Shown here one piece after another: positions 1 through 64,000 of a stretch of 64,000 bases of DNA. The position numbers and the translations under genes are program-made. The notes below the pieces were generated by a model. That model made no database searches. It saw only the letters and a program-made list of their open reading frames with translations, and was not told where the DNA came from. Source of the DNA: Gemmobacter caeruleus. GTDB taxonomy: Bacteria > Pseudomonadota > Alphaproteobacteria > Rhodobacterales > Rhodobacteraceae. The stretch covers positions 124,001 to 188,000 of the forward strand of contig NZ_VKKX01000033.1 of NCBI RefSeq assembly GCF_008271655.1. The letters are read 5' to 3'. The first letter of the stretch is position 1; each line of letters starts with the position of its first letter.

Positions 1-463
1 AGCCATGATCGTGGCTGCCATGGTCATGCCCCATCGTGCGGCCGTGGCCATAGGCGCCCCCTTCGGGGCGGAAGGCGGCCTCGGCGATGGTCAGGCTGGC
101 ACCCAGCCCGGTCAGCATGCGTTCCAGCACATGATCGCGGCGGATCACCAGATGATCCTCCTCGATCTGGCAGGGCGTGTGACGATTGCCGATATGCCAG
201 GCCAGGCGCGGCAGGTCGCCCCGCACCTGAACCACAGGCTCTACCGCCGCGATGACAACGATCAGCCGCCCGTCCGACAGCGCAAAGGCGTCGCCCTGTT
301 CCAGGCTGACAGTTTCGGGCAGATCGACCAGAAAGGCGGTGCCGTCTTCGGCCACCAGGCGCTTGCGGCGCAGAAACCGCGCGTCATAGCCCAGCACCAC
401 GCGGCTGTCGGCGCGCAGCCAGGTGCCGGCGCGTTGAATGGAATGGGAATGGGGCTGTTGCAT
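1..463 (-). CDS. ureE: Urease accessory protein UreE, truncated at the window edge
   Basis: UreE is a cytoplasmic nickel-binding metallochaperone that delivers Ni2+ to apo-urease with UreD, UreF and UreG. Reading the minus strand from the ATG at 463 gives a protein starting MQQPHSHSIQRAG. It continues with the UreE core and runs into a His-rich tail (GHGRTMGHDHGSHDHG) at the window edge, the usual UreE nickel-binding tail. About 154 residues are visible with no stop codon, so the gene continues to the left. It follows ureC in the same direction. ureF and ureG are not visible and presumably lie beyond the edge. Confidence 0.88.
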   Translation of the reverse strand, partial: MQQPHSHSIQRAGTWLRADSRVVLGYDARFLRRKRLVAEDGTAFLVDLPETVSLEQGDAFALSDGRLIVVIAAVEPVVQVRGDLPRLAWHIGNRHTPCQIEEDHLVIRRDHVLERMLTGLGASLTIAEAAFRPEGGAYGHGRTMGHDHGSHDHG

Positions 464-520
464 GATTCCTTAACCTTCCGCGCGGAGGCTGAGATGGAGA
501 GTTTGATGAAGGGAATCGCC

Positions 521-685
521 ATGCCGGACCGCACCCCCCAGGAAGAACTGACCGAACTGCGCGCCCAGATCCGCCGCCTGCAATCGCGCGAAGCCGCCCT
601 CGCGCTGGAGGTGGAGGGGACGGGCCCCGCCCCCCTGCGGCCCGGCTGGCCGATCCGCCGCATGGTGACCCCGGCCCTGCATTAG
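521..685 (+). CDS. Small coiled-coil protein antisense within the urease operon
   Basis: This 54-residue frame lies on the strand opposite the urease genes, in the gap between ureC and ureE. The ATG at 521 has AAGGGA six bases upstream; two in-frame ATGs at 494 and 506 are alternatives. The N-terminal half ([20 protein letters not shown]) is a strongly charged heptad-like helix, and the C-terminus is Pro/Arg rich (RPGWPIRR). Its stop codon overlaps the ureC stop, giving a tail-to-tail arrangement. No function is recognised. A real small gene fits the protein-like composition, but the antisense location leaves doubt. Confidence 0.5.
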
Positions 686-2388
686 AACAGGAAATACCGC
701 TGGGCCAAGGGCAGCTCGACCGCCGGCTGGCAGGTCAGCAATTCGCCATCGGCGCGCACCTCATAGGTTTCGGGATGCACCTCGATCATCGGCGTGGCGG
801 CGTTCAGCCGCATGTCGGATTTGCCGATGGCGCGGGTATTCTCCACCCCGTAAAGCCGCTTTTGCAGCCCCAGCGCCGCGCCCACGCCCCCCGCCATTGC
901 CGCCGCGGACAGGAAGGTGGCGCAGGCCTCGGCCCGCGCGCGGCCCAGGGCGCCGAACATCGGGCGCGAATACATCGGCTGCACCGGGATCGACCCGTTC
1001 GGATCGCCCATCTGCGCCAGGACGATCAGGCCGCCCATCAGCACCATGTCGGGCTTGGCCCCGAAAAACGCCGGCGACCAGATCACCAGATCAGCGCGCT
1101 TGCCGATCTCCACACTGCCGATATGGCGCGCAAGGCCATGCGCGATGGCCGGATTGATGGTGTATTTCGCGATGTAGCGGCGCACGCGCCGATTGTCGTT
1201 GGCGCCGGTTTCATCGGCCAGCCGGCCCCGCTGCACCTTCATCTTGTGCGCGGTCTGCCAGGTGCGGGTGATCACCTCGCCCACCCGCCCCATGGCCTGA
1301 CTGTCGGAGGAGATGATCGAGAACGCCCCCATGTCATGCAGGATGTCTTCGGCCGCGATGGTTTCCTTGCGGATACGGCTTTCGGCAAAGGCCACATCCT
1401 CGGGGATCGAACGGTCAAGGTGGTGGCAGACCATCAGCATGTCGAGATGTTCCTCCACCGTGTTGACGGTATAGGGCATCGTCGGATTGGTGGAAGACGG
1501 GATGACGTTCTGGCTGCTGACCACCTTCATGATGTCGGGCGCATGGCCGCCGCCCGCGCCCTCGGTGTGAAAGGCATGGATCGTGCGGCCCTTGATCGCG
1601 GCCAGCGTGTTTTCCACAAAGCCGCTTTCATTCAGCGTGTCGGTGTGGATCATCACCTGCACATCCATGTCATCGGCCACCGACAGGCAGCAGTCGATGG
1701 CGGCCGGGGTGGTGCCCCAATCCTCATGCAGCTTGAGCGCACAGGCCCCCGCCGCGACCTGCTCCACCAGCCCCTCCGGCAGCGACGCATTGCCCTTGCC
1801 CGCCACCGCGAAATTCATCGGGATCGCATCCAGCGCCTGCAACATGCGCTGGATATGCCAGGGCCCGGGCGTGCATGTGGTGGCCAAAGTGCCATGCGAC
1901 GGGCCGGTGCCGCCGCCCAGCATGGTGGTGACGCCGGAATGCAGGGCATCCTCGGCCTGTTGCGGGCAGATGAAATGGATATGCGCATCCATCCCGCCCG
2001 CGGTCACGATCCGCCCCTCGCCTGCAATGATGTCAGTCGAAGGGCCGATGATGATCGTGACGCCCGGCTGGGTATCGGGGTTGCCGGCCTTGCCGATGGC
2101 GGCGATCATGCCGTCGCGCAGCCCGATATCGGCCTTGTAGATGCCGCTGTGATCGACGATCAGCGCATTGGTGATCACCGTATCCATCGCGCCCCCCGAA
2201 CGCGGGATCTGGCTCTGGCCCATGCCGTCGCGGATGACCTTGCCGCCGCCGAACTTCACCTCCTCACCATAGGTGGTCAGATCGCGTTCGACCTCGATGA
2301 TCAGCTCGGTATCGCCCAGGCGCAGGCGATCGCCCGTGGTCGGGCCATACATGGCGGCATAGGCGGGGCGTGAAATGCGGACCGGCAT
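682..2388 (-). CDS. ureC: Urease alpha subunit
   Basis: UreC is the catalytic subunit that hydrolyses urea to ammonia and carbamate at a dinickel centre in the cytoplasm. The 568-residue length matches the family. Visible landmarks are the N-terminal [14 protein letters not shown] segment, the metal ligands in HIHFICPQQ, the carbamylated nickel-bridging lysine in ALKLHEDWG, and the flap Cys-His in [20 protein letters not shown]. The start codon shares one base with the ureB stop (TGATG), so the two are translationally coupled. The gene looks intact and typical. Confidence 0.98.
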
Positions 2389-2693
2389 CAGAGTTCTCCC
2401 ATGACCTGCTGGTTGAAGCCGAAGACGCGGCGCAATCCGGCCAACGGCACCAGCCGCACCTCGCGGCTCTGGCCCGGCTCGAACCGGACGGCGGTGCCCG
2501 AGGCGATGTCCAGCCGCATGCCGCGCGCTGCGTTGCGGTCGAATTGCAGGCCGGCATTGGTTTCGGCAAAATGGTAATGGCTACCCACCTGAATGGGGCG
2601 GTCGCCGCTATTGGCCACCATCAGGGTGATCGCCTCGGCGCCGTCATTGAGGGTGATCATGCCATCGGCGGGAAAAATCTCTCCGGGAATCAT
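2388..2693 (-). CDS. ureB: Urease beta subunit
   Basis: UreB is the structural beta subunit of the bacterial urease (UreABC)3 complex. The 101-residue protein starts at [11 protein letters not shown], the typical UreB N-terminus. An upstream in-frame start would add nine atypical residues and overlap ureJ, so it was not chosen. The motifs [17 protein letters not shown] and [15 protein letters not shown] are family hallmarks. It lies between ureJ and ureC, overlapping ureC by one base. Confidence 0.96.
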
Positions 2694-2697
2694 GGCG

Positions 2698-3264
2698 TTA
2701 CCCCGCAAACGCCAGGCCAAGCCCGGCCAGCGCGGTCGCCCCGCCCAGGCCTTGCAGCAGCCAGCCCCGCCCGACCGCGATCAGGCGCCGGCCAAGCCCC
2801 AGCCCCAGAAGGTGCAGCCCCGCCGTCGTCAGCACAAAGCCCGCAAGATAGGCAAGCTGCCCCGCCGCCGGTGCCTCGGCCCCATGGGCATGACCGTGGA
2901 ACAGCCCGAACAGCGCCACGACCGGCACCGCCACCCGGACCGAAGGCCGCAGCGCCAGCGCGGTGGCGAGGCCGATCAGCAGGATCGAGGCCAGCAGCAT
3001 CGGCTCCACCCCCGGCAAGGGCAGGCCCGTCAGACCCGCCACCGCACCTGCGACCATCGCAGCGACGAATGCCCCCGGCAGGGCCCAGGCGGCGCGGCCA
3101 CCAAAGCGCGCGGCCCAGAGCCCGACCGCGACCATTGCCAGCAGGTGATCGGCCCCGCCCAGCGGATGGGCGATACCGCTCAGCACTGTGGCCGAGGTGG
3201 CGTGGCCGCTATGCGCAAACGCCGCGCCCGGCATCAGGATCAGGGGCAGAAGGATGCGTTTCAT
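2698..3264 (-). CDS. ureJ: HupE/UreJ-family nickel permease-like protein
   Basis: HupE/UreJ proteins are small inner-membrane proteins implicated in nickel uptake for urease or hydrogenase. The 188-residue product begins with a cleavable-looking hydrophobic signal ([18 protein letters not shown]) followed by the family motif [19 protein letters not shown], rich in histidines likely to bind metal. A second conserved block is [12 protein letters not shown]. About six membrane segments are evident. Insertion of the gene between ureA and ureB is a common alphaproteobacterial arrangement and supports a nickel supply role. Confidence 0.92.
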
Positions 3265-3273
3265 GATGACCTC

Positions 3274-3576
3274 TCAGCGGATGGGGTGGTGGACGGTGAC
3301 CAGCTTGGTACCGTCCGGGAAGGTGGCCTCGACCTGCACGGCGTGGATCATCTCTGGCACGCCGACCATGCATTGCTCTGCGGCGACGACATGCGCGCCT
3401 GCCTCCATCAGGTCGGCGACGCTGCGCCCGTCGCGCGCGCCCTCGACCACGAAATCGGTGATCAGGGCAATCGCCTCGGGGTGATTGAGCCGGACGCCGC
3501 GCGCCAGCCGGTTGCGCGCGACCATGGCGGCAAGGCTCACCAGCAGTTTTTCGCGTTCGCGGGGGGTGAGGTTCAT
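3274..3576 (-). CDS. ureA: Urease gamma subunit
   Basis: UreA is the small structural subunit of urease. The 100-residue length and the sequence [20 protein letters not shown], followed by [20 protein letters not shown], are diagnostic. Its ATG overlaps the ureD stop in an ATGA junction, indicating co-translation. It ends with the usual VTVHHPIR C-terminus. Confidence 0.97.
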
Positions 3577-4406
3577 GTCAGGTCTCCGTTCATCTGCCAG
3601 ACCCGGGGCATCGCCCGGCCGCGCAGGAGGGTGAGCAGCCGCGCAAGATGCAGGCGCAGCGGCCAGATCTCGCGTGCCGCAAGGCGCAGGATCAGCCGGC
3701 CATCCCAGGCCGAAAGCGCGGTATCGCAGCCATCAGCCCACAGCGCGGGCCGCAAGCCGGGGGCGCGATCGGGGGCGCCGGGCGCCAGAAAGGCGATGGT
3801 GGCAAAGCAGCGCGCCGCCCCCAGCAGCGCCGGATGGCGGGCCTGCGCCAGCGCGAGATCGCCGATTTCAAGCGATTCCATCCAGGCAAGGCGCCCGTCA
3901 CGCCAGACCCTGCGACGATCCTGCAACCGCGCGCGGCGCGGCGCCTCGCCCATGGCATGACGGCCGATCATCACCGTCTCGCACAGCAAAAGCGCGGCGT
4001 CGCCATCAAGGTGGATATCGGTGTCGCGGCGCAGCCTTGCATCCTCGAACAGGATGGTCTCCTGCGGCAGCCAGTCCAGTGCGGCACCGGCACAAGCGCG
4101 CATCTCGATATCGAGCCGGGCGGGCAGGCCCCGGCTGGCATAGGCGCGTTCGGCGGTCTGGGTGGTCGCGGTAAAGCGCAGCGGCGCGGTCAGATGCAGG
4201 CCGAAACGGAGCTGATCGCCATCGGTCAGGCCACCCGCCGTATTGAGAAAGATCGCCTCGGCATCGGCATGACGCGGCAAAAAGACCTTGGCGGCGCCGG
4301 ATTGATGCAAGCGCGTCAAACGGGGCCGCCCGTCGCGGCCGCCCAGCACGACCTCCGCCCCGCCGCAGCTTCTTTGCAAGCCGGTTTGCGCCTGAGCGTC
4401 CAGCAT
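3573..4406 (-). CDS. ureD: Urease accessory protein UreD
   Basis: UreD (UreH) binds apo-urease and with UreF and UreG builds the nickel-insertion complex. The 277-residue protein contains the family signature [20 protein letters not shown] and the [10 protein letters not shown] block. It is the first gene of the visible urease operon, so the promoter should lie just upstream of 4406. The overlap with ureA is four bases (ATGA). Confidence 0.95.
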
Positions 4407-4996
4407 CCCGCCCTCCCTTTCACCGCCGAGAGTGCATCAGCGCGGGACAGGCTCAATTCGCATCGGTGCGTCAGGGGGCGTTGACGGCGTCCTGACCGGG
4501 GCAATGCCCGCTTTATGACCTTCATGCGCAACTATTGGGCAGATTTCTTACAGGGCATCGCCGGGATCGGATGGCTGCGGTGCTGCTGGCAACTGGATAG
4601 CGCCAAAAGCGCGGCTCATGAAGATGAGCTGCGCATCATAATACCGATTGCGCCTCGGCGTTGCGTCATAGGTGACGCGAACCAGCATCTCAGCTTGAGA
4701 ACCAGGGCGGGTTAACCTGTCCGCGCCCTTGCTAATCCAGCTTGCACCAAAAATTGCAGCCGCGGTCAGCGGCAGCGCTCGCCAAGATCGGGTGGCGCGC
4801 GTGGATTCTTTGCAATGGAGTTGTCGCATGGCTGTCATCGCGGCACCGTCGTCTTTGCCCCGGTGCATTTCATGACGCTGCGCCATATCCTGTCACACTG
4901 CCCATCCCATTGTCTTGAAACAGCATTCTTTGCTGTTTGATTGTGCGACCCGCGAAGACCACGCTGTTGGCATCAGTCATCAGCGGAGGATCTTCC
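4407..4996. other. Divergent intergenic region between the urease and ABC-transporter operons
   Basis: This roughly 590-base stretch separates the head of the urease operon from the plus-strand transporter operon, so it should hold both promoters. Short open frames on both strands lack convincing ribosome sites or protein-like composition and were not called. The only obvious structure is the palindrome at 4918-4938, annotated separately. No leader, riboswitch or RNA gene was recognised. Confidence 0.6.
4918..4938. promoter_or_regulatory. Perfect 8-bp inverted repeat upstream of the ABC operon
   Basis: AAACAGCA and TGCTGTTT form perfect 8-bp arms around a TTCTT centre, about 60 bases before the GTG start at 4997. 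The dyad lacks a following T-run, so an operator is more likely than a terminator. The 12-mer TTTGCTGTTTGA that includes its right arm recurs at 32646-32657, upstream of the MFS-trpE operon. Which regulator binds is unknown. Confidence 0.4.
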
Positions 4997-5728
4997 GTGA
5001 ACCAGCATACCGAACCCGCGAATTTCGAAGACCGGAACATTCCGCTCGATGCGCCGCATCCGCTTGCTGCGCAGTTCGAGGCGATTACCAAGGAATACAC
5101 GCTCGACAAGGTGAAGGTGCGTGCGCTTGGCGGCATCAGCGGTGCCATCGTCCAGGGCGCCACGACCTTCATCACCGGCCCGTCGGGCAGCGGCAAATCC
5201 ACCTTTCTCAACATCCTGGGGCTGGTGGACCGGCCGACCAGCGGCGCGCTTTCGCTGTTTGGCGAGGATGTCACCCGGCTAAGCGATGCGGCGGCGGCGG
5301 ATTTCCGATCGCGCAACATCGGCTTCATCTTCCAGTCGTTCAACCTGATCCCGGTCCTGAGCCTGCGGGAGAATGTGGAATTTCCGCTGCTGCGCCACCG
5401 GATGTCGGCGCGGGCCCGACGGGATCGCGCGGCCGCCTATCTTGAGGCCGTCGGTCTGGGCGGGATGATGGATCGCCGCCCGGGCGAGATCTCGGGCGGG
5501 CAGCGGCAGCGCGTCGCGGTGGCGCGGGCGCTGGCGACCGAGCCGCGCCTCATCGTGGCGGATGAACCGACCGCCAATCTCGACAGCCGCACCTCGCGCG
5601 AGATCGTGGCGCTGCTTGCCCGGATGCAGGCCGAATTCGACACCACGGTCGTCATCTGCACCCATGAAACCCAGCTTATCCCCCCGCAAAGCCCGGTGAT
5701 CGAGATCATCGACGGGCGGCTGGCCTGA
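4997..5728 (+). CDS. ABC transporter ATP-binding protein, LolD/MacB type
   Basis: This is the cytoplasmic ATPase of an ABC transporter of the LolD/MacB class. The GTG start at 4997 was chosen because GGAGGA lies seven bases upstream; a longer frame begins at 4937. Walker A is GPSGSGKSTFLNILG, the Q-loop region is IGFIFQSFNLIPVLS, the signature is EISGGQRQRVAVARAL, and Walker B is LIVADEPTANLDS. The length of 243 residues is normal. It pairs with the FtsX-type permease 13 bases downstream. The neighbours (a LolA-like carrier and a barrel protein) suggest movement of a lipid or lipoprotein-like substrate towards the outer membrane. Confidence 0.9.
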   Translation: MNQHTEPANFEDRNIPLDAPHPLAAQFEAITKEYTLDKVKVRALGGISGAIVQGATTFITGPSGSGKSTFLNILGLVDRPTSGALSLFGEDVTRLSDAAAADFRSRNIGFIFQSFNLIPVLSLRENVEFPLLRHRMSARARRDRAAAYLEAVGLGGMMDRRPGEISGGQRQRVAVARALATEPRLIVADEPTANLDSRTSREIVALLARMQAEFDTTVVICTHETQLIPPQSPVIEIIDGRLA

Positions 5729-5741
5729 CGGAGCATCCCAA

Positions 5742-7136
5742 ATGATCTGGAAAATCGCCTTTCGCAATCTGGTCAAGAATGGCCGCCGGTCGGTCACGAC
5801 GGCGCTGGCCATCGGGGTTGGCGGGCTGGCCGCGCTGTTGCTCGGGGGGTTTGTCACCTCGATCTGGTACGGGGTGCAGACCTCGATGATCCAGGACCAG
5901 GGCAACCTGCAAATCTATCGCAACGGCTATCTCGAATTCGGGGCCGCCAATCCCGAAGACTACACCATTCCCGACTGGTCGGCCGCCATCGCCCTGATCA
6001 AGGCCGATGAGGCGCTGGCGCGCGACATCACCGTGATTACCCCCCGCATCGACCTGGCTGGAATCGCCGGCAATGCGGCGACCGGCAATTCCAAGACCTT
6101 CATCGGGCAAGGTGTGGTGGCCGCCGATCTGGACCGGATGCGCCAATGGGACGGTTGGGGGATCGGCCAGCCCGGCACGCCCACCGGCCTGCCGGCCGAT
6201 CCTGCTGCCGACAAGGTGGTGGTCGGGCTGGGCATGGCGCGCATGCTGGGCGTCTGCGAGGCGCTGGCCGTGCCGGATTGCAAGGACGCCCCCGACGCGG
6301 GCGCCGGGCGCGAGGCCGATCCTGCGGCGGCGGAATATACCGACCTTGTCGCGGGCGACGCCGAACTGGCGGGCCTGACCGAACAGGGCACGGGTCTGCC
6401 GCAACTGAACCTGATGGCGGCGACCACCGAAGGCGTGCCGAACATCATCCGGGTGGAGATTGCCGCGGCGCGGGCGCAGGCGGTGCGGGCATTGGACAAC
6501 GCCTTTGTCATGCTGCCCTTCGATCAGGCCCGCGCGCTGGTCTTTGATGGCAGCCCCGAGGCGACGGCGATCATGATCCAGTTGACCAGCCCCGACCGGG
6601 CCGAGGCGGTAAAGACCCGCATCCAGGGCCTGCTGACCGACGCCGGGATGGATCTGTCGGCCTATCACTTTACCGAGGTGGACCCGACCTTTACCCGCAT
6701 CTTCGGCATGTTCGCCTTCATCTTCGCCGTGGTTTCGGCGGTGCTGGCGCTGGTCATCGTGTTCACCATCTTCAACACCGTGTCGATGACCGTGGTGGAG
6801 CGGGTGAAGGAAATCGGCACGATCCGCGCCATGGGCTTCCGTCGCGGCTTTGTCGGCCGGCTGTTCCTGGCGGAAAGCGCGCTGACCGGCCTGTTCGGCG
6901 CCGCGCTGGCGCTGGCCATGGGGATCGGCCTGTCCCGGATGATCAACGCGGCCGGCGTGCAATGGACGCCGCCCAGCAACGCAACCCCGCTGACCGTGCA
7001 GCTGATGGTGCTGGAAAACCCGGTCTTCGCCCTGTCGGTCGCGCTGTTCCTGATCGTGATCGCGGTCGCGGCGGCGATCTGGCCGACCTTCCGCGCCTCG
7101 CGGCTCAATATCGTCGAAAGCCTGCAACGCGGCTGA
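5742..7136 (+). CDS. ABC transporter permease, FtsX/LolC-E type
   Basis: This 464-residue inner-membrane permease has the MacB/LolC topology. One N-terminal membrane segment (around residues 20-45) is followed by a large periplasmic domain of about 290 residues. Three C-terminal segments follow, the first containing FAVVSAVLALVIVFTIFNTV. The cytoplasmic coupling helix VVERVKEIGTIRAMGFRRG is typical of the FtsX domain. It is co-transcribed with the ATPase before it. As a single permease it would act as a homodimer. The substrate is not known; the following LolA-like protein suggests that substrate is extracted from the inner membrane and handed to a periplasmic carrier. Confidence 0.88.
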   Translation: MIWKIAFRNLVKNGRRSVTTALAIGVGGLAALLLGGFVTSIWYGVQTSMIQDQGNLQIYRNGYLEFGAANPEDYTIPDWSAAIALIKADEALARDITVITPRIDLAGIAGNAATGNSKTFIGQGVVAADLDRMRQWDGWGIGQPGTPTGLPADPAADKVVVGLGMARMLGVCEALAVPDCKDAPDAGAGREADPAAAEYTDLVAGDAELAGLTEQGTGLPQLNLMAATTEGVPNIIRVEIAAARAQAVRALDNAFVMLPFDQARALVFDGSPEATAIMIQLTSPDRAEAVKTRIQGLLTDAGMDLSAYHFTEVDPTFTRIFGMFAFIFAVVSAVLALVIVFTIFNTVSMTVVERVKEIGTIRAMGFRRGFVGRLFLAESALTGLFGAALALAMGIGLSRMINAAGVQWTPPSNATPLTVQLMVLENPVFALSVALFLIVIAVAAAIWPTFRASRLNIVESLQRG

Positions 7137-7190
7137 CCGGCCGCACCAGCAGAACGCAAACCGAAACACCTATTGAAACAGGAGACTGCA

Positions 7191-7979
7191 ATGACACTCG
7201 ACCGCCGCAGCTTCAATCAGATGCTTTTCGGCTGTGCCGCCCTGGCCGGGATCGGGGCCATGCCCCGGGCCGCCTTCGCGGTGGACGCCGCCGGAATTCT
7301 GGCCCAGGCCGATGCGATCCGGAACCCGCAATCCTCGTTCATGGTCAATGTGGACCTGAAGAATTTCGAGGGCGGCGCGCTGACCGGGCAAACCCAGGTG
7401 ACCACCCTGTCGCGCCGCGCCGGGGGCCAGTTCCAGACGCTTGTGCATATCAATGCGCCCAGTGCCGACCGCGGCAAGATCCTGCTGCGCAATGGCAACA
7501 GCCTGTGGATGTTCGACCCGGCCTCGCAGGCTTCGGTCCGCATCTCGGCCCGGCAGCGCCTGCTGGGCAATGCCTCGAACGGCGATGTGGTCAGTTCCAA
7601 CCTGATGGGGGACTACGCGCCCACCCTGGCCGGCGAAGAGGCGGTGGTCGATGGCGACAAGAATAGCCGCGATTGCTTCAAGCTGGCGCTGAAATCGCGC
7701 GACAAGTCCACGCCCTACAGTTCCATCGAATTCTGGGTGGACAAGGCTTCGGGGCGGCCGGTGAAGGGCAAGTATTACGGTGGCAGCGGCAATCTGCTGA
7801 AAGTGTCCTGGTATCGCAAATATGCCAACCAGATGGGCGCGACCCGCCCGACCGAGGTGGTCATCGCCGACGGCTTTGACCCCAACAAGATCACCGTGAT
7901 GAGCATGAAGGGCTTTCAGTCGCGCAACCTGCCGGAATCGCTGTTCCGCAAGGACGCGCTGGCGGGCTTCAAGCTGTAA
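7191..7979 (+). CDS. Periplasmic LolA-like outer-membrane lipoprotein-sorting protein with a Tat-like signal
   Basis: The 262-residue product belongs to the LolA-like family (COG2834-type outer membrane lipoprotein-sorting proteins) that carry lipidated cargo through the periplasm. The ATG at 7191 has GGAGA six bases upstream. The N-terminus DRRSFNQMLFGCAALAG followed by PRAAFA is a twin-arginine-type signal peptide. Family-like features are RGKILLRNGNSLWMFDP and IEFWVDKASGRPVKGKYY. It sits between the FtsX-type permease and an outer-membrane barrel, which fits a three-step export route. A second LolA-like protein is encoded at 24146. Confidence 0.8.
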   Translation: MTLDRRSFNQMLFGCAALAGIGAMPRAAFAVDAAGILAQADAIRNPQSSFMVNVDLKNFEGGALTGQTQVTTLSRRAGGQFQTLVHINAPSADRGKILLRNGNSLWMFDPASQASVRISARQRLLGNASNGDVVSSNLMGDYAPTLAGEEAVVDGDKNSRDCFKLALKSRDKSTPYSSIEFWVDKASGRPVKGKYYGGSGNLLKVSWYRKYANQMGATRPTEVVIADGFDPNKITVMSMKGFQSRNLPESLFRKDALAGFKL

Positions 7980-7989
7980 GGAGGCTCCG

Positions 7990-9357
7990 ATGCACTGGCG
8001 TATCCCCGCAACCCTTGGTTTGCTGACCGGCCTGATGGCCCCTGCGGCGCTGGCCGGGGATTTCGACCTGCCGCCCGATGTCGGTTTGGGGCCGATGGAT
8101 GTGGCGGACACGGCGACCGATCCGGAGGCCGAGGCGCCGCCGGCCCGGTCGGATACGCTGGTGCTGGAGGGGCGTTTCACCCGGGCAGAGCCGCGCCGGG
8201 GCGATGCGCAGCAGTCGTTCCGCCTGTCGGCGCAATGGATGGGCTCGGCGGCGCTTGGCCGCGACCTGGCGCTGCGCTTCAACCTGCGGGGGCGGGCAAC
8301 CCGCACCGCCGGCGAAAGCTTTGTCTTTGACGAGGACGTGCGGTTCGATGTGCAGGAGCTTGCCTTGAACTGGCAGGCCCGGCCCGGCCTGTCATTCGAT
8401 CTGGGCCGGGTCAATCTGCGCAACGGTGTCGCGCAAGGCTTCAACCCGACCGACTGGTTCAAGGCCGACAGTCTGGTCACCAGTGACAGCGCCGATCCCG
8501 GCGACCGGCGGCTGGAGCGGCTGGGCACCCTGATGATTGCCGGTCAGTCAAGTCTGTGGGCCGATCTGCTCAGCTTTGGCTATCGGCCCAGGATCACCGC
8601 CTCGGGTTACGATGCGCTGGCCGGGCACGATGTCTATGGCCTGAACCTGGACCGCACCAACCCGAGCGAGGCGGTCTTTCTGAAATATGCCCCCGCGACG
8701 GGCGACAACATCAACCTGACCGCCAGCCTGCTGGTGGAGGATGGCAATCCCGGCGCGGGGCTGGAGATCAGCGGCGCGATCGGTCAACATTTGGTGCTCT
8801 ATGCCGAGATGTTCAGCCAGAAGCGCCTGTCGCTGGCGGCGGCGGGGATGCCCGGCGGATCGGCCGGATTGCGCGACGATCTGGGCGCGGATGAGGGGCG
8901 CGGCTGGCGGCATCAGGCGGCCCTGGGCGGCACCTGGGCCTTGCCCGAAACCATTGTGGGCGCGCGCGACATCTCGGTTTCGCTGGAATATCACTATAAC
9001 GGGGCGGGCCTGTCCGCGCGCCAGTTGCAGGCGCTTGCCGGGGCGGCTGGCGCCGATCTGGGCCAGGCCGGGGCGCTGCGCGGCTTTGCCGCCACCCGGC
9101 AGGAACCGCTGGCGCGTGAACAGATCTTTACCCGCGTCGCCTGGAACGATCTGTGGAACGACGCCGACCTGTCGCTGATCGGTTTCTATGTGCCGGCGGA
9201 CCATAGCGGTCTGGTGCAGATTTCGGCCGCTTTCCCGTTGAATGACAATGCGGAAATCAGCCTGCGGGCCTCGCGCAGCTTTGGCGATGACACGTCGGCC
9301 TATGGCGCGAACCCCAGCCGCACGACCGCGCAGGTTGTCTACAGATACACGTTTTAA
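7990..9357 (+). CDS. Putative outer-membrane beta-barrel protein
   Basis: The 455-residue protein has a signal peptide (LLTGLMAPAALAG) and then alternating amphipathic strands typical of a barrel. It ends with VVYRYTF, an aromatic C-terminal signature recognised by the BAM machinery. A strong AAGGAGG site precedes the ATG. No specific porin family was recognised; it loosely resembles uncharacterised DUF1302-like barrels. Its position directly after the LolA-like carrier suggests it is the outer-membrane component of the same export route. Confidence 0.72.
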   Translation: MHWRIPATLGLLTGLMAPAALAGDFDLPPDVGLGPMDVADTATDPEAEAPPARSDTLVLEGRFTRAEPRRGDAQQSFRLSAQWMGSAALGRDLALRFNLRGRATRTAGESFVFDEDVRFDVQELALNWQARPGLSFDLGRVNLRNGVAQGFNPTDWFKADSLVTSDSADPGDRRLERLGTLMIAGQSSLWADLLSFGYRPRITASGYDALAGHDVYGLNLDRTNPSEAVFLKYAPATGDNINLTASLLVEDGNPGAGLEISGAIGQHLVLYAEMFSQKRLSLAAAGMPGGSAGLRDDLGADEGRGWRHQAALGGTWALPETIVGARDISVSLEYHYNGAGLSARQLQALAGAAGADLGQAGALRGFAATRQEPLAREQIFTRVAWNDLWNDADLSLIGFYVPADHSGLVQISAAFPLNDNAEISLRASRSFGDDTSAYGANPSRTTAQVVYRYTF

Positions 9358-9405
9358 GTGTATCGAGATGCCGCTAGAACATCATGAGGAACAGAGGCGC
9401 GGGCA

Positions 9406-10104
9406 TTGAGAGTATTGATGATCGACGACGACCTGGAGCTGGGCGAGACCATCGCGCCGATGCTTGAACGCTATGGCATCGCGCTGCGTCTGGCGGGAAC
9501 GCCGCAAAAGGGGCTGGCCATGCTGCGCGAGGACCACCCCGATGCCGTCCTGCTGGACATGATGTTGCCGGAAATGGACGGGATGGAGGTCTTTCGCCAG
9601 ATCCGCGCCGCGCCCGAAACCTATGGCCATGCGCCGATCGTGGTGATTTCGGCCCGGGCCGAGCTGACCGACCGCGTAGTCGGGCTGGAGGCGGGTGTGG
9701 ACGACTATCTGGCCAAACCCTTTGAGCTGCGGGAACTGGTGGCGCGCCTGCGCGCCATCACCCGCCTGCCACCCCGTGCCGCGCCCGCGCCGGGCGTCAC
9801 GCCGCGCCGCGATGGTCTGGTGCTGGATGCCGGTCGGCTGGAGGCGACCTTCAACGGGGTGCGCGTCGCGGTGACGGAACTGGAAATGCAGCTTCTTCAG
9901 GCGCTGCAATCGGTGCGGGGGCGGGTGCTGAGCCGCGCCGACCTGCTGCCGCGCATCGGACATGGGCCGCAAAGCGACCCGGCGCTGGTGGATACGCTGG
10001 TCTATCGCATCCGCCAGCGCTTTCGCGCCGAGGGCGGCAATGCCGAGGTGATCCTGACCGTGCGGGGACAGGGCTATCGTATTCCCGAAGGGATCTGGAC
10101 ATGA
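9406..10104 (+). CDS. OmpR-family response regulator
   Basis: This 232-residue regulator has an N-terminal receiver with the acidic triad in LMIDDDLE, the phospho-acceptor aspartate in AVLLDMMLPEMDG, the switch Ser in VVISARAE and the conserved lysine in DDYLAKPFE. A C-terminal winged helix follows, ending TVRGQGYRIPEG. Initiation appears to use a TTG codon. The next gene, a histidine kinase, overlaps in an ATGA junction, so the two form a cognate pair. Targets are unknown; plausible ones are the transporter operon upstream and the biosynthetic genes downstream. Confidence 0.92.
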   Translation: MRVLMIDDDLELGETIAPMLERYGIALRLAGTPQKGLAMLREDHPDAVLLDMMLPEMDGMEVFRQIRAAPETYGHAPIVVISARAELTDRVVGLEAGVDDYLAKPFELRELVARLRAITRLPPRAAPAPGVTPRRDGLVLDAGRLEATFNGVRVAVTELEMQLLQALQSVRGRVLSRADLLPRIGHGPQSDPALVDTLVYRIRQRFRAEGGNAEVILTVRGQGYRIPEGIWT

Positions 10105-11414
10105 GGGCCTTTGTGGATCGCGTCTTGCGCTGGATCGGTTCGCAGTCGGTCTTCACGCTGCTGCTGATCACCACGATCGCATCGACCCTGCTGCTGAGCT
10201 TTGTGCTGATCCTGTCGCTGCAACGGATCGCCGATGAACATCCCCGCCGTTATCTGGCGCGGGCGCTGTTTCACGAGATCGTCGAACAGGCACAGCGCCC
10301 GGGGGCCGGCCCGGTGACCGTGGGCGGCATCGGCCTGATCCGCATGACCCCCGAGGAGGCGGCACGATCGGATTTCGCCGCGCTGTTCGCCGCCGCCCGC
10401 AGCGATCGCGACGGCATCGCGATCGAACGCTTCGGCAATCGCTATGCCGCCGGCAATTTCGACGGCAGCACCTTCATCGTCCTGCCCGAATTTGGCGAAC
10501 CGATCTCGACCTTTGCGCTGTTTCTGGTGGCGGTGGTCATCGTCTCCACCATCTGCGTCTTCGGGTTGATCTACTATCTGATGCGGCGCCTGACGCGGCC
10601 GTTCATCGCGCTCAGCGCCGGGATATCGCGCATCGAGGATGGCGATCTGAACTATCAGATCCCGCTGGAGGACACGTTCGGAGAGTTCCGCAGTTTCGCC
10701 CAGTCCTTCAACAACATGGTGGCCGAGTTGCAGCGCATTCACGAGGCGCGCCGCCACATGTTGCTGGCCTTGCCGCATGAATTGCTGACGCCCCTGTCGC
10801 GGCTGAAGGTGCGCAAGGAACTGGTCGATGACGAAGCGCTGCGCGCGCAGATCGGCAAGGACATCTCGGTGGTCGAGGAAATCCTGGCGTCGATCCTGGC
10901 GGCAGAGCGGCGGCATTCCAATGAGGATGCGACCGAACTGGTCGAGATCGCGCCCTATGCCCGCGAACAGATCGCCCAGCAGATTGATGATGGCTATCCG
11001 TTGCAGGTGATCAACCAGACGGGCTTTGACGTGGCGTTCTTTGACCCTTTCGTGGTGGGGATCCTGCTCAAGAACTTCGTCTCGAACGCGGTGCGCTATG
11101 GCAATGGCAAACAGATCATCGTGCGTTTCCAGCGCGACCCGCAGCGCCCGAAGGCCATGCTGCTTTCGGTGCAGGATCAGGGCATCGGCATCAGCGCCGA
11201 CCAGATCCCCTATCTGACCGAACCGTTCTGGCGCGTGGACGAATCGCGCGGACGGGCCTCGGGCGGCTATGGCCTTGGGCTTTATCTGTGCCGCACCATC
11301 GTCGAAGGGCTGGGCGGACATATCGACATTGAAAGCGAACTGGGCGTCGGCACCACGATTTCCGTCTCGGTGCCGAACGCCATCTGTGAAACCGTCGAAG
11401 GAATGGCAAAATGA
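10101..11414 (+). CDS. Sensor histidine kinase with HAMP domain
   Basis: The 437-residue membrane kinase has two transmembrane segments (about residues 18-40 and 138-161) around a small periplasmic sensor domain. A HAMP domain (about 162-215) and a phospho-acceptor box LPHELLTPLSRL with His226 follow. The ATPase domain has an N-box (LLKNFVSNAVRYGN), a G1 box (VQDQGIGIS) and a G2 box (GGYGLGLYLC). The H-box deviates slightly from the usual SHELRTPL by having Pro before His. It overlaps the response regulator before it and the transglutaminase-like gene after it. Confidence 0.92.
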   Translation: MRAFVDRVLRWIGSQSVFTLLLITTIASTLLLSFVLILSLQRIADEHPRRYLARALFHEIVEQAQRPGAGPVTVGGIGLIRMTPEEAARSDFAALFAAARSDRDGIAIERFGNRYAAGNFDGSTFIVLPEFGEPISTFALFLVAVVIVSTICVFGLIYYLMRRLTRPFIALSAGISRIEDGDLNYQIPLEDTFGEFRSFAQSFNNMVAELQRIHEARRHMLLALPHELLTPLSRLKVRKELVDDEALRAQIGKDISVVEEILASILAAERRHSNEDATELVEIAPYAREQIAQQIDDGYPLQVINQTGFDVAFFDPFVVGILLKNFVSNAVRYGNGKQIIVRFQRDPQRPKAMLLSVQDQGIGISADQIPYLTEPFWRVDESRGRASGGYGLGLYLCRTIVEGLGGHIDIESELGVGTTISVSVPNAICETVEGMAK

Positions 11415-12085
11415 CCCAGGACACCCTGGCCCGAACCGAATTTTTCGATTTCGACACGCCCGAGATGTCGCGTTTCGTGGCGCGCAGTCTTGCCGGATCG
11501 GGCGACAGCCAGCGTGAACAGGCCGTGGCCCTGTTCTATGCGGTGCGCGATGGCCTTCTTTATGAAATCTACAACGCCGATTTCGCGCCCGAGGACATGC
11601 GATCCAGCGCGATCCTGCGCAAGGGGGCGGGGCTGTGCATCCACAAGTCCATCGTCTACGCCTCGGCCTTGCGCAGCATCGGCATTCCGGCGCGGCTGTG
11701 GTTCACCGATGTGCGCAACCATCTGTGTTCCGATCAGCTTGCCCGGCTGATGGGCGACAAGACCTTTCACTATCACTGTCTGGTCAGCCTGAACCTGGAC
11801 GGGCGCTGGATCAAGGCGACCCCGGTCTTCAACAAGCGCCTGTGCCAGCTGTTCCGCATGCGCCCGCTGGATTTCGACGGGCAGAGCGACTGCGTGCATC
11901 ACCCCTTCGATGACGAGGGGCGGCAGCATATGGAGGTGCTGCGCGATCATGGCGAATTCGACGATCTGCCGCATGACATGATTCTGTCGGGGCTGCGCCA
12001 GAAGCATGCCAGCCTGTTCGCGACGCCGACCAAGTTCCAGTCGGGTTCACTGCGGCGCGACGCCATGTCTGTGACAGCCATGTAA
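11411..12085 (+). CDS. Transglutaminase-like cysteine protein
   Basis: This 224-residue cytoplasmic protein resembles the transglutaminase/cysteine-protease superfamily. The probable nucleophile is in GAGLCIHKSIVYASALRSIG, a histidine follows in FHYHCLVSLNLDGRW, and IPARLWF is the usual strand between them. No signal peptide is visible. It overlaps the kinase stop by an ATGA junction and is the last gene before a strong terminator. It might hydrolyse or transfer a peptide or acyl group, or act on a carrier-bound intermediate; the substrate is unknown. Confidence 0.7.
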   Translation: MTQDTLARTEFFDFDTPEMSRFVARSLAGSGDSQREQAVALFYAVRDGLLYEIYNADFAPEDMRSSAILRKGAGLCIHKSIVYASALRSIGIPARLWFTDVRNHLCSDQLARLMGDKTFHYHCLVSLNLDGRWIKATPVFNKRLCQLFRMRPLDFDGQSDCVHHPFDDEGRQHMEVLRDHGEFDDLPHDMILSGLRQKHASLFATPTKFQSGSLRRDAMSVTAM

Positions 12086-12112
12086 AATAATCGCCTCATG
12101 GTGGATATTGCA

Positions 12113-12137
12113 CGGCGGCCCCTCGGCCGCCGCTTTT
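12113..12137 (+). terminator. Rho-independent terminator after the two-component operon
   Basis: CGGCGGCC and GGCCGCCG form a perfect 8-bp GC stem with a CCTC loop, followed by CTTTT. It lies 28 bases after the stop at 12085 and separates the regulatory operon from the biosynthetic operon. Confidence 0.75.
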
Positions 12138-12359
12138 CATTCTGACAAATCCGCCTCGGTGATAAGTCGCCATATTATCCGATATTTCTAAATATTCGGC
12201 GCGAAACTTGGCAATCGGTTCCGGCATTGGCAATCATATTCCATAAATTAACAAAACGTTAGCAGCGCTGTCCTGCGTATAGTCGCTCTCAGGTCACATG
12301 ACGGTTGATCCGCGAAATGCACGCCCGTGTGAGCCGGTTTTTTTCATAAGGACGACGAC
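12138..12359 (+). promoter_or_regulatory. AT-rich promoter region of the biosynthetic operon, with dyad and direct repeats
   Basis: This is one of the most AT-rich stretches in the window and leads into the ectoine-synthase-like gene. A near-perfect dyad lies at 12179-12199 (CCGATATTT-CT-AAATATTCGG, one-base offset). Two exact copies of TTGGCAATC occur at 12208-12216 and 12227-12235, starting 19 bp apart. That is close to two helical turns and resembles the tandem-site layout used by OmpR-type regulators. A weak AAGGACG site precedes the ATG at 12360. Confidence 0.5.
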
Positions 12360-12740
12360 ATGATCATCAATTCGCTCGACACCATCCAGAATACCGAACG
12401 TGACGTTGCCTGGGGCAACGGGCAGAGCCGCCGCCTGCTGCTGGCCGCGGACAACATGGGGTATTCGCTGACCGATACCATCATCGACGAAGGCACCGCC
12501 TCGCTCCTGGAATATCGCAATCATCTGGAAGCCTGCTACTGCATCGAAGGCGAGGGCGAGGTGATCGACCAGACCACCGGCCAGACCCACAAGATCGTGC
12601 CCGGCACGATGTATGCGCTGGACAAGCATGAAAAGCACATCCTGAAGGCCGACAAGACGATGCGTCTGGTCTGCGTCTTCAACCCGCCGCTGAAAGGGCC
12701 GGAGGCCCACAAGCTCGGCGCCGAAGGTTCGGCCTACTGA
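12360..12740 (+). CDS. Ectoine-synthase-like cupin (EctC family)
   Basis: EctC closes N-gamma-acetyl-diaminobutyrate to ectoine by water elimination. This 126-residue protein aligns along its whole length with EctC, including HLEACYCIEGEGEV, PGTMYALDKHEKHIL and RLVCVFNPPLKGPEAH. The Glu, Tyr and His that bind iron in EctC appear conserved. No ectA, ectB or ectD is nearby, and the gene heads an operon of ketosynthase, carrier-protein and trp-like genes. It is therefore more likely a cyclising enzyme of this pathway than an osmoprotectant enzyme. A solitary EctC that uses imported precursor is the alternative. Confidence 0.82.
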   Translation: MIINSLDTIQNTERDVAWGNGQSRRLLLAADNMGYSLTDTIIDEGTASLLEYRNHLEACYCIEGEGEVIDQTTGQTHKIVPGTMYALDKHEKHILKADKTMRLVCVFNPPLKGPEAHKLGAEGSAY

Positions 12741-12770
12741 TCCTCCCCAACTGCCCGAGGCCGTATTGCC

Positions 12771-13727
12771 ATGTCTGACAGCATCGTCATCACTGCGACC
12801 GCGCTTGCGCTGGCTGAACAGCCTGCCCCTTCTGTCCCTGCGGGGGGCAAGACGGCTTCGGGCGCCTTTTCCATTCTGCGTCTGCCCGAGGAACCGGCGG
12901 ATCGCCGTCACACGCAACTGTCCAGCCGCCTGTCGCGGCTGATCGGGGAACTGGCCAGCCGGGCCGGACTTTTGCCGGCCGATCTGGCCGGGCCGACCAC
13001 GGGGCTGGTGTCGGGGTCGCGCTATGGCTGTTCGCTGGTCGCGGACATGCATCGCCGGCTGCGCGAACTGGGCCCGCGCGGGATCGACGCGGTCGGTTTT
13101 GCGCAGGCGACACACAACTTTCCCGTTTCGGCCTGCGCGATCGACTATGGCATTCAGGGGCCGGGGATTGCGCTTGTCAGTTCGCACGCCGCCGGGATGG
13201 AGGCGCTGACCTGTGGCCGCGACTGGCTGCTGGAGGGGCGCTGCGACCGGGTGATCGTTGCCGCCTTCGAGGATCTCGAAGGCCCGGCTGCGGCGCATGT
13301 CGAATTGCTGGCCGCCCCCGGCGCGCCGCCGGTGCATGAAGCCATGGCGCTGGTCTTGCTGGAACGCGGCAGCACCGCAAGGGCGCGGCGGGCAACGGTG
13401 CTGGCGGAAATCGCCGGCACGGCCATGATGCGACCAGGCGCCGAAACCGGCGATCTGCGCGCCGTCGCGCAGCGGGCCTTTGGTCATCTGCCCGCCAGCA
13501 TGGGCATTCTGCTGGCCGCGCCTGAAAGTGCGAGCCCGCCCGAAACGGCAGGTGGCGCGCCGATGCTGGTCGATTGCCTGGCCGTCGGCGGGTTGCTGGC
13601 GCTGATCCGCGCGCTGGACCGGCCCGGACCCGGCGACTGGCTGGTGGGTGCCCTTGATCCCCGCACCGGGGGCATCGCCGCCGGCCTGCGCTGCCCGCCA
13701 AACGCCTGTTCGGAGGTGGCCGCATGA
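12771..13727 (+). CDS. Ketosynthase-like partner lacking the active-site cysteine (chain-length-factor type)
   Basis: This 318-residue protein has a thiolase-fold ketosynthase pattern but is short. At the expected nucleophile site it reads LVSSHAAGMEAL, placing His139 where a catalytic Cys would stand. That is the hallmark of KS-beta or chain-length-factor subunits. It overlaps the following intact ketosynthase by ATGA, so the pair probably forms a heterodimer as in type II polyketide and aryl-polyene systems. It should influence chain length or stability rather than catalyse condensation. Confidence 0.75.
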   Translation: MSDSIVITATALALAEQPAPSVPAGGKTASGAFSILRLPEEPADRRHTQLSSRLSRLIGELASRAGLLPADLAGPTTGLVSGSRYGCSLVADMHRRLRELGPRGIDAVGFAQATHNFPVSACAIDYGIQGPGIALVSSHAAGMEALTCGRDWLLEGRCDRVIVAAFEDLEGPAAAHVELLAAPGAPPVHEAMALVLLERGSTARARRATVLAEIAGTAMMRPGAETGDLRAVAQRAFGHLPASMGILLAAPESASPPETAGGAPMLVDCLAVGGLLALIRALDRPGPGDWLVGALDPRTGGIAAGLRCPPNACSEVAA

Positions 13728-14944
13728 CAGGTTCGGTTGTCATCACCGGAATCGGTGTCGTGGTGCGCGATGCGATGGGGCTTGATGCCTTTGCCGACTG
13801 GCTGATGCCGGGTGGCGGATTGCCGGATCGCCCCGAACATTTCGACACGAGCGCATTCCGCGCCGGCAATGCCTATGCGGTCAACCCCGATCGCTGTGCC
13901 ACTGCGCTGGCGCGTCTGGGTCTTGCCGGTCTTCTGCCGGAGAGCGACCGTGATTGCGCGGCGCATGGTCTGCTTGCGGCGGCCGAGGCGCTGGCCATGG
14001 CGGGGCTTGACGATGCGGCGCTGCGCGCGGCCTGTGGCTGTGTCATGGCCACGACCAGCGGCGGCATGATGGACCGCTTTGCCGATGCGATTTGCGCGGG
14101 CGATGATGGTGCGGATTACCGCCTGACCGCACCGCCCGGCGCCACGGCCGAGGTTCTGGCCCGGCAATTCGGATTGCAGGGGCCCTTCGCCAGCTTTTCC
14201 AGTGCCTGTGCCAGTTCCCCGGCGGCGTTTTCCTATGCGCTGTCGCGGGTGCGCCGGGGCGATACGCCGCTGATGCTGGTGGGCGGCAGCGACCGGATGC
14301 GCGCCGCCGATTTCGCCGGGTTCAATGCCTTGCGGGCGATGGATCGCGATTCCTGCCGGCCGTTCGACCAGACACGGCGCGGCATGGTGATCGGCGACGG
14401 CGCCGCGATGCTCGTCATCGAGGACGAGGCACATGCCCTGGCGCGCGGCGCCCGGCCGCTGGCACGGCTGCGCGAGGTGGGGCTGGCGCTGGATGCCCAT
14501 CACATCACCCATCCCAGCCCCGACGGCCTGGCGCGGGCGATGCGGCAGGCGCTGCATCGCGCAGGGCTGGCGCCGGACCAGATCGCCTATGTGAACTGTC
14601 ACGGCACCGGAACGCCGGTCAATGACAAGACCGAGGTCGAGGCGCTTGCCGCCGTCTTTGCCGATGAATCGGCGCGCCCGCTGATCAGTTCGACCAAGGG
14701 CGCCACCGGGCATCTTCTGGGCAGTGCCGGCGCCATCGAGGCGGTGATCACCATTCTTGCCCTGCGGCTGGGTTGTGCGCCGGCCATGGCCACCACCGCC
14801 GCGCCCGAACCGACCCGCTTTCCCATGCCGGGGCCAGATGGCCCGGCGCCCTTCGCCGGAACCTTCGCGATGAGCAATTCGCTGGGCTTTGGCGGCATCA
14901 ACAGCAGCCTGATCTTTGAAGCCTGTGCCGGAGACGCGAGATGA
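13724..14944 (+). CDS. Beta-ketoacyl-ACP synthase (type II, KS-alpha)
   Basis: The 406-residue protein is a FabF-like condensing enzyme that extends an acyl chain on a carrier protein with malonyl-ACP. The Cys-His-His triad and conserved Lys are visible: Cys162 in FSSACASSPAAF, His in NCHGTGTPVNDKTEVEAL, and Lys and His in STKGATGHLLGSAGAIE. The glycine-rich C-terminus NSLGFGGINSSLIF is standard. It overlaps both neighbours by four bases. No ketoreductase or malonyltransferase is encoded nearby, so these may come from fatty acid synthesis, or the beta-keto group may be kept. Confidence 0.92.
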   Translation: MTGSVVITGIGVVVRDAMGLDAFADWLMPGGGLPDRPEHFDTSAFRAGNAYAVNPDRCATALARLGLAGLLPESDRDCAAHGLLAAAEALAMAGLDDAALRAACGCVMATTSGGMMDRFADAICAGDDGADYRLTAPPGATAEVLARQFGLQGPFASFSSACASSPAAFSYALSRVRRGDTPLMLVGGSDRMRAADFAGFNALRAMDRDSCRPFDQTRRGMVIGDGAAMLVIEDEAHALARGARPLARLREVGLALDAHHITHPSPDGLARAMRQALHRAGLAPDQIAYVNCHGTGTPVNDKTEVEALAAVFADESARPLISSTKGATGHLLGSAGAIEAVITILALRLGCAPAMATTAAPEPTRFPMPGPDGPAPFAGTFAMSNSLGFGGINSSLIFEACAGDAR

Positions 14945-16125
14945 CCCGCAGCCTGACCCTGCCCGCAACGGGCGCGCCGCCCGCGTCTTTCCGGGCCGAT
15001 CTTGTGGCCGAACTTTGCCAGGGGCTTGACCGTTGGCAAGGTGTGTTCAACAGCAACTGGCAAGAGGATGACCGCGCCGGCGTCCTGTCGCAGAACCGCT
15101 GGCAGGCGGTGTGCGAGGCCGGGCTGACCGCGCTGACCATCCCCGAGGCCTATGGCGGTCTTGCGCTGACAGCAGCGGAGCTGGCGCAGGTGCTCGAATA
15201 TCTCGGCAGCATCTGCGAGGATAGCGGCTTGGGCTTTACCCTGGCGACCCATCTGTGCAGCACCTGCATTCCGGTGGCGCGCTTCGGATCCGACGCGCTG
15301 AAGGCCGCGCTGCTGCCTGCGCTGGCGGCGGGCGACTGTGTGGGTGCCCATGCCATTACCGAACCCGACAGCGGCTCTGACGCCTTTGCCATGCGCAGCC
15401 GGGCGGTGCCCGGCCCCGGCGGATATACCCTGAGCGGCGAGAAATGCTATATCTCCAGCGCGCCGCTGGCCGATGTGATCGTGGTCTATGCGCGCACCCA
15501 TCCCGACAAAGGCGCGCTTGGCGGTTTCAGCGCGCTGGCGGTGGATCGTCACCTGCCCGGCGTGACGGTCGGCCAGCCGCGCAGCAAGATGGGCCTGCGC
15601 ACCGCCCCCATGGCGGATCTGCATTTTGACGCCGTGGCCGTGCCGGACGGCGCGCTGATCGGGCGCGAGGGGCAGGGATTTTCCATCCTCGACTATGTGA
15701 TGAAATGGGAAATCCTCTGTGTCTTCGCGCTTCAGGTCGGCGAGATGCGGCGCCAGCTGCGCCGGTCGATCGACTGGGCAAAGGGGCGCCAGCAATTCGG
15801 ACAAGCCATCGGCAATTATCAGGCGGTCTCGCATCGCATCGCCGACATGCATATGCGGCTGGAAGGTGCCGCGAACTGGCTGAGCCGCGCCGTTGCCGCG
15901 ATGGAGGGGGGCGGGCGCGCCTCGCTGGAGATCGCCTCGGCCAAGCTCGCGATTTCCGAGGCCCATGTCGCCAATTCCCTGGATGCGATCATGCTGCATG
16001 GCGGCGCCGGCTACATGTCGGAAACCGGGATCGAGGCCGGGCTGCGCAATGCCGTGGGCGGGCTGATCTATTCCGGCACCTCTGACATCCAGCGCAACCG
16101 GATTGCCGCGATGATCGGGCTGTGA
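14941..16125 (+). CDS. Acyl-CoA dehydrogenase family flavoprotein, probable carrier-bound substrate oxidase
   Basis: The 394-residue protein is a typical acyl-CoA dehydrogenase: HAITEPDSGSDAFAM (FAD contact), WAKGRQQFGQAIGNYQAV and a C-terminal GTSDIQRNRIAAMIGL. Placement directly before a stand-alone adenylation enzyme and a carrier protein matches the proline-to-pyrrole triad of prodigiosin and pyoluteorin pathways (PigA/PltE-type dehydrogenase). There the enzyme oxidises prolyl-S-carrier to pyrrolyl-2-carboxyl-S-carrier. The VMKWE segment is in the region where the family places its catalytic Glu. The substrate is inferred from context only. Confidence 0.85.
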   Translation: MTRSLTLPATGAPPASFRADLVAELCQGLDRWQGVFNSNWQEDDRAGVLSQNRWQAVCEAGLTALTIPEAYGGLALTAAELAQVLEYLGSICEDSGLGFTLATHLCSTCIPVARFGSDALKAALLPALAAGDCVGAHAITEPDSGSDAFAMRSRAVPGPGGYTLSGEKCYISSAPLADVIVVYARTHPDKGALGGFSALAVDRHLPGVTVGQPRSKMGLRTAPMADLHFDAVAVPDGALIGREGQGFSILDYVMKWEILCVFALQVGEMRRQLRRSIDWAKGRQQFGQAIGNYQAVSHRIADMHMRLEGAANWLSRAVAAMEGGGRASLEIASAKLAISEAHVANSLDAIMLHGGAGYMSETGIEAGLRNAVGGLIYSGTSDIQRNRIAAMIGL

Positions 16126-16135
16126 GGGCGGGGGC

Positions 16136-17653
16136 ATGACGCAGCATATGAAGGATATCGCAGGGCTGGCCCCCACTGGCGCGGCGTTTGCCGAGGCGCT
16201 TTTGTCCGCCATCGGTCGCGCGCCGGGCGGGCGCGTGGCGGGTGGCTGTGGTGCCGTGCTGACGCATGACGACATGCTGGCACGGGTCGCACAGATCAGG
16301 GTCGGGATGGCCGGGTTGCCGGATGGGCCGGTCGCGATTTGCGCGGCCAAGCGGCCTGATACCATCGCGGCGGTGCTGGCGGTGCTGGCCGACGGGCGGG
16401 CCTATGCGCCCCTCGATCCCGGACATCCCGAGGACCGGCTGACCGGCATTCTGGATCTGCTGCGCCCCGCGGCGCTGCTGGTGGATGCACTGGCCGAAGA
16501 CCGGCTGCGCGGCTGGGCCAGCGCGGCGGGGGTTGCCCTGCGGCGCCTCGATGCGCTGACCGTGCGGGCCGAGCCACCCTGCCCGCGACCCGATGGCGGG
16601 CTGGCGGCGCTGCTGCATACCTCCGGTTCGACCGGGGTGCCGAAACAGGTTCGCATCGCCGCGCCGGCGCTGGATCAGTTCAATGCCTGGGTGCGGTGGG
16701 AATTCGGCTTGCGGCCGCAGGATTGCCTGCTCAGCCATGCGCCGCTGGCCTTCGACCTGTCCTTTCTCGATATTTTCGCGGGCTTGTCAGTCGGGGCAAG
16801 TCTGGCCCTGGCCGATGCCGAAACCGCACGGAGCGGCGAGCGGTTGCTGCGGCTGATCCGCGAGGCCGGCGTGACCGTGGTGCAGGCGGCGCCGTCGGCC
16901 CTGGCGCTGATGGTGCGCGCGGCCGAGGGGCAGTGCTTTCCCGCCGTGCGCGCGGTGCTGTTCGCGGGCGAACCGATGCCTGCCCCCGTGCTGCGCGACA
17001 TCTTCCGGGTGTTTCCGGCGGCGCGGGTGGTCAATGTCTATGGCTGCACCGAGACCAACGACACGTTCTTTTACGACGTGCCGCGCGCCGACACGCCCGA
17101 TCCGCTGCCCTTGGGCAGGCCCTTGCCCTATGTCTGTCACGAGGTGATGACCGAGGAAGGGCACCCCGTTCCGATCGGAGAGGAGGGCGAGCTTTGGGTC
17201 GCCTGCCCCACCACGATGGAGGGCTATTCCGACCCCGCGCTGACGGCGCGCGCCTTTGGCCACTGGCAGGGCCGGCGCTACTATCGCAGCAATGACCGCG
17301 TGCGTCTGGGCGAGGACGGCCTGATGCATTTCCTTGGCCGCGCCGACAGCGTGCAGAAGATCAGCGGCCATCGCGTCGATCTGGCCGAGGTGGAGGCGCA
17401 TCTGGCGCGGCTGCCCGGGGTGGTGGAACTGGCGGTCTATGTGGTCCGGCGTGGTGACGAGGCGCAGCTTGAATGCGCTGTCGCGACCGATGGCCGCGCG
17501 CTTGGCAGTCTGGATCTGCGGCGCCATGCGATGACCGCCCTGCCCGCCCCGGCGATCCCGCGCCGCTATGCGATTTCGGCGCAGCCTTTGCCCAAGAATT
17601 CCAACGGCAAGATCTGCCGCAGGATGTTGGCCAGCCTCGCGCTGGCCGTCTGA
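16136..17653 (+). CDS. Stand-alone amino acid adenylation enzyme (NRPS A-domain type)
   Basis: This 505-residue ligase activates a carboxylate as an acyl-AMP and loads it on a carrier protein. Core motifs are LLHTSGSTGVPKQ (A3), YGCTETNDTFF (A5), GELWVACP (A6), YYRSNDRVRL (A7), FLGRADSVQKISGHRVDL (A8) and the catalytic lysine in KNSNGKICRR (A10). The gene lies between a dehydrogenase and a carrier protein, as PltF/PigI-type L-prolyl-AMP ligases do. Proline is therefore the leading substrate guess, but the binding pocket was not decoded and another amino acid is possible. Confidence 0.88.
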   Translation: MTQHMKDIAGLAPTGAAFAEALLSAIGRAPGGRVAGGCGAVLTHDDMLARVAQIRVGMAGLPDGPVAICAAKRPDTIAAVLAVLADGRAYAPLDPGHPEDRLTGILDLLRPAALLVDALAEDRLRGWASAAGVALRRLDALTVRAEPPCPRPDGGLAALLHTSGSTGVPKQVRIAAPALDQFNAWVRWEFGLRPQDCLLSHAPLAFDLSFLDIFAGLSVGASLALADAETARSGERLLRLIREAGVTVVQAAPSALALMVRAAEGQCFPAVRAVLFAGEPMPAPVLRDIFRVFPAARVVNVYGCTETNDTFFYDVPRADTPDPLPLGRPLPYVCHEVMTEEGHPVPIGEEGELWVACPTTMEGYSDPALTARAFGHWQGRRYYRSNDRVRLGEDGLMHFLGRADSVQKISGHRVDLAEVEAHLARLPGVVELAVYVVRRGDEAQLECAVATDGRALGSLDLRRHAMTALPAPAIPRRYAISAQPLPKNSNGKICRRMLASLALAV

Positions 17654-17686
17654 TCTGTTCTTTTCCCGCAATCCCAAGGAGCCAAC

Positions 17687-17941
17687 ATGACCCAGATTGC
17701 CCGTATCCGTGCCTTCATCTGTGCCGAATTCGCCCCCGACATCCAGCCGCAGGATCTGCCGGCCGATCTCGATCTGATCCAGAGCGGGATCATCGACAGC
17801 CTCGGCGTGCTGAAGCTGGTGGCCTTTCTGGAGGATGATTGCGGCATCGCCATCGCCCCGGAGGAACTGGATGCCGAGCTGTATCAATCGCTCGACGCCA
17901 TTGCCGCGCTGATTGACGGCAAGACCGCGAACGCCGCCTGA
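17687..17941 (+). CDS. Acyl/peptidyl carrier protein
   Basis: This 84-residue protein is a discrete carrier protein. The phosphopantetheine attachment serine is in SGIIDSLGVLKLVAFLED. A strong AAGGAG site lies before the ATG. It directly follows the adenylation enzyme and is the probable acceptor of its activated amino acid, and perhaps also the partner of the ketosynthase pair upstream. It resembles the small PltL/PigG-type carriers in size and position. Confidence 0.93.
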   Translation: MTQIARIRAFICAEFAPDIQPQDLPADLDLIQSGIIDSLGVLKLVAFLEDDCGIAIAPEELDAELYQSLDAIAALIDGKTANAA

Positions 17942-17968
17942 CCACAGGCCCATCAAAGGAGCATCCCG

Positions 17969-19012
17969 GTGACCCCCGAAGCCGTTGCTGCCGCGCTGAT
18001 CGCTGGCAAGACACCCGATATCGCGGACATGACGGCCTATTGGCTGGCCACCGATGCCGCGCAACGCCCCAAAGCCGAAACCGTCGCGGTTCTGGCGGCC
18101 CTGTCGGCGGCGCCGACGCAGGCCGACAGGGTCGAGGCTTTCGTGCGCTATGTCGATGAAAGCTATGAGGCGCATCAGCTGGCCTGCGGCCCGGCGGCGG
18201 TGAATATCGTCGGCACGGGGGGCGGGGCCTCGACCTTCAACATCTCGACCACGGCGGCAATCGTCGCCGCGGCCGCGGGTGGCACGGTGCTGAAATCCGG
18301 CTCCTCAGCCTATTCCAGCAGCGTGGGTTCGGCCGATATCCTGTCGGCGCTTGGCCTCGGGCGCCCGATGGCGCTGCCGGTGATGAACGCCATGCTGTCG
18401 GAAACCGGGCTCGCCTTCGCACCGGCTTCGGCCTATGCGCCGATCTGCCGCCGCCTTGCCATTGCCGCGCAACCCCTGCCCTTCAAGGTGATCGGGCGTT
18501 TCATCAATGCCCTCGGCCCGTTGATCTGCCCCTTTGCGGTGCGCGGCAGCGTGGTCGGCGCCTCCAGCCCCGAAGGCTATGAGGTCATCCGCACCGTCGC
18601 GCATCGCACCGGGCGGCGCCTTCTGGCTGTGCATTCCGAACTGGGGGTGGATGAACTGCTCTCGATCGGCCCCAACCGGATCGGATGGGCCGACGGGCAG
18701 GCAGATAGCCGGCTTGACCCCGCCACGCTGGGCCTTGCGGCGGGGCCGCTGGTGCTGTTGAGCGGCGGCACCCTCGATCACAACGTCGCGCTGTTGCAGG
18801 ATGTGCTGCGCGGGCGCGCCCCGCAGGCGGCGCTGGAAACCGTGGCGCTGAACGCGGGCGCGGTGCTGCATGTGGGCGGTCGCGCCGCCAGTGTCGAAGC
18901 GGGCACAGCCCTGGCGCTGGATTGCCTGCGCGAGGGCGCGCCCTTTGGCAAGCTGCGGCAGGTGCAACGCTTTGCCCAATCGGTGCGCCGCCATCAGGAG
19001 GCCGCGGAATGA
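17969..19012 (+). CDS. Divergent anthranilate phosphoribosyltransferase homologue (TrpD-like)
   Basis: TrpD transfers phosphoribose from PRPP to anthranilate. The 347-residue length and the block FNISTTAAIVAAAAGGTVLK are typical. Start is GTG at 17969 with AAGGAG upstream. Several substrate-contact motifs differ from canonical TrpD: GTGGD reads GTGGG, KHGN reads KSGS, and the HHPA/MRHVAPVR region reads FAPASAYAPICRR. The fold and phosphate-binding parts are kept, but anthranilate recognition may be altered. It lies within the carrier-protein operon and overlaps a trpC-like gene. Confidence 0.82.
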   Translation: MTPEAVAAALIAGKTPDIADMTAYWLATDAAQRPKAETVAVLAALSAAPTQADRVEAFVRYVDESYEAHQLACGPAAVNIVGTGGGASTFNISTTAAIVAAAAGGTVLKSGSSAYSSSVGSADILSALGLGRPMALPVMNAMLSETGLAFAPASAYAPICRRLAIAAQPLPFKVIGRFINALGPLICPFAVRGSVVGASSPEGYEVIRTVAHRTGRRLLAVHSELGVDELLSIGPNRIGWADGQADSRLDPATLGLAAGPLVLLSGGTLDHNVALLQDVLRGRAPQAALETVALNAGAVLHVGGRAASVEAGTALALDCLREGAPFGKLRQVQRFAQSVRRHQEAAE

Positions 19013-19725
19013 GCGTGGGCCGTTTCGTTGCGGCACTGCGCGCGGCCCCGGCGCCTGTCATTGCCGAGGTCAAACCATTTTCCCCGGCGGCGGGCGATCT
19101 GATCGGCGCGCGCGACGTGGCCGGGATCGCCGCCGCCTATGCCGGGGCGGGGGTGCCGTGCCTGTCGGTCACCACCGGCGCCTGGCATGGCGGCCGACCC
19201 GACATGGTGGCTGAACTGGCACGGACCGGCCTGCCGGTGCTGCGCAAGGATTTCATCGTGTCGCAGGCCCATCTGATGCAAAGCCGCGATCTGGGTGCCT
19301 CGGCGGTTCTGCTGACCTGCACGCTCATCCGCCCCCGCGACCTGCGCCGCCTGGCCGAAGCCGCTCTGGCGCTGGAGATGACGCCCTTCGTCGAGGCGGC
19401 TTCTGCCACGGAACTGGCCGATCTGGACCTGCCCGAAGGCGCGGTGCTGGCGATCAACAACCGGGATATCCGCACCCGTGAAACCGATGGCGGCGGGATC
19501 GAGCGCAGCCTTTCCTTGCAGGCGCAGGCCCGGGAAAAGGCCGGGGCCGGGCTGCTGGTCAGTGCCAGCGGCATCGAGACCCCCGCCGAGGCGCGGCGCC
19601 TGATGGCGGCAGGTTTCGACGCGATGCTGATCGGCACCGCGCTGATGGGGGCAGGGGCGGGCATCGGCGATCAGACCCGCGCCTTTCTGGCGGCTGCGCA
19701 GCGCTGTCCGGTTCCGCAGGCATGA
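19009..19725 (+). CDS. Divergent indole-3-glycerol-phosphate synthase homologue (TrpC-like)
   Basis: TrpC cyclises and decarboxylates CdRP to indole-3-glycerol phosphate. The 238-residue barrel keeps the catalytic Glu and Lys in IAEVKPFSP, Lys in LRKDFIV, Glu in TPFVEAAS and Asn in INNRDI. The usual SESGI motif reads SASGI, losing a conserved active-site Glu. The N-terminal extension of typical enzymes is also short. It is translationally coupled to the TrpD-like gene. It may make indole-glycerol phosphate or a related ring; activity should be tested rather than assumed. Confidence 0.82.
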   Translation: MSVGRFVAALRAAPAPVIAEVKPFSPAAGDLIGARDVAGIAAAYAGAGVPCLSVTTGAWHGGRPDMVAELARTGLPVLRKDFIVSQAHLMQSRDLGASAVLLTCTLIRPRDLRRLAEAALALEMTPFVEAASATELADLDLPEGAVLAINNRDIRTRETDGGGIERSLSLQAQAREKAGAGLLVSASGIETPAEARRLMAAGFDAMLIGTALMGAGAGIGDQTRAFLAAAQRCPVPQA

Positions 19726-20132
19726 CCCCCCCGAGAAAGCTGCCGCTGGGCACCGAAACCGTCGTGCTGCTGGCGGCCACCCCGGCGGGCTGCCATGTCC
19801 TGTCATTTTCGCTGCGCCAGAAGGGCCATGAGGTGCTGTGCTGCACCACTGCCGCGGCCCTGCCGCAACTGGTGCGCGGGGCGATCCCGAGCTGTCTGGT
19901 GGTGATGGAAAGTTGCCCGCAGGGCGACGCGATGGAGGTCTGCCGACTGATCCGCAGCCTGGGCGCGCGGATCCCGGTCATCGTGCTGCATTCGGCCAAG
20001 CCGCTGGATCAGCGGGTCGCCTTGCTGGAGGCGGGGGCCGATCATGTGGCCGACGGGCCGCTTTCCACGCCGGCGCTGTGCCGTCTGATCGAATTGCTGA
20101 CCCATCGTCAGCGCCGCATCGCCCTGACCTGA
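19722..20132 (+). CDS. Degenerate stand-alone receiver-like protein
   Basis: The 136-residue protein has the alternating strand/helix pattern of a response-regulator receiver and no output domain. The phospho-acceptor position reads VVMESCPQGDAME (Glu where Asp is expected), the acidic pair near the N-terminus is absent (VVLLAATPAG), and the lysine motif KPF is replaced by ADGPLST. It therefore cannot be phosphorylated normally. It overlaps trpC by ATGA and ends the operon. Possible roles are a ligand-sensing pseudo-receiver or a protein-protein adaptor. Confidence 0.65.
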   Translation: MTPPRKLPLGTETVVLLAATPAGCHVLSFSLRQKGHEVLCCTTAAALPQLVRGAIPSCLVVMESCPQGDAMEVCRLIRSLGARIPVIVLHSAKPLDQRVALLEAGADHVADGPLSTPALCRLIELLTHRQRRIALT

Positions 20133-20142
20133 TCTACATGAT

Positions 20143-20173
20143 GGCCCGCGCGCGGCTGACCCGCGCGCGGGCC
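20143..20173. terminator. Long hairpin between convergent operons
   Basis: GGCCCGCGCGCGG and its exact complement form a 13-bp stem around a CTGAC loop, in the 45-base gap between two converging genes. There is no T-run, but the stem is very stable. A bidirectional terminator is the best explanation. Confidence 0.55.
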
Positions 20174-20177
20174 GTCG

Positions 20178-21491
20178 TCATGCGGCAAGCCGCGCCGCCG
20201 TTTCGGTGTGCAGCATACGTTCGACGGCCAGCGCCGCAGAGGTCAGGCAGCCCTCCATCGTATGCCCTTCCAGATAATCCCCCGCGATTTCCAGCCCGCC
20301 GATCCCGGCAACGCCGCGCAGAAGATCGCGCTTCACCCGGGTGAAATAGGGGGCATAGCCGCAGATCCCGCCCGTATGGCGAGCAACGTGAAGGCTGGTC
20401 CGGTTTGCCGCAATCGGCATCCGCGCCGAGAAGGCCCGTTCCGCCGCGCCGACCAGCCAGTCATCCGGCCGGTCCAGCACATCGCGCGCGGCCTTGCCTG
20501 ACAGGGTGAACCGGGCATGATGCGGTTGATGCAGGCGGTTGGCCGAACAATGGCCGAGGATCGAGCCGGGTTCGAACATGATCGAATGCACCCCGTCGCG
20601 AAAGACCGGGGCGTCATAGACCGCATTCACCATGGCCAGCGGAAAATACCGCACCGACGCGGCCGCGACACGGGCATAGGCCGGCAAATCGACCATCTGG
20701 CGCAGCACATGCAGCGGCACGGCCGAAATCACCCGACTGGCCGGCACCTGATGCACCCCGTCGGCATCGGCAATCTCCAGCCCGGCAACTGCGTTGCCCG
20801 ACAGGTGGATGCGGCGCACCGCCGATCCGTGGCGGATGGTCTTGCCGGCGGCCAGCGCATCGTGGAACTGGCCGACGCCGCCCTTGATCGCGCGGTGCTG
20901 CCCCTTGCCGAAGCCCGAGGCAAACAGCATCAGCAGCGATGGATACAGTTCTGACGGCTCCGCCCCGCCCATGATGATGGAAAACAGCCGCATCGGCCCC
21001 TCCACCAGCGATTTGGTGAAATGGCGGTCGATCGTCATGTGATCCCAGTCGCGCTCGATCTCTTCGATCAGGCCCGCGGTATAATTCAGCGCTTCGGCCT
21101 TGCTGCGGGCTTCGGCCAGGAAGGACCGCAATTGCAGCGCGCCGCGCAGGCCGATGGCGCTGGCCAGACGCAGGTCGCCGGTCAGGGTCTTGCTTTTTTC
21201 CAGCGCGACCAGCCGGTCGGCCATCACGATGTGAAATCCGGGATGCTGCGGTTCGAACTCGGTCAGGCCGAAATCACGCAAGAGCGCGGTAAAGCGCGGC
21301 CAGGCCGTCGAGAAATTCTTGCCGCCGATCTCGAACATATGGCCGTCGTGCCGGATCGCGGCGGCGCGGCCGCCATGGCCCTGCCCCGCCTCGTGGATGA
21401 TCGCGGGAATGCCGCGCGCGGCAAGGTAATGCGCGGCGCCAAGGCCGGAAATGCCGGCGCCGATGATGTGAACGGGCTCCATGCTGATCAT
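20178..21491 (-). CDS. FAD-dependent oxidoreductase, amine oxidase/protoporphyrinogen oxidase-like
   Basis: This 437-residue flavoenzyme has an N-terminal dinucleotide-binding motif VHIIGAGISGLGAAHYLAA followed by a GGRAAAIRHDGHMFEIGG block, typical of flavin amine oxidases, phytoene desaturases and protoporphyrinogen oxidases. The C-terminus GGLEIAGDYLEGHTMEGCLT contacts FAD. It overlaps the hotdog-protein gene by ATGA; a second in-frame ATG nine bases later is possible. It probably desaturates or aromatises an intermediate of the cluster, for example a cyclohexadiene or an indoline, but the substrate is unknown. Confidence 0.82.
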   Translation of the reverse strand: MISMEPVHIIGAGISGLGAAHYLAARGIPAIIHEAGQGHGGRAAAIRHDGHMFEIGGKNFSTAWPRFTALLRDFGLTEFEPQHPGFHIVMADRLVALEKSKTLTGDLRLASAIGLRGALQLRSFLAEARSKAEALNYTAGLIEEIERDWDHMTIDRHFTKSLVEGPMRLFSIIMGGAEPSELYPSLLMLFASGFGKGQHRAIKGGVGQFHDALAAGKTIRHGSAVRRIHLSGNAVAGLEIADADGVHQVPASRVISAVPLHVLRQMVDLPAYARVAAASVRYFPLAMVNAVYDAPVFRDGVHSIMFEPGSILGHCSANRLHQPHHARFTLSGKAARDVLDRPDDWLVGAAERAFSARMPIAANRTSLHVARHTGGICGYAPYFTRVKRDLLRGVAGIGGLEIAGDYLEGHTMEGCLTSAALAVERMLHTETAARLAA

Positions 21492-22315
21492 CCTGTTCTG
21501 ATGGCCCGCATCGCCACGGCCGTATGCAGCGCGCATTCGGCAAAGGCGATTCCGCCATGGCTGAGCGTCGCGGCCCGGCTGAAGCGGTTGGGCGCGGTTT
21601 CGGTGAAATCTGTCGTGCCGTCGATGCGCAGCGCGGCCTTGCGGCCCAGCACCGGCGCATATTGGCGAAAGCTGACCCCGGTCAGGATATCGCGCATGCG
21701 CCCGGCATCGGGGTTCTGGCTGTTGATCCAGCGTTGCACCTGCATGAATCCTTCCAGCAGGCAGAGCGGATGCACCGCCTGCACGCTGTCGGTCAGCAGG
21801 CAGGTTTCGGAAAGCGGCAGCATCCAGGCGCTGATCCGATCTTCCTGGCGACGCGGCTCTGCGATCAGGATGTTTTCGGGGCGGCTCTTGTTCAGCAACC
21901 CGCCTTCCGGCGGCAACAGGCTGAGCGGGCGGTTCAGCCGGCCACCGGCCGCCGGCAGCGCATAGGGCGCCAGCGTGACGGTGACGACGGCCCGGTCCTG
22001 TGCCTTTTGGGTCAGGGTGATTTCCAGCCGGTCGGGGCCGGTTTCGCGGGCCGACAACAGGATGGGTGCCTCGAACAGGGCATAGCGGATGAAACGCCCC
22101 TCGATCGCCGAGACAAAGCGCCCGAAATGGGCCATGGATTGCGCGAGCTGAACCGCGCCCTCCAGCAACAACAGGCCCGGCACATGGTCCAGCGGATGAT
22201 CGAAGAAGAACGGGTGATGACGGTCCACCCGCAGCTGCGCGGCAGGGCCGTCGGAACCCGCCACCGGCAGCAGGACGGCATTGCGCGGATCGGTGCGGCT
22301 GTCGATCGTTGTCAT
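21488..22315 (-). CDS. AfsA-type double-hotdog protein
   Basis: The 275-residue protein carries HPFFFDHPLDHVPGLLLLE near residue 35, the signature of the A-factor (AfsA/ScbA) hotdog domain. A second, weaker repeat has VHPLCLLEGFMQVQRWI near residue 180. In Streptomyces this family joins a beta-ketoacyl thioester to dihydroxyacetone phosphate, giving butyrolactone signals. Here it lies between trpA-like and flavoenzyme genes with four-base overlaps on both sides. It may esterify or dehydrate a beta-ketoacyl chain from the ketosynthase pair; dehydratase activity cannot be excluded. Confidence 0.78.
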   Translation of the reverse strand: MTTIDSRTDPRNAVLLPVAGSDGPAAQLRVDRHHPFFFDHPLDHVPGLLLLEGAVQLAQSMAHFGRFVSAIEGRFIRYALFEAPILLSARETGPDRLEITLTQKAQDRAVVTVTLAPYALPAAGGRLNRPLSLLPPEGGLLNKSRPENILIAEPRRQEDRISAWMLPLSETCLLTDSVQAVHPLCLLEGFMQVQRWINSQNPDAGRMRDILTGVSFRQYAPVLGRKAALRIDGTTDFTETAPNRFSRAATLSHGGIAFAECALHTAVAMRAIRTG

Positions 22316-23106
22316 GATGTGGCCTCTTGCGAAAGGGTTGCCAGCAGGGCGCGTGCCGGGGCCAGCGGGTCGGGCTGACCCAGGCCTTGCTCCACCGCGT
22401 CGGACAGGGCGCTGCCGACGATCGCGATATCCGCACCCTCGGCAAAGGCGGCGGCGACATCGGCCGCGGTCTTCAACCCGAAACCAAGGGCGATCGGCTG
22501 TGCGGTGACCTGGCGCAGCGCGGCGATTTCCGGGCCGGGGGGCAAGGCGGCCATCGCCCCGCCGGATCGGCCATAGGCCGATACCAGATAGACAAAGGCC
22601 GTGGCGCGGGCGGCGGCGGCCTGCCGCAGCTCATCGGTGCCGCCGGCATACAGCGTGCCCACCACCGGCAGGTTCGCAGCCCGGGCCGCGCGGGCAAATT
22701 CCTCGGCCATGCGGGGCGGCAGGCCATGCGGCAGGATGCTGGCGGCGCCCGCAGTCGCCGCAGCCGTGCAGACCGCGTCAAACCCCGCGGGGCGCAGCGT
22801 ATGGCTGGCATCGGCCAGCAGGATCATGTCGATCCGTCCCGCATAATCGGCGACAAGGCGCAGCGCATCCGTCAGCCCTGCCCCCGAAGCCAGCCCCCGC
22901 GCATGCGCGCGGCGCAGCGTGGCGCCATCGGTAAAGGCATTGGGAAAGGGCAGGCACAGTTCGACCAGGTCGATCCCCAGCGTCACGCAATGGTCCAGCA
23001 GCGCCACGGTCGTCGCAAGATCGGGATCGCCCACCATGATCAGCGGGCAGAGCCTGCGGCGGTTCTGCGCGGGCGCAGCAAAGGGAAGCGGCCAGACCCG
23101 GGTCAT
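22312..23106 (-). CDS. trpA: Tryptophan synthase alpha-chain homologue
   Basis: TrpA cleaves indole-3-glycerol phosphate to indole and glyceraldehyde-3-phosphate. The 264-residue product keeps the catalytic Glu and Asp in LVELCLPFPNAFTDGATL and the phosphate-binding stretches IALGFGLKTAADV and GADIAIVGSAL. Some usual motifs are altered: LLMYANLV reads LLADASHT, and the loop YLLSRAGVTG reads YLVSAYGRSGGA. Start at 23106 overlaps the trpF stop (ATGA). It is the second gene of a four-gene minus-strand operon. Confidence 0.85.
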   Translation of the reverse strand: MTRVWPLPFAAPAQNRRRLCPLIMVGDPDLATTVALLDHCVTLGIDLVELCLPFPNAFTDGATLRRAHARGLASGAGLTDALRLVADYAGRIDMILLADASHTLRPAGFDAVCTAAATAGAASILPHGLPPRMAEEFARAARAANLPVVGTLYAGGTDELRQAAAARATAFVYLVSAYGRSGGAMAALPPGPEIAALRQVTAQPIALGFGLKTAADVAAAFAEGADIAIVGSALSDAVEQGLGQPDPLAPARALLATLSQEATS

Positions 23107-23768
23107 GCGATGTGCCTGTAGCTTTCGGCCGGCCGGGCCGCCGTGACCAGCATGCGGGCGGCCTTGCGGCAGATATGGCCACCATGCCGGGCCGCGCTGT
23201 CGATATCGAAGGCTTCGATCCCGCCTTCCTCGGACAAGAGCGCGATACGGTCCGGGGTCAGCCCGCCCGCCAGCCACAGCCGCCGCCCCGCCAGCCGGTG
23301 CCGCCAGTCGCGTAGAACGGGTTCCGGCAGGGCCTTGCCGCAACTGCCGATCTGATCGGCACCGCCGAAACGATCCATCAGATAGATGTCGCAACCGGCC
23401 TTGTCATAGGCGCTGATCCAGCGGGCCTCGGGGCAGGCGCCATCTTCGCCAAGGTGCAGCGTCTTGATCACGGTAAAGCCCGCGTCTTTCAGCATCGCCA
23501 CGTCGCGCGGTGTGTTGAAGCCGTGCAGTTGCACCATACGGACGCGGGTTGGCGTCAGAAGCGCGATCACCTGTTGGACAGGTTTGCGGACACAGACCGC
23601 CACGGGGGTCAGGTTGCGGCACCGCGCAGCCAGGGTCGTGAAGCGCAGATCGTCCAGATCGTTGGGATGGCCTTCGATGCCCGTCCAGAGCCCGCAATAG
23701 CGCACGGCTTCCTGTTCCAGAATGTCGATTTCCTCGGGCAGACGCGCGCCACAGATTTTCGTTTCCAT
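23103..23768 (-). CDS. trpF: Phosphoribosylanthranilate isomerase homologue
   Basis: TrpF performs the Amadori rearrangement of phosphoribosylanthranilate to CdRP. The 221-residue protein keeps the catalytic Cys in METKICGAR, the catalytic Asp in YLMDRFGGAD, MVQLHGFNTPRD and the phosphate-binding LAGGLTPDRI. The usual DVSSGVE end motif reads DIDSAARHGG. ATG 23768 was preferred to a TTG 18 bases upstream. It leads the operon trpF-trpA-afsA-flavoenzyme, whose genes all overlap by four bases. Confidence 0.87.
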   Translation of the reverse strand: METKICGARLPEEIDILEQEAVRYCGLWTGIEGHPNDLDDLRFTTLAARCRNLTPVAVCVRKPVQQVIALLTPTRVRMVQLHGFNTPRDVAMLKDAGFTVIKTLHLGEDGACPEARWISAYDKAGCDIYLMDRFGGADQIGSCGKALPEPVLRDWRHRLAGRRLWLAGGLTPDRIALLSEEGGIEAFDIDSAARHGGHICRKAARMLVTAARPAESYRHIA

Positions 23769-24145
23769 AGAATCACCGTATTTCAACCGGCCGTCACACT
23801 GGATGACCCTTTCTCTGGTCTAGCGAATTCGCGAATTTCCCGGTGTGGCAAAATTTGCAAATTGGTGCAGGTGCAGAAATCTTTTGCCATAATCGCGATC
23901 CGGGCAAATGGCGGCAGAATTACTGCCCTATGTGACGGCGCGTAAACCGGAATTATCGCCGGTCGTGACGCCATGCCCCGAATGTAAAAAATACATGTCA
24001 CCAGGATTGTGATATTGCGCAATGTCACGTCATTTAAGTTCAAGAATCTCTGAAAATTAGATTTTTGTTCTCGGGCCTGTCTCGATCAATCTGCCCACGG
24101 ACGCTTCAATCCAATTCACCAAAAAATCCAGAACGAGGGATCAAG
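23769..24145. promoter_or_regulatory. AT-rich divergent promoter region with several dyads
   Basis: This region separates the minus-strand trpF operon from the plus-strand LolA-like/MMPL operon. Clear dyads are GCGAATTCGC (23823-23832), GCAAA-A-TTTGC (23848-23858) and GGCAG-AATTA-CTGCC (23913-23927). The first two share a GC-A/T-core-GC pattern and lie 25 bases apart, so they may be operators for one regulator controlling both directions. No leader peptide or attenuator was found. GAGG at 24135-24138 is the ribosome site of the plus-strand gene. Confidence 0.5.
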
Positions 24146-25042
24146 ATGATGCAATTTACCAGAAAGGTTGTCGCGGGCATGGTTCTTGCCGCCGGGCTTG
24201 GCATCGGCGGGGCGGCCTTGGCCCAGGACGGCAAGCCGCTGGTGGAACCGGCGGTGCCGACCTCGCCCGTGCTGACCACCTGTTCGCAGGTCATGCTGGG
24301 CATGCAGAACCGCTATAACGGGTATGACAGCTGGCGCATCGTCAACATGACGATCACGGACGAAACCGGCGCGGTGAAGACCCGGCGCATCGCGGCGGCG
24401 CACAAGAACCAGGGCATCAACCGCCGCCTGCGCTCCATCGTGCTGGAGCCGGCGGAGCTTGAGGGCGTGGAGTCCTATGTGCATGACAATTTCGAGGTGG
24501 GCATGGCCGACAAGGTCTGGGTCTGGCTGCCCTCGTCGAAAAGCGTGGTGGATGTGAAATCCGAGGATCTGAGCCAGCGGCTTTACGGCTCGGACCTCGC
24601 CGTGGGCGAGATGCTGATCCGCCAGGCGCGTGACTATGATTGCAAGATGTTGGGGACGGGCGTGTTCAACGGCTATCCGGTCTACAAGATCTATGTGAAC
24701 CCGCGCACCGAAGCCGAAGTCGTCCGCCTGGGTCTGCGTGATGGCGAGGTCTGGGTGGATACCGAAACCTTCATGCCGATGTATTCCAGCTTCAACGCCG
24801 ATGCGCCGAACGAACAGCGCGTGCTGGAGACGATGGACATGCGGTGGGTGAACGGGGTTTTCGCGCCGGAGCGCTATCGGGTCTCGACGCTGAAGGAAGG
24901 CCGCGTGGTGTCGCATTCCGAATTCCGGACCGAGGGCGAGACCTTCAACATGGGCCTGCCCGACAGCTTCTTCACGCTGGAGGATATGGGTTCGGCCGCC
25001 AGTGCGTTCCGCGAATATCGCGGTCCGAATTTCACCAACTGA
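24146..25042 (+). CDS. Periplasmic outer-membrane lipoprotein-sorting (LolA-like) protein
   Basis: The 298-residue protein has a Sec signal peptide (KVVAGMVLAAGLGIGGAALAQ) and a LolA-like body with DKVWVWLPSSKSVVDVK, LYGSDLAVGEML and GEVWVDTETFMPMYSSF. Proteins of this type are commonly paired with MMPL/RND exporters and shuttle hydrophobic cargo across the periplasm. The next gene is such an exporter. It is the second LolA-like gene in the window, after 7191. Cargo is unknown; the cluster product or a lipid derivative is likely. Confidence 0.85.
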   Translation: MMQFTRKVVAGMVLAAGLGIGGAALAQDGKPLVEPAVPTSPVLTTCSQVMLGMQNRYNGYDSWRIVNMTITDETGAVKTRRIAAAHKNQGINRRLRSIVLEPAELEGVESYVHDNFEVGMADKVWVWLPSSKSVVDVKSEDLSQRLYGSDLAVGEMLIRQARDYDCKMLGTGVFNGYPVYKIYVNPRTEAEVVRLGLRDGEVWVDTETFMPMYSSFNADAPNEQRVLETMDMRWVNGVFAPERYRVSTLKEGRVVSHSEFRTEGETFNMGLPDSFFTLEDMGSAASAFREYRGPNFTN

Positions 25043-25108
25043 CGCCACAATCCTGTCTCTGGCCCCGTGGCGGAGCGTCTCCGCCACGGCCCCTTCCGGG
25101 AGATTTCC

Positions 25109-27547
25109 ATGAAGATTCTGTCTGTGATCGACACCGGGGTCACCCGGCTGCTGAGCCTTGTCTATACGCATCGGCTCAAGACCCTGCCGCTCGTGCTTGG
25201 GTTGATCTTTTTCTACGTCGCCAGCAATCTGCCCACCATCCAGAAGGATGGCCGGGTCGAGGCTTTCATGCATCCGCAAGACCCCGCGCTGCTGTCCTAT
25301 TATGCGATGCGGCGTGAATTCGGCCAGGATAACCGTCTGGTGATCGCCGTGGCCGCGCCGGATGTGTTCGACCGCGAATTCCTCACCCGGTTCAGCGCGC
25401 TGCATAACGAGATTGCCGAGGGCGTGCCCTATATCTCGGAGATTTTCAGCCCCTACAATATTCCCTTCATCGAATATGAGGGCGGCGGCGTCTATCTGGA
25501 ACAACTGGTGCGCAACATGCTTCTGCGCGGGCGCGACCCGCACGAGCTGCGCGATCGTATCCTCGATACGCCGCTCTATCGCAATTTCATCATTTCGGCC
25601 GATGGCAAGACGGCGGCGATCGTGATCGAGCCCTATCGCTATGCGCCCGATGCCTCGGACTGCATCCCCGATCCGTCCAGCGGACATATCTGCACGCCGA
25701 AGGTGGTTCCGGTGGAGGAGCGCCGCCTGCTGGGCGCCCCGCAATATGCCGAGATGGAAACCGCCGCGCAGCAGATCATCGACCGCTATCAGGCCGAAGG
25801 GTTCGATATCCACATGGCCGGCGCGCCGGTGGTCAGCACCGAGATCGTGCGCATGATGGAACGTGACATGCCGCGTTTCACCCTGGCTTGCGTCATCATC
25901 ACGCTGATCACCATGTTCGCGATGACGCGCAGCGTGATCGTGTCGCTGGGCAGCCTGCTGACCTTTGTCACCTCCGTCTTTTCGACCCTTGCCACGGTGG
26001 CGGCGACGGGCGTGGCGATGACGCCGCCGACCCAGCTTCTGATCCCGATGACGCTGGTCGTGGGGCTTTGCACCTATATCCATTTCATCACCGCGCTTTT
26101 GCGGGCGCGGGCCGAACATGGCGAGGGCAAATCGGCGCTGGCCGCCGCCGTGCAGCGCTGCCATGTGCCGATCCTGTTCGCGGCGCTGACCACTGCCGGC
26201 GGTCTGGCCGGGCTGATCGTTTCGCCGCTGGCGCCGATTTCCGATCTGGGCCGTTTCGGGCTGGTCTCGGTCGCGGTGTCCTATGTGCTGGCGCTGTTCT
26301 GGGCCACCATGGCCTACCGTTTCCTGCCGCGCCGCTTTCTTGACCGGCAGACGGCCGAGCCGGGGCGCGTCGCGCGGGCCATGCAGCGCATCGCCACGGC
26401 CAGCGCCGCCTCTCCGGTCAAGGCGCTGTCGCTGTCGCTTCTGGTCAGCGCGATCTTCGCCTTTGGCATCCTGCGGCTGGATTATTCGCATAACTCGCTG
26501 CTCTGGCTGCCCAAGGACAACAAGGCCCGCGTCTCCACCGAGTTCATCGACGCGCATTACCACGGCAGCGTGAACCTGGAGCTGATCATCTCGCCCCGCG
26601 ACGGGCTGGATTTCCGCGATGCCACCTTGCTGCAACGCATCGAGGATACGGCGCGCAAGGTGCCGGGGCTGGTCAACATCCCGATCGGTCGCCATACCAG
26701 CATGATTTCCTTCATTGAGGAAACCAACCAGGCCATTCACGACGGCGATATCGCCGCGCGCAAGCTGCCCGGGCAGGAACAGATCTGGGATCAGGTCCTG
26801 TTGCTGGAAGGGCAGGGCAATGACGACATGAAACGGTATGTCAGCCTTGACTACGACACGGGCCGGGTTTCGTTCCAGACGCCCTGGCTGGAGGCGAAGC
26901 TCTATACCGATGTGATTGCCACCATCGAGGGCGAGTTTCGCGCCGCGATCGGGGATCGCGCGGATGTCCATGCCACGGGGCTGATCGCGTTGCTGGCGCA
27001 AACCTCTGCTGCGGTGCTGTCCAGCGTGACGGAAAGCTATGCGATGTCGCTGCTGATCGTGACGGTCTGCATGATGCTGGCGCTGCGCTCGGTGGGCTGG
27101 GGGCTGGTCAGCATGGTGCCCAACGTCCTGCCCTTTGTCGTGCTGCTGGGGATCATGGGCTATGCCGGCATTCCGCTGGATACTTTCACGATCCTCATCG
27201 GCGGTATCATCACCGGCATCATCGTGGATGACACGCTGCACCTGTTCCATACCGTGCGGCACAAGACCGAGGAGGGCGCGGGCGTCGTCGATGCCGTGCG
27301 CAGCACCTTTACCGAGGTCGGCGATGCCGTGGCGGTGACCACCCTGGTGGTGATGGCAAGCTTTGCGGTCTTCATGCTGTCGGGCATGGCGAATATCCGG
27401 GCCTTCGGTCTCTTGATGGTCACGGGGTCGGCGCTGGCTCTGGCGGCGGATGTGGTTCTGGGGCCGGCGGTCATCGCCTTGTTCCGCCGTCGCAGCGATG
27501 CGGCGCGGGCACCGGCCATGCAGGTTTCCGATGCTGCCGCATCCTGA
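25109..27547 (+). CDS. MMPL/RND family exporter
   Basis: This 812-residue inner-membrane transporter has the RND layout: a first membrane helix, a periplasmic domain, six helices, and then a repeat of the same. The ATG at 25109 was chosen for its upstream GGGAG and its MKILSVIDTG start. The second half contains GGIITGIIVDDTLHLFHTVR, the proton-relay region of MMPL proteins. It follows the LolA-like gene and overlaps the UbiD-like gene. The MMPL plus LolA-like pair recalls aryl polyene clusters, where it moves pigment to the outer membrane. Confidence 0.9.
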   Translation: MKILSVIDTGVTRLLSLVYTHRLKTLPLVLGLIFFYVASNLPTIQKDGRVEAFMHPQDPALLSYYAMRREFGQDNRLVIAVAAPDVFDREFLTRFSALHNEIAEGVPYISEIFSPYNIPFIEYEGGGVYLEQLVRNMLLRGRDPHELRDRILDTPLYRNFIISADGKTAAIVIEPYRYAPDASDCIPDPSSGHICTPKVVPVEERRLLGAPQYAEMETAAQQIIDRYQAEGFDIHMAGAPVVSTEIVRMMERDMPRFTLACVIITLITMFAMTRSVIVSLGSLLTFVTSVFSTLATVAATGVAMTPPTQLLIPMTLVVGLCTYIHFITALLRARAEHGEGKSALAAAVQRCHVPILFAALTTAGGLAGLIVSPLAPISDLGRFGLVSVAVSYVLALFWATMAYRFLPRRFLDRQTAEPGRVARAMQRIATASAASPVKALSLSLLVSAIFAFGILRLDYSHNSLLWLPKDNKARVSTEFIDAHYHGSVNLELIISPRDGLDFRDATLLQRIEDTARKVPGLVNIPIGRHTSMISFIEETNQAIHDGDIAARKLPGQEQIWDQVLLLEGQGNDDMKRYVSLDYDTGRVSFQTPWLEAKLYTDVIATIEGEFRAAIGDRADVHATGLIALLAQTSAAVLSSVTESYAMSLLIVTVCMMLALRSVGWGLVSMVPNVLPFVVLLGIMGYAGIPLDTFTILIGGIITGIIVDDTLHLFHTVRHKTEEGAGVVDAVRSTFTEVGDAVAVTTLVVMASFAVFMLSGMANIRAFGLLMVTGSALALAADVVLGPAVIALFRRRSDAARAPAMQVSDAAAS

Positions 27548-28898
27548 CCGCGATATCGACCTGGCCGCGTGCGACATGCGCGCGGCCATCGCGGCCTCTG
27601 GCGGCGGTCTGCGTCGCCCGGCGATGTCCCCCGATGCAGCGGCGGCCGAAGTGGCGGCGCGCTTTGTCGGGCCGCCGGCGCGACCGCGGCAGGGCGATGA
27701 GCCGGTGCTGATCTATCCGCAAGGGGCCGCGCCGGCCCTTTGCTTCGGTCTTTATGGCGGCGAGCGGCGGGTGCGGGACTGGCTGCCCGGCCTGCCCGGG
27801 CGCATCGCGCCCGGCCCGCTGGCGGGCTTTGCCGGTGTGGCGCCCCGATGGGCCAAAACCGGCTTGCACGCGGAGCGGCCGGTTGACCTGACCGCCCTGC
27901 CAGTGCCGCAGGTCACGCCGCGCGATGCGGGCCGCTATCTGACCATGGGCTTTGTCATGGCCCAGGCCCCTGACGGCAGCATGGCCATTTCCGCGCATCG
28001 CATGCTGATCCTTGGCCCGGATCGTCTGGGGATCTGGATGCTGCCGGGCCGCGCCTTGCGTCAGTTGGCCCAAGCGGCACATGACGCCGGGCGGTCGTTG
28101 CCGGTCACGATCAATATCGGCGTGCCGCCGGCTGTTGCGATTGCGGCCGCCACCTCCACCGCGACACTGCCGCGAGCGCTGGACAAGCTGGCGATCGCCG
28201 GGGCATTGGCGGGCAGGCCGATTTCGCTGACGCGGGGAAGCGCGGCGCCGTTCCTGACCCACGCCGAAATCGTGCTGGAGGCGGAGCTGACCACCGATAC
28301 TGTGCCAGAGGCCCTGCCCGGCGCCCCCCTCGCGGGGTCGATGCCAGAGTTTCTGGGCTATGACGGGCATGGCGTGCCTGAGCTGCATGTGCTGCGCCTG
28401 ACGCGGTGCCTGACGCGCCCCGATGCGCTGTTCCAGACGGTGATCGGGCCGGGGCGTGAACAGTCGGTCATCCTGGGCCTGGGTGGCGCCTTGTCGCTGG
28501 GCCTGGCGCTGTCGCCGGATTGGGGGCTGCATGATCTGCGCTTTGCCCCTGCGGGGGGCGGGATGCTCTTGCTCTATGCGGCGCTGGCGGGGGATGGCCC
28601 CCGCGATCTGGCGGCGCTGGCGCGGGCCATGGCCGGGGTTTGCCCCTTTCTGAAGACCGTGGTCTTTGTCGATGACGACATCGACATTTCCTGCGATGAG
28701 GATGTGCTTTGGGCGCTGACCACCCGCGCCCAGCTTGCGCAGGATTGCCACGCCCTGCCCGGCTTTCGTCCGCTGGGCATGGACCCGTCGCAATCGCCCG
28801 AATGGCAGGCGGCGCGGGGCACCAGCGTGTTCAAATCCTATGTCGATGCCACAGTTCCGCCGCCACTGCGCCCGGCATTCCGGCGGGCGCTGCCATGA
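27531..28898 (+). CDS. UbiD-family decarboxylase
   Basis: UbiD enzymes use prenylated FMN to (de)carboxylate aromatic or alpha,beta-unsaturated acids. The 455-residue protein contains ISAHRMLILGPDRLG (the conserved Arg), HAEIVLEAEL and PEFLGYDGHG (the glutamates of the Glu-Arg-Glu site), and a C-terminal VFKSYVDATVP block. Its start overlaps the exporter by 17 bases. A UbiX partner is encoded at 29827. Possible substrates in context are pyrrole-2-carboxyl, anthranilate or indole carboxylates; which one is unknown. Confidence 0.86.
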   Translation: MLPHPDRDIDLAACDMRAAIAASGGGLRRPAMSPDAAAAEVAARFVGPPARPRQGDEPVLIYPQGAAPALCFGLYGGERRVRDWLPGLPGRIAPGPLAGFAGVAPRWAKTGLHAERPVDLTALPVPQVTPRDAGRYLTMGFVMAQAPDGSMAISAHRMLILGPDRLGIWMLPGRALRQLAQAAHDAGRSLPVTINIGVPPAVAIAAATSTATLPRALDKLAIAGALAGRPISLTRGSAAPFLTHAEIVLEAELTTDTVPEALPGAPLAGSMPEFLGYDGHGVPELHVLRLTRCLTRPDALFQTVIGPGREQSVILGLGGALSLGLALSPDWGLHDLRFAPAGGGMLLLYAALAGDGPRDLAALARAMAGVCPFLKTVVFVDDDIDISCDEDVLWALTTRAQLAQDCHALPGFRPLGMDPSQSPEWQAARGTSVFKSYVDATVPPPLRPAFRRALP

Positions 28899-28917
28899 CG
28901 CAGGCGCGCCCGCGTCA
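28896..28917. terminator. 22-bp palindrome spanning both convergent stop codons
   Basis: TGACGC-A-GGCGCGCC-C-GCGTCA is palindromic except for the A/C pair. Its two ends are the stop codons of the UbiD-like gene and of the facing response-regulator gene. No T-run follows. It probably folds in both transcripts as a bidirectional stop. Confidence 0.5.
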
Positions 28918-29682
28918 GGTAGCGTTTTCGGTCAGGGTGCCCACCAGCGAATAGCCCCGGCCGCGCACGGTGCGAATGAAATCGGCTGCCGCGCCCGCCT
29001 CCTTGATCTTGTTGCGCAGGCGGTAAATCAGCGCGTCGATACTGCGCGTATAGATCACGCTGGAGCCGTGGACCCGTTCCAGCAGCGCGTCGCGGCTGAG
29101 AATTTCGCCGGGTGTGGTGGCCATGGTGGCGATCAGTTCGAATTCCATCGAGGTGATGGTCAGCCGCACCCCGTTGACCAGAACCTGCGCCCGTTGCGGG
29201 TCGATGGTCAGCACGTTGCCATCCAGATGCAGCTGGCGCTGACCGCCCGCCGCGGCCGGCCCTGCCTCGGCAGGGGCCGGGGCAATATCGCCGTCGCGGG
29301 CGTCGCTGGCACCGACCCGCCGCAACACCGCGTTGATGCGGGCGACCAGTTCGCGGGGCTCGAAGGGCTTTTTCACATAATCATCGGCGCCGGTCTCCAG
29401 CCCGACGACCATATCGGTCAGATCGGTCCGGGCGGTCAGCATGATGATGGGGGTGTCGCGATAGCTCGCATTGCTGAAGCGAATCTTCTGGCACATCTGC
29501 AAGCCGTTGACCTGGGGCAGCATGATGTCCAGCAGGATGATGTCGTAGCTGTCGCTTTCCAGCGCCTTGAAGCCGGCATCGGGGGTGTGAACGGTATCGA
29601 GATCAATGCTGTATTTGGTCAGGACGACATGCATCAGATCAGCCAATTCGACATCGTCGTCGATCAGCAGCGCTTTAACCAT
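28915..29682 (-). CDS. Orphan OmpR-family response regulator
   Basis: The 255-residue regulator has a complete receiver: LLIDDDVE, acceptor Asp in IILLDIMLPQVNG, Thr in IIMLTARTD, and Lys in DDYVKKPFE. An unusually Ala/Pro/Gly-rich linker (about residues 130-148) and a winged helix ending TVRGRGYSLVG follow. No kinase gene is adjacent, so the kinase at 10101 or another must serve it. A strong AGGAAGGAG site precedes the ATG, and the short upstream region has repeated TAGGAAG elements that could be for autoregulation. Its place inside the island suggests pathway control. Confidence 0.9.
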   Translation of the reverse strand: MVKALLIDDDVELADLMHVVLTKYSIDLDTVHTPDAGFKALESDSYDIILLDIMLPQVNGLQMCQKIRFSNASYRDTPIIMLTARTDLTDMVVGLETGADDYVKKPFEPRELVARINAVLRRVGASDARDGDIAPAPAEAGPAAAGGQRQLHLDGNVLTIDPQRAQVLVNGVRLTITSMEFELIATMATTPGEILSRDALLERVHGSSVIYTRSIDALIYRLRNKIKEAGAAADFIRTVRGRGYSLVGTLTENAT

Positions 29683-29826
29683 GTCACTCTCCTTCCTAAA
29701 TGACCTAACGGAAGTCTTCCTAGTAATAGCGCAGCTCTAGCATCCGGAGCGCGAAAATTGAAGGAAGATTTGACCGCTGTGGTTGAGTACGCGGTTCCTT
29801 CGGCAGAATTGTGACAGCGTTAACAT

Positions 29827-30459
29827 TCAGGCCGGGCTTTCTGCCTGCCAGCGATGCAGTTCCGGAACGGCGATGCCGGCCAGATCCAGCGCGCGCGCAG
29901 CCATCTGGGTGATCATGTCATCCAGCGTCGCCGGGCGCAGGTAGAATGCCGGGACGGGGGGCATGATGATGGCCCCGTTGCGCGTCGCCTGATCCATCAG
30001 CGCGATATGCCCGGCATGGAACGGCGTTTCGCGCAGCATCAGCACCAGGCGGCGGCGTTCTTTCAGGCAGACATCGGCGGCGCGCGCGATCAGGTTGTCG
30101 CCATGGCAATGCGCGATGGCACTGAGCGTCTTGACCGTGCAGGGCGCGACCAGCATCCCGTCTGTCGCAAAAGACCCCGAAGCGATGGAGGCGCCGATAT
30201 CGCCATGCGGATGGACGTGATCGGCCATGGCGCGCACGGCTTCGGGGCGAAGATCGGTTTCCGCCCGCAACGTCCGCAGCCCCGCGGCTGACAGGATCAG
30301 ATGGGTTTCCACCCCGGGCAGCGGTTGCAGCAATTGCAGCGCGCGCACGCCGATCATCACGCCCGAGGCGCCGGTGATGCCGATGATGAACCGCCGGCGC
30401 GGCGACGGGTCGGGCGCGGGGCGAAAGCGGTGATCGTGATAGGACAGGTCGGCAGGCAT
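29827..30459 (-). CDS. UbiX-like flavin prenyltransferase
   Basis: UbiX makes prenylated FMN, the cofactor of UbiD enzymes. The 210-residue protein has IIGITGASGVMIGVRALQLL, SGSFATDGMLVAPCTVKTLS and LMLRETPFHAGHIALM, all family marks. Two ATGs in tandem precede it; the second (30459) has the better spacing from AGGAG. The N-terminus carries a short extra basic segment (HDHRFRPAPDPSPRR). It is close to the UbiD gene and presumably serves it. Confidence 0.9.
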   Translation of the reverse strand: MPADLSYHDHRFRPAPDPSPRRRFIIGITGASGVMIGVRALQLLQPLPGVETHLILSAAGLRTLRAETDLRPEAVRAMADHVHPHGDIGASIASGSFATDGMLVAPCTVKTLSAIAHCHGDNLIARAADVCLKERRRLVLMLRETPFHAGHIALMDQATRNGAIIMPPVPAFYLRPATLDDMITQMAARALDLAGIAVPELHRWQAESPA

Positions 30460-30470
30460 CATACGCTCCT

Positions 30471-31079
30471 TCAGACCGTTGCGAACAGAAGCTTGGCGCC
30501 CAGGCCGAGGAATGACGCGGCAAAGCAATAGCGCATGCCGGTCATGGCGGCGGGCCGTTCGATGATGCGCTTGCGTGCCAGCGTGGCGGCGAAGCCATAG
30601 ATCAGGAACACGATCAACGTCATCAGGGTAAAGACCATGCCCAGCCGGAACATCTGCAAGGTCGCGCCGGGTTGGGCCGGATCGACAAATTGCGGCAGGA
30701 AGGCCAGAAAGAACATCGACAGTTTCGGGTTCAGGATGTTGATGAACACCCCCCGCCAGACAATCTGCCAGAAGCTGGAGGTATCCTCATGGCCGACGCG
30801 GAGCGAACTGCGGTCGCGCAGCGTCATCCAGGCCAGATAGACGAGATACAGCGCGCCGGCATATTTCAGCGCGTTGAACAGGGCGGGGCTGGTTTCCAGC
30901 ACCGCCGCAAGCCCCAGAAGCCCCGCGAACATCGGCGGCAAGGTGCCCAGCGTGCCGCCGATGGCCGAGGCCAGCGCGGCATTGCGCCCCCCGGAAAGGG
31001 CGCAGGCCAGGGTAAAGACCACGCCGGTTCCGGGCGCGATCACGACGATCAGGGATGTCAGCAGGAATTCCAGGGTCAT
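30471..31079 (-). CDS. LysE/RhtB-family exporter
   Basis: This 202-residue inner-membrane protein has about six hydrophobic segments and the family N-terminus TSLIVVIAPGTGVVFTLACA, followed by FLGLGAKLLFA at the end. The family exports amino acids such as lysine, threonine and homoserine lactones. It lies between trpB and ubiX on the minus strand, so it could export an amino acid-like product or relieve tryptophan overflow. Confidence 0.9.
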   Translation of the reverse strand: MTLEFLLTSLIVVIAPGTGVVFTLACALSGGRNAALASAIGGTLGTLPPMFAGLLGLAAVLETSPALFNALKYAGALYLVYLAWMTLRDRSSLRVGHEDTSSFWQIVWRGVFINILNPKLSMFFLAFLPQFVDPAQPGATLQMFRLGMVFTLMTLIVFLIYGFAATLARKRIIERPAAMTGMRYCFAASFLGLGAKLLFATV

Positions 31080-31095
31080 TGCGGCGGTTCCGGGA

Positions 31096-32319
31096 TCACA
31101 GGGCCAGCGTCTTGATGACGAAGTCGATATCCTTGTCGCCGCGGCCGCTGAGGTTCACGAGGATCGACTGGTCGGGCTGCATCCTGGGGGCCTGACGCAG
31201 CGCATAGGCGACGGCATGGGCGCTTTCCAGCGCGGGGATGATGCCTTCGCGGCGTGACAGGGTCATGAAGGCGTCAAACGCCTCGGTATCGGTGGCGGAT
31301 TCATAGCGCGCCCGGCCGATATCCTTGAGGTGGCAATGCTGCGGCCCGACGCCCGGGTAATCCAGCCCGGAGGCGACGGAATGCACCGGCAGCGGTTCCC
31401 CCTTGTCGTCCTGAAGGTAATAGCAGCGGAAGCCGTGCATGGTGCCGGGCTTGCCCAGCGTCAGGGTGGCGGCGTGCTTGTCGGTATCAAGGCCGTGGCC
31501 CGCGGGTTCGATGCCGACCAGCGCCACCTCTGCCGCGTCGATGAAGCCGCTGAACAGGCCGATGGCGTTGGAGCCGCCGCCGACACAGGCCGTGACCTCG
31601 GTCGGCAGGGCGCCGGTCATCTCGGTGAACTGGCGGCGCGCCTCGGTGCCCACGACCGACTGGAAGCCCTGCACCATGCGCGGATAGGGCGCCGGCCCGG
31701 TGACCGAGCCGATGGCGAAGAAGGTGTTTTCCGGGTCTTGCATGTAGGATTCAAAGGCGCTGTCCACCGCGTCCTTCAGGGTGCCGGTGCCACGCGACAC
31801 GGGCACCAGCTTGCAGCCCAGGATCTTCATGCGCGAGACATTGGGGTGTTCCTTGGCGATATCCACCACGCCCATGTGAATCTCGCATTCGATGCCCACC
31901 AGCGCGGCAGCGGTGGCAAGCGCCACGCCGTGCTGGCCGGCGCCGGTTTCCGCCAGCACGCGCTTCTTGCCCATGCGCTTGGCCAGCAGCACCTCGCCGA
32001 TGCAATGGTTGATCTTGTGGGCGCCGGTATGGTTCAGATCCTCGCGCTTGAAATAGATCTGCGCCCCGCCGCAATCGGCCGAAAGGTTGCGCGCGTGATA
32101 GATCGGGCTGGGGCGGCCGACATAGGTCGCGCGCAGCCGCAACATTTCCGACTGAAACTCGGGGTCGGTCATGGCGGTATCATAGGCCGCACCGATTTCA
32201 GCCAGCAGGGCCGCGACGCGCGCGTCGTCGATGGGGCCGCCATAGGCGCCGAAATAGCCCTGCGCATCGGGCACAAGCGTGGCATTCGGGGCGGGGTCGA
32301 TCCATTGCTGAATATTCAT
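31096..32319 (-). CDS. trpB: Tryptophan synthase beta chain
   Basis: TrpB is the PLP enzyme that condenses indole and serine to tryptophan. The 407-residue protein looks functional: PLP lysine in [10 protein letters not shown], catalytic Glu in [11 protein letters not shown], the phosphate loop in [10 protein letters not shown] and the C-terminal [11 protein letters not shown]. It is the best conserved of the trp homologues here, unlike the TrpD and TrpC homologues. It is separated from trpA (22312) and heads its own minus-strand unit with lysE and ubiX, divergent from the MFS-trpE operon. Confidence 0.95.
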
Positions 32320-32844
32320 TCGTTTATCCTCTCGCAGGTGGGGCGCTGTGGGTCAGCGGATGTTCGGGGCAGTGATCCTGTCGGACGCTAACGAGAGTTC
32401 GGGTGGAGAAGTGTGCAGAATTGTCATCTTCTTTGCGAATGATTGCAGACCCGCGCCATTCGGCCAGATCCACGCGAATGCGTATGGAAATCGGCAGAAA
32501 TTTGTGCATTTTCAGTATCTTGAAGATGCGCCCCCGCATGCTGGACGCCCGCCGGGTCGTTGCCGCGTCACCTTGTCTGGCCCGGGCGTGGCATTGCATC
32601 ACATTGCGTGATCAGCCACGAATGCAGCGTCGCGAAAAAACACCTTTTGCTGTTTGAAGGCCCGCCATGCCCGCCCCTAGGGTGAGGTCATGGCCCGAGG
32701 TGACGGAACGAGCTGCCGCCACCTTTCCGCCGCGCAGAGTTATCAGATTTCAGATCCGTTCCGGGCTTGCCGGTGCGCGGTTCCGGCCATCGCGGGATGG
32801 GCCGGCCGGGTATCGACATGCGCGGTGGACAGACAGGACCGCAA
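32320..32844. promoter_or_regulatory. Divergent intergenic region between trpB and the MFS-trpE operon
   Basis: This 525-base region should contain promoters for both directions. It holds GGCAGAAATTTGTGC (32491-32505 area) and TGCAGAATTGTC (32414 area), which resemble the GCAGAATT-type dyads at 23913-23927. It also holds TTTGCTGTTTGA (32646-32657), shared with 4929-4940. No convincing Trp-rich leader peptide or attenuator was found, and the short open frames here look non-coding. An AGGA site lies seven bases before the ATG at 32845. Confidence 0.45.
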
Positions 32845-34074
32845 ATGGAACAGGCACCGCGCCGCATCACCTGGATTGCCTTCGCTCTCAACTTCATCGT
32901 CTATTCCGAGAATTTCGTCGTGGCGCCCTTTCTGCGCCGCCTGGCGGAGCTGACCGGATCGACCCCCGCCGCCATGGCCAATCTGGTGCTGGTCTATACT
33001 TTGGGGATCGGCTTCGGGGCCCTGCTGCTTGGCCCGCTGGGCGACCGCTATGGCCGCCGGCCCATGCTGCTGGCGGGGCTGGGCGCCTTTGCGCTGTTCA
33101 CCGGCCTGACCGGCGCTGTCAGCGGATATGAAGCGCTGATCGTCACCCGCGCGCTGTGCGGTGTTGCGGCGGGGGTGCTGCTGTCCAGCCTGATGGCCTA
33201 CATGGCCGATATCTTTATCGCCGCCGGCCGGCTGGAGGCCATGCCGGGCGCCATGGGCACCGCGATGGGGGGCATCTTTGCCGCCATCGTTTTCGGCGTG
33301 CCCGCGGGCATCTATGCGGGCTATCTGGTGGACTGGAGCCTTGCCTTCTTCGTGCTGGCCTTGCTGGCGGTGGTGGTGCTGGCGCTGGTCGCGCTGGCGC
33401 TGCCTGCGGTGCCGGGGATGAAAAGCGGCCTCTCCTATCTGGGCCTGCTGACCTCGGGCTTCCGTCTGTTCACCGAGCCGCGCCTGTTGCTGATCGGGGC
33501 GAGCTTCTTTCTGTTCCAGTTCGTCGCGACGGCCTTCGGCACGCATTCGCCGGCCTGGATCCTGTCGCATGGTATCGGGCTGGACATGCTGGCGCTGCTC
33601 TATGCCGCCACGGGGGCCGTGTCGGTGCTGGCCGCGCTGCGCTCTGGCGCGCTGATCGGGCGGATCGGACCGGCGGTCGCGCTGCTGCTGACCAATGCGG
33701 TCGTGCTGGTCACGTTGATCGGCATCGCGATGGCGGGTTTCGGGCTGGTGCCGCTGGGGCTGCTGCTGGCGGCCTATCTGGCCGGGCTTGCGGTGCGCAT
33801 GGGGCTGATCCAGGCCATCGCCACTTCGTCGGTGGATCGCATGGCGCGCGGGCGCTTCATGGGGATCAACAACTTCCTGATGCAGATGGGGTCTTCGGCG
33901 GGGGTCTGGTTGCTGACGCTGACCTTGCGCACGGTGCCCGACCCTGACGCCGCCTTTCGCATCGGCGTGCTGGGCCTGGCGGGGGTGACGCTGGTGTCGC
34001 TGCTGCTGGGGCTGGTGCTGCTCAATCCGCTGCGCCGCGCGACGCCCGCCGCGCCGGGCAAAGGGGCCGCATGA
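32845..34074 (+). CDS. Major facilitator superfamily transporter
   Basis: The 409-residue protein has about 12 membrane helices and the MFS loop motif LLGPLGDRYGRRPMLLAG between helices 2 and 3, typical of drug/metabolite exporters. The ATG at 32845 (MEQAPRR) has AGGA upstream; longer in-frame starts exist. It heads the operon with trpE, trpG, ligase and other enzymes, so it may export the product or an intermediate. Confidence 0.88.
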   Translation: MEQAPRRITWIAFALNFIVYSENFVVAPFLRRLAELTGSTPAAMANLVLVYTLGIGFGALLLGPLGDRYGRRPMLLAGLGAFALFTGLTGAVSGYEALIVTRALCGVAAGVLLSSLMAYMADIFIAAGRLEAMPGAMGTAMGGIFAAIVFGVPAGIYAGYLVDWSLAFFVLALLAVVVLALVALALPAVPGMKSGLSYLGLLTSGFRLFTEPRLLLIGASFFLFQFVATAFGTHSPAWILSHGIGLDMLALLYAATGAVSVLAALRSGALIGRIGPAVALLLTNAVVLVTLIGIAMAGFGLVPLGLLLAAYLAGLAVRMGLIQAIATSSVDRMARGRFMGINNFLMQMGSSAGVWLLTLTLRTVPDPDAAFRIGVLGLAGVTLVSLLLGLVLLNPLRRATPAAPGKGAA

Positions 34075-35450
34075 TGCATGCGATCAGCTTTGATCTTGCC
34101 CGGGATCCGGCAGAATTCCTGCGCAGCGATCCCGGCCTCTCCGGCGGGTTCCACCTTCTGTATCAGAAAGACCAGACCCAGATCATCGCCGCCGATCCGC
34201 TGGCCATCTATCGCGTGGCCTGGGATTGCCGGTCGGTGGAGATCCGCCGGCGCGGCATCGACACCCCGGAACGGGTGGAACTGCCCGGGGCGGATCCCTT
34301 TCCCTTTCTGAACGCCCAACTGGCGCGCTTTGCCGCCACCCATGCGACGCCGGATGTGCCTTTCTTCAAGGGCGGGCTGATCGGGATCAACAGTTTTGAG
34401 GGGCTGAGCAGCTTTCTCAAGATCGACAGCCTGCATCCGGGGCAGGTGCCCTTCGTCTACGGGCTGTTCGACAATTTCATCGTGACCGATCTTGCCGCGC
34501 AGCGCTGCCATATCGTGTTCAGCCCCGGCAGGGCGGCAAAGGCGCTGGCGCTGCGGGCGCGTCTGGCAGACTGGGCGCGGGATGACCGCCCCGCCCTGCG
34601 GCGGCGCACCCGCAGCCTGACCGAATTTCGCGCGGCGGCTGCGGACCATACCGATTTCGTCGCGCGTATCCGAGAGGGGGTGGAGCGCATCAAGCCGCAT
34701 CTGACCTGCGGCAACAGTTTCCAGACGGTGCTGAGCCATGAGCTGCGCCTGCCGGTGCAACGCGGCGCCTATGACAGCTTTCTGGCCATGCGCCATCACC
34801 CGAGCGCCTACAAGTATTTCGTCCAGTTCGACGATATCCGCATTGCCGGCATCTCGCCCGAGAATCTGGTGATTGTCGGCGACGGACGGGCGCGGATGAC
34901 GCCGCTTGCGGGCACACAGCCCCGCCATGACGACCCCGAGGCACAGGCGCGCAGCATTGTCGCCCTGCGGCAAAGCACCAAGGAAATCGCCGAACATACG
35001 ATGCTGGTCGATCTGGTGCGCAATGATCTGGGCCGCATCTGCCAACCGGGCAGCGTGGAGGTGCGGGCGTTCCAGTATGTCGCGCCTTTCGGGCCGGTCA
35101 TGCATCTGGCCAGCGATGTGGAGGGCAGCTTGTCCAAGGGCGTGACGCCGCTGGACGTGATGCGCGCGCTGTCGCCGGCGGGCACGATGACCGGCGCCCC
35201 CAAACGGCGCTCGATCCAGATCATCCGGGAACTGGAGCCGGGTCCGCGCGGCTTTTACAGCGGCAATATCGGCTTTGCCGATGTCAGCGGCGCGGGCGAT
35301 TTCGCGATCATCATCCGCTCGGCCATCCACGATACCCCGCGCGAGGCCAGTTTGCGGGCCGGCATGGGCATCGTGCTGGATTCCACCGCCGCCGAGGAGG
35401 CGGAGGAATGGCTGCACAAGGTCTATTCCGCCGGAAAGGAATGCGTATGA
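34071..35450 (+). CDS. trpE: Anthranilate synthase component I homologue
   Basis: TrpE converts chorismate to anthranilate with ammonia from TrpG. The 459-residue protein has CGNSFQTVLSHEL, EHTMLVDLVRNDLGRI, the PAGTMTGAPKRRSIQII block, RGFYSGNIGF and a C-terminal EEAEEWLHKV magnesium site. The N-terminal LLES motif that senses tryptophan reads LLYQ in GGFHLLYQKD. The enzyme may therefore be insensitive to feedback, as expected for one serving secondary metabolism. It overlaps both the MFS and trpG genes by four bases. Confidence 0.9.
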   Translation: MMHAISFDLARDPAEFLRSDPGLSGGFHLLYQKDQTQIIAADPLAIYRVAWDCRSVEIRRRGIDTPERVELPGADPFPFLNAQLARFAATHATPDVPFFKGGLIGINSFEGLSSFLKIDSLHPGQVPFVYGLFDNFIVTDLAAQRCHIVFSPGRAAKALALRARLADWARDDRPALRRRTRSLTEFRAAAADHTDFVARIREGVERIKPHLTCGNSFQTVLSHELRLPVQRGAYDSFLAMRHHPSAYKYFVQFDDIRIAGISPENLVIVGDGRARMTPLAGTQPRHDDPEAQARSIVALRQSTKEIAEHTMLVDLVRNDLGRICQPGSVEVRAFQYVAPFGPVMHLASDVEGSLSKGVTPLDVMRALSPAGTMTGAPKRRSIQIIRELEPGPRGFYSGNIGFADVSGAGDFAIIIRSAIHDTPREASLRAGMGIVLDSTAAEEAEEWLHKVYSAGKECV

Positions 35451-36043
35451 CCCGCCGCCATGTGCTGATCATCGACAATTTCGACAGTTTCGTCTTCAAC
35501 GTGCCGCAGGTCATGGCGCGGGCGCATGATCTGACCTTTGACATGGTGCCCAATGATGCGGTCGAGGACCGGCATCTGTGCCTGGATCGCTACAGCCATG
35601 TCGTCATCTCGCCCGGGCCGGGCAACCCCACCGATCCTGCGGATTTCGGCGGGTCGTCGCGGGTGATCGCCTTTTATGCCGGGCGCAAGCCGCTGTTGGG
35701 TATCTGTCTGGGCCATCAGGGCATTGCCGCGCATTTCGGCGCGCGGATCGAGACCGCGCGGCGGATCATGCACGGCAAATCCTCGCGGCTGGAGGTCACC
35801 GGCGATTGCCCGATGTTCGCCGGGGTCGGGGCGCCGGAAACCATGCGGTATCATTCGCTTGTCGTCGCCCCGGGCACCTTGCCGCCCATGTTCCGCGTGA
35901 CCGCCGTCACCGATGACGAACATCGCGAGATCATGGCCTTCAGCGCGCCCGAGCAGAAGATCTTTGCCCTGCAATTCCACCCTGAATCCGTCGCGACCCC
36001 CGAAGGGCCGCGCATGCTTTCCAATTTCCTGTCCATCACCTGA
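35447..36043 (+). CDS. trpG: Anthranilate synthase glutamine amidotransferase component
   Basis: TrpG releases ammonia from glutamine for TrpE. The 198-residue protein has IIDNFDSFVFNV at the start, the nucleophile in GICLGHQGI, MRYHSLVV and the His-Glu pair in LQFHPESVATPEG. The start at 35447 overlaps the trpE stop (ATGA). All catalytic residues are present. It may also supply ammonia to the second chorismate enzyme at 39331, whose own amidotransferase-like domain appears dead. Confidence 0.94.
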   Translation: MTRRHVLIIDNFDSFVFNVPQVMARAHDLTFDMVPNDAVEDRHLCLDRYSHVVISPGPGNPTDPADFGGSSRVIAFYAGRKPLLGICLGHQGIAAHFGARIETARRIMHGKSSRLEVTGDCPMFAGVGAPETMRYHSLVVAPGTLPPMFRVTAVTDDEHREIMAFSAPEQKIFALQFHPESVATPEGPRMLSNFLSIT

Positions 36044-36050
36044 GGTCGCC

Positions 36051-37454
36051 ATGTGGATCCCCTCTGACGAAAGCCAGCTCAATTTCGTGACCGCCTATCT
36101 GGCCGTGAACCGCAAATATCAGGCCGGCACCCTGACCGAGGCGGAGCGCGCCACCTGGCGCGAAACGCAGTTCCGCAAGGTGCTGGACAAAACCCGCCAA
36201 TCGCCGTTTTACCGCGACCATGTCGATCACGACGCCATCGGATCGCTGGCCGATCTGGACCGGATTCCGTTCACCACCAAGGATCACCTGCGCAGCCGCA
36301 TGACCGACATGCTGAGCGGCCCGTTGCGCGATGCGTTGTTCTATTACGAGACCACCGGCACGACCGGCCCCGCCACGCCTTGCCCGCGCGACTATCGCGA
36401 GGTCATCGCCTCCAATTGCCAGATCACCGAGAACTGGCGCGCGGTCTTTGCCTCGGTCTTTGGCGAGGGCTATCGCCCGATCGTGGGGCTGATGGGCCCG
36501 ACCGAGGTGCATTCCTTTGGCGATACGCTGGGCACGGTCTGCCAGAACCTGAACCTGTGCAATTTCAAGATCTGGCCCTATTCGCCGGTCATCGGCTTTC
36601 CCAAGGCGCTGCAATTGCTGCGCGACCACGGGATCGAGGTCATCGTCTGCACCCCCGGCGTTGCGATGAACCTCATCAAGGCGGCGGCGCATTACGGGTT
36701 CGACATGGAGCGCGATTTCGCGGTGAAGGCGGTGTTCCTGACCGGCGAGATGTCCACCCCCGGCCTGATGCAGAATATCGGCTCGATCTGGGGGGCGCAG
36801 GTGTTCAACTGCCTCTATGGCTCGCAAGAGGCGTTCATCATGGCCTCGGTGCGGCCCGACGGTCAGATGTATATCGCCGATCCCAACTACATCACCGAGG
36901 TGATCGACCCCGCCACCGATGAAAGCCTGGGCGAGACGGGCACCGGCGAATTGTGCGTGACCATGCTGATGGACGGGATCAAGCCGCTGCTGCGCTACCG
37001 CACCGGCGACATGGTGACGGTGCGTGCCACGGGCCGGCCAGGGCCAGAGCGGTTGCAGGTCGATGTGATCGGCCGCACCCGCGACCGGATCACCCTGAAT
37101 GACCGGCTGTTTTCGGCCTATGAGATCGAAAGCGCGATCCTGGAACCCGTCACCCACTGCATCGCCTATCAGATCATCATCGACTATGCCGGGGGCGCCG
37201 ATCATCTGGAGATCCCGGTGGAATTCAGCAAGGCCGCGCGCGACGTGCCGGCCCTGTGCCGGGCCATCGAACAAAGCTGCGCCGAGGTGCTGGGCTGCAA
37301 GGCCCGCGTGATCGTGGTGTCGGAGATCGACCAGGTGGTGACGACCGCGGCCTTCGTGTCGTGGAAGGCTGCGCGGATCATCGACCGTCGCCAGGCCGAA
37401 CCCGATGCGGAATCGCTGGTTTCGCATCGCATGGCCAAGCGTCGGGGGTATTGA
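36051..37454 (+). CDS. PaaK-like (phenylacetate-CoA ligase family) adenylating enzyme
   Basis: This 467-residue enzyme belongs to the PaaK/coenzyme F390 synthetase branch of adenylating enzymes. Landmarks are YYETTGTTGPATPCP (phosphate loop), YGSQEAFIM, LLRYRTGDMV and RDRITLNDRLFSAYEIE. The ATG at 36051 follows trpG by seven bases. Placement next to anthranilate synthase suggests activation of anthranilate or a related aryl acid as an adenylate, for CoA or a carrier protein. The substrate is not decidable from sequence alone. Confidence 0.82.
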   Translation: MWIPSDESQLNFVTAYLAVNRKYQAGTLTEAERATWRETQFRKVLDKTRQSPFYRDHVDHDAIGSLADLDRIPFTTKDHLRSRMTDMLSGPLRDALFYYETTGTTGPATPCPRDYREVIASNCQITENWRAVFASVFGEGYRPIVGLMGPTEVHSFGDTLGTVCQNLNLCNFKIWPYSPVIGFPKALQLLRDHGIEVIVCTPGVAMNLIKAAAHYGFDMERDFAVKAVFLTGEMSTPGLMQNIGSIWGAQVFNCLYGSQEAFIMASVRPDGQMYIADPNYITEVIDPATDESLGETGTGELCVTMLMDGIKPLLRYRTGDMVTVRATGRPGPERLQVDVIGRTRDRITLNDRLFSAYEIESAILEPVTHCIAYQIIIDYAGGADHLEIPVEFSKAARDVPALCRAIEQSCAEVLGCKARVIVVSEIDQVVTTAAFVSWKAARIIDRRQAEPDAESLVSHRMAKRRGY

Positions 37455-37456
37455 TC

Positions 37457-38098
37457 ATGGCCGCGCACCGTCTGGGAAAGGATGCGTTCCGCGCCTTCTT
37501 TGCGGCGCAGGACCATGTGCGCATCGGCTCGCTCGGGCCGGGCGGCACCTCGTCGGATACGGTGCTGCGCGATCTGCTGCACCCGATCCCGGCAGACCGC
37601 TGGCGTATCGTGCTGAAACCCAGTTTCGACGCGGTGTATGACGATCTGCTGGCGGGCGAGATTGATTATGCCCTGGTGCCAAGCGCCTATACCAATTCGA
37701 CCCGGTTCTACTGGTCTTCCGAATTCCGGCTGGAAGGCGCCTTTGTCGAGCCGACACCGGCCTATCACCTGGCCCTGCCGGACCGGATCGAACATCCGCT
37801 GACCATCGCGGCCTGCGATGCGGTGCGCCACATGATCCATGCCCATTTCGCCGATCACCTGCCCGACGATCTGCAAATCCTGCGGGCCGAATCCACCGTG
37901 CAATCGGCGGAAATCGTGGCGCAGGGCCGGGCGGATGCCTGTGTCACCAACGAACCCGGCCGCGCGCAATACGGGCTGGCGGCGCGCGCCAGCCTGCCCG
38001 GCGTCGACATGATCTGGTCGGTTTTCAGCCTGCGCGCCACGGCCTCTCCTCCTCTGGCGGCACCGCTCGCCCCTTGCCCAACCCAGGTAGCCTCATGA
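37457..38098 (+). CDS. Prephenate dehydratase/decarboxylase-like protein (BacA-like)
   Basis: The 213-residue protein resembles the prephenate dehydratase fold, and from memory looks closest to BacA, the non-aromatising prephenate decarboxylase of bacilysin biosynthesis. Matching stretches are GSLGPGGTSSDT, YALVPSAYTNSTRFYW, TPAYHLALPD, ADACVTNEPGRAQYGL and VDMIWSVFSL. No ACT domain is present. It would act on prephenate or an amino-substituted relative. The gene sits between the ligase and amidohydrolase genes with an ATGA overlap downstream. Confidence 0.72.
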   Translation: MAAHRLGKDAFRAFFAAQDHVRIGSLGPGGTSSDTVLRDLLHPIPADRWRIVLKPSFDAVYDDLLAGEIDYALVPSAYTNSTRFYWSSEFRLEGAFVEPTPAYHLALPDRIEHPLTIAACDAVRHMIHAHFADHLPDDLQILRAESTVQSAEIVAQGRADACVTNEPGRAQYGLAARASLPGVDMIWSVFSLRATASPPLAAPLAPCPTQVAS

Positions 38099-39327
38099 CC
38101 CATACGACCATCATCACCAATGTCGCCCTGTTTGACGGCACCGGCGCCGCGCCGGTCGCGGACCGCAATCTCGTGGTGCAGGGCGACCGCATTCTGGAAA
38201 TCACCGAGGGCGCCGCGATGGCGCCCGGGCGGGGCCGCGATGAAACCGTGATCGACGGGCGCGGCAAGACCGTGATCCCCGGTCTGGTCTTTGCCCATAC
38301 GCATCTGGGCTATCACAATGTCCTTGGCGCGCGGGAGGTGCTGTTCAAATACCCGTTGACCGAACTGGCCTTCGTCGCGGCACTGAACGCGCAACGCGCC
38401 CTGCGGCTGGGCTACACGACCATGGTGGGCGCAGGGTCGATCTGCAATCTTGACACCTATCTGAACAATGCCATCCGGGCCGGGCTGTTTGCCGGGCCGC
38501 AGATACTGCCTTGCAGCCGCGATCTGATGGTGGCCGGGCCCGAGGGGCGGCGCGACCCGTCCAAGGTCAAGCATATCCCGCGCGACTACATGCCGATCCT
38601 TACCGAACTGGCCGAATTCGTCGCCGCCGTGGACAAGGAAATCGACGATGGCGCGCAGATCATCAAGACCTTTGCCACGGGTGACGACCAGTTCCCCAAT
38701 GCCAAATCCGACGAGCCGCTTTACACGCTGGACGAGCTGAAATGCGTGGTCGAGGTGGCGGGCCGCCGCGGCGTGCTGGTCCGCAGCCATGCGCGCGGGC
38801 GCGAAGGCATCGAAAAGGCCATCGCGGCCGGTGTCGATATCGTCGATCACGCGACCTATTCCGATCAGTCCTGCCTCGACGGTCTGCTGGCCAAGGGGCA
38901 AACGGTGGTGCCCAGCTATTTTCAGCCCAAGATGTTTCTGGAAAAGGGGGCCGCTTTCGGCGCCGATCCCGACCGCACCGAATTTGCCGCCGAGGTGGCC
39001 AATACCCGCGCCTTCCTGCCCGTGGCGCATGAGATGGGCATCAATATCGCGCTTGGCGACGATTTCGGCTTTGCCTGGACCCCGCATGGCACCTATCACG
39101 ACGAGCTGGAGGCGTTCCAGCACGAGCTGGGCTTTGACGGGGCCACGGTGCTGAAATGGGCGACGCTGGGCGGGGCGCGGATGATCCGGCAGGATCACCG
39201 CATCGGCACGCTGGCCCCCGGCAAACAGGCGGATCTCGTGCTGGTCGAGGGCGATCCCGTGGCGGATGTCCGGGCGCTCAAATCCGGGATACGCGGTGTC
39301 ATGCTGGCCGGGCAGATGCAGGGCTGA
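38095..39327 (+). CDS. Amidohydrolase family metal-dependent hydrolase
   Basis: The 410-residue enzyme has the imidazolonepropionase-like amidohydrolase fold: N-terminal HxH in VFAHTHLGYH, a candidate carbamylated lysine in IIKTFATG, histidines in VRSHARG and VDHATYSD, and the catalytic Asp in IALGDDFGF. The start at 38095 overlaps the previous stop (ATGA). No signal peptide is seen. It may hydrolyse a cyclic amide, imine or formyl group in the pathway; the substrate is unknown. Confidence 0.84.
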   Translation: MTHTTIITNVALFDGTGAAPVADRNLVVQGDRILEITEGAAMAPGRGRDETVIDGRGKTVIPGLVFAHTHLGYHNVLGAREVLFKYPLTELAFVAALNAQRALRLGYTTMVGAGSICNLDTYLNNAIRAGLFAGPQILPCSRDLMVAGPEGRRDPSKVKHIPRDYMPILTELAEFVAAVDKEIDDGAQIIKTFATGDDQFPNAKSDEPLYTLDELKCVVEVAGRRGVLVRSHARGREGIEKAIAAGVDIVDHATYSDQSCLDGLLAKGQTVVPSYFQPKMFLEKGAAFGADPDRTEFAAEVANTRAFLPVAHEMGINIALGDDFGFAWTPHGTYHDELEAFQHELGFDGATVLKWATLGGARMIRQDHRIGTLAPGKQADLVLVEGDPVADVRALKSGIRGVMLAGQMQG

Positions 39328-39330
39328 GCG

Positions 39331-41292
39331 ATGATGCAGGCCTTTCAGGTTCACCGCGCGCAGGGGCGGCTGGGGCGCGATATCCGCGACATCATCCGCA
39401 GCGGCGGGCTTTCGCGGCCTTGCCTGCTGGAAACCCGCCTGTTTGACGAGGAGGAGGGTGGCAAGGACATCTTCTTTTGCGATCCCCCCCTGCTGATTGA
39501 GGGGCGCGGCCGGCATCTGCGGGTATCGGCGCTGAACGCGCGGGGCCAGGCGCTTTTGCCGCTGTTCCATCCGCCGTCGCCAGATATGGGCGCACTGGCC
39601 TATCTCGACCATCTTTGCGCGCAATTCCGCGGCACGGTCTTTGCGGAATTCGGCCTGACCGGCGCGCTGCCGCATGATTTTGCCGAGGCCGAGCCGGGCG
39701 AAGGGGCGAATTTCTGCCTCTATTTCGCCGATGCGGTGTTTCTGCTCGACAGCGGGTCGGACCGCTATCAGTTCCGGGCCATCGGGGCAGAAGCTGCACT
39801 GGCCGGGTTGGCCTGCCTGCCGGCGCAGCTTGCGGCGCGGCCGGCGCGGCCCGATGGGCCACCGCTGCGCTTTGGACCGCTGGAGGGGCCGCCGCAGGAT
39901 CGTGTCATCGCGATGCTGCGGGCCGGTCTGGGGCTGATCGACAGCGGCGCGTTGCACCAGCTGACTCTGTCACGCCGCTACAGCCTGACCTATGCGGGCA
40001 ATCCGTTCGAACTTTATGGCCATTACGCCGCCGCGAACCCGACCAGCCACAATTACTATCTGGATTTCGGCCGCTTCGGGTTCTTCGGCGCCTCGATCGC
40101 CACCCAGTTGAAGCAGAATGCCGGGCGGCTTTCGACGATTGCCATCGGCGGCACCACGCGGCGCCATGCCCAAGACCCGTCGCGTCAGGCCGAAGGGTTG
40201 GCCCGGCTGCTGACCTCGGGCAAGGAACGGGATGAGCTGGATATGCTGGTGGATCTGGCGCGCAACGATCTGACTGCGCTGTCCGGGCAGCCGGCGCTTG
40301 TCTCGAATTACCGCCATTTCAGCTATCACAGCCGGGTCGTGCATACCTACGCCCGCATCACCGCCCCCGCGCCGCCCGATCTGCCGATCTTTGCCGCGCT
40401 CGCGCGGACCATGCCCGCCGGCACTGTCAGCGGCTATCCCCGCGCCACCGCCTGTCGCGCCATTGCCCGGCTGGAACCGGAACATCGCGGTTTCTATGGC
40501 GGTGCCATCGGCCATGCCGGCTTTTCGGGCGAGTTCGACATGTCGGTGGGCATTCGCGGCGTGACCTTCGACGCGCAGCGCATGAGCTTTCAGGTCGGCT
40601 CGACCCTGGTGGCGCGCTGCGACCCGGTCGAGGAATATCACGAGGCCGAACAGAAGGCGGCGGGGTTTCTGGATACCCTGCGCCGATTGCGCCCGGTGAA
40701 TGCCGCCCCTGCGCCGGTCCGACCCGCGCTGCCACGGTTGCGCATCGACGATCCGCAGGACCGGGCCGGGGCGCTATATGCGGCGGCGCGCGGGCCGGAT
40801 GCCCGCGGGCCTGACCTGCGGCTGGTGCTGTCCTGGCCCGCCGAGATGTCAGACGGCGATATCGCCGCGCAATCCGGGCCGTTTCTTGCCGTGGGCGATG
40901 CGGCATGGGAGCTCGTGGCGGCGCGGCCCGATCTCGGGCTGCGCCGTGTGCCGGTCGAGGGGCGGTTCGACTGGCGCGACGGGCACGCGCAGGCCGCCTT
41001 CCTGCCGTCTTACCGCCATTGCCTGCTGGCCGCGCCCGAGGGCGGCAACACCCGCGAAATCGGCGAAACCTCGGTCGAGGGCGGCATCCTGTTCCGGCTG
41101 GAGGGCGACCGCTTTCTGTGCCTGATCGACCCGCTTTCCACCGCCATGGTGATCAGCGGCCAATCCGAGAACGCCCTTGCGGCCATACTGGGCGCGGTGG
41201 CGCGCCTCTTGCAGCCCGAACCACCCTTGTCCTCCCCCGTGCAGCCCGACCTCATGCAGAAGGAATTCGTGCCATGTCCGGCAAACCTGTGA
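39331..41292 (+). CDS. Chorismate-binding enzyme fused to a degenerate amidotransferase-like domain (PhzE-like layout)
   Basis: The 653-residue protein has a chorismate-utilising domain (about residues 190-450): LDMLVDLARNDLTAL, PAGTVSGYPRATA, HRGFYGGAIGHAGFSG and EEYHEAEQKAAGFL. The last 190 residues align in order with a glutamine amidotransferase but lack its catalytic residues: FLAVGDAAWE stands where CLGHQ is expected, and DPLSTAMVIS where FHPES is expected. The size equals PhzE, which makes 2-amino-2-deoxyisochorismate. Without glutaminase activity it may borrow TrpG ammonia or use water. It is the second chorismate enzyme in the operon. Confidence 0.76.
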   Translation: MMQAFQVHRAQGRLGRDIRDIIRSGGLSRPCLLETRLFDEEEGGKDIFFCDPPLLIEGRGRHLRVSALNARGQALLPLFHPPSPDMGALAYLDHLCAQFRGTVFAEFGLTGALPHDFAEAEPGEGANFCLYFADAVFLLDSGSDRYQFRAIGAEAALAGLACLPAQLAARPARPDGPPLRFGPLEGPPQDRVIAMLRAGLGLIDSGALHQLTLSRRYSLTYAGNPFELYGHYAAANPTSHNYYLDFGRFGFFGASIATQLKQNAGRLSTIAIGGTTRRHAQDPSRQAEGLARLLTSGKERDELDMLVDLARNDLTALSGQPALVSNYRHFSYHSRVVHTYARITAPAPPDLPIFAALARTMPAGTVSGYPRATACRAIARLEPEHRGFYGGAIGHAGFSGEFDMSVGIRGVTFDAQRMSFQVGSTLVARCDPVEEYHEAEQKAAGFLDTLRRLRPVNAAPAPVRPALPRLRIDDPQDRAGALYAAARGPDARGPDLRLVLSWPAEMSDGDIAAQSGPFLAVGDAAWELVAARPDLGLRRVPVEGRFDWRDGHAQAAFLPSYRHCLLAAPEGGNTREIGETSVEGGILFRLEGDRFLCLIDPLSTAMVISGQSENALAAILGAVARLLQPEPPLSSPVQPDLMQKEFVPCPANL

Positions 41293-41960
41293 CTGTCCAT
41301 ATTGTCAGCGGCTCGGAGCGGGCCGGAGGCAATTCCGATCTGGCCGTCGATCTGATCCGCGCCGAGATCGCGGCCGAGGGCGGGCAATCCGGCGTGACCT
41401 ATCTGCGCGATCTCGACATGCATCCGTGCAGCGCCTGCGGCAATTGCAACATGCGCAGTGAACCCTGCGCCGGGCAGGATGACATGCCGGCGCTGATCGA
41501 CCGGCTGGTTCAGGCCGATGCGCTGGTCTATGTCGCGCCGGTGCATGGCTATGGCCTGGCGCATCTGATGCAGATCTTCATCGAACGCGCCGGGGTCGGC
41601 TATCTGCGGTTTGAACGCCCGCTGATCAACAAGGTGGGCTGTGCCGTGGTGGTGGCGCGGCGCTATGCGCATACAGAGGTGTATAACCAGCTGCTGAACA
41701 ACATGCTGCTGAACCGGATGCTGGTGGCGGGGGGCGGTTTTCCGACCACGCTGATCGGTGGCGCGCCGGGTGAAATTCTGAACGATACCGAAGGCTTGGC
41801 CAATCTGCGCACCAATATCCAGCGCATGCTGGGGCTTGCGCGGCTGCTGGCAGAGACGCCGGCCGAACTGACCGGGCGGCGGCTGGGTCTGGGCAGCGTC
41901 AATGAACGTCTGGCCTTCGCGCAGCGCGAGGCCGAGCGCGGCGCCGTCCTCGGACATTGA
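41274..41960 (+). CDS. Iron-sulfur flavoprotein / NADPH-dependent FMN reductase family
   Basis: This 228-residue flavodoxin-fold protein starts VTVHIVSGSERAGGNSDLAV (FMN phosphate loop). It carries a Cys-rich cluster HPCSACGNCNMRSEPC (spacing C-x2-C-x2-C-x5-C), as in archaeal-type iron-sulfur flavoproteins that hold a 4Fe-4S centre. The segment YVAPVHGYGLAHLMQIFIER is family-typical. It overlaps the previous gene by 19 bases and ends the operon. It could supply electrons or reduce a pathway intermediate. Confidence 0.83.
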   Translation: MSGKPVTVHIVSGSERAGGNSDLAVDLIRAEIAAEGGQSGVTYLRDLDMHPCSACGNCNMRSEPCAGQDDMPALIDRLVQADALVYVAPVHGYGLAHLMQIFIERAGVGYLRFERPLINKVGCAVVVARRYAHTEVYNQLLNNMLLNRMLVAGGGFPTTLIGGAPGEILNDTEGLANLRTNIQRMLGLARLLAETPAELTGRRLGLGSVNERLAFAQREAERGAVLGH

Positions 41961-42114
41961 ATTTCACTCACGTCGCCTTCAGCGCCGCGACCGGGCTTGC
42001 GGTAGAACCCGGGCCTGCGTCACCTTCGCGGGGCGACGAGCAGATCGGGAAGGCGGACATGACCGCCCCTTCCTGTCGCTGTTGCAATCGGCCGGTTGAT
42101 CTTTGCGCAAAGCG

Positions 42115-43296
42115 ATGAAAATCTATGCAGCACGCGCGGAGGGGACGCAATTGCACAGGTTGAAGTCGCTTGGCCCCGCTGTGGCCCGTGTCCCGCCCGC
42201 CGAGGCCCTGCGCTCCGGGCTTGGTGTCCTGATCGGCCTTTCGGTAACCGGGCTGTTCCTGCTGTCGCCGCAGATCGACACCCGGCTGGGGCTTTATCTG
42301 GTGCCGCCCTTCGGGGCGACCTCGCTGCTGCTTTTTGCGGTGCCGAACAGCCCGCTCGCGCAGCCCTGGTCGGCGATTGTCGGCAATACGCTGTCGGCGC
42401 TGGTGGGGGTTGGGGTCTGCCTTGCGATCCCCGATCCGGCCTTGCGGATCGCCCTGGCCGTGGGTCTGGCGACCGCCGCGATGATCCTGTTTCGGGCAGT
42501 GCATCCGCCGGCGGGGGCGGTCGCGATGACGGCGGCCATGTCGCCCGATGCCATCGCGCATCTCGGATTCTGGTTCGCCCTGACGCCGATCGCACTCGGG
42601 ACCACCGCGCTGGTGCTGATCGCGATCCCTTACGCGCGGCTGACCGGGCGGCGCTATCCGTTCCGCCAGTTCGAGGGCCCGAGCAAGCATGGCACCGAAG
42701 ACCGCAACCCTGTCGAACGGCTCGGGCTTTCCGAGGCAGAGCTGACGGGGATCCTTGAACGCTACCGGCAATCCTTCAACCTTGGCGTGGAGGATCTGGC
42801 CCGGCTGATCGGGGCCGCGGAATTGCAGGCGGCCGCGCATTCCTCCGGCCCGCTGACCGCGCAGGATATCATGTCGCGCAATCTGGTGACGGTGCGCCCC
42901 GACACGAGGCTGGGCGACATTGCGGACATGTTCCGCGAACACCGCTTCACCTCGCTGCCCGTGGTGGATGACGAGGCAAGGTTTCTGGGGGTGATCTTTC
43001 AGATCCACTTGATCAGCCGGGCACGGGACGATGCGCAAAGGCAGAACCGGCGCTTTGTCGCGGCGCTCGGGCGTTTGCTGGATCGCGGGCGGGAAAGGCC
43101 GGTGACGGCCGGCGACATCATGCGCGTCGCCGTCCCCCGCGCCACGACCGCCACGCCGATCGGTGCCCTGCTGCACCTGATGGCGGACGGCGATACCGAT
43201 GCCGTGCCGGTGCTGGAATATGGCAGGATCGTCGGCATCGTCACCCAGACCGACCTGATCGCCGCCCTCGCCCGAAGCGCCGCACGCGGCATCTGA
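42115..43296 (+). CDS. HPP-family membrane protein with tandem CBS domains
   Basis: The 393-residue protein has an N-terminal HPP integral membrane domain of four segments containing FRAVHPPAGAVAMTAA (the HPP motif). Two CBS domains follow, at about residues 245-305 and 330-390 (AQDIMSRNLVTVRPDTRLGD, TAGDIMRVAVPRATTATP). HPP-domain proteins have been linked to nitrite transport in chloroplasts and cyanobacteria; the role here is unknown. A TTG 12 bases upstream is an alternative start. It appears separate from the biosynthetic island. Confidence 0.82.
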   Translation: MKIYAARAEGTQLHRLKSLGPAVARVPPAEALRSGLGVLIGLSVTGLFLLSPQIDTRLGLYLVPPFGATSLLLFAVPNSPLAQPWSAIVGNTLSALVGVGVCLAIPDPALRIALAVGLATAAMILFRAVHPPAGAVAMTAAMSPDAIAHLGFWFALTPIALGTTALVLIAIPYARLTGRRYPFRQFEGPSKHGTEDRNPVERLGLSEAELTGILERYRQSFNLGVEDLARLIGAAELQAAAHSSGPLTAQDIMSRNLVTVRPDTRLGDIADMFREHRFTSLPVVDDEARFLGVIFQIHLISRARDDAQRQNRRFVAALGRLLDRGRERPVTAGDIMRVAVPRATTATPIGALLHLMADGDTDAVPVLEYGRIVGIVTQTDLIAALARSAARGI

Positions 43297-43758
43297 ACCC
43301 GATCGGCCGACAGGGTATCAGCTTGCGGATGTCTGCTGACGATCAACCTGCGCACCGGCTCTTTTGTGCAAATCGTCTCAGGGCCAAAGTCGTCTCTTTC
43401 CCCAGACGGTTTTTCCGCTGGATGCGGAACACACAAATACCCTACCGCTGGGGCCCACAGATGCGGCGCCTACCGCCGGGAAACAGCACTGGCGCATCTT
43501 GTGGCCGATCTCGCGCGTTCTGTTCCGGCGCAACGGCTGCGCGGTCTTGGCCCGGTTGATGCGGAACCTGTCGTGGCGTTTCACCTCGGCAATGGTATGG
43601 CACCGTTTCTTCTGGATATTACGCTGATCCATATCTGACCTGGAAACATGGCCCCCCGCAGGGAATGTGCGGAGAAAAGCGTCATACGCTCGGCCTCGGG
43701 CAGTTCGGGGCCTGTGCAAACCCCGGGCATGCAGGCCATGATCAGCCGGCCGAGATGC
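43297..43758. other. Gene-poor stretch between the HPP-CBS and flagellar genes
   Basis: About 460 bases separate the HPP-CBS gene from the convergent flgI. No intact gene was accepted. The only protein-like signal is the short frame described separately at 43366-43638. No terminator with a T-run or RNA gene was recognised. Confidence 0.5.
43366..43638 (+). pseudogene. Possible C-terminal remnant resembling malonyl-CoA decarboxylase
   Basis: An open frame of 90 codons ends with AHLVADLARSVPAQRLRG and then DAEPVVAFHLGNGMA. The last phrase resembles the DPVARFHLGNGA signature near the end of malonyl-CoA decarboxylases. The upstream half has no resemblance and the length is far below the roughly 400 residues of the family, so at best it is a decayed fragment. 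The match is short and may be chance. Confidence 0.22.
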
Positions 43759-44853
43759 TTACTGGACAACGAACTCCGCATGCAGCGCACCGGCCGCGTT
43801 GATGCTTTTCAGGATGTCGATCATGTCATGCGGCGCGACGCCAAGCGCGTTCAGCCCCGAAACGACATCGGCGAGGGTCGCGGTCTCCGGCACCATGGCC
43901 AGGCCGGTGCCCGGCGCCTTCTGGATGCCGGCGGCGCTGCGCGGCACCACCACCGTCTCTCCCTCGCTGAACGGATTGGGCTGGACGACCATCGGCGCCT
44001 CCTCGACCGTCAGGGTCAGGTTGCCCTGGGCCACGGCAACGCGGCTGATCCGCACATCCGCCCCCATGACGATGGTGCCGGAGCGCTGATCGACCACGAC
44101 CCGCGCGCGGGTTTCGGGCTCGACAAGCAGGTTTTCCAACCGCCCGATCGCATGCGCGGGCGAGGTCATCCGCGTGCGTTGCAGGTCGAGCGAGACAGTT
44201 CCCGCATCGGTCATCAGCGCCACGGCACGACCGAATTCGCGATTGATCGCATCCTCGATGCGCGCGGCCGTGGTGAAATCGGGCTGGCGCAGCGCTAGAC
44301 GCAGCGAGGTGACGGAGGTGAAATCGAATTCCACCTCGCGTTCAATCCGCGCGCCCGAGGGGATGACCCCCGCCGTCGGCACGCCCTGAACCACGCGCGC
44401 GGCCTCGCCTTCGGCCGAGATGCCGCCGGCAATGATCGTCCCCTGCGCCACGGCATAGATTTCGCCATCGGCGCCATTCAGCGGTGTCATCACCAGGGTG
44501 CCGCCCAGCAGGCTTTTCGCGTCACCGATTGCGGAGACGGTGACGTCAATGCGCCCGCCCGAACGCCCGAAGGCCGGCAGGCTGGCGGTGACCAGAACCG
44601 CCGCGACGTTCTTGGGGCGGATCTGCTCACCCGAGACGTTGACGCCAAGCCGCTCCAGCAGATTGGCCATGATTTCCTCGGTGAAAGGCGCATTGCGCAG
44701 CCCGTCGCCGGTGCCGTTCAGCCCGACCACCAGTCCGTAGCCGACCAGATCATTGCCGCGCACACCATCGAATTCCACCAGATCCTTGATACGGATCGGT
44801 GCCGCCGTGGCGGGCAGAGCGAAGAACAGAAGGACAAGAAGAATGCGGATCAT
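43759..44853 (-). CDS. flgI: Flagellar P-ring protein
   Basis: FlgI forms the periplasmic P ring around the flagellar rod. The 364-residue protein has a cleavable signal (ILLVLLFFALPATA) followed by IRIKDLVEFDGVRGNDLVGY and GLVVGLNGTGDGLRNAPFT, both family hallmarks. The conserved C-terminal NPFSEGETVVVPRS is present. It overlaps the flgL stop by four bases and is the last gene of the flgE-K-L-I unit. Confidence 0.96.
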   Translation of the reverse strand: MIRILLVLLFFALPATAAPIRIKDLVEFDGVRGNDLVGYGLVVGLNGTGDGLRNAPFTEEIMANLLERLGVNVSGEQIRPKNVAAVLVTASLPAFGRSGGRIDVTVSAIGDAKSLLGGTLVMTPLNGADGEIYAVAQGTIIAGGISAEGEAARVVQGVPTAGVIPSGARIEREVEFDFTSVTSLRLALRQPDFTTAARIEDAINREFGRAVALMTDAGTVSLDLQRTRMTSPAHAIGRLENLLVEPETRARVVVDQRSGTIVMGADVRISRVAVAQGNLTLTVEEAPMVVQPNPFSEGETVVVPRSAAGIQKAPGTGLAMVPETATLADVVSGLNALGVAPHDMIDILKSINAAGALHAEFVVQ

Positions 44854-45851
44854 CTGAGGTAATTCGCCAGAGAGAGGGAGGAGAGTCGCGAAGTAACGGC
44901 ATAGAGGGTCTCAAGCCGGGTCTGCGCCTCGGTCAGGCCGGTCGCGGCCGCATAGGGATCGACCTCGACCAGCTTGGCGCGCGCGATTTCCAGCGCGGTC
45001 TCCTCGGCCTCGTTGCGGGTCTGCGCGGCGGCAACGCGATTTTCGATCACCGCAAGGCCGGCCCGCATATCGGCCCGGGCTGTCTGGCTGCCCAGCAGCG
45101 CCGCACCGGCCACCGAGGCGAGGGCGATCTTGCCTTCGTCATTGAGGGCGGTCGCGTCACTGCCCGTCAATGCCGCCAGTGACAGCGCCTTGAGGCTGTC
45201 CACCACACCCGGCGACAGGGCGGTGATGCCAGTGGCCGCGGTGACGCCGCCGCCAATCCCGATCGGTGCGACCGCATCACCACCCTGATAAAGCGCGGCA
45301 TAGCCCGCGGGATCGTCGAACCAGGCATTGACCGCGTCGCGCAGGTCGGCCGCGCTGGTGGCGCCTGCGGCAACAATTTCGATCGCGGAAAGCAAGGTCT
45401 CGGCATCCGGCAGCGGCGGGCGATCGGTCATCTTGCCGGCAAACAGGCTCTGACCGCCGATCTCCGTGTTCAGGAGGGCGATTGTTGCCTTGAACTTTTC
45501 GCGGGCCTCGCCACCATTCGCGCGGATCGAGGACAAATCCCGCGCACTGGAGGAAGAGAGCAACGGCGTCGCCAGATCGCTTGCAAATCCGTCGATGCTT
45601 TCGAGCGCGGCCTGTATCGTCGAACTGTTCAGCGCCAGTTGCGCGGTCGCGTGGCGATAGCCGTCGAACCGCGCCAAGGCGCCATTGAGCGCGTCGAGCG
45701 GTGCGAGATTGCCGCGCAGATGTGCCGCCGTGTCGGCGACAACGCCTGTCGTCATCTCCTGGCTGCGGGTCTGGACCTGGTATTTCACCAGATTCATGTG
45801 CTGCCGCCGGATCATGTTCTGGGCCAGATCGCCCAGTGAAAGCATGGTCAT
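44850..45851 (-). CDS. flgL: Flagellar hook-associated protein 3 (FlgL)
   Basis: FlgL is a hook-filament junction protein related to flagellin. The 333-residue product begins MTMLSLGDLAQNMIRRQH and has the flagellin-like helical N-terminus and a C-terminal helix ending LSSLSLANYLR. The ATG at 45851 lies immediately after the flgK stop. A second ATG six bases later is possible. Assignment rests on fold, length and operon position. Confidence 0.88.
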   Translation of the reverse strand: MTMLSLGDLAQNMIRRQHMNLVKYQVQTRSQEMTTGVVADTAAHLRGNLAPLDALNGALARFDGYRHATAQLALNSSTIQAALESIDGFASDLATPLLSSSSARDLSSIRANGGEAREKFKATIALLNTEIGGQSLFAGKMTDRPPLPDAETLLSAIEIVAAGATSAADLRDAVNAWFDDPAGYAALYQGGDAVAPIGIGGGVTAATGITALSPGVVDSLKALSLAALTGSDATALNDEGKIALASVAGAALLGSQTARADMRAGLAVIENRVAAAQTRNEAEETALEIARAKLVEVDPYAAATGLTEAQTRLETLYAVTSRLSSLSLANYLR

Positions 45852-45852
45852 C

Positions 45853-47307
45853 TCAGATCTCCAGCAAATCATTCAGCATGTTGTCAACGACCTGGATGAC
45901 CCGGGCATTGGCGGCGAAGGCCTTTTCGATCAGCAGCAATTTCTGCAATTCCTGGTCGCTATCGACCCCGCGCGCGAGCTCCTGCTCCTGCAAGGCCGAG
46001 GCGCGGGCCTGGGCGAAGCTGACCGCCTCTTCAGTGGTGACGCGCTGGCGCGACAAGACAGAGGCGACCTCGGTGGCGAAACCGGCAAAACTGCGCTGGC
46101 CGGCAGCCAGGGCGCCGCTGCTGGCGCTGCGGGTCGCGGTCAGCGCGTCACGCAGGCCGGTCAGGAATCCGGTCTCACCGCTCGGCCCCGGCAGGGTCGC
46201 GCCCAAACCATCCCGCAGGCGCCAATAGGCACCGCCCTGCGCCGGATCGACGGTGGCCGAGATCTGCAATCGCGCCGCGAGACCCACATCATCGGCCGCG
46301 GTGAAGGCGGCCCCCAGATCGGTGAACAGGCCCGGCGCCCCCATGGGCAGGGTCGGATCCAGCCCGCCCTCCTGAAACCGCTCCACGAGATCGCGGGCCA
46401 ATCCGTCAAGCCCGGCCTGCACCTCGGGCGCGAGACTGTCGCGCAGCGCGAAATTCGCCGCGAGCGACCCGCCCGCGATCAGGCTGCCATCGCCGGTGGA
46501 GATCGCCCTTCCGTTCAGCGTGAGCCCACTGAGCGGCCCACCTGCCAGCGTCATTTCCGGCGTGATCGCGCGCGTGGGCGTGAAGCCGAAGACCGAAGCC
46601 CGCCCGTCAATCAGCGGTGCGCCGTTCTGAGCATAGAGGGCGACCACCCCATCGTCGCGCGGGATCTGCCGCAGAGGCACGATGCTGGCGATCTGGTCGA
46701 TCTGACGCTGCCGCAGATCCTCCAGCGAGGTCGTGTCGCGTCCTGCGGCCTGGGTGGCACGGATCTTGCCGTTCAGGTCCTCGACCTGCTGCAAGGCGCT
46801 GTTGAGCTGATCCACCTCGCCTGCGATGGTGGCATCTGCCTCGGTGCGGGCGTCCTGCACGGCGTCTGACAGCTGATTGATCTTTTCCACCAGGCGCGAC
46901 GCCGCTGTAAAGACATCGCCCAGCTGGCTTTCGGATTCCGGCCGTCCGGCGGCGGCGATCAGGGCGGTGTCGAAATCGGCAATCAGTGCCGAGAGGCTGC
47001 CGCTATCGGAAGAAAGACCAAAGCCCTGTTCGATCCGCGCCAGAAAAGTCGCACGGGTGTCCTGATCGGCCAGCGCGGCCTCGGACCCGCGCCGCTCATT
47101 CAGCAGATAGGTGCTGACATCGCGCGAGACGCTGTCGATGGTGACGCCCGCCCCCTGCCCACCCAGCACGACCGAGGACACCTGCGCCTCACGCCGCACA
47201 TAGCCGGGCGTCGCCGCATTGGCGATGTTGGTGGAGACGAGATCGGCCAGCCTGCTGGAGACCGAAAGCCCGGTCAGCGCCGAGCCGATGGCGGATGTGA
47301 GGCTCAT
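45853..47307 (-). CDS. flgK: Flagellar hook-associated protein 1 (FlgK)
   Basis: FlgK joins the hook to FlgL. The 484-residue protein starts MSLTSAIGSALTGLSVSSRL and carries the NIANAATPGYVRREAQV motif common to rod/hook proteins. The C-terminal segment EELARGVDSDQELQ then VVDNMLNDLLEI is typical. It lies between flgE and flgL. Confidence 0.95.
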   Translation of the reverse strand: MSLTSAIGSALTGLSVSSRLADLVSTNIANAATPGYVRREAQVSSVVLGGQGAGVTIDSVSRDVSTYLLNERRGSEAALADQDTRATFLARIEQGFGLSSDSGSLSALIADFDTALIAAAGRPESESQLGDVFTAASRLVEKINQLSDAVQDARTEADATIAGEVDQLNSALQQVEDLNGKIRATQAAGRDTTSLEDLRQRQIDQIASIVPLRQIPRDDGVVALYAQNGAPLIDGRASVFGFTPTRAITPEMTLAGGPLSGLTLNGRAISTGDGSLIAGGSLAANFALRDSLAPEVQAGLDGLARDLVERFQEGGLDPTLPMGAPGLFTDLGAAFTAADDVGLAARLQISATVDPAQGGAYWRLRDGLGATLPGPSGETGFLTGLRDALTATRSASSGALAAGQRSFAGFATEVASVLSRQRVTTEEAVSFAQARASALQEQELARGVDSDQELQKLLLIEKAFAANARVIQVVDNMLNDLLEI

Positions 47308-47316
47308 CTTCTGTCC

Positions 47317-48627
47317 TTAGCGCTTGATGTTGGTGGTTTCCTGAAGCATCTCGTCCACGGTCTGAATGACCTTGGCATTGGACGAATAGGCCCGCTGGGT
47401 CTGGATCAGGCTGGTGAGTTCGGCCGCCATGTCGGTGGTGGACCCCTCACGCGCGAAACCCTCGACCGTGCCGGTGGGGCCGTCGCCCGCATTCCACAGG
47501 TAGAACGAGCCGGAATTGGTGGAGATCTGATAGGTCTGGTTATCGCCCGCCTTCAACCCGTTGATATTCGGCACATCCACCAGCGGGATTTGATAGAGCG
47601 TGCGGGTAAAGCCGGTATCGTAGGTGGCCTTGAGCATGCCGTTTTCATCCACCGTGACCTCGGTCAGGTTGCCCACGGGCGAGCCGTCCTTGGAAATCGA
47701 GGTCGGGGCAAAGGTATCGGACAACTGGGTAATGCCGGTCGAATCGCCCAGCTTGCCGATGGTCAGCGTCAGCGGCCCGCCATCGAGCGCAAGCTGCACC
47801 GTGCCGGAGGCCGCGTCATAGGCACCGCCCGACACCGCATTCACCGAGGCGAGGGTGCCGCCATTGGTGCGGCTGTCGTCGAAGGTCAGCACATATTCGC
47901 CCACCACGGCGCCGCCCTGGGCGGAATCGCGGATCTCCAGCGTCCATTCATTCGACCCCGCCGTTGTGCCAACGGTCGGCGTGAAGGTGACATCCAGCGT
48001 CTCGGAAGTGCCGAGATTGCCGAAATATTCGACCGAGAGCGGGATCGCATCACCGCTGGCGCCTGGCACCGTGGCGGTGGCGGGCAGGTTCACCCCCAGC
48101 TTCATCTGCGTCGTCGGATCGCCGGCCTGCTGGTTGGCGTTGATGACGATCGGCACAAGACCATTCGTCGTATCGCGCGCCATGGTGGGGATCGAGCCAT
48201 CGGCATTGGCGGGCCAGCCCAGCAGGACAAGGCCCGACTTCGTGGTCAGGATGCCATTCTCGTCAGGCCGGAAGGCGCCGGTCGTGGTCATCATCAACCC
48301 GCCCTCGCCAACGCCGGTGCCATTCACGCTGGCCGCGTTCATCACCGGCAGCATCCCGCGCCCTGACACCGCAAGGTCCAGCGCGTTCGACGTGCCGACC
48401 AGCGCACCGCGTTCGTCGATCAGGCGCACCGATTGCGACCGCACGCCGCCCGCAGTATAAGCCCCCGCCCCCGCCGTGCTGGACAGCACGATGGATTCAA
48501 ACTCGGTCGAGGCCCGCTTGTATCCGTAGGTCGCGGAATTGGAGATATTGTCCGAAATCGTGGCCAGGCGCGAAGCATTCGCATTCAGCCCGGCCACGCT
48601 GGCATTGAGAGCGGAAGAAATCGTCAT
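47317..48627 (-). CDS. flgE: Flagellar hook protein
   Basis: FlgE polymerises into the flagellar hook. The 436-residue protein starts MTISSALNASVAGLNANASR with DNISNSATYGYKRAS, and ends LIQTQRAYSSNAKVIQTVDE, which are conserved at both termini of hook proteins. The ATG at 48627 has AAAGG upstream; a longer frame does not match the family start. It is nine bases before flgK. Confidence 0.95.
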   Translation of the reverse strand: MTISSALNASVAGLNANASRLATISDNISNSATYGYKRASTEFESIVLSSTAGAGAYTAGGVRSQSVRLIDERGALVGTSNALDLAVSGRGMLPVMNAASVNGTGVGEGGLMMTTTGAFRPDENGILTTKSGLVLLGWPANADGSIPTMARDTTNGLVPIVINANQQAGDPTTQMKLGVNLPATATVPGASGDAIPLSVEYFGNLGTSETLDVTFTPTVGTTAGSNEWTLEIRDSAQGGAVVGEYVLTFDDSRTNGGTLASVNAVSGGAYDAASGTVQLALDGGPLTLTIGKLGDSTGITQLSDTFAPTSISKDGSPVGNLTEVTVDENGMLKATYDTGFTRTLYQIPLVDVPNINGLKAGDNQTYQISTNSGSFYLWNAGDGPTGTVEGFAREGSTTDMAAELTSLIQTQRAYSSNAKVIQTVDEMLQETTNIKR

Positions 48628-48708
48628 GGGGCGCCTTTCTGAGCTTCGATTCCCGATCAAAGCCGACCCTGCGCCCTCCGTCTTAATTTCTGCCTAATGC
48701 CTCAAATT

Positions 48709-49515
48709 CTACCGATCCCGGCGCAGCAGGATCACCTCGATCCGGTTGTTGCGGATCGCCTGCGGATCGGCAGTGACCGGCACGCGATCGGCATGCCCGG
48801 TGACCCGCCGCAACCGGGACGGCGCCAGACCATCGGCCTGAAGCAGGGCGCGCATCGCCTCGGCCCGCGCGGCAGAAAGCGACCAGACCGGATTGTCGAT
48901 CAGCGTCACGGGATAGGATCGCACATGGCCATTGATCGCGACACCATTGGTCGCAAGATCCATCACCTCGACCAGTGCCTTGGCGATTTCCCCGAGCGCG
49001 GGGGACGGGGTCGCACTGTCGCCCACGAACAGGCGCGCATCATCCAGATCGTAGATCTCGATCACCAGCCCCTCATCCGTCACCTTGCTGGTGACATGGC
49101 GCAGGGCGCGTTTCATCGTCATGCTTTCGCCGCCAAAGGCGGTGAGCAGGCGGTCCACCTCGGACTTGATTTCACGCAGGCGCGGCTCGCTCAGTTCGTT
49201 GCCCGGGGGATGACCCTTCAGCTCGACCTGACCCGAGGAATTGGCCACCGTCGCCGTCATCACGGAATCGCCGCCCAGCACATCGGCACCGCCACCGGAT
49301 GCCGCGAGCGTCACTGTCGGATTGAAATAATCCGCCACCCCCTTGCGTTGCTTTTCGGTCGTCGCGCCCAGCAGCCACATCAGCAGGAAGAACGCCATCA
49401 TGGCGGTCACGAAATCGGCATAGGCAACCTTCCACGCCCCACCGTGGTGCCCGTCACCGCCCGTGACTTTCTTCCGTTTGATGATGACGGGCGCGGCAGA
49501 ATTCTTGCCGGCCAT
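48709..49515 (-). CDS. motB: Flagellar motor stator protein MotB
   Basis: MotB anchors the stator to peptidoglycan and with MotA conducts protons. The 268-residue protein has a basic N-terminus, one membrane helix with the proton-carrying Asp in AYADFVTAMMAFFLLMWLL, and a C-terminal OmpA-like domain with WSLSAARAEAMRALL and NNRIEVILLR. The ATG at 49515 follows a GTG that could also initiate. motA is not in the window. It leads the minus-strand flagellar unit. Confidence 0.95.
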   Translation of the reverse strand: MAGKNSAAPVIIKRKKVTGGDGHHGGAWKVAYADFVTAMMAFFLLMWLLGATTEKQRKGVADYFNPTVTLAASGGGADVLGGDSVMTATVANSSGQVELKGHPPGNELSEPRLREIKSEVDRLLTAFGGESMTMKRALRHVTSKVTDEGLVIEIYDLDDARLFVGDSATPSPALGEIAKALVEVMDLATNGVAINGHVRSYPVTLIDNPVWSLSAARAEAMRALLQADGLAPSRLRRVTGHADRVPVTADPQAIRNNRIEVILLRRDR

Positions 49516-49588
49516 CACACACCCCTTTCTTCACCCGAAATCAGGTGTAGCAGCGGGCGGTGAACAGGGCCTTAAAGGGTAAAATGCC

Positions 49589-49605
49589 GGGCAATTTTGC
49601 TGCCC
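49589..49605 (-). terminator. Candidate terminator after the type I secretion operon
   Basis: On the minus strand a GGGCA/TGCCC stem around a seven-base loop lies ten bases beyond the stop of the membrane-fusion gene, followed by GGCATTTTA. The stem is short, so this is tentative. Confidence 0.35.
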
Positions 49606-49615
49606 TGCGCGGCGA

Positions 49616-50794
49616 TCAACGCTCGCGCAGCGCCTGCTGCGACTTGTAGAGCGGCTTGGTCAGATAGGTCAGCACGGTCTTGCCGCCGGTCTGCAATTCC
49701 ACATCCGCCAGCATGCCGGGCCGGATCTCCAGCGCGCGCTGGCGTTCGGTGAGGCGGGACAGATCCACCTTCACCGTCACCTTGTAATGCGGATCGCCAT
49801 CGGGATTGCGCGAGCGTTCGTCCTTGAACGTGTCGGCAGATATGAAATCGACCTTGCCCTGAAGCGTGCCATAGATCGTGTAATCATAGGCGGTCAGCTT
49901 GATCGTCGCCTCCTGATCCTTGCGGACCTGGGCGATATCCGAGGGCTTGACCCGCGCCTCGATGAACAATTCATCCCCCAGCGGGATGATCTGGAGGATC
50001 TCCTCGCCCGGGCGCACCGCGCCGCCCAGCGTCGTCAGCGACAGCTTGTTCACCACGCCGCGCATCGGCGCGATGAGGGTGGAGCGGGTCAGCTGATCCT
50101 GCGCGGTCTTCAGCTGCTGGCGCAGGGTGGCCAGCTTGGCCAGCGTATCGGAATAGGTGGTGGCGCGGTCCAGCTCCATCTGGGTGATCACGTCGTTCAG
50201 ATGGGCCTCGGCCTCGGATTTCGCCTTGGTGGCCTGGGTCAGCTCGATCTTCGGGGCGACCTCCAGCTTGACCATGTTGGCGACGATATCCATTTCCTTC
50301 TGCGCCTGCGCGAGGATCTGTTCGGCGCCGTCCTTCTTCATCTTGAAGTCAAAGAGCCGGGCATTCAGCAACGCGGTTTCCGAGGCGACGATATCGGGCA
50401 CCCGCGCGGCCAGATCGGCGGGCGCGTCGAATTCCACCACGCCAAGCGCCTCGGATTCCAGCCGCAGGCGGCGGATTTCCAGCGTGGCGATCTGGTCGTT
50501 CAGATCATCGACCTGCGACTGGTATTGCGTGCCGTAAAGCCGCGCCAGAACCTGCCCCTGTTCGACGATATCGCCTTCGGCCACGTCCAGCTCTGCCAGA
50601 ATCCCGCCTTCGAAATTGGAGATGATCTGCGGGCGCGAGGACGAGACGACCGTGCCGGGGGCATGGACGATTTCGGCCACCCAGGCAAAGGCGGCCCAGC
50701 CCAGAAACACCAGAACCGCGGCACCGATGGTCCAGATGATCGCCGAGGGGCGCCGATGCGTTTCCGCCAGTTCGGGATCGTAGATCGCGCTCAT
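49616..50794 (-). CDS. Type I secretion membrane fusion protein (HlyD family)
   Basis: This periplasmic adaptor links the ABC exporter to the TolC-like channel. The 392-residue protein has a cytoplasmic start, one membrane helix (about 20-42), a lipoyl-like half (GTVVSSSRPQIISNFEGG), a long coiled-coil hairpin (about 85-245) and a C-terminal beta domain ending EIRPGMLADVELQTGGKTVL. It overlaps the ABC gene by four bases. The substrate is presumably the large surface protein encoded at the head of the same operon. Confidence 0.95.
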   Translation of the reverse strand: MSAIYDPELAETHRRPSAIIWTIGAAVLVFLGWAAFAWVAEIVHAPGTVVSSSRPQIISNFEGGILAELDVAEGDIVEQGQVLARLYGTQYQSQVDDLNDQIATLEIRRLRLESEALGVVEFDAPADLAARVPDIVASETALLNARLFDFKMKKDGAEQILAQAQKEMDIVANMVKLEVAPKIELTQATKAKSEAEAHLNDVITQMELDRATTYSDTLAKLATLRQQLKTAQDQLTRSTLIAPMRGVVNKLSLTTLGGAVRPGEEILQIIPLGDELFIEARVKPSDIAQVRKDQEATIKLTAYDYTIYGTLQGKVDFISADTFKDERSRNPDGDPHYKVTVKVDLSRLTERQRALEIRPGMLADVELQTGGKTVLTYLTKPLYKSQQALRER

Positions 50795-53007
50795 GCCCGT
50801 GCCCCCGCCTGTTTGTTCAGATGCGCCAGCACCGCGTCGCGCGGCCCGTCCACCGCCATCTTGCCGTTTTGCAGGATCAGCGTGCGTTCGGTCAGTTGCA
50901 GGATCGGCACGCGATGCGTCGCGATGATCGCGGTGCGGCCTTGTAGCCAGTGATGCAGGCGGCTGACCAGCGTCGCCTCCAGCGTCTGGTCCAGCGCGGC
51001 GGTCGGTTCATCCAGAATCACCACCGAGGGGTCTTGCAGCCAGAGCCGCGCCCAGCCGATCGACTGCCGCTGCCCGACCGAGAGGCCCTCGCCCAGTTCG
51101 CGGATCTCCAGATCCAGCCCGCGCGGATGGTTGCGCACAAAGGGCCCCAGACCCGCGAAATCCAGCGCGGCCAGCAGGCGGCTGTCATCGCGTTCCAGCT
51201 GCGTCATGTTCAGGTTGTCGCGGATCGAACCGGCGAACAGCCGCACATCCTGGCCCAGATAGCCCAGGCTGCGCCGCAGATCGCGCGGATGCACCTGCGC
51301 CAGATCCACGCCATCAATCAGCACGCGACCCTTGGTCGGGTCATAAAGCCCCGCCAGCAGGCGCAGCAGCGTCGATTTGCCGGATCCATTGGCCCCCAGA
51401 ACCGCCACATGCTGCCCCTGCGGAATGGCCAGCGCGGCGATATCCACCACCGGCGCCGCCTTGGGGTCATAGCTGAATTCCAGATTGCGCAGTTCGAAAT
51501 GCCCGGCGATCTTGTCACGGCGCAGATAGTGGCGGCCGCTTTCCTCTTGCTGGGCCGATCCGGCAATCGCCTCCAGCCCGTTCAGCGCCTCTTTCACATT
51601 GGCCCAGCGGGCCAGCGTGGACGGGACCTGCGACAGCGGCCCCAGCGTGCGCGAGGTCAGGATACCGATGGCGATGATCGTGCCCACGGTGAATTCCCCG
51701 GCGAAAACCATATAGGCGCCGATCACCACCGCCCCGATATAGGTGATCTGCTGCATCGCCTGCGCCCAATAGGTCAGCAGCGACGAGATATGCCGCTGAT
51801 CCGAGCTTTTCATGGCCGAAAGCGTGGTCAGTTCGGCCCAGATGCGGCGGATACGGTCCTGGCCGCGCTGCGTGGTGACCGTCTCATGTTCATAGACCGC
51901 TTCATACAGCAGCCGCGCCGCGCGGGTGGATGCGCCCTGCGTATCCTTGGTCAGCGCCATCATCTTTTTCTGGAAAAAGATCCCCGGCAGCACCATCAGC
52001 GCCGAACCCAGCACCAGAACCCAGACCAGATTGCCCCCGATCGAGGCGACCAGCGCAAAGAAGATGAACAGGAAGGGCAGGTCGGCCAGCGTGCCGATGG
52101 TGGTCGAGGTGAAGAATTCCCGCACCGCCGAAAATTCGCGCATCGCCGAAAAGGTCTGCGACGGCGTGGCGCGGTTCGGCCCGCCCTTCATGCCCAACAG
52201 ACGCTCCATCAGCCGTTCCTGCACCGCCAGTTCGATGCGCCGCCCGGTCAGATCCATGAGGGTAGAGCGGGCGACCTTCAGGAAGGCCTCCATCATCACC
52301 GCCAGCATGGCGCCGATGGCCAGAACCCACAGCGTCGCCTGGCTTTGATGCGGGATCACCCGGTCATAGACCTGAAGCGAGAACATGGCGACCGCGACCG
52401 CCAGCAGGTTCGCCACCAGCGACCCCGCCGCGACCTCGATCATCTGGCGGCGGAAATTGCGAAACTCGCCCCAGAACCAGTGCGGGCGGCTGGCATGTTC
52501 GATATGCCGCGTCTCCAGCGCCTGCATCGACGGGCGGGCGCGCAGGATCGTGCCGCCATAGACGGCGGCGAATTCGGTGGTGGCGACCTCTGACCGCTTG
52601 TCGGGCAGGCTCGGGTCATAGATCGTGACCGTCGCGTCGCCCTGCCCCAGCACCAGAACAAGCTGCCCCGAGGTCATCTGCACCAGGGCCGGCCAGAGCG
52701 TCGGCGCCAGTTCCGGCGCGGTATCGACGCGCGCCGAAATGCCCATGCCGGTCAGGGCGCGGGCAATCTCGTGCAGGCCGGGCAGGTCATTGGTGCGCGT
52801 CGCGAGTTCGATCTGTTCCGACAGATCCGACACCGGCAGTTCCGCCCCCGCCAGCCCCAGATAGACCGAGGTCAGACGGGCGCGAGCCAGCAGCTTGTCG
52901 GTCTGGCGCTGCGGCGCGGCCTCGTTGGCGGCAGGCAGGGCGGGGCGCGGCGTCGGGGCGACGCGGCCGGCATTGATGTCAAAGGCAATGATCCGATTGT
53001 CGCTCAC
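50791..53007 (-). CDS. Type I secretion ABC transporter with a peptidase-like domain
   Basis: The 738-residue exporter has an N-terminal C39-like domain (about 35-165) without the catalytic cysteine, so it should bind rather than cleave its substrate. A six-helix membrane domain (about 200-470) and an ATPase domain follow. Walker A is LGANGSGKSTLLRLL, the signature is LSVGQRQSIGWARL and Walker B is VVILDEPTAALDQ. This is the LapB-type layout used for giant adhesins. It overlaps both neighbouring genes. Confidence 0.94.
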   Translation of the reverse strand: MSDNRIIAFDINAGRVAPTPRPALPAANEAAPQRQTDKLLARARLTSVYLGLAGAELPVSDLSEQIELATRTNDLPGLHEIARALTGMGISARVDTAPELAPTLWPALVQMTSGQLVLVLGQGDATVTIYDPSLPDKRSEVATTEFAAVYGGTILRARPSMQALETRHIEHASRPHWFWGEFRNFRRQMIEVAAGSLVANLLAVAVAMFSLQVYDRVIPHQSQATLWVLAIGAMLAVMMEAFLKVARSTLMDLTGRRIELAVQERLMERLLGMKGGPNRATPSQTFSAMREFSAVREFFTSTTIGTLADLPFLFIFFALVASIGGNLVWVLVLGSALMVLPGIFFQKKMMALTKDTQGASTRAARLLYEAVYEHETVTTQRGQDRIRRIWAELTTLSAMKSSDQRHISSLLTYWAQAMQQITYIGAVVIGAYMVFAGEFTVGTIIAIGILTSRTLGPLSQVPSTLARWANVKEALNGLEAIAGSAQQEESGRHYLRRDKIAGHFELRNLEFSYDPKAAPVVDIAALAIPQGQHVAVLGANGSGKSTLLRLLAGLYDPTKGRVLIDGVDLAQVHPRDLRRSLGYLGQDVRLFAGSIRDNLNMTQLERDDSRLLAALDFAGLGPFVRNHPRGLDLEIRELGEGLSVGQRQSIGWARLWLQDPSVVILDEPTAALDQTLEATLVSRLHHWLQGRTAIIATHRVPILQLTERTLILQNGKMAVDGPRDAVLAHLNKQAGARA

Positions 53008-54356
53008 AATGACGCCCCGCTCACCAGAACACCCCTGTCGCGTGCGATCTGCACCTGCTTCAGGGCAATTTCATATTTCAGGCTGGCCTGTTCGCGCTGC
53101 ATGGACGACACGCTTTCAAACATGTTGACCATCTCCATCAGGGTGCGCCGCCCGGCCTTGTATTGTTCGACGAACATCGCAAGGGTCTGTTCGCTCTGCG
53201 CCAGAACGCCGGCGCCTTCGGCCTGCCGCGCGGTCAGGGTGGCGATCTCGTGATGCAGGGCGACGATATCGCGGCTGGCCTGTTCCGATACCTTGGCCAC
53301 GCGGCGATCCGTCACCTCGGTCGTCATCGCCAGCGCGTCCAGCTCGGCCCCGGTGCCCAGACCGATTGCCTTGTCAAACTCCACCGACAGGCCGCTTTCC
53401 ACCTCGCCATCCTGATCCAGGGCGGCGCGGGCCTTCAACCCCGGGCCAAAGCCGGCGCGGGCGGCCTCGGCCTCGGCCACGCTGCGGGCGGCTTCGGCAC
53501 GGGCCTTCAGCACGGCGAGCGGCTCGGGCGCGCCGGGATCGGCGGGCAGGCCCGACAGGCCCGTCACCCCCGACAGGTCGCGCGAAGCCATAGCGTTCAG
53601 CTCGGCCAGCGCCTGTTCGGCCTGAAAGCGGTCGTCATTGGCGCGGGCGCGCATCTCGGCGGCCTTTTGCTGGATGACTTGCTGTTCGGAACGGTCGGAC
53701 ATGCCGCCATCGACCCGGATCGTCACGATCCGTTCGTATTCCGCCATGCGCCCGGCGGCGGCAGTGGCCAGACGGCCCTGTTCGATCGCCCGTTGCGCGC
53801 GGATGTAATGGCCCAGCCCCTCGAAAACCCGCTGGTTGAAATCCAGCGCCAGCGTGGTGGCGGCAACCTCCACATCGGCGGCGGCAAAGGCGCGTTCGGC
53901 CTTGCGGGCACCGCCATCGAACAGCACCTGTTCGACCAGAAGCGAAGCGAAGGTTTCGCCCAGATCGGTCAGCGACAGGGTGGGCTTGATGCGCGGCAGC
54001 CAGTTCTTCGACCGCGCCTCGGCCTTGAGCCGCGCCACGCGCAGCTCGGCCCGGGCAGGGCCGGCATTGGCCTCGGTCACCGCCTGGGCGACCTGGCCAT
54101 AGGCGCTGCCCGGCGACAGGACGCTGCCCCGGGACAGGAGATCGCCGATGATGGCAGAGCGTTGTTCACCCTGCCCTTCCGCCTGCGCCAGCGCACCGGC
54201 CGCCGCAGGTTGATCGGGTTGCATGGACGCACCGAAACCGAACTTGGAAACCCCCGGCCCGCCCCCCACGCAGCCCGTCAGGGCCAGGATGAGCGCGACA
54301 GCCGGGCCGGGGCGCAGGGCCCCGGCTCGTACTCTTTGACCCCGATGGCCGGGCAT
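53004..54356 (-). CDS. Type I secretion outer-membrane channel (TolC-like lipoprotein)
   Basis: TolC-family proteins form the outer-membrane tunnel. The 450-residue protein has a lipobox in LILALTGC, so it should be lipid-anchored, and two long coiled-coil repeats of the outer membrane efflux protein type. The ATG at 54356 was chosen because it gives a proper lipoprotein signal and avoids overlap with the gene before it. It overlaps the ABC gene by four bases. Confidence 0.88.
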   Translation of the reverse strand: MPGHRGQRVRAGALRPGPAVALILALTGCVGGGPGVSKFGFGASMQPDQPAAAGALAQAEGQGEQRSAIIGDLLSRGSVLSPGSAYGQVAQAVTEANAGPARAELRVARLKAEARSKNWLPRIKPTLSLTDLGETFASLLVEQVLFDGGARKAERAFAAADVEVAATTLALDFNQRVFEGLGHYIRAQRAIEQGRLATAAAGRMAEYERIVTIRVDGGMSDRSEQQVIQQKAAEMRARANDDRFQAEQALAELNAMASRDLSGVTGLSGLPADPGAPEPLAVLKARAEAARSVAEAEAARAGFGPGLKARAALDQDGEVESGLSVEFDKAIGLGTGAELDALAMTTEVTDRRVAKVSEQASRDIVALHHEIATLTARQAEGAGVLAQSEQTLAMFVEQYKAGRRTLMEMVNMFESVSSMQREQASLKYEIALKQVQIARDRGVLVSGASL

Positions 54357-54369
54357 CCTGCCCTCCCCG

Positions 54370-57228
54370 TCAGATCGTGTGAACGTTGACGTCGTCCTCG
54401 ATACGCAGGGTGGTGTCACCCAGCGTATAGATGTGGAAGCCGCCTTCGTGCTTGTAGCTCGCCGCGTCGAAACCGCTCAGGTTCACGGTATCGTCGGCGC
54501 CGCCCTTGATGACCAGATCGTCGCCCAGCCCGGTCAGCCGGTTCAGATCCGAGGTGGTCAGCGTGAGCGAGGCGCCCGCCGCTTCGCGCAGGTCGATCTG
54601 GCTGAAATCATGGCCCGACAGGCCCACATTCGCCAGGTTGACCTCGCCCACCGTGCCATTGTTATGCACGATGATGAGCGAGCTGCTGTCGTTGCCCGCC
54701 GCATCCTCGCCAGTCACGACCAGGAAGCTGCCATCGGGCACGAGGCCGTTATTGGTGAACTTGAACAGCGTGTCGTCACCGATGTTGTAGGCATTGGCCG
54801 ACAGGTTGGAATGCGACCCGTCGGTATTGACCCGCTCAAAGGTGTAATGCGCGTCCGAGGCGTTGGAATAGTTGCCATCGGTATCCAGCGTCACCGCCGT
54901 CACGCCACCATTCACGGTCTTGGTGAACTCCACGAAATCCGCGACATCCGGGGCCGAGGTATCGACATGCACCGGGATGACCGAGGTCGCCGTGTAGTTG
55001 CCCGCCTTGTCCTGGGCATAGACCGAGACATTCAGCGTGCCATCCGCCATTTCCGGCAGTTGCGCCGCGGTGAAGGTGGCCTGCCAGTTGCCCGAGGCAT
55101 TGGCCGTCACCTGCGCCGTCGCCCCCGAGGAGAGCGAGACATACACGGTCGAGCCCGGTTCCACCGTGCCGCTGAGCGTGACGCCCGCCGCCTGTTCGGC
55201 CGCGTTCATCACATTGTCGCCCGCGAACTGGCCGACGGTGAAGTTCCGCACGACCTGATCCACTTGCAGCGTGTCGTTCAGCGTGGCGGTGTTGCCATAC
55301 TGATCCTCGATCTTGACCACGACATTCGCCAGCTTCTCGCCCGCCGGGATCTCGTTGGCGGGGATGTCCACGCTCCAGCCCGTGCCGGTGACGGTGGCCT
55401 GGTGGAACTGCTTGCCGTCGAAGGACAGCCAGACCTTCGCGCCCGCCTCGACCGTGCCGGTGATGGTGACCCCATCGCTGGCCTCGACCTTGTTCAGGAT
55501 GGCGTCATCCTTGTTGTCATGGGTCGAATAGGTCTCGATCGTGCCTTTGGTCTCGGTATCGACCTTCACCACATGGGTGTCGGTGTCGGTGTTGCCGGCC
55601 TTGTCGGTCGCGGTGACGCTGACGGTGGATTCGTAGGTGCCCGCCTTGAACTCGCCGCCCGCATATTTCACCGACCAGGTGCCATTGGCGCCGACGGTGG
55701 TGACACGGGTCACGCCTTCGAAGGTCACTTCGATCTTGGCGCCCGCCTCGCCGGTGCCGGTCAGGGTGATGCCCGACGCCGCGCCGCGTTCGGCCCCCGA
55801 GATGACGTTGTCGCCCATCTGGGTCGCGTTGAACGCCACTTCGGTCAGCGTGTCGATCACCACGTTTTCGGTGATGACGGTCTTGTTGCCCAGCGGATCG
55901 GTCGCGGTGATGGTGGCCGCCACCTTGTGTTCGCCATCAGCGATTTCCGAGGTGGAGAAGGTGACCGACCATTCGCCCTTGGCGTTGGTCACAACGCTGT
56001 GGCTGAAGCCGCCGATCTTCACCTCGACGGTGGCGCCGGGTTCGCTGGTGCCGGCGATGGTCACGCCGTCCTTGTATTCGGCGGCATTTTCCACGTCGCC
56101 GACGCTTTCGACACCCTTGGTCGCATCGACCGGGGGCGGCGTCATGTCGATCAGGAAGTCCGGGCCATCCAGTTCATAGGTGAAGCCGCCGCCGGTGACG
56201 GTGACATGAGAGCTGTAATCGCCATCCGCCGGGAAGTTCGGCCCCTTGAACTCCACCCCCCATTTGCCATCGGTGCCGATGGTCGTGGTCTGGGTCTTGT
56301 CGCCCACCACCACGACGACATGGTCGCCCGGTTCACCCGTGCCGGTGATCACCAGCTTGGGATCCTTGGTGTTGGTGGTCAGCGTGGTGTCGGCGTCGGG
56401 GTTATCGACCGTCGGCTCCAAGCGGCCGCCGTCGTCATCGTCGTCGTCGCCGTCATCATCATCGCCGGAATCGTCGTCGTCGCCGGAGTCGTCATCGTCG
56501 CCGGAATCATCGTCGTCGCCGCTGTCGTCATCGTCGCCGGAATCATCGTCGTCGCCGCTGTCGTCATCGTCACCGGAATCGTCGTCGTCGCCGCTATCGT
56601 CATCGTCGCCGGAATCGTCGTCATCCGCGCCGGTGTCATCGTCGTCGTCATCGCCGTCGCCGCCGTCACCACCATTGTCGCCGTTGCCGTCACCACCGCC
56701 GCCGCCACCCAGCAGCGCGGCACCACCCAGCACACCGGCGGCGATGGCCGCAGCACCAAGACCGCCGGCGCCCAGCAGGCCCGGCACCAGGCCGCCCATG
56801 CCGGCCGGTTCATCCGAATAGATCTGCGCGTCGGCATAGGCGTCGCCGTCTTCAAAACGCAGGTCATCCAGGGTCGAAAACTTGTTCCAGGCATCCACCG
56901 GGCCGTAGCTTGCGGTGATCGGACCCTCAGCGCCGCTGTCATTCAGCAGAACCTCGGTCACCTCACCATTGGTGGAGAGATAGAGCCGGTTCAGATGCCC
57001 GGGCTGAACATCGTAGAACCCGCTCAGCGTGAGGTCGGTGCCATCCACCAGCTTCACGACCAGATTGCTGCCCTGGCGTTCATAGCCAAGCACACTGGAC
57101 TGGGACAGGTTCAGCGAAACCTGCTCACCCGACCCGATCTGAATGAAATTTGCACCCGCGCCACCGGCAGTGCCATGAACGACCGCGCCCGCAGAATTGC
57201 GGACGGCGAAATCAATCGCCTGAACCAT
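54370..57228 (-). CDS. BapA-like secreted surface protein with Ig-like repeats
   Basis: The 952-residue protein starts with a BapA-type prefix domain (AVRNSAGAVVHG, VKLVDGTDLTLSGFYD). A hydrophobic Gly/Ala stretch and a strongly acidic Asp-Ser-Gly linker (about 180-274) follow. Next come five or six Ig-like repeats of about 95 residues marked by GVTITGTVEAGAKV-type motifs, and a C-terminal block with LDLV-type strands (LGDDLVIKGGADDTVNLSGF) that probably carries the secretion signal. It heads the type I secretion operon and is the likely substrate. It is short for an adhesin of this class and likely promotes biofilm or attachment. Confidence 0.85.
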   Translation of the reverse strand: MVQAIDFAVRNSAGAVVHGTAGGAGANFIQIGSGEQVSLNLSQSSVLGYERQGSNLVVKLVDGTDLTLSGFYDVQPGHLNRLYLSTNGEVTEVLLNDSGAEGPITASYGPVDAWNKFSTLDDLRFEDGDAYADAQIYSDEPAGMGGLVPGLLGAGGLGAAAIAAGVLGGAALLGGGGGGDGNGDNGGDGGDGDDDDDDTGADDDDSGDDDDSGDDDDSGDDDDSGDDDDSGDDDDSGDDDDSGDDDDSGDDDDSGDDDDGDDDDDDGGRLEPTVDNPDADTTLTTNTKDPKLVITGTGEPGDHVVVVVGDKTQTTTIGTDGKWGVEFKGPNFPADGDYSSHVTVTGGGFTYELDGPDFLIDMTPPPVDATKGVESVGDVENAAEYKDGVTIAGTSEPGATVEVKIGGFSHSVVTNAKGEWSVTFSTSEIADGEHKVAATITATDPLGNKTVITENVVIDTLTEVAFNATQMGDNVISGAERGAASGITLTGTGEAGAKIEVTFEGVTRVTTVGANGTWSVKYAGGEFKAGTYESTVSVTATDKAGNTDTDTHVVKVDTETKGTIETYSTHDNKDDAILNKVEASDGVTITGTVEAGAKVWLSFDGKQFHQATVTGTGWSVDIPANEIPAGEKLANVVVKIEDQYGNTATLNDTLQVDQVVRNFTVGQFAGDNVMNAAEQAAGVTLSGTVEPGSTVYVSLSSGATAQVTANASGNWQATFTAAQLPEMADGTLNVSVYAQDKAGNYTATSVIPVHVDTSAPDVADFVEFTKTVNGGVTAVTLDTDGNYSNASDAHYTFERVNTDGSHSNLSANAYNIGDDTLFKFTNNGLVPDGSFLVVTGEDAAGNDSSSLIIVHNNGTVGEVNLANVGLSGHDFSQIDLREAAGASLTLTTSDLNRLTGLGDDLVIKGGADDTVNLSGFDAASYKHEGGFHIYTLGDTTLRIEDDVNVHTI
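56446..56625. repeat. Ten tandem 18-bp units encoding Asp4-Ser-Gly
   Basis: Within the surface-protein gene, an 18-bp unit encoding DDDDSG is repeated ten times with mostly synonymous variation (Ser codons alternate). Flanking Asp-rich codons extend the low-complexity tract to 56407-56691. The acidic linker likely binds Ca2+ or separates the prefix domain from the Ig-like repeats. Copy number is prone to slippage. Confidence 0.9.
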
Positions 57229-57671
57229 ACTTACTACTCCGCCTCAAACCGGGCTGCTCGGCCCGTTCATGTTGTTGGTCCCGATTTGCCGGGATCCGAT
57301 TGCATTCAGGAATAGCTGTGTTCAGGCACAATTTCTAGGGGTCTGTTGGCAAGCGCCCGCATTTTATCTTGGTTCTGTCATAGTTTCGCCCGGATCCGCA
57401 TCCGCAACGCCGCATTGGCCGGGCAGGCGGAAACTAGATGTGGTGAGCATGGCGCAGGGCTTTCGCTAGAGTTTGACAGCACATTCCTGCATCTGCACGG
57501 TTTTCGCCGCAGCGGCAGCCCGGGGCAGACGGAGCAGACCGGCCTGTTCGGCGGAAAATCGCCCGTTTTCTGTGTCGGCCCTACAACATCTTGTGGCGCC
57601 AGACCGGCAGCCGCCCGCCTTGCCGGCGCAGGGCCGCCACGCCATATAGAGAGGGAGACAAGGGGGGCAGC
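57229..57671. promoter_or_regulatory. Divergent promoter region of the secretion operon and hslVU
   Basis: This 443-base gap lies between the minus-strand surface-protein gene and hslV. A possible heat-shock sigma-32 promoter for hslV is CTTG (57619-57622) and CCATAT (57642-57647), 19 bases apart, just before GGGAG and GGGGGG ribosome-site sequences. The spacing is slightly long, so this is tentative. Nothing else was recognised. Confidence 0.4.
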
Positions 57672-58229
57672 ATGGCCGAAGACAGATTTCCGGGCTGGCA
57701 CGGCACCACGATCCTGGCGGTGCGGCGCGGCGGCGAGGTGGTGGTCGCGGGGGACGGGCAGGTCAGCCTGGGGCAGACCGTCATCAAGGGCAGCGCCCGC
57801 AAGGTGCGCCGGATCACCGCCGCCGGGCATGAGGTGGTCTGCGGCTTTGCCGGTTCCACCGCCGATGCCTTCACCCTGCTGGAGCGGCTGGAGAAGAAAC
57901 TTGAGGCGACGCCCGGCCAACTGGCCCGCGCCTGTGTCGATCTGGCAAAGGATTGGCGGATGGACAAATACCTCCGCAATCTCGAAGCGATGCTGATCGT
58001 GACCGACGGCACCGCGCTGTTCGTGCTGACCGGCGCGGGCGACGTGCTGGAACCCGAACATGACGTGGCCGCCATCGGATCGGGCGGGAACTTCGCGCTC
58101 GCCGCCGCGCGGGGGCTGATGCAGACCGACCTGCCCGCCGAGGAGGTGGCCCGCAAGGCCATGGCGATTGCCGCGGATATCTGCGTTTACACGAATGGCA
58201 ACCTGACGGTGGAGCGGATCGCGAAATGA
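57672..58229 (+). CDS. hslV: ATP-dependent protease proteolytic subunit HslV
   Basis: HslV is the threonine-protease core of the HslUV chaperone-protease. The 185-residue protein has the catalytic Thr inside [20 protein letters not shown], so a short propeptide ([11 protein letters not shown]) must be removed, as is usual in alphaproteobacteria. Further hallmarks are [17 protein letters not shown] and [16 protein letters not shown]. The start overlaps nothing upstream; the stop overlaps hslU by ATGA. Confidence 0.97.
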
Positions 58230-59524
58230 CCAACCTGACCCCGCGCGAGATCGTATCGGAGCTTGACCGCTTCATCATCGGGCAGGCCGATGCCAAGCGC
58301 GCCGTCGCCGTGGCGCTGCGCAACCGCTGGCGGCGCAAGCAGCTGGGCGATGACCTGCGCGACGAGGTTTACCCCAAGAACATCCTGATGATCGGCCCGA
58401 CCGGCGTCGGCAAGACCGAGATCAGCCGCCGCCTGGCCAAGCTGGCCCGCGCGCCCTTCCTCAAGGTCGAGGCCACCAAGTTCACCGAGGTTGGCTATGT
58501 CGGCCGTGACGTGGACAGCATCATCCGCGATCTGGTCGATGCCGCGATGATCGAAACCCGCGACCGCATGCGCGAGGATGTGAAGGCCCGCGCGCTCAAG
58601 GCCGCCGAGGATCGGGTGATCGAGGCCATCGCCGGCAAGGACGCGCGCGAACAGACGCGCGAGATGTTCCGCAAGAAGCTCAAGTCGGGCGAGCTGGACC
58701 AGACCGTGATCGAGCTGGAGGTGGCCGACAGCGCGCCCTTCCCCATGATGATGGGCGGCGGCAACGGGATGGAGATGCAGATGCAGGGGCTGCAAGACCT
58801 GTTCAAGGCATTCGGCGGCCGCACCACCCGCAAGAAGATGACCGTCGCCGACAGCTATGAGATCCTGCTGGGGCAAGAGGCTGACAAACTGCTGGACGAC
58901 GAGGCGGTGAAGGCCGCCGCGCTGGAGGCCGTGCAGGAAAACGGCATCGTCTTTCTGGACGAGATCGACAAGATCTGTGCCCGGGCCGAGGCGCGCGGCG
59001 CCGATGTCAGCCGCGAAGGGGTGCAGCGCGACCTGCTGCCGCTGATCGAGGGCACGACCGTTTCCACCAAATACGGGCCGGTGAAGACCGACCATATCCT
59101 GTTCATCGCCTCGGGCGCGTTCCATGTGGCAAAACCGTCGGATCTGCTGCCGGAATTGCAGGGTCGCCTGCCGATCCGGGTGGAATTGCAGGCGCTGACC
59201 GAGGGCGATTTCACCCGCATCCTGACCGAGACGGACAATGCGCTGACCCGGCAATATACCGCGCTGATGGCGACCGAACAGGTAACAGTGCGCTTTACCG
59301 AGGATGGCATCGCCGCGCTGGCGCGGCTGGCGGCCGAGGTCAATCGCAGCGTGGAAAACATCGGCGCCCGGCGGCTTTACACCATTCTGGAACGGGTGTT
59401 CGAGGAACTCTCTTTCTCGGCCCCCGATCGCGGCGGCGAGGAGGTGGTGGTGGATGGCGCCTATGTGGAGGCGCATGTCGGCGCGCTGGCGGCCTCGGCC
59501 GATCTCAGCCGCTATGTGCTGTGA
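58226..59524 (+). CDS. hslU: ATP-dependent protease ATPase subunit HslU
   Basis: HslU is the AAA+ unfoldase that feeds HslV. The 432-residue protein has [17 protein letters not shown], Walker A in [15 protein letters not shown], the pore loop in [14 protein letters not shown], Walker B in [12 protein letters not shown] and sensor II in [10 protein letters not shown]. Length and motifs are standard. Confidence 0.98.
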
Positions 59525-59530
59525 CGGCGC

Positions 59531-59809
59531 TCAGGCGCCGTCTTCCGCCGTGCGGATGAGGTGACGCGCCCAAAGCGCCGCCGCCCAGGTGGCAGGCAGG
59601 CCCAGCGGCAGCGCCCAGAACAGCGCCGTCAGCGGCGCGATCACCGGCAGGCCCAGCCTTTGCCACATCAGCCCCAGCAGGAACAGGTTGATCGCCACCG
59701 CCCCGGTAGCAAAGGGCCACAGGATCAGTGCCAGCCGCCACAGGCGGGTGTCCGTGCGCGCGGGATCAGTGGCTGGTGCCGTCCTCGAAGGTGATCTTGT
59801 TCCAGACAT
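59531..59809 (-). CDS. Small membrane protein downstream of nirN
   Basis: The 92-residue protein has a short polar N-terminus and two hydrophobic segments (ALILWPFATGAVAINLFLLG and VIAPLTALFWALPLGLPATW). Its only plausible ATG lies inside the end of nirN, giving a 44-base overlap and probable translational coupling. The family is not recognised. It is on the nir strand and convergent with hslU, whose stop lies six bases away. It may support heme d1 assembly, but this is unproven. Confidence 0.65.
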   Translation of the reverse strand: MSGTRSPSRTAPATDPARTDTRLWRLALILWPFATGAVAINLFLLGLMWQRLGLPVIAPLTALFWALPLGLPATWAAALWARHLIRTAEDGA

Positions 59810-61322
59810 TGTATTTCCCCGAGGGTTTGCGCATCGGCAAGCGGCGCAGTTCCTGTTGTGTGGCGGCATCAAAGACGATCACCGCGCCGTCATCTTCCCA
59901 GATCGAGACAAGCGCCTTGCTGCCGTCGCGGGTGAATTCGGTATGGGCCACGGTCTTGCCCGGATCGGGGGTCATGACCTTGACCACCTCCAGCGACTGC
60001 TTGTCGATCAGGTGCATCTCGCCCTTGTGCGGGCCGGTAAAGACATCGGCCCAGAGGTAAGGCGTGTTGTGGTGGCTGCGCAGGAAAAAACCGGGGCCAG
60101 AGGTCTCGATCACCTTGACCAGATGCCAATCGGTCATGTCGATGATGCTGATCCGCCCCTCGTTCAGATGCGGCACCGCCATCACGCGATGACCGTCGCG
60201 CATCCAGCTGATGCCGGATCCCAGATGCGGCATGCCGGGCAAGGGCAGGGTCGCGATCTCGCGGCCCACATCCAGATTGACCACGACGCCGGTCTCGCCC
60301 TCGCGGTTGGCGCCGATCAGGTTGCGATAATCGGGATCGAAAAAGAAATCGTCCAGCGGGGCGGAAACGTCGATCCGGCGGCGGGCGAACAGGCCCTGTT
60401 CGCTGGCCAGCGCCTCCTCCATCCCGGCTTCGTGGCTATGCACGAACCCGTCATGAAAAGGGCCTGCCTTGGGGTCGGTCGCCACCTCCCAGATCTCGGG
60501 CACGTCTTTCAGCGCCAGCACAAAGGATTTGCGGCGCGGCGCCTGATAGACCGCCGAAACCCGGCTGGGCGTGCCGTCGCGCCCCGCCACGTCGATCACC
60601 CGCGCGACCGACAGATCGGCGGCCGACAGGATGGTCAGGGTGTTGGGCAGGTAATTCGCCACCGCAAGCCATTGGCCGTCCGCGCTCATGGCGATGTTGC
60701 GGCTGTTGAGGCCGGCGCGCACGCGGCCCACCTCATGCAGCGACCACAGATCGTATTTCTGCACCCAGCCATCGCGCGACATGACAAAGACGAACCGGCC
60801 GTCGGGGCTGAATTTCGGACCGCCATGCACGGCGAAGGGGGTCTCGAACCGATCCAGCACGGCGAAACTGTCGCCATCCAGCACCGAGATATGGCTGTCG
60901 CCGGTTTCCACCACCAGCGTCACGTTCATCGGATCGGCGGTAAAGACCGGCGCCGGCGCGGGGGTATAGTCGTCGCGCAGGCTGCGGCTGGCGGCGACAT
61001 CCTCCACCGTCCAGGCCGGGGCCTGCGCCAGCGGCGCCGCGATATACTCGGCCACCGCGGTGATTTCGGCCGGGCCAAGCGTCGCCTTGAAGGCGGGCAT
61101 CTGCGTCATGGCGCGGCCGTCGGCGATCACCGCCTGCAACTTGTCGCCCTTCAGCCGACCCAGGCTTTCGGGGATCAGCGCGGGGCCGGTGCCGCCCAGC
61201 CGGGTTTCGGCATGGCAGCCGGCGCAAAGATCGGCATAGATCGCGCCGCCATCCGGCCCGGCCGAGGCGGGGGCCGCCAGCGCGAGGCAGGCCAGGCTAA
61301 AGGAAACGATGCGCGGGATCAT
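59766..61322 (-). CDS. nirN: Heme d1 biosynthesis dehydrogenase NirN
   Basis: NirN oxidises dihydro-heme d1 to heme d1 in the periplasm and hands it to cytochrome cd1 nitrite reductase. The 518-residue protein has a Sec signal ([12 protein letters not shown]), an N-terminal cytochrome c domain with CAGCH and an axial Met in MTQMPAF, and an eight-bladed d1-type propeller with [20 protein letters not shown] and [15 protein letters not shown]. The N-terminal cytochrome domain separates it from NirF. It overlaps nirJ by 26 bases. Confidence 0.93.
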
Positions 61323-62505
61323 GGCTTTTCCCCCGGAAGGGCGTGACGGTCAGACGATCGGCATCCTCGACGCCGATTTCGCGATTGGACAGATAGCAGG
61401 CCGGGTCTTCGGCCCAGGGATCGCCGGTGATCTGCAAGGCCCGAATGCGGGTATTGCCGCCGCAGATCGCCTTGAAGGCACAATCGCCGCAGCGCCCTTT
61501 CAGCGGCCGGGGGCGCTGGCGCAGGGTGGCCAGCATCGGGTCCGCCCCGGTCCAGAGACTGCTGAACGGCGTGTCCTTGACCGAACCGACCGTATAGTCA
61601 GACCAATAGGTATCGGGATGCACCTTGCCCTGCGGGTCGATATTCGCGACCCCCAGACCGCTGGAATTGCCGCCCCAGGCCGCCAGATGCGCGGCCACAT
61701 GCGCGGCCTTGTCGGCATCGAAATTCCGGCGCACCCAATGCAGGAAATAGACCGCATCGGCATCGTTATTGCCGGTCACGATCTCTAAAGGCTGATCCTC
61801 GGCCACGGCGACCCAGGCGCGGTCGATCAGCTGGTCCATCGCGTGCCGGGTGCGGCGCAGCGCGGTATCCTCGCCCCGGTTCTTGTCGCCCCGCCCGGCA
61901 TAGACCAGGTGCGAGAGATAGAATTTATCCACCCCCTCGGCATCGCACAGGTCCATCATGGCGGGCAGCATCTGGGCGTTGTCCTCGGTGATGGTAAAGC
62001 GCAGCCCGACCTTCACACCCCTGGCCTTGCAGGCGCGCACCCCCGCCAGCGCGGCATCAAAGGCGCCGTCCACGCCGCGAAACCAGTCGTTCATCCCGCC
62101 GATCCCGTCGAGCGAGATGCCGACATAATCAAAGCCCAGATCGGCGATGCGGTCGATATGATCGGCCACCTTGGTGCCGTTGGTAGACAGCGAGAGGTGG
62201 CGGAAGCCCAGTTCGCGCGCCCGCGTCGCCAGATCGAAGAAATCGAACCGGCTCAGCGGTTCGCCCCCTGACAGGATCAGCGCGGGGATGCCGAAGGCGT
62301 GCAGATCGTCCAGCACAGCCATGGCCTGTTCATGGCTCAGCTCACCCGGAAAGGCCACGTCGGCGCTGGTGGTATAGCAATGCCGGCAACGCAGGTTGCA
62401 ACGCCGCGTCAGGTTCCAGATCACCACCGGCTTCACCGCGCCAGAGCGCCGGCGCACCGGGGTCGGCGCGACGAGTTCGCGCATGTATTGGGTCAGACGG
62501 AACAT
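61297..62505 (-). CDS. nirJ: Radical SAM heme d1 biosynthesis protein NirJ
   Basis: NirJ is a radical SAM enzyme that removes propionate side chains from didecarboxysiroheme. The 402-residue protein has the cluster motif [10 protein letters not shown] in the N-terminal region and [18 protein letters not shown]-terminal SPASM-type cysteine group ([12 protein letters not shown] and DPACYLS) follows. It lies between nirH and nirN on the same strand. Confidence 0.95.
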
Positions 62506-62508
62506 GGA

Positions 62509-62994
62509 TCAGCCCCCGTCGGCAAGGCGCATCCCGGTCTTTTTCAGGATGCGCGTGGAATAAAGGATGTCACGGCCGCGACAGGCATCGCCCAGCAGAT
62601 CGGCGATGCAGGCGCGCAGGGCCTCCACCTCGTTGCGGCTGGCGCCGTGGATCATGGCGAACAGGTTATAGGGCCAGTCGGGCAGGCTGCGCGGGCGCAG
62701 GTAGCAATGGCTGACAAAGGGCAGCGCGCCGACCTGACGCCCCAGATCGGCGGCGCGGTCATCCATGACATCCCAGACGCTCATGCCATTCGCGACCATG
62801 CCAAGCGCATAATGGTTGGGCGCCACGGCGACACGGCGGATCACCCCGCTGGCCTGCATCGCGCGCATCCGCTCCATCACCTCATCGGTGGTGAGGTTGA
62901 GCCAGCGCGCCACCTCGGCATAGGGCGCCGCGGTCATCGGCAGGCCGCCGGCGGTGGCCTGAAGGATGCGGCGGTCTGTGGCGTCGATGGTCAT
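62509..62994 (-). CDS. nirH: Siroheme decarboxylase subunit NirH
   Basis: NirD, L, G and H are AsnC/Lrp-like proteins that decarboxylate siroheme in heme d1 synthesis. The 161-residue protein starts MTIDATDRRILQATAGGLPM and ends with SLPDWPYNLFAMIHG and DILYSTRILKKTGMRL, typical of the L/H type. It follows nirG with a four-base overlap. The assignment to H rather than L rests on gene order. Confidence 0.87.
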   Translation of the reverse strand: MTIDATDRRILQATAGGLPMTAAPYAEVARWLNLTTDEVMERMRAMQASGVIRRVAVAPNHYALGMVANGMSVWDVMDDRAADLGRQVGALPFVSHCYLRPRSLPDWPYNLFAMIHGASRNEVEALRACIADLLGDACRGRDILYSTRILKKTGMRLADGG

Positions 62995-63461
62995 GCCTCT
63001 ACCCGGAAGCCGATGAAGAATTCCTGCAATTTCGGGAACAGATGCACCTTCAACCCGGTTTCCGCCCCGATCAGCCCCGCCACGCTTGCGATATCTTCCG
63101 GCCTTTCGCAGGCCAGCACGAACCACATGTTCAGGCGGTGCTGGCGTTCATAATTATGCGCCACCTCGGGATGGGCATTGACCAAAGTCATGACCTCGTC
63201 AAAGCGATCGTCGGGCACGGCCAGCGCGCAAAGGCAAAAGGCCCCGCCCATGGCCGCCGCGTCGATAAAGGGGCCAAAACGGGTGATCGCCCCGATCTCG
63301 CGCAGGCGGGTCAGGCGGGTCGCGATATCGACCTCCGGCAGGCCGGTTTCGGCGGCCAGCGCGGCAAAGGGTCGCTCGGTGATCGGCAGGCCATCTTGCA
63401 GGCGGTTGATCAGCAGACGATCCAGCGGATCAAGCGCGCCGTCGGACAAAATCTGTCGCAT
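62991..63461 (-). CDS. nirG: Siroheme decarboxylase subunit NirG
   Basis: This 156-residue Lrp-like protein has the helix-turn-helix region DPLDRLLINRLQDGLPI and the core VNAHPEVAHNYERQHRLNMW. It ends LFPKLQEFFIGFRVEA, typical of the D/G type subunits. It starts at the shared TGATG with the gene before it and overlaps nirH by four bases. It should pair with NirH. Confidence 0.86.
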   Translation of the reverse strand: MRQILSDGALDPLDRLLINRLQDGLPITERPFAALAAETGLPEVDIATRLTRLREIGAITRFGPFIDAAAMGGAFCLCALAVPDDRFDEVMTLVNAHPEVAHNYERQHRLNMWFVLACERPEDIASVAGLIGAETGLKVHLFPKLQEFFIGFRVEA

Positions 63462-64000
63462 CAGGCCACCTCCGCGATACGGGCGCCGGTCTGCTTGAAG
63501 CAGCGGGTCGAGAACAGCACGCGATGCCCGGTTTCCGCCAGCAGCGGCAGGGCGCGGGCACGATCCAGCACCGCCAGTGCCTCGGGGCGGCTGCGGGCAT
63601 GGATCATGCAATAGAGGCGATAGGGCCACAGCCCCGCGACGGGCCGGCGTTCATAGCACAGCGTCACCCCCGGCAGCGCCGCCAGCGCCTGCCCTGCCGC
63701 CGCCACGCGATCAGGCGGGCAATCCCAGACGACCATGGCATTCGCCGTCCAGCCAAGCGCGCGGTGGCGCACGATCACCCCCAGCCGGGTGATGATCCCG
63801 GCCGACAGCAACGCGGCGATGCGGGCACGCAGCCCGGCCTCGTCGCGCCCAAGCGTGGCGGCCAACGCGGCATAGGGCGCCGGCACCAGATCAAGCCCCG
63901 CGCTCAGCGCCTGCAACAGCGGGCGATCCTCGGGGCAAAGCGCGGCCAGATCGGGCGCCCGGCCGCCGGTCATCGCCGTGGCGGGGCCGGTCAGCCGGAA
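63461..64000 (-). CDS. nirDL: NirDL-type siroheme decarboxylase, C-terminal part, truncated at the window edge
   Basis: The visible 180 residues end with an L-type domain: ALGWTANAMVVWDCPP, LWPYRLYCMIHARSRPE and HRVLFSTRCFKQTGAR. Upstream of an in-frame ATG at 63973 the reading frame stays open to the window edge and reads FRLTGPATA. That looks like the end of a D-type domain (compare GFRVEA at the end of NirG). The gene is therefore probably the nirD-nirL fusion known in Paracoccus, cut by the window; a separate nirL starting at 63973 is the alternative. Confidence 0.78.
   Translation of the reverse strand, partial: FRLTGPATAMTGGRAPDLAALCPEDRPLLQALSAGLDLVPAPYAALAATLGRDEAGLRARIAALLSAGIITRLGVIVRHRALGWTANAMVVWDCPPDRVAAAGQALAALPGVTLCYERRPVAGLWPYRLYCMIHARSRPEALAVLDRARALPLLAETGHRVLFSTRCFKQTGARIAEVA

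Follow-up and report, generated by a model that had tools for sequence, protein, structure and literature searches.

Our analysis leans towards the view that the biosynthetic island of Gemmobacter caeruleus consists of two adjoining clusters, namely, a core with a sporadic distribution in Rhodobacterales (module 1, 4937-32319) and a benzoxazolinate-type right module (module 2, 32818-41960). The core combines a candidate prolyl-type triad and a ketosynthase (KS) pair with TrpD-, TrpC-, TrpF- and TrpA-like enzymes carrying altered motifs. Coordinates are positions in the window, i.e., the whole 64,000-nt stretch of DNA that was analysed; an earlier, sequence-only reading covered 12360-41960. The sequence gives the gene content, modular conservation, motif changes and cassette match, and from these we infer all reactions of both modules discussed below.

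Architecture and conservation of the island

Every family named in the sequence-only reading is encoded at 12360-41960, as judged by profile matches. The left side encodes, by Pfam, EctC, a KS-like protein, a KS, a member of the acyl-CoA-dehydrogenase family, an A-domain, a carrier, TrpD and TrpC; the middle, again by Pfam, an amine oxidase, AfsA, TrpA, TrpF, LolA-like, MMPL, UbiD, an OmpR-type regulator, UbiX, LysE and TrpB; and the right side MFS, TrpE, TrpG, PaaK-like, prephenate-dehydratase (PDT)/BacA-like, amidohydrolase, TrpE/PhzE-like and FMN_red proteins. The trp homologues are, as had been supposed, additional to a canonical set, with trpE, G, D, C, F, B and A located on other contigs of the genome. 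The suggestion that tight overlaps make the stretch work as one unit is not supported: the overlaps exist (ten junctions of 4 to 19 bases each, from the coordinates), yet strand changes divide it into at least five transcription units (+ strand, 12360-20132, 24146-28898 and 32818-41960; - strand, 20178-23768 and 28915-32319), and the gene content of relatives breaks at 32319. Its outline as a single cluster likewise had to be redrawn: the genes are all present, but the conserved unit begins at about 4937, with a left extension that encodes an ABC transporter, a LolA-like protein, an OmpR-type regulator, a kinase and a transglutaminase-like protein, and ends at 32319.

The core is a rare, sporadic Rhodobacterales cluster. 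A pattern scan of genome contigs located it at six loci; it is also found in eight Aliiroseovarius crassostreae plasmid records and is present in 2 of 390 genomes of the order, with the own genome counted. Within blocks, the relatives preserve the order of the genes, and their examined stretches lack the right module; indeed, none of the relatives examined has the stretch to the right of 32319 next to its core, and the similarity of the sister Gemmobacter stretch (L115) to the window stops at exactly this position.

The benzoxazolinate-type right module

The benzoxazolinate cassette is defined, in the available portion of PMC10098953, by an SgcD-type synthase, an SgcG-type FMN/Fe-S dehydrogenase and a PaaK-family ligase, and counterparts of all three occur together within 34071-41960. 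The module, encoded entirely on the + strand, opens with an MFS exporter (32818-34074; PF07690), followed by a TrpE/SgcD-like chorismate enzyme (34071-35450) with 36% identity to SgcD over 321 aa (161 bits), only slightly closer by identity than the genome's own TrpE (35%, 129 bits), and by a glutamine amidotransferase (35441-36043) with 41% identity to the product of the sgc component II gene (glutaminase) and 38% to the own TrpG. The PaaK-family ligase (36051-37454) is 43% identical to the sgc PaaK-family protein and 48% to a Pseudomonas amygdali plasmid protein; the last Cys-x-Cys pair of the Zn-binding Cys-His-Cys-Cys tetrad reported for XsbC was seen in neither the window nor the sgc PaaK protein when these two were compared. 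The SgcG-like FMN/Fe-S dehydrogenase (41274-41960) shows 46% identity to SgcG, with four Cys aligned. Between these lie a PDT/BacA-like protein (37457-38098; PF00800, 25.1 bits, just below the cut-off of 25.2), some relatives of which, at about 30% identity, are annotated as BacA and which yielded no PDB match up to an E value of 1; an amidohydrolase (38095-39327; PF01979); and a second chorismate-binding, TrpE/PhzE-like enzyme (39331-41292), in which PF00425 (172.5 bits) covers residues 200-442 of 653, with no Pfam match in the first and last 200 or so residues.

All four genes of the C-1027 benzoxazolinate cassette (sgcG, PaaK-family, sgcD and component II; L146) thus have counterparts here, but the order differs, the PDT-like, amidohydrolase and second chorismate-binding enzymes are interspersed, and, unlike in C-1027, no enediyne genes were recognised by Pfam among the genes of the island. 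Plasmid pPt0893-29 of Pseudomonas amygdali (L073) also carries component II, component I, PaaK-family and flavodoxin-family genes, although the Cys set of the flavodoxin there is incomplete and the accessory genes differ. The notion that the island's gene combination matches no characterised pathway accordingly stands for the core, for which no such pathway was found in the open-access literature searched, but not for TrpE/TrpG, which fit the benzoxazolinate pathway because they are grouped with SgcG-, PaaK- and SgcD-like genes and not with the altered TrpD/C/F/A. Judging from these resemblances, the SgcD/glutaminase-, SgcG- and PaaK-like enzymes are likely to make 3-enolpyruvoylanthranilate and then a benzoxazolinate-type unit, which the PDT-like protein, the amidohydrolase and the second chorismate enzyme would alter.

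Because the modules directly adjoin, with the TrpB start at 32319 and the MFS start at 32818, one could envisage an integrated pathway in this strain, in which the chorismate-derived product of the right module (3-enolpyruvoylanthranilate or benzoxazolinate) either becomes attached to the pyrrole/Trp product or itself serves as the amine for the TrpD-like enzyme; 3-enolpyruvoylanthranilate is an anthranilate and, extrapolating from the accessible part of PMC10098953, a possible aromatic amine acceptor. However, the core occurs without the right module's ligase: a search of 8 genomes or records, of which 7 (six genomes plus one plasmid record, searched by itself) bear the core, detected no PaaK relative above 30% identity. 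Furthermore, in a direct-repeat search, which is a weak test and has no chance control, the one 7-mer recurring from the TrpB/MFS intergenic region appeared only in a core region of a sister species and not in the core regions of the window. We therefore regard such integration as unlikely and treat the core as a cluster in its own right.

The prolyl-type triad and the ketosynthase pair

Three consecutive + strand genes of the core resemble those for pyrrole-2-carboxyl formation from L-proline. For the predicted L-prolyl-carrier-protein dehydrogenase-like flavoprotein (14941-16125), the best three of 113 PDB matches are prolyl-carrier dehydrogenases (5zw0, 6af6 and 4irn), and its scores fall below the NCBIfam equivalog cut-offs (PigA, 352.5 vs 500 bits; RedW, 349.1 vs 650 bits). 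The adenylation domain (16136-17653; PF00501, 186.1 bits) is possibly specific for L-proline: the L-proline--carrier ligase 6o6e ranks seventh among its 183 PDB matches, 7thn is also among them, and the top matches are gramicidin synthetase entries, each of them matched over two stretches. The carrier protein (17687-17941; PF00550) has its DSL motif in 7 of 7 copies. We take PltF/PigI-, PigA/RedW- and AnaB-type, partly from general knowledge, as the names of these families; such triads likewise consist of an A-domain, a dehydrogenase and a stand-alone carrier, whereas in the core the dehydrogenase falls short of both NCBIfam cut-offs and the triad is coupled to Trp-like enzymes.

Upstream on the same strand are a KS-like partner (12771-13727; PF00109, 33.7 bits), which lacks the active-site Cys in all seven copies aligned, and a ketosynthase (13724-14944; Pfam) with Cys-His-His in all seven. 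The best NCBIfam model for the latter is fabF (265.6 bits vs a cut-off of 493.75). A close known parallel is cispentacin biosynthesis, where, according to passages of PMC10698177, the type II PKS-like pair AmcF-AmcG performs one C2 extension on 2-oxoglutarate as the loaded starter, in a system that also comprises an A-domain, a carrier, a KS, a KS-like partner and a hotdog protein. The core pair differs in missing the AmcF (219.1 vs 325 bits) and AmcG (21.2 vs 80 bits) cut-offs and, presumably, in its starter.

Altered tryptophan-pathway enzymes

The TrpF-like protein (23103-23768, - strand) exceeds the PF00697 cut-off with 50.5 bits but misses all five NCBIfam PRAI equivalog models (best, 41.6 vs 215 bits); KICG and DR, whose Cys and Asp we take to be catalytic, are kept in 8 of 8 aligned copies. 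The adjoining TrpA-like protein (22312-23106, - strand; TIGR00262, 106.0 bits vs a cut-off of 102.35) keeps Glu49 and Asp60, presumably its catalytic residues, in all eight. The Prado181 fragment carries F, A and C only. Identity to the canonical enzymes of the own genome is 32-33% for D, C and A, 28% for F and 51% for B.

The + strand TrpD- and TrpC-like proteins, in contrast to canonical enzymes, have changed acceptor, PRPP and active-site motifs in all aligned copies. The TrpD-like protein (17969-19012) scores 192.4 bits with TIGR01245, the cut-off of which (199.05) is reached by two of the seven cluster copies (205.6 and 199.6). In a tree of these seven and ten canonical TrpD, the cluster copies form one clade (support 1.000). 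Three features kept in 10/10 canonical copies, namely, the Arg that holds anthranilate, the KHGN motif and the Asp in GTGGD, are lost in 7/7 cluster copies: KHGN becomes KSGS, with Lys retained, and loss of the Arg is accompanied by a 3-residue insertion close by, whereas the metal-binding DE motif is present as GVDE in every cluster copy. The conserved Arg and KHGN hold the anthranilate carboxylate (partial texts of PMC9835598 and PMC5537072), and because these residues are gone, the TrpD/C/F/A-like enzymes probably act on a substrate other than anthranilate. In the TrpC-like (IGPS) protein (19009-19725; PF00218, 126.7 bits, and alignments), the Glu of the ESG motif is replaced by Ala (SES to SAS) in 8/8 copies; Lys53, Lys110, Glu159 and Asn180, described as essential in the portion of PMC7681013 available, are kept wherever the site is present, one of the eight copies being cut off before Lys53.

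Given that the TrpD changes also hit HGN and the GTGGD Asp, both reported to bind PRPP (PMC5537072, in part), PRPP use itself may be lost. Together with the SAS motif of TrpC, this would fit recruitment of the four enzymes for other barrel or transferase chemistry, off the PRPP route altogether. We deem this improbable, considering that four consecutive pathway enzymes are all present in each core seen whole and that the principal catalytic residues (DE of TrpD, K/K/E/N of TrpC, Cys/Asp of TrpF, Glu/Asp of TrpA) are retained.

Candidate tailoring, transport and regulatory genes

The EctC-like cupin of 126 aa (12360-12740, + strand; PF06339, 160.9 bits) passes the NF009806 subfamily cut-off (169.4 vs 128 bits), aligns with a solved ectoine synthase and shows 74-91% identity in relatives; ectA and ectB are absent at the locus, where its neighbours are the transglutaminase-like and KS genes. 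On the - strand, an amine-oxidase-like FAD enzyme (20178-21482; PF01593) has counterparts with 66-84% identity in six loci and precedes an AfsA-like protein (21488-22315; PF03756, 60.5 bits), which falls below NF041195 for gamma-butyrolactone enzymes (86.3 vs 200 bits) and for which a structural model (pLDDT 77.4, pTM 0.81) predicts secondary structure that fits two hotdog units. A UbiD-like decarboxylase (27576-28898, +; PF01977, 135.5 bits), with relatives present, and a UbiX-like flavin prenyltransferase (29827-30462, -; NF004685, 242.9 bits vs a cut-off of 188) complete the set.

At the left end, an ABC ATPase, an FtsX/MacB-like permease, a LolA-like protein and a 455-aa conserved protein without Pfam match (4937-9357, +) are 45-67% identical to relatives beside the core in loci L022 and L072. 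They are followed by an OmpR-type response regulator, a histidine kinase and a transglutaminase-like protein (9406-12085, +; Pfam), all with relatives; the Cys and His of the last, which we assume to be catalytic, are kept in all seven copies aligned. Further components include a short receiver-domain protein (19722-20132, +; PF00072, 23.2 bits, below the cut-off of 30.2, relatives present), a LolA-like protein with an MMPL exporter (24146-27547, +; Pfam; 62-90% identity in relatives), a second OmpR-type response regulator (28915-29682, -; Pfam; 66-68% identity in relatives, 88% in L115) and a LysE-family exporter (30471-31079, -; PF01810; 60% identity in L072), a 65% relative of which adjoins a TrpB relative in Primorskyibacter.

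The second TrpB (31096-32319, -; TIGR00263, 522.5 bits vs a cut-off of 392.45) is accessory to the core. A copy with 89% identity lies beside UbiX, regulator and UbiD genes in a Gemmobacter MAG, and relatives of at least 80% identity occur in 3 of the 11 genomes or records (counting the own genome) and, among the core-bearing genomes that were searched, in 3 of 7. Gemmobacter has a full D, F, C, A and B set.

A proposed route for the core

The A-domain would charge the carrier with L-proline, and oxidation of the prolyl group by the dehydrogenase would follow; that the triad makes a pyrrole-2-carboxyl-carrier is likely on sequence grounds, a confidence we lowered slightly because the best structure matches of the A-domain are not proline ligases. 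By analogy with AmcF-AmcG, the KS and its Cys-less partner rather probably extend this pyrrolyl starter by one malonyl-derived C2 unit. The TrpD-like enzyme would then transfer phosphoribose to an amine on the extended pyrrolyl or a linked intermediate, and the TrpF-, TrpC- and TrpA-like enzymes would carry out isomerisation, pyrrole ring closure and release of glyceraldehyde 3-phosphate; that they build a pyrrole ring with two ribose carbons is a tentative assignment, about which we are divided. The EctC-like cupin (dehydrative C-N condensation), the amine-oxidase-like and AfsA-like hotdog proteins and UbiD/UbiX may tailor the product, the LolA/MMPL/ABC proteins may export it, and the dedicated TrpB of Gemmobacter may couple the heterocycle, once released, with serine. 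Against this route, the Pfam scan of core genes revealed no aminotransferase or amidotransferase that could supply the acceptor amine.

In its most specific form, a beta-enamino acyl intermediate, formed from the pyrrolyl-carrier and one C2 unit, would replace anthranilate, a second pyrrole would arise from PRPP without the decarboxylation by TrpC, and UbiD/UbiX would later remove the carboxylate to yield 2,2'-bipyrrole or a close relative; we consider this exact ribose-to-pyrrole annulation quite unlikely. Least probable of all is that the trp paralogues, as in some other clusters, simply give the product its own source of ordinary indole or tryptophan, free of feedback: the TrpA- and TrpB-like proteins pass curated NCBIfam cut-offs and Gemmobacter has the full set from D to B, but every cluster copy of TrpD has an altered anthranilate site, close TrpB relatives are confined to the minority of core-bearing genomes noted above, and no TrpE/G lies beside the core in the relatives' stretches examined.

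Implications

Pseudomonas, Vibrio, Shewanella, Brenneria, Xenorhabdus and Photorhabdus belong to the Gammaproteobacteria. The right module places benzoxazolinate-type genes in an alphaproteobacterium; the section of PMC10098953 consulted records such genes in Actinobacteria, Firmicutes and Proteobacteria, including these six genera. For the core, the labels trpA, trpD and ectoine synthase that automatic annotation assigns on one A. crassostreae plasmid mask a specialised cluster. If the ribose-to-pyrrole annulation were true, the way to 2,2'-bipyrrole, or to something closely related, would differ from the prodigiosin route, and TrpB in Gemmobacter would convert this product into a tryptophan-like amino acid. 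More generally, should the core work as proposed, four consecutive enzymes of primary metabolism would have been duplicated as a block and adapted to form a heterocycle from another amine; this would make the cluster a test case for the recruitment of whole pathway segments into natural-product assembly.

Results

The sequence-only reading had taken the 30-kb island for one working unit. All the gene families that it named were confirmed in the window by codon-statistics gene calling and Pfam searches; the unity of the island was not borne out. Gene coordinates place the island genes in five strand blocks, which rules out a single operon despite ten overlapping gene junctions, and the gene content splits into two, a core (4937-32319) and a right module (32818-41960). 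A promoter and terminator scan of 30000-42500 returned hits at chance level only, the GC profile shows no step at 32 kb, no tRNA was found in the window, and a search of the intergenic regions for direct repeats lent no support to co-regulation.

Nucleotide similarity to the corresponding stretch of a sister Gemmobacter stops at 32319, the start of TrpB (31096-32319). In that sister, TrpB directly adjoins UbiX, the regulator and UbiD, which makes it part of the core as it occurs in Gemmobacter. Eleven genomes or records, among them seven genomes and one plasmid record with the core, were searched for TrpB relatives at least 80% identical; 3 had one, its own included, and TrpB is thus an accessory step of the core. 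Primorskyibacter has TrpB and LysE genes side by side (80% and 65% identity) on a contig other than that of the core. Behind this pair (G395:C11, ~23.0-24.9 kb) come an AMP-ligase gene and another two that resemble, by eye, genes for an acyl-protein synthetase and an acyl reductase. On the other side of the boundary, a search of 8 genomes or records, of which six genomes and one plasmid record contain the core and one is a genome of the same genus without it, detected no relative of the PaaK-like protein above 30% identity. For the PDT-like protein, 393 other genomes of the family offered no clear relative, with only two matches besides its own (E ~5e-4).

The tryptophan homologues of the window were thought to form a set of their own, and they are indeed extra copies. 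In this genome (3.99 Mb in 55 contigs), contig C12 carries canonical trpE, G, D and C near 152-158 kb as well as trpF and trpB near 270-272 kb, and contig C1 carries trpA at 558 kb, which rules out the window homologues as sole copies. The canonical TrpF was identified, without a family scan, as a protein that matches the window TrpF weakly (E 2.6e-5), starts with KICG and is encoded beside trpB. Identity between window and canonical proteins is 32% for D, 32% for C, 33% for A, 28% for F, 51% for B, 35% for E and 38% for G.

The extra copies are not of single origin from TrpE to TrpB, given that E and G of the right module affiliate with the sgc cassette of the C-1027 cluster of Streptomyces globisporus. 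The FMN_red protein (41274-41960) is 46% identical to SgcG, with four Cys aligned, and the genes next to sgcG encode counterparts of the PaaK-like (43%), TrpE-like (36%) and TrpG-like (41%) proteins. The TrpE-like protein scores higher against SgcD (161 bits) than against the genome's own TrpE (129 bits), at close identities (36% and 35%). PMC10098953 defines the benzoxazolinate cassette by SgcD or another ADIC synthase, an SgcG-type dehydrogenase and a PaaK-family ligase. In view of the matches to the sgc cassette, the TrpE-like and TrpG-like proteins most likely do not serve tryptophan synthesis. Compared with the C-1027 cassette, the right module adds the PDT-like protein, an amidohydrolase and a second chorismate-binding enzyme (39331-41292). 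By its sequence relationships, the right module is a new member of a known pathway type, with no other case found among 384 other genomes of the class as judged by the SgcG-like protein: this search of 385 class genomes gave any match in 25, the 24 others being just 20-36% identical. A plasmid search with the second chorismate-binding protein matched 406 records, at 24-36% identity among the 15 matches listed. The first 200 and the ~200 C-terminal residues of this protein have no Pfam match; PhzE-type enzymes carry a glutaminase domain at the latter position. A related, diverged set occurs on the P. amygdali plasmid pPt0893-29 (5298-11193 of the stretch retrieved), where TrpG, TrpE, PaaK and flavodoxin genes are accompanied by those for an iron-containing redox enzyme and a hypothetical protein. 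Its flavodoxin misses part of the SgcG Fe-S Cys set, and further plasmids of P. amygdali and P. syringae have matches to its PaaK and flavodoxin genes.

The core is a rare, conserved cluster with a patchy distribution. Among 198 family genomes, the AfsA protein had any match in 5 and a strong one in 4, its own included; core gene order within blocks is the same in the two relatives whose regions were examined among these matches, and a third is a 5.5-kb fragment only. The conserved blocks are EctC, KS-like, KS, dehydrogenase, A-domain, carrier, TrpD, TrpC and a short receiver; TrpF, TrpA, AfsA and the amine-oxidase-like FAD enzyme AmOx (20178-21482, minus strand); LolA, MMPL and UbiD; and the regulator with UbiX. 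A scan of genome contigs, in which 84,980 species are represented by a single genome each, with two strict peptide patterns under which distant clusters may be missed, yielded 46 loci. AmOx was matched over nearly its full length in six of these (Gemmobacter, Primorskyibacter, Litoreibacter, Pacificoceanicola, Rhodobacteraceae bacterium Prado181 and Roseobacter), each of which also contains genes of the core. The remaining 40 show a short N-terminal AmOx match alone; among the 5 of them examined for other core genes, four had nothing further and one also had regulator-type matches. Of 72,556 plasmid records, 8 matched AmOx, every one from A. crassostreae; the one examined contains the core, including its left part as far as the ABC transporter, with LysE and MFS genes between AmOx and UbiX. 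Block order varies among species, and within-block order is constant in those examined. Profile searches recovered AmOx in 2 of 390 genomes of the order (E 1e-30) and AfsA in 1 of 385 of the class (E 1e-8), its own included in both, which rules out a wide alphaproteobacterial distribution; within the genus, AmOx had any match in 8 of 11 genomes and a strong one in 2 (own included). The sparse matches and the A. crassostreae records thus indicate a core that is rare, patchy and, in one species, plasmid-borne. Of the synteny looked for in Rhodobacterales, the order of the core within blocks is real, and no relative of the right-module PaaK above 30% identity was detected in the core-bearing genomes and record searched.

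Several features were noted by eye in and around the core. Upstream of the EctC operon, within 12086-12359 of the window and in the corresponding region of relatives, a conserved A/T-rich, promoter-like block follows a terminator-like GC hairpin; it is similar in several Roseobacter-type species and different in Gemmobacter. In Primorskyibacter, a 240-aa protein adjoining UbiX (G099:C12:89097-89819) resembles a phosphopantetheinyl transferase. In relatives, the core is accompanied by a small membrane protein, which bears the annotation anthrone oxygenase family in the A. crassostreae plasmid (25017-25442) and is similar by eye in a core-bearing relative (L022, ~15.0-15.6 kb) and the sister Gemmobacter (13149-13667); a search of the window did not reveal it (best E 0.4).

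Discussion

The sequence-only reading recognised the whole combination from no characterised pathway. This stands for the core, for which no precedent was found in the open-access literature, and falls for the right module, which matches the benzoxazolinate cassette. The three best solved relatives of the core dehydrogenase are prolyl-carrier dehydrogenases (PDB search), and the NCBIfam models that it matches best, PigA and RedW, are both hit below cut-off. The assignment of the A-domain is less clear than that of the dehydrogenase: its PDB matches are led by gramicidin synthetases, each matched in two stretches, and the seventh of 183 is an L-proline--carrier ligase. In all 7 copies, a KS with Cys-His-His is paired with a partner lacking the Cys, as in type II pairs. 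The nearest functional precedent found for this pair is AmcF-AmcG (PMC10698177), where the pair, an adenylating loader and a carrier together perform one C2 extension and a cyclisation before a hotdog enzyme decarboxylates the product; the core pair misses the NCBIfam AmcF and AmcG cut-offs. The AfsA-like protein is, with moderate confidence, a predicted double hotdog. The EctC-like protein scores above the ectoine-synthase cut-off, but neither ectA nor ectB adjoins it.

The altered Trp enzymes are the most telling result of the analysis. In all 7 cluster copies of TrpD (17969-19012), the Asp of GTGGD is missing, KSGSSAY stands in place of KHGNRNL, and helix alpha-8 has lost its Arg, with a three-residue insertion; canonical TrpD of the same and related genomes retains GTGGD, KHGN and the Arg in 10 of 10 cases. 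According to two studies (PMC9835598, PMC5537072), the anthranilate carboxylate is held in TrpD of M. tuberculosis by this Arg and an Asn of the KHGN loop, and PRPP is bound by GTGGD and HGN. The cluster copies form one clade on a long branch (support 1.000) and retain the metal-binding DE pair. All 8 copies of TrpF (23103-23768) keep the catalytic Cys and Asp, and all 8 of TrpA (22312-23106) the catalytic Glu and Asp. TrpC (19009-19725) retains the four residues called essential in PMC7681013, but the Glu of its ESG motif is replaced by Ala (SES to SAS) in all 8 copies, unlike in the one canonical copy aligned and three solved structures. The same source reports that ring closure without the carboxylate occurs, at a much reduced rate, so that an acceptor lacking the ortho-carboxylate is chemically possible. 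We infer that the D-F-C-A segment may still form a pyrrole ring, on an acceptor other than anthranilate. Against such pyrrole formation stand the source of the acceptor amine, which is unaccounted for, and the loss of the TrpD residues tied to PRPP.

The altered Trp enzymes of the core give a specific, testable prediction. We found nothing on biosynthetic clusters of A. crassostreae in the open-access literature. In the one plasmid record of this species examined, genes of the core bear the labels trpA, trpD and ectoine synthase, which would mislead pathway reconstruction.
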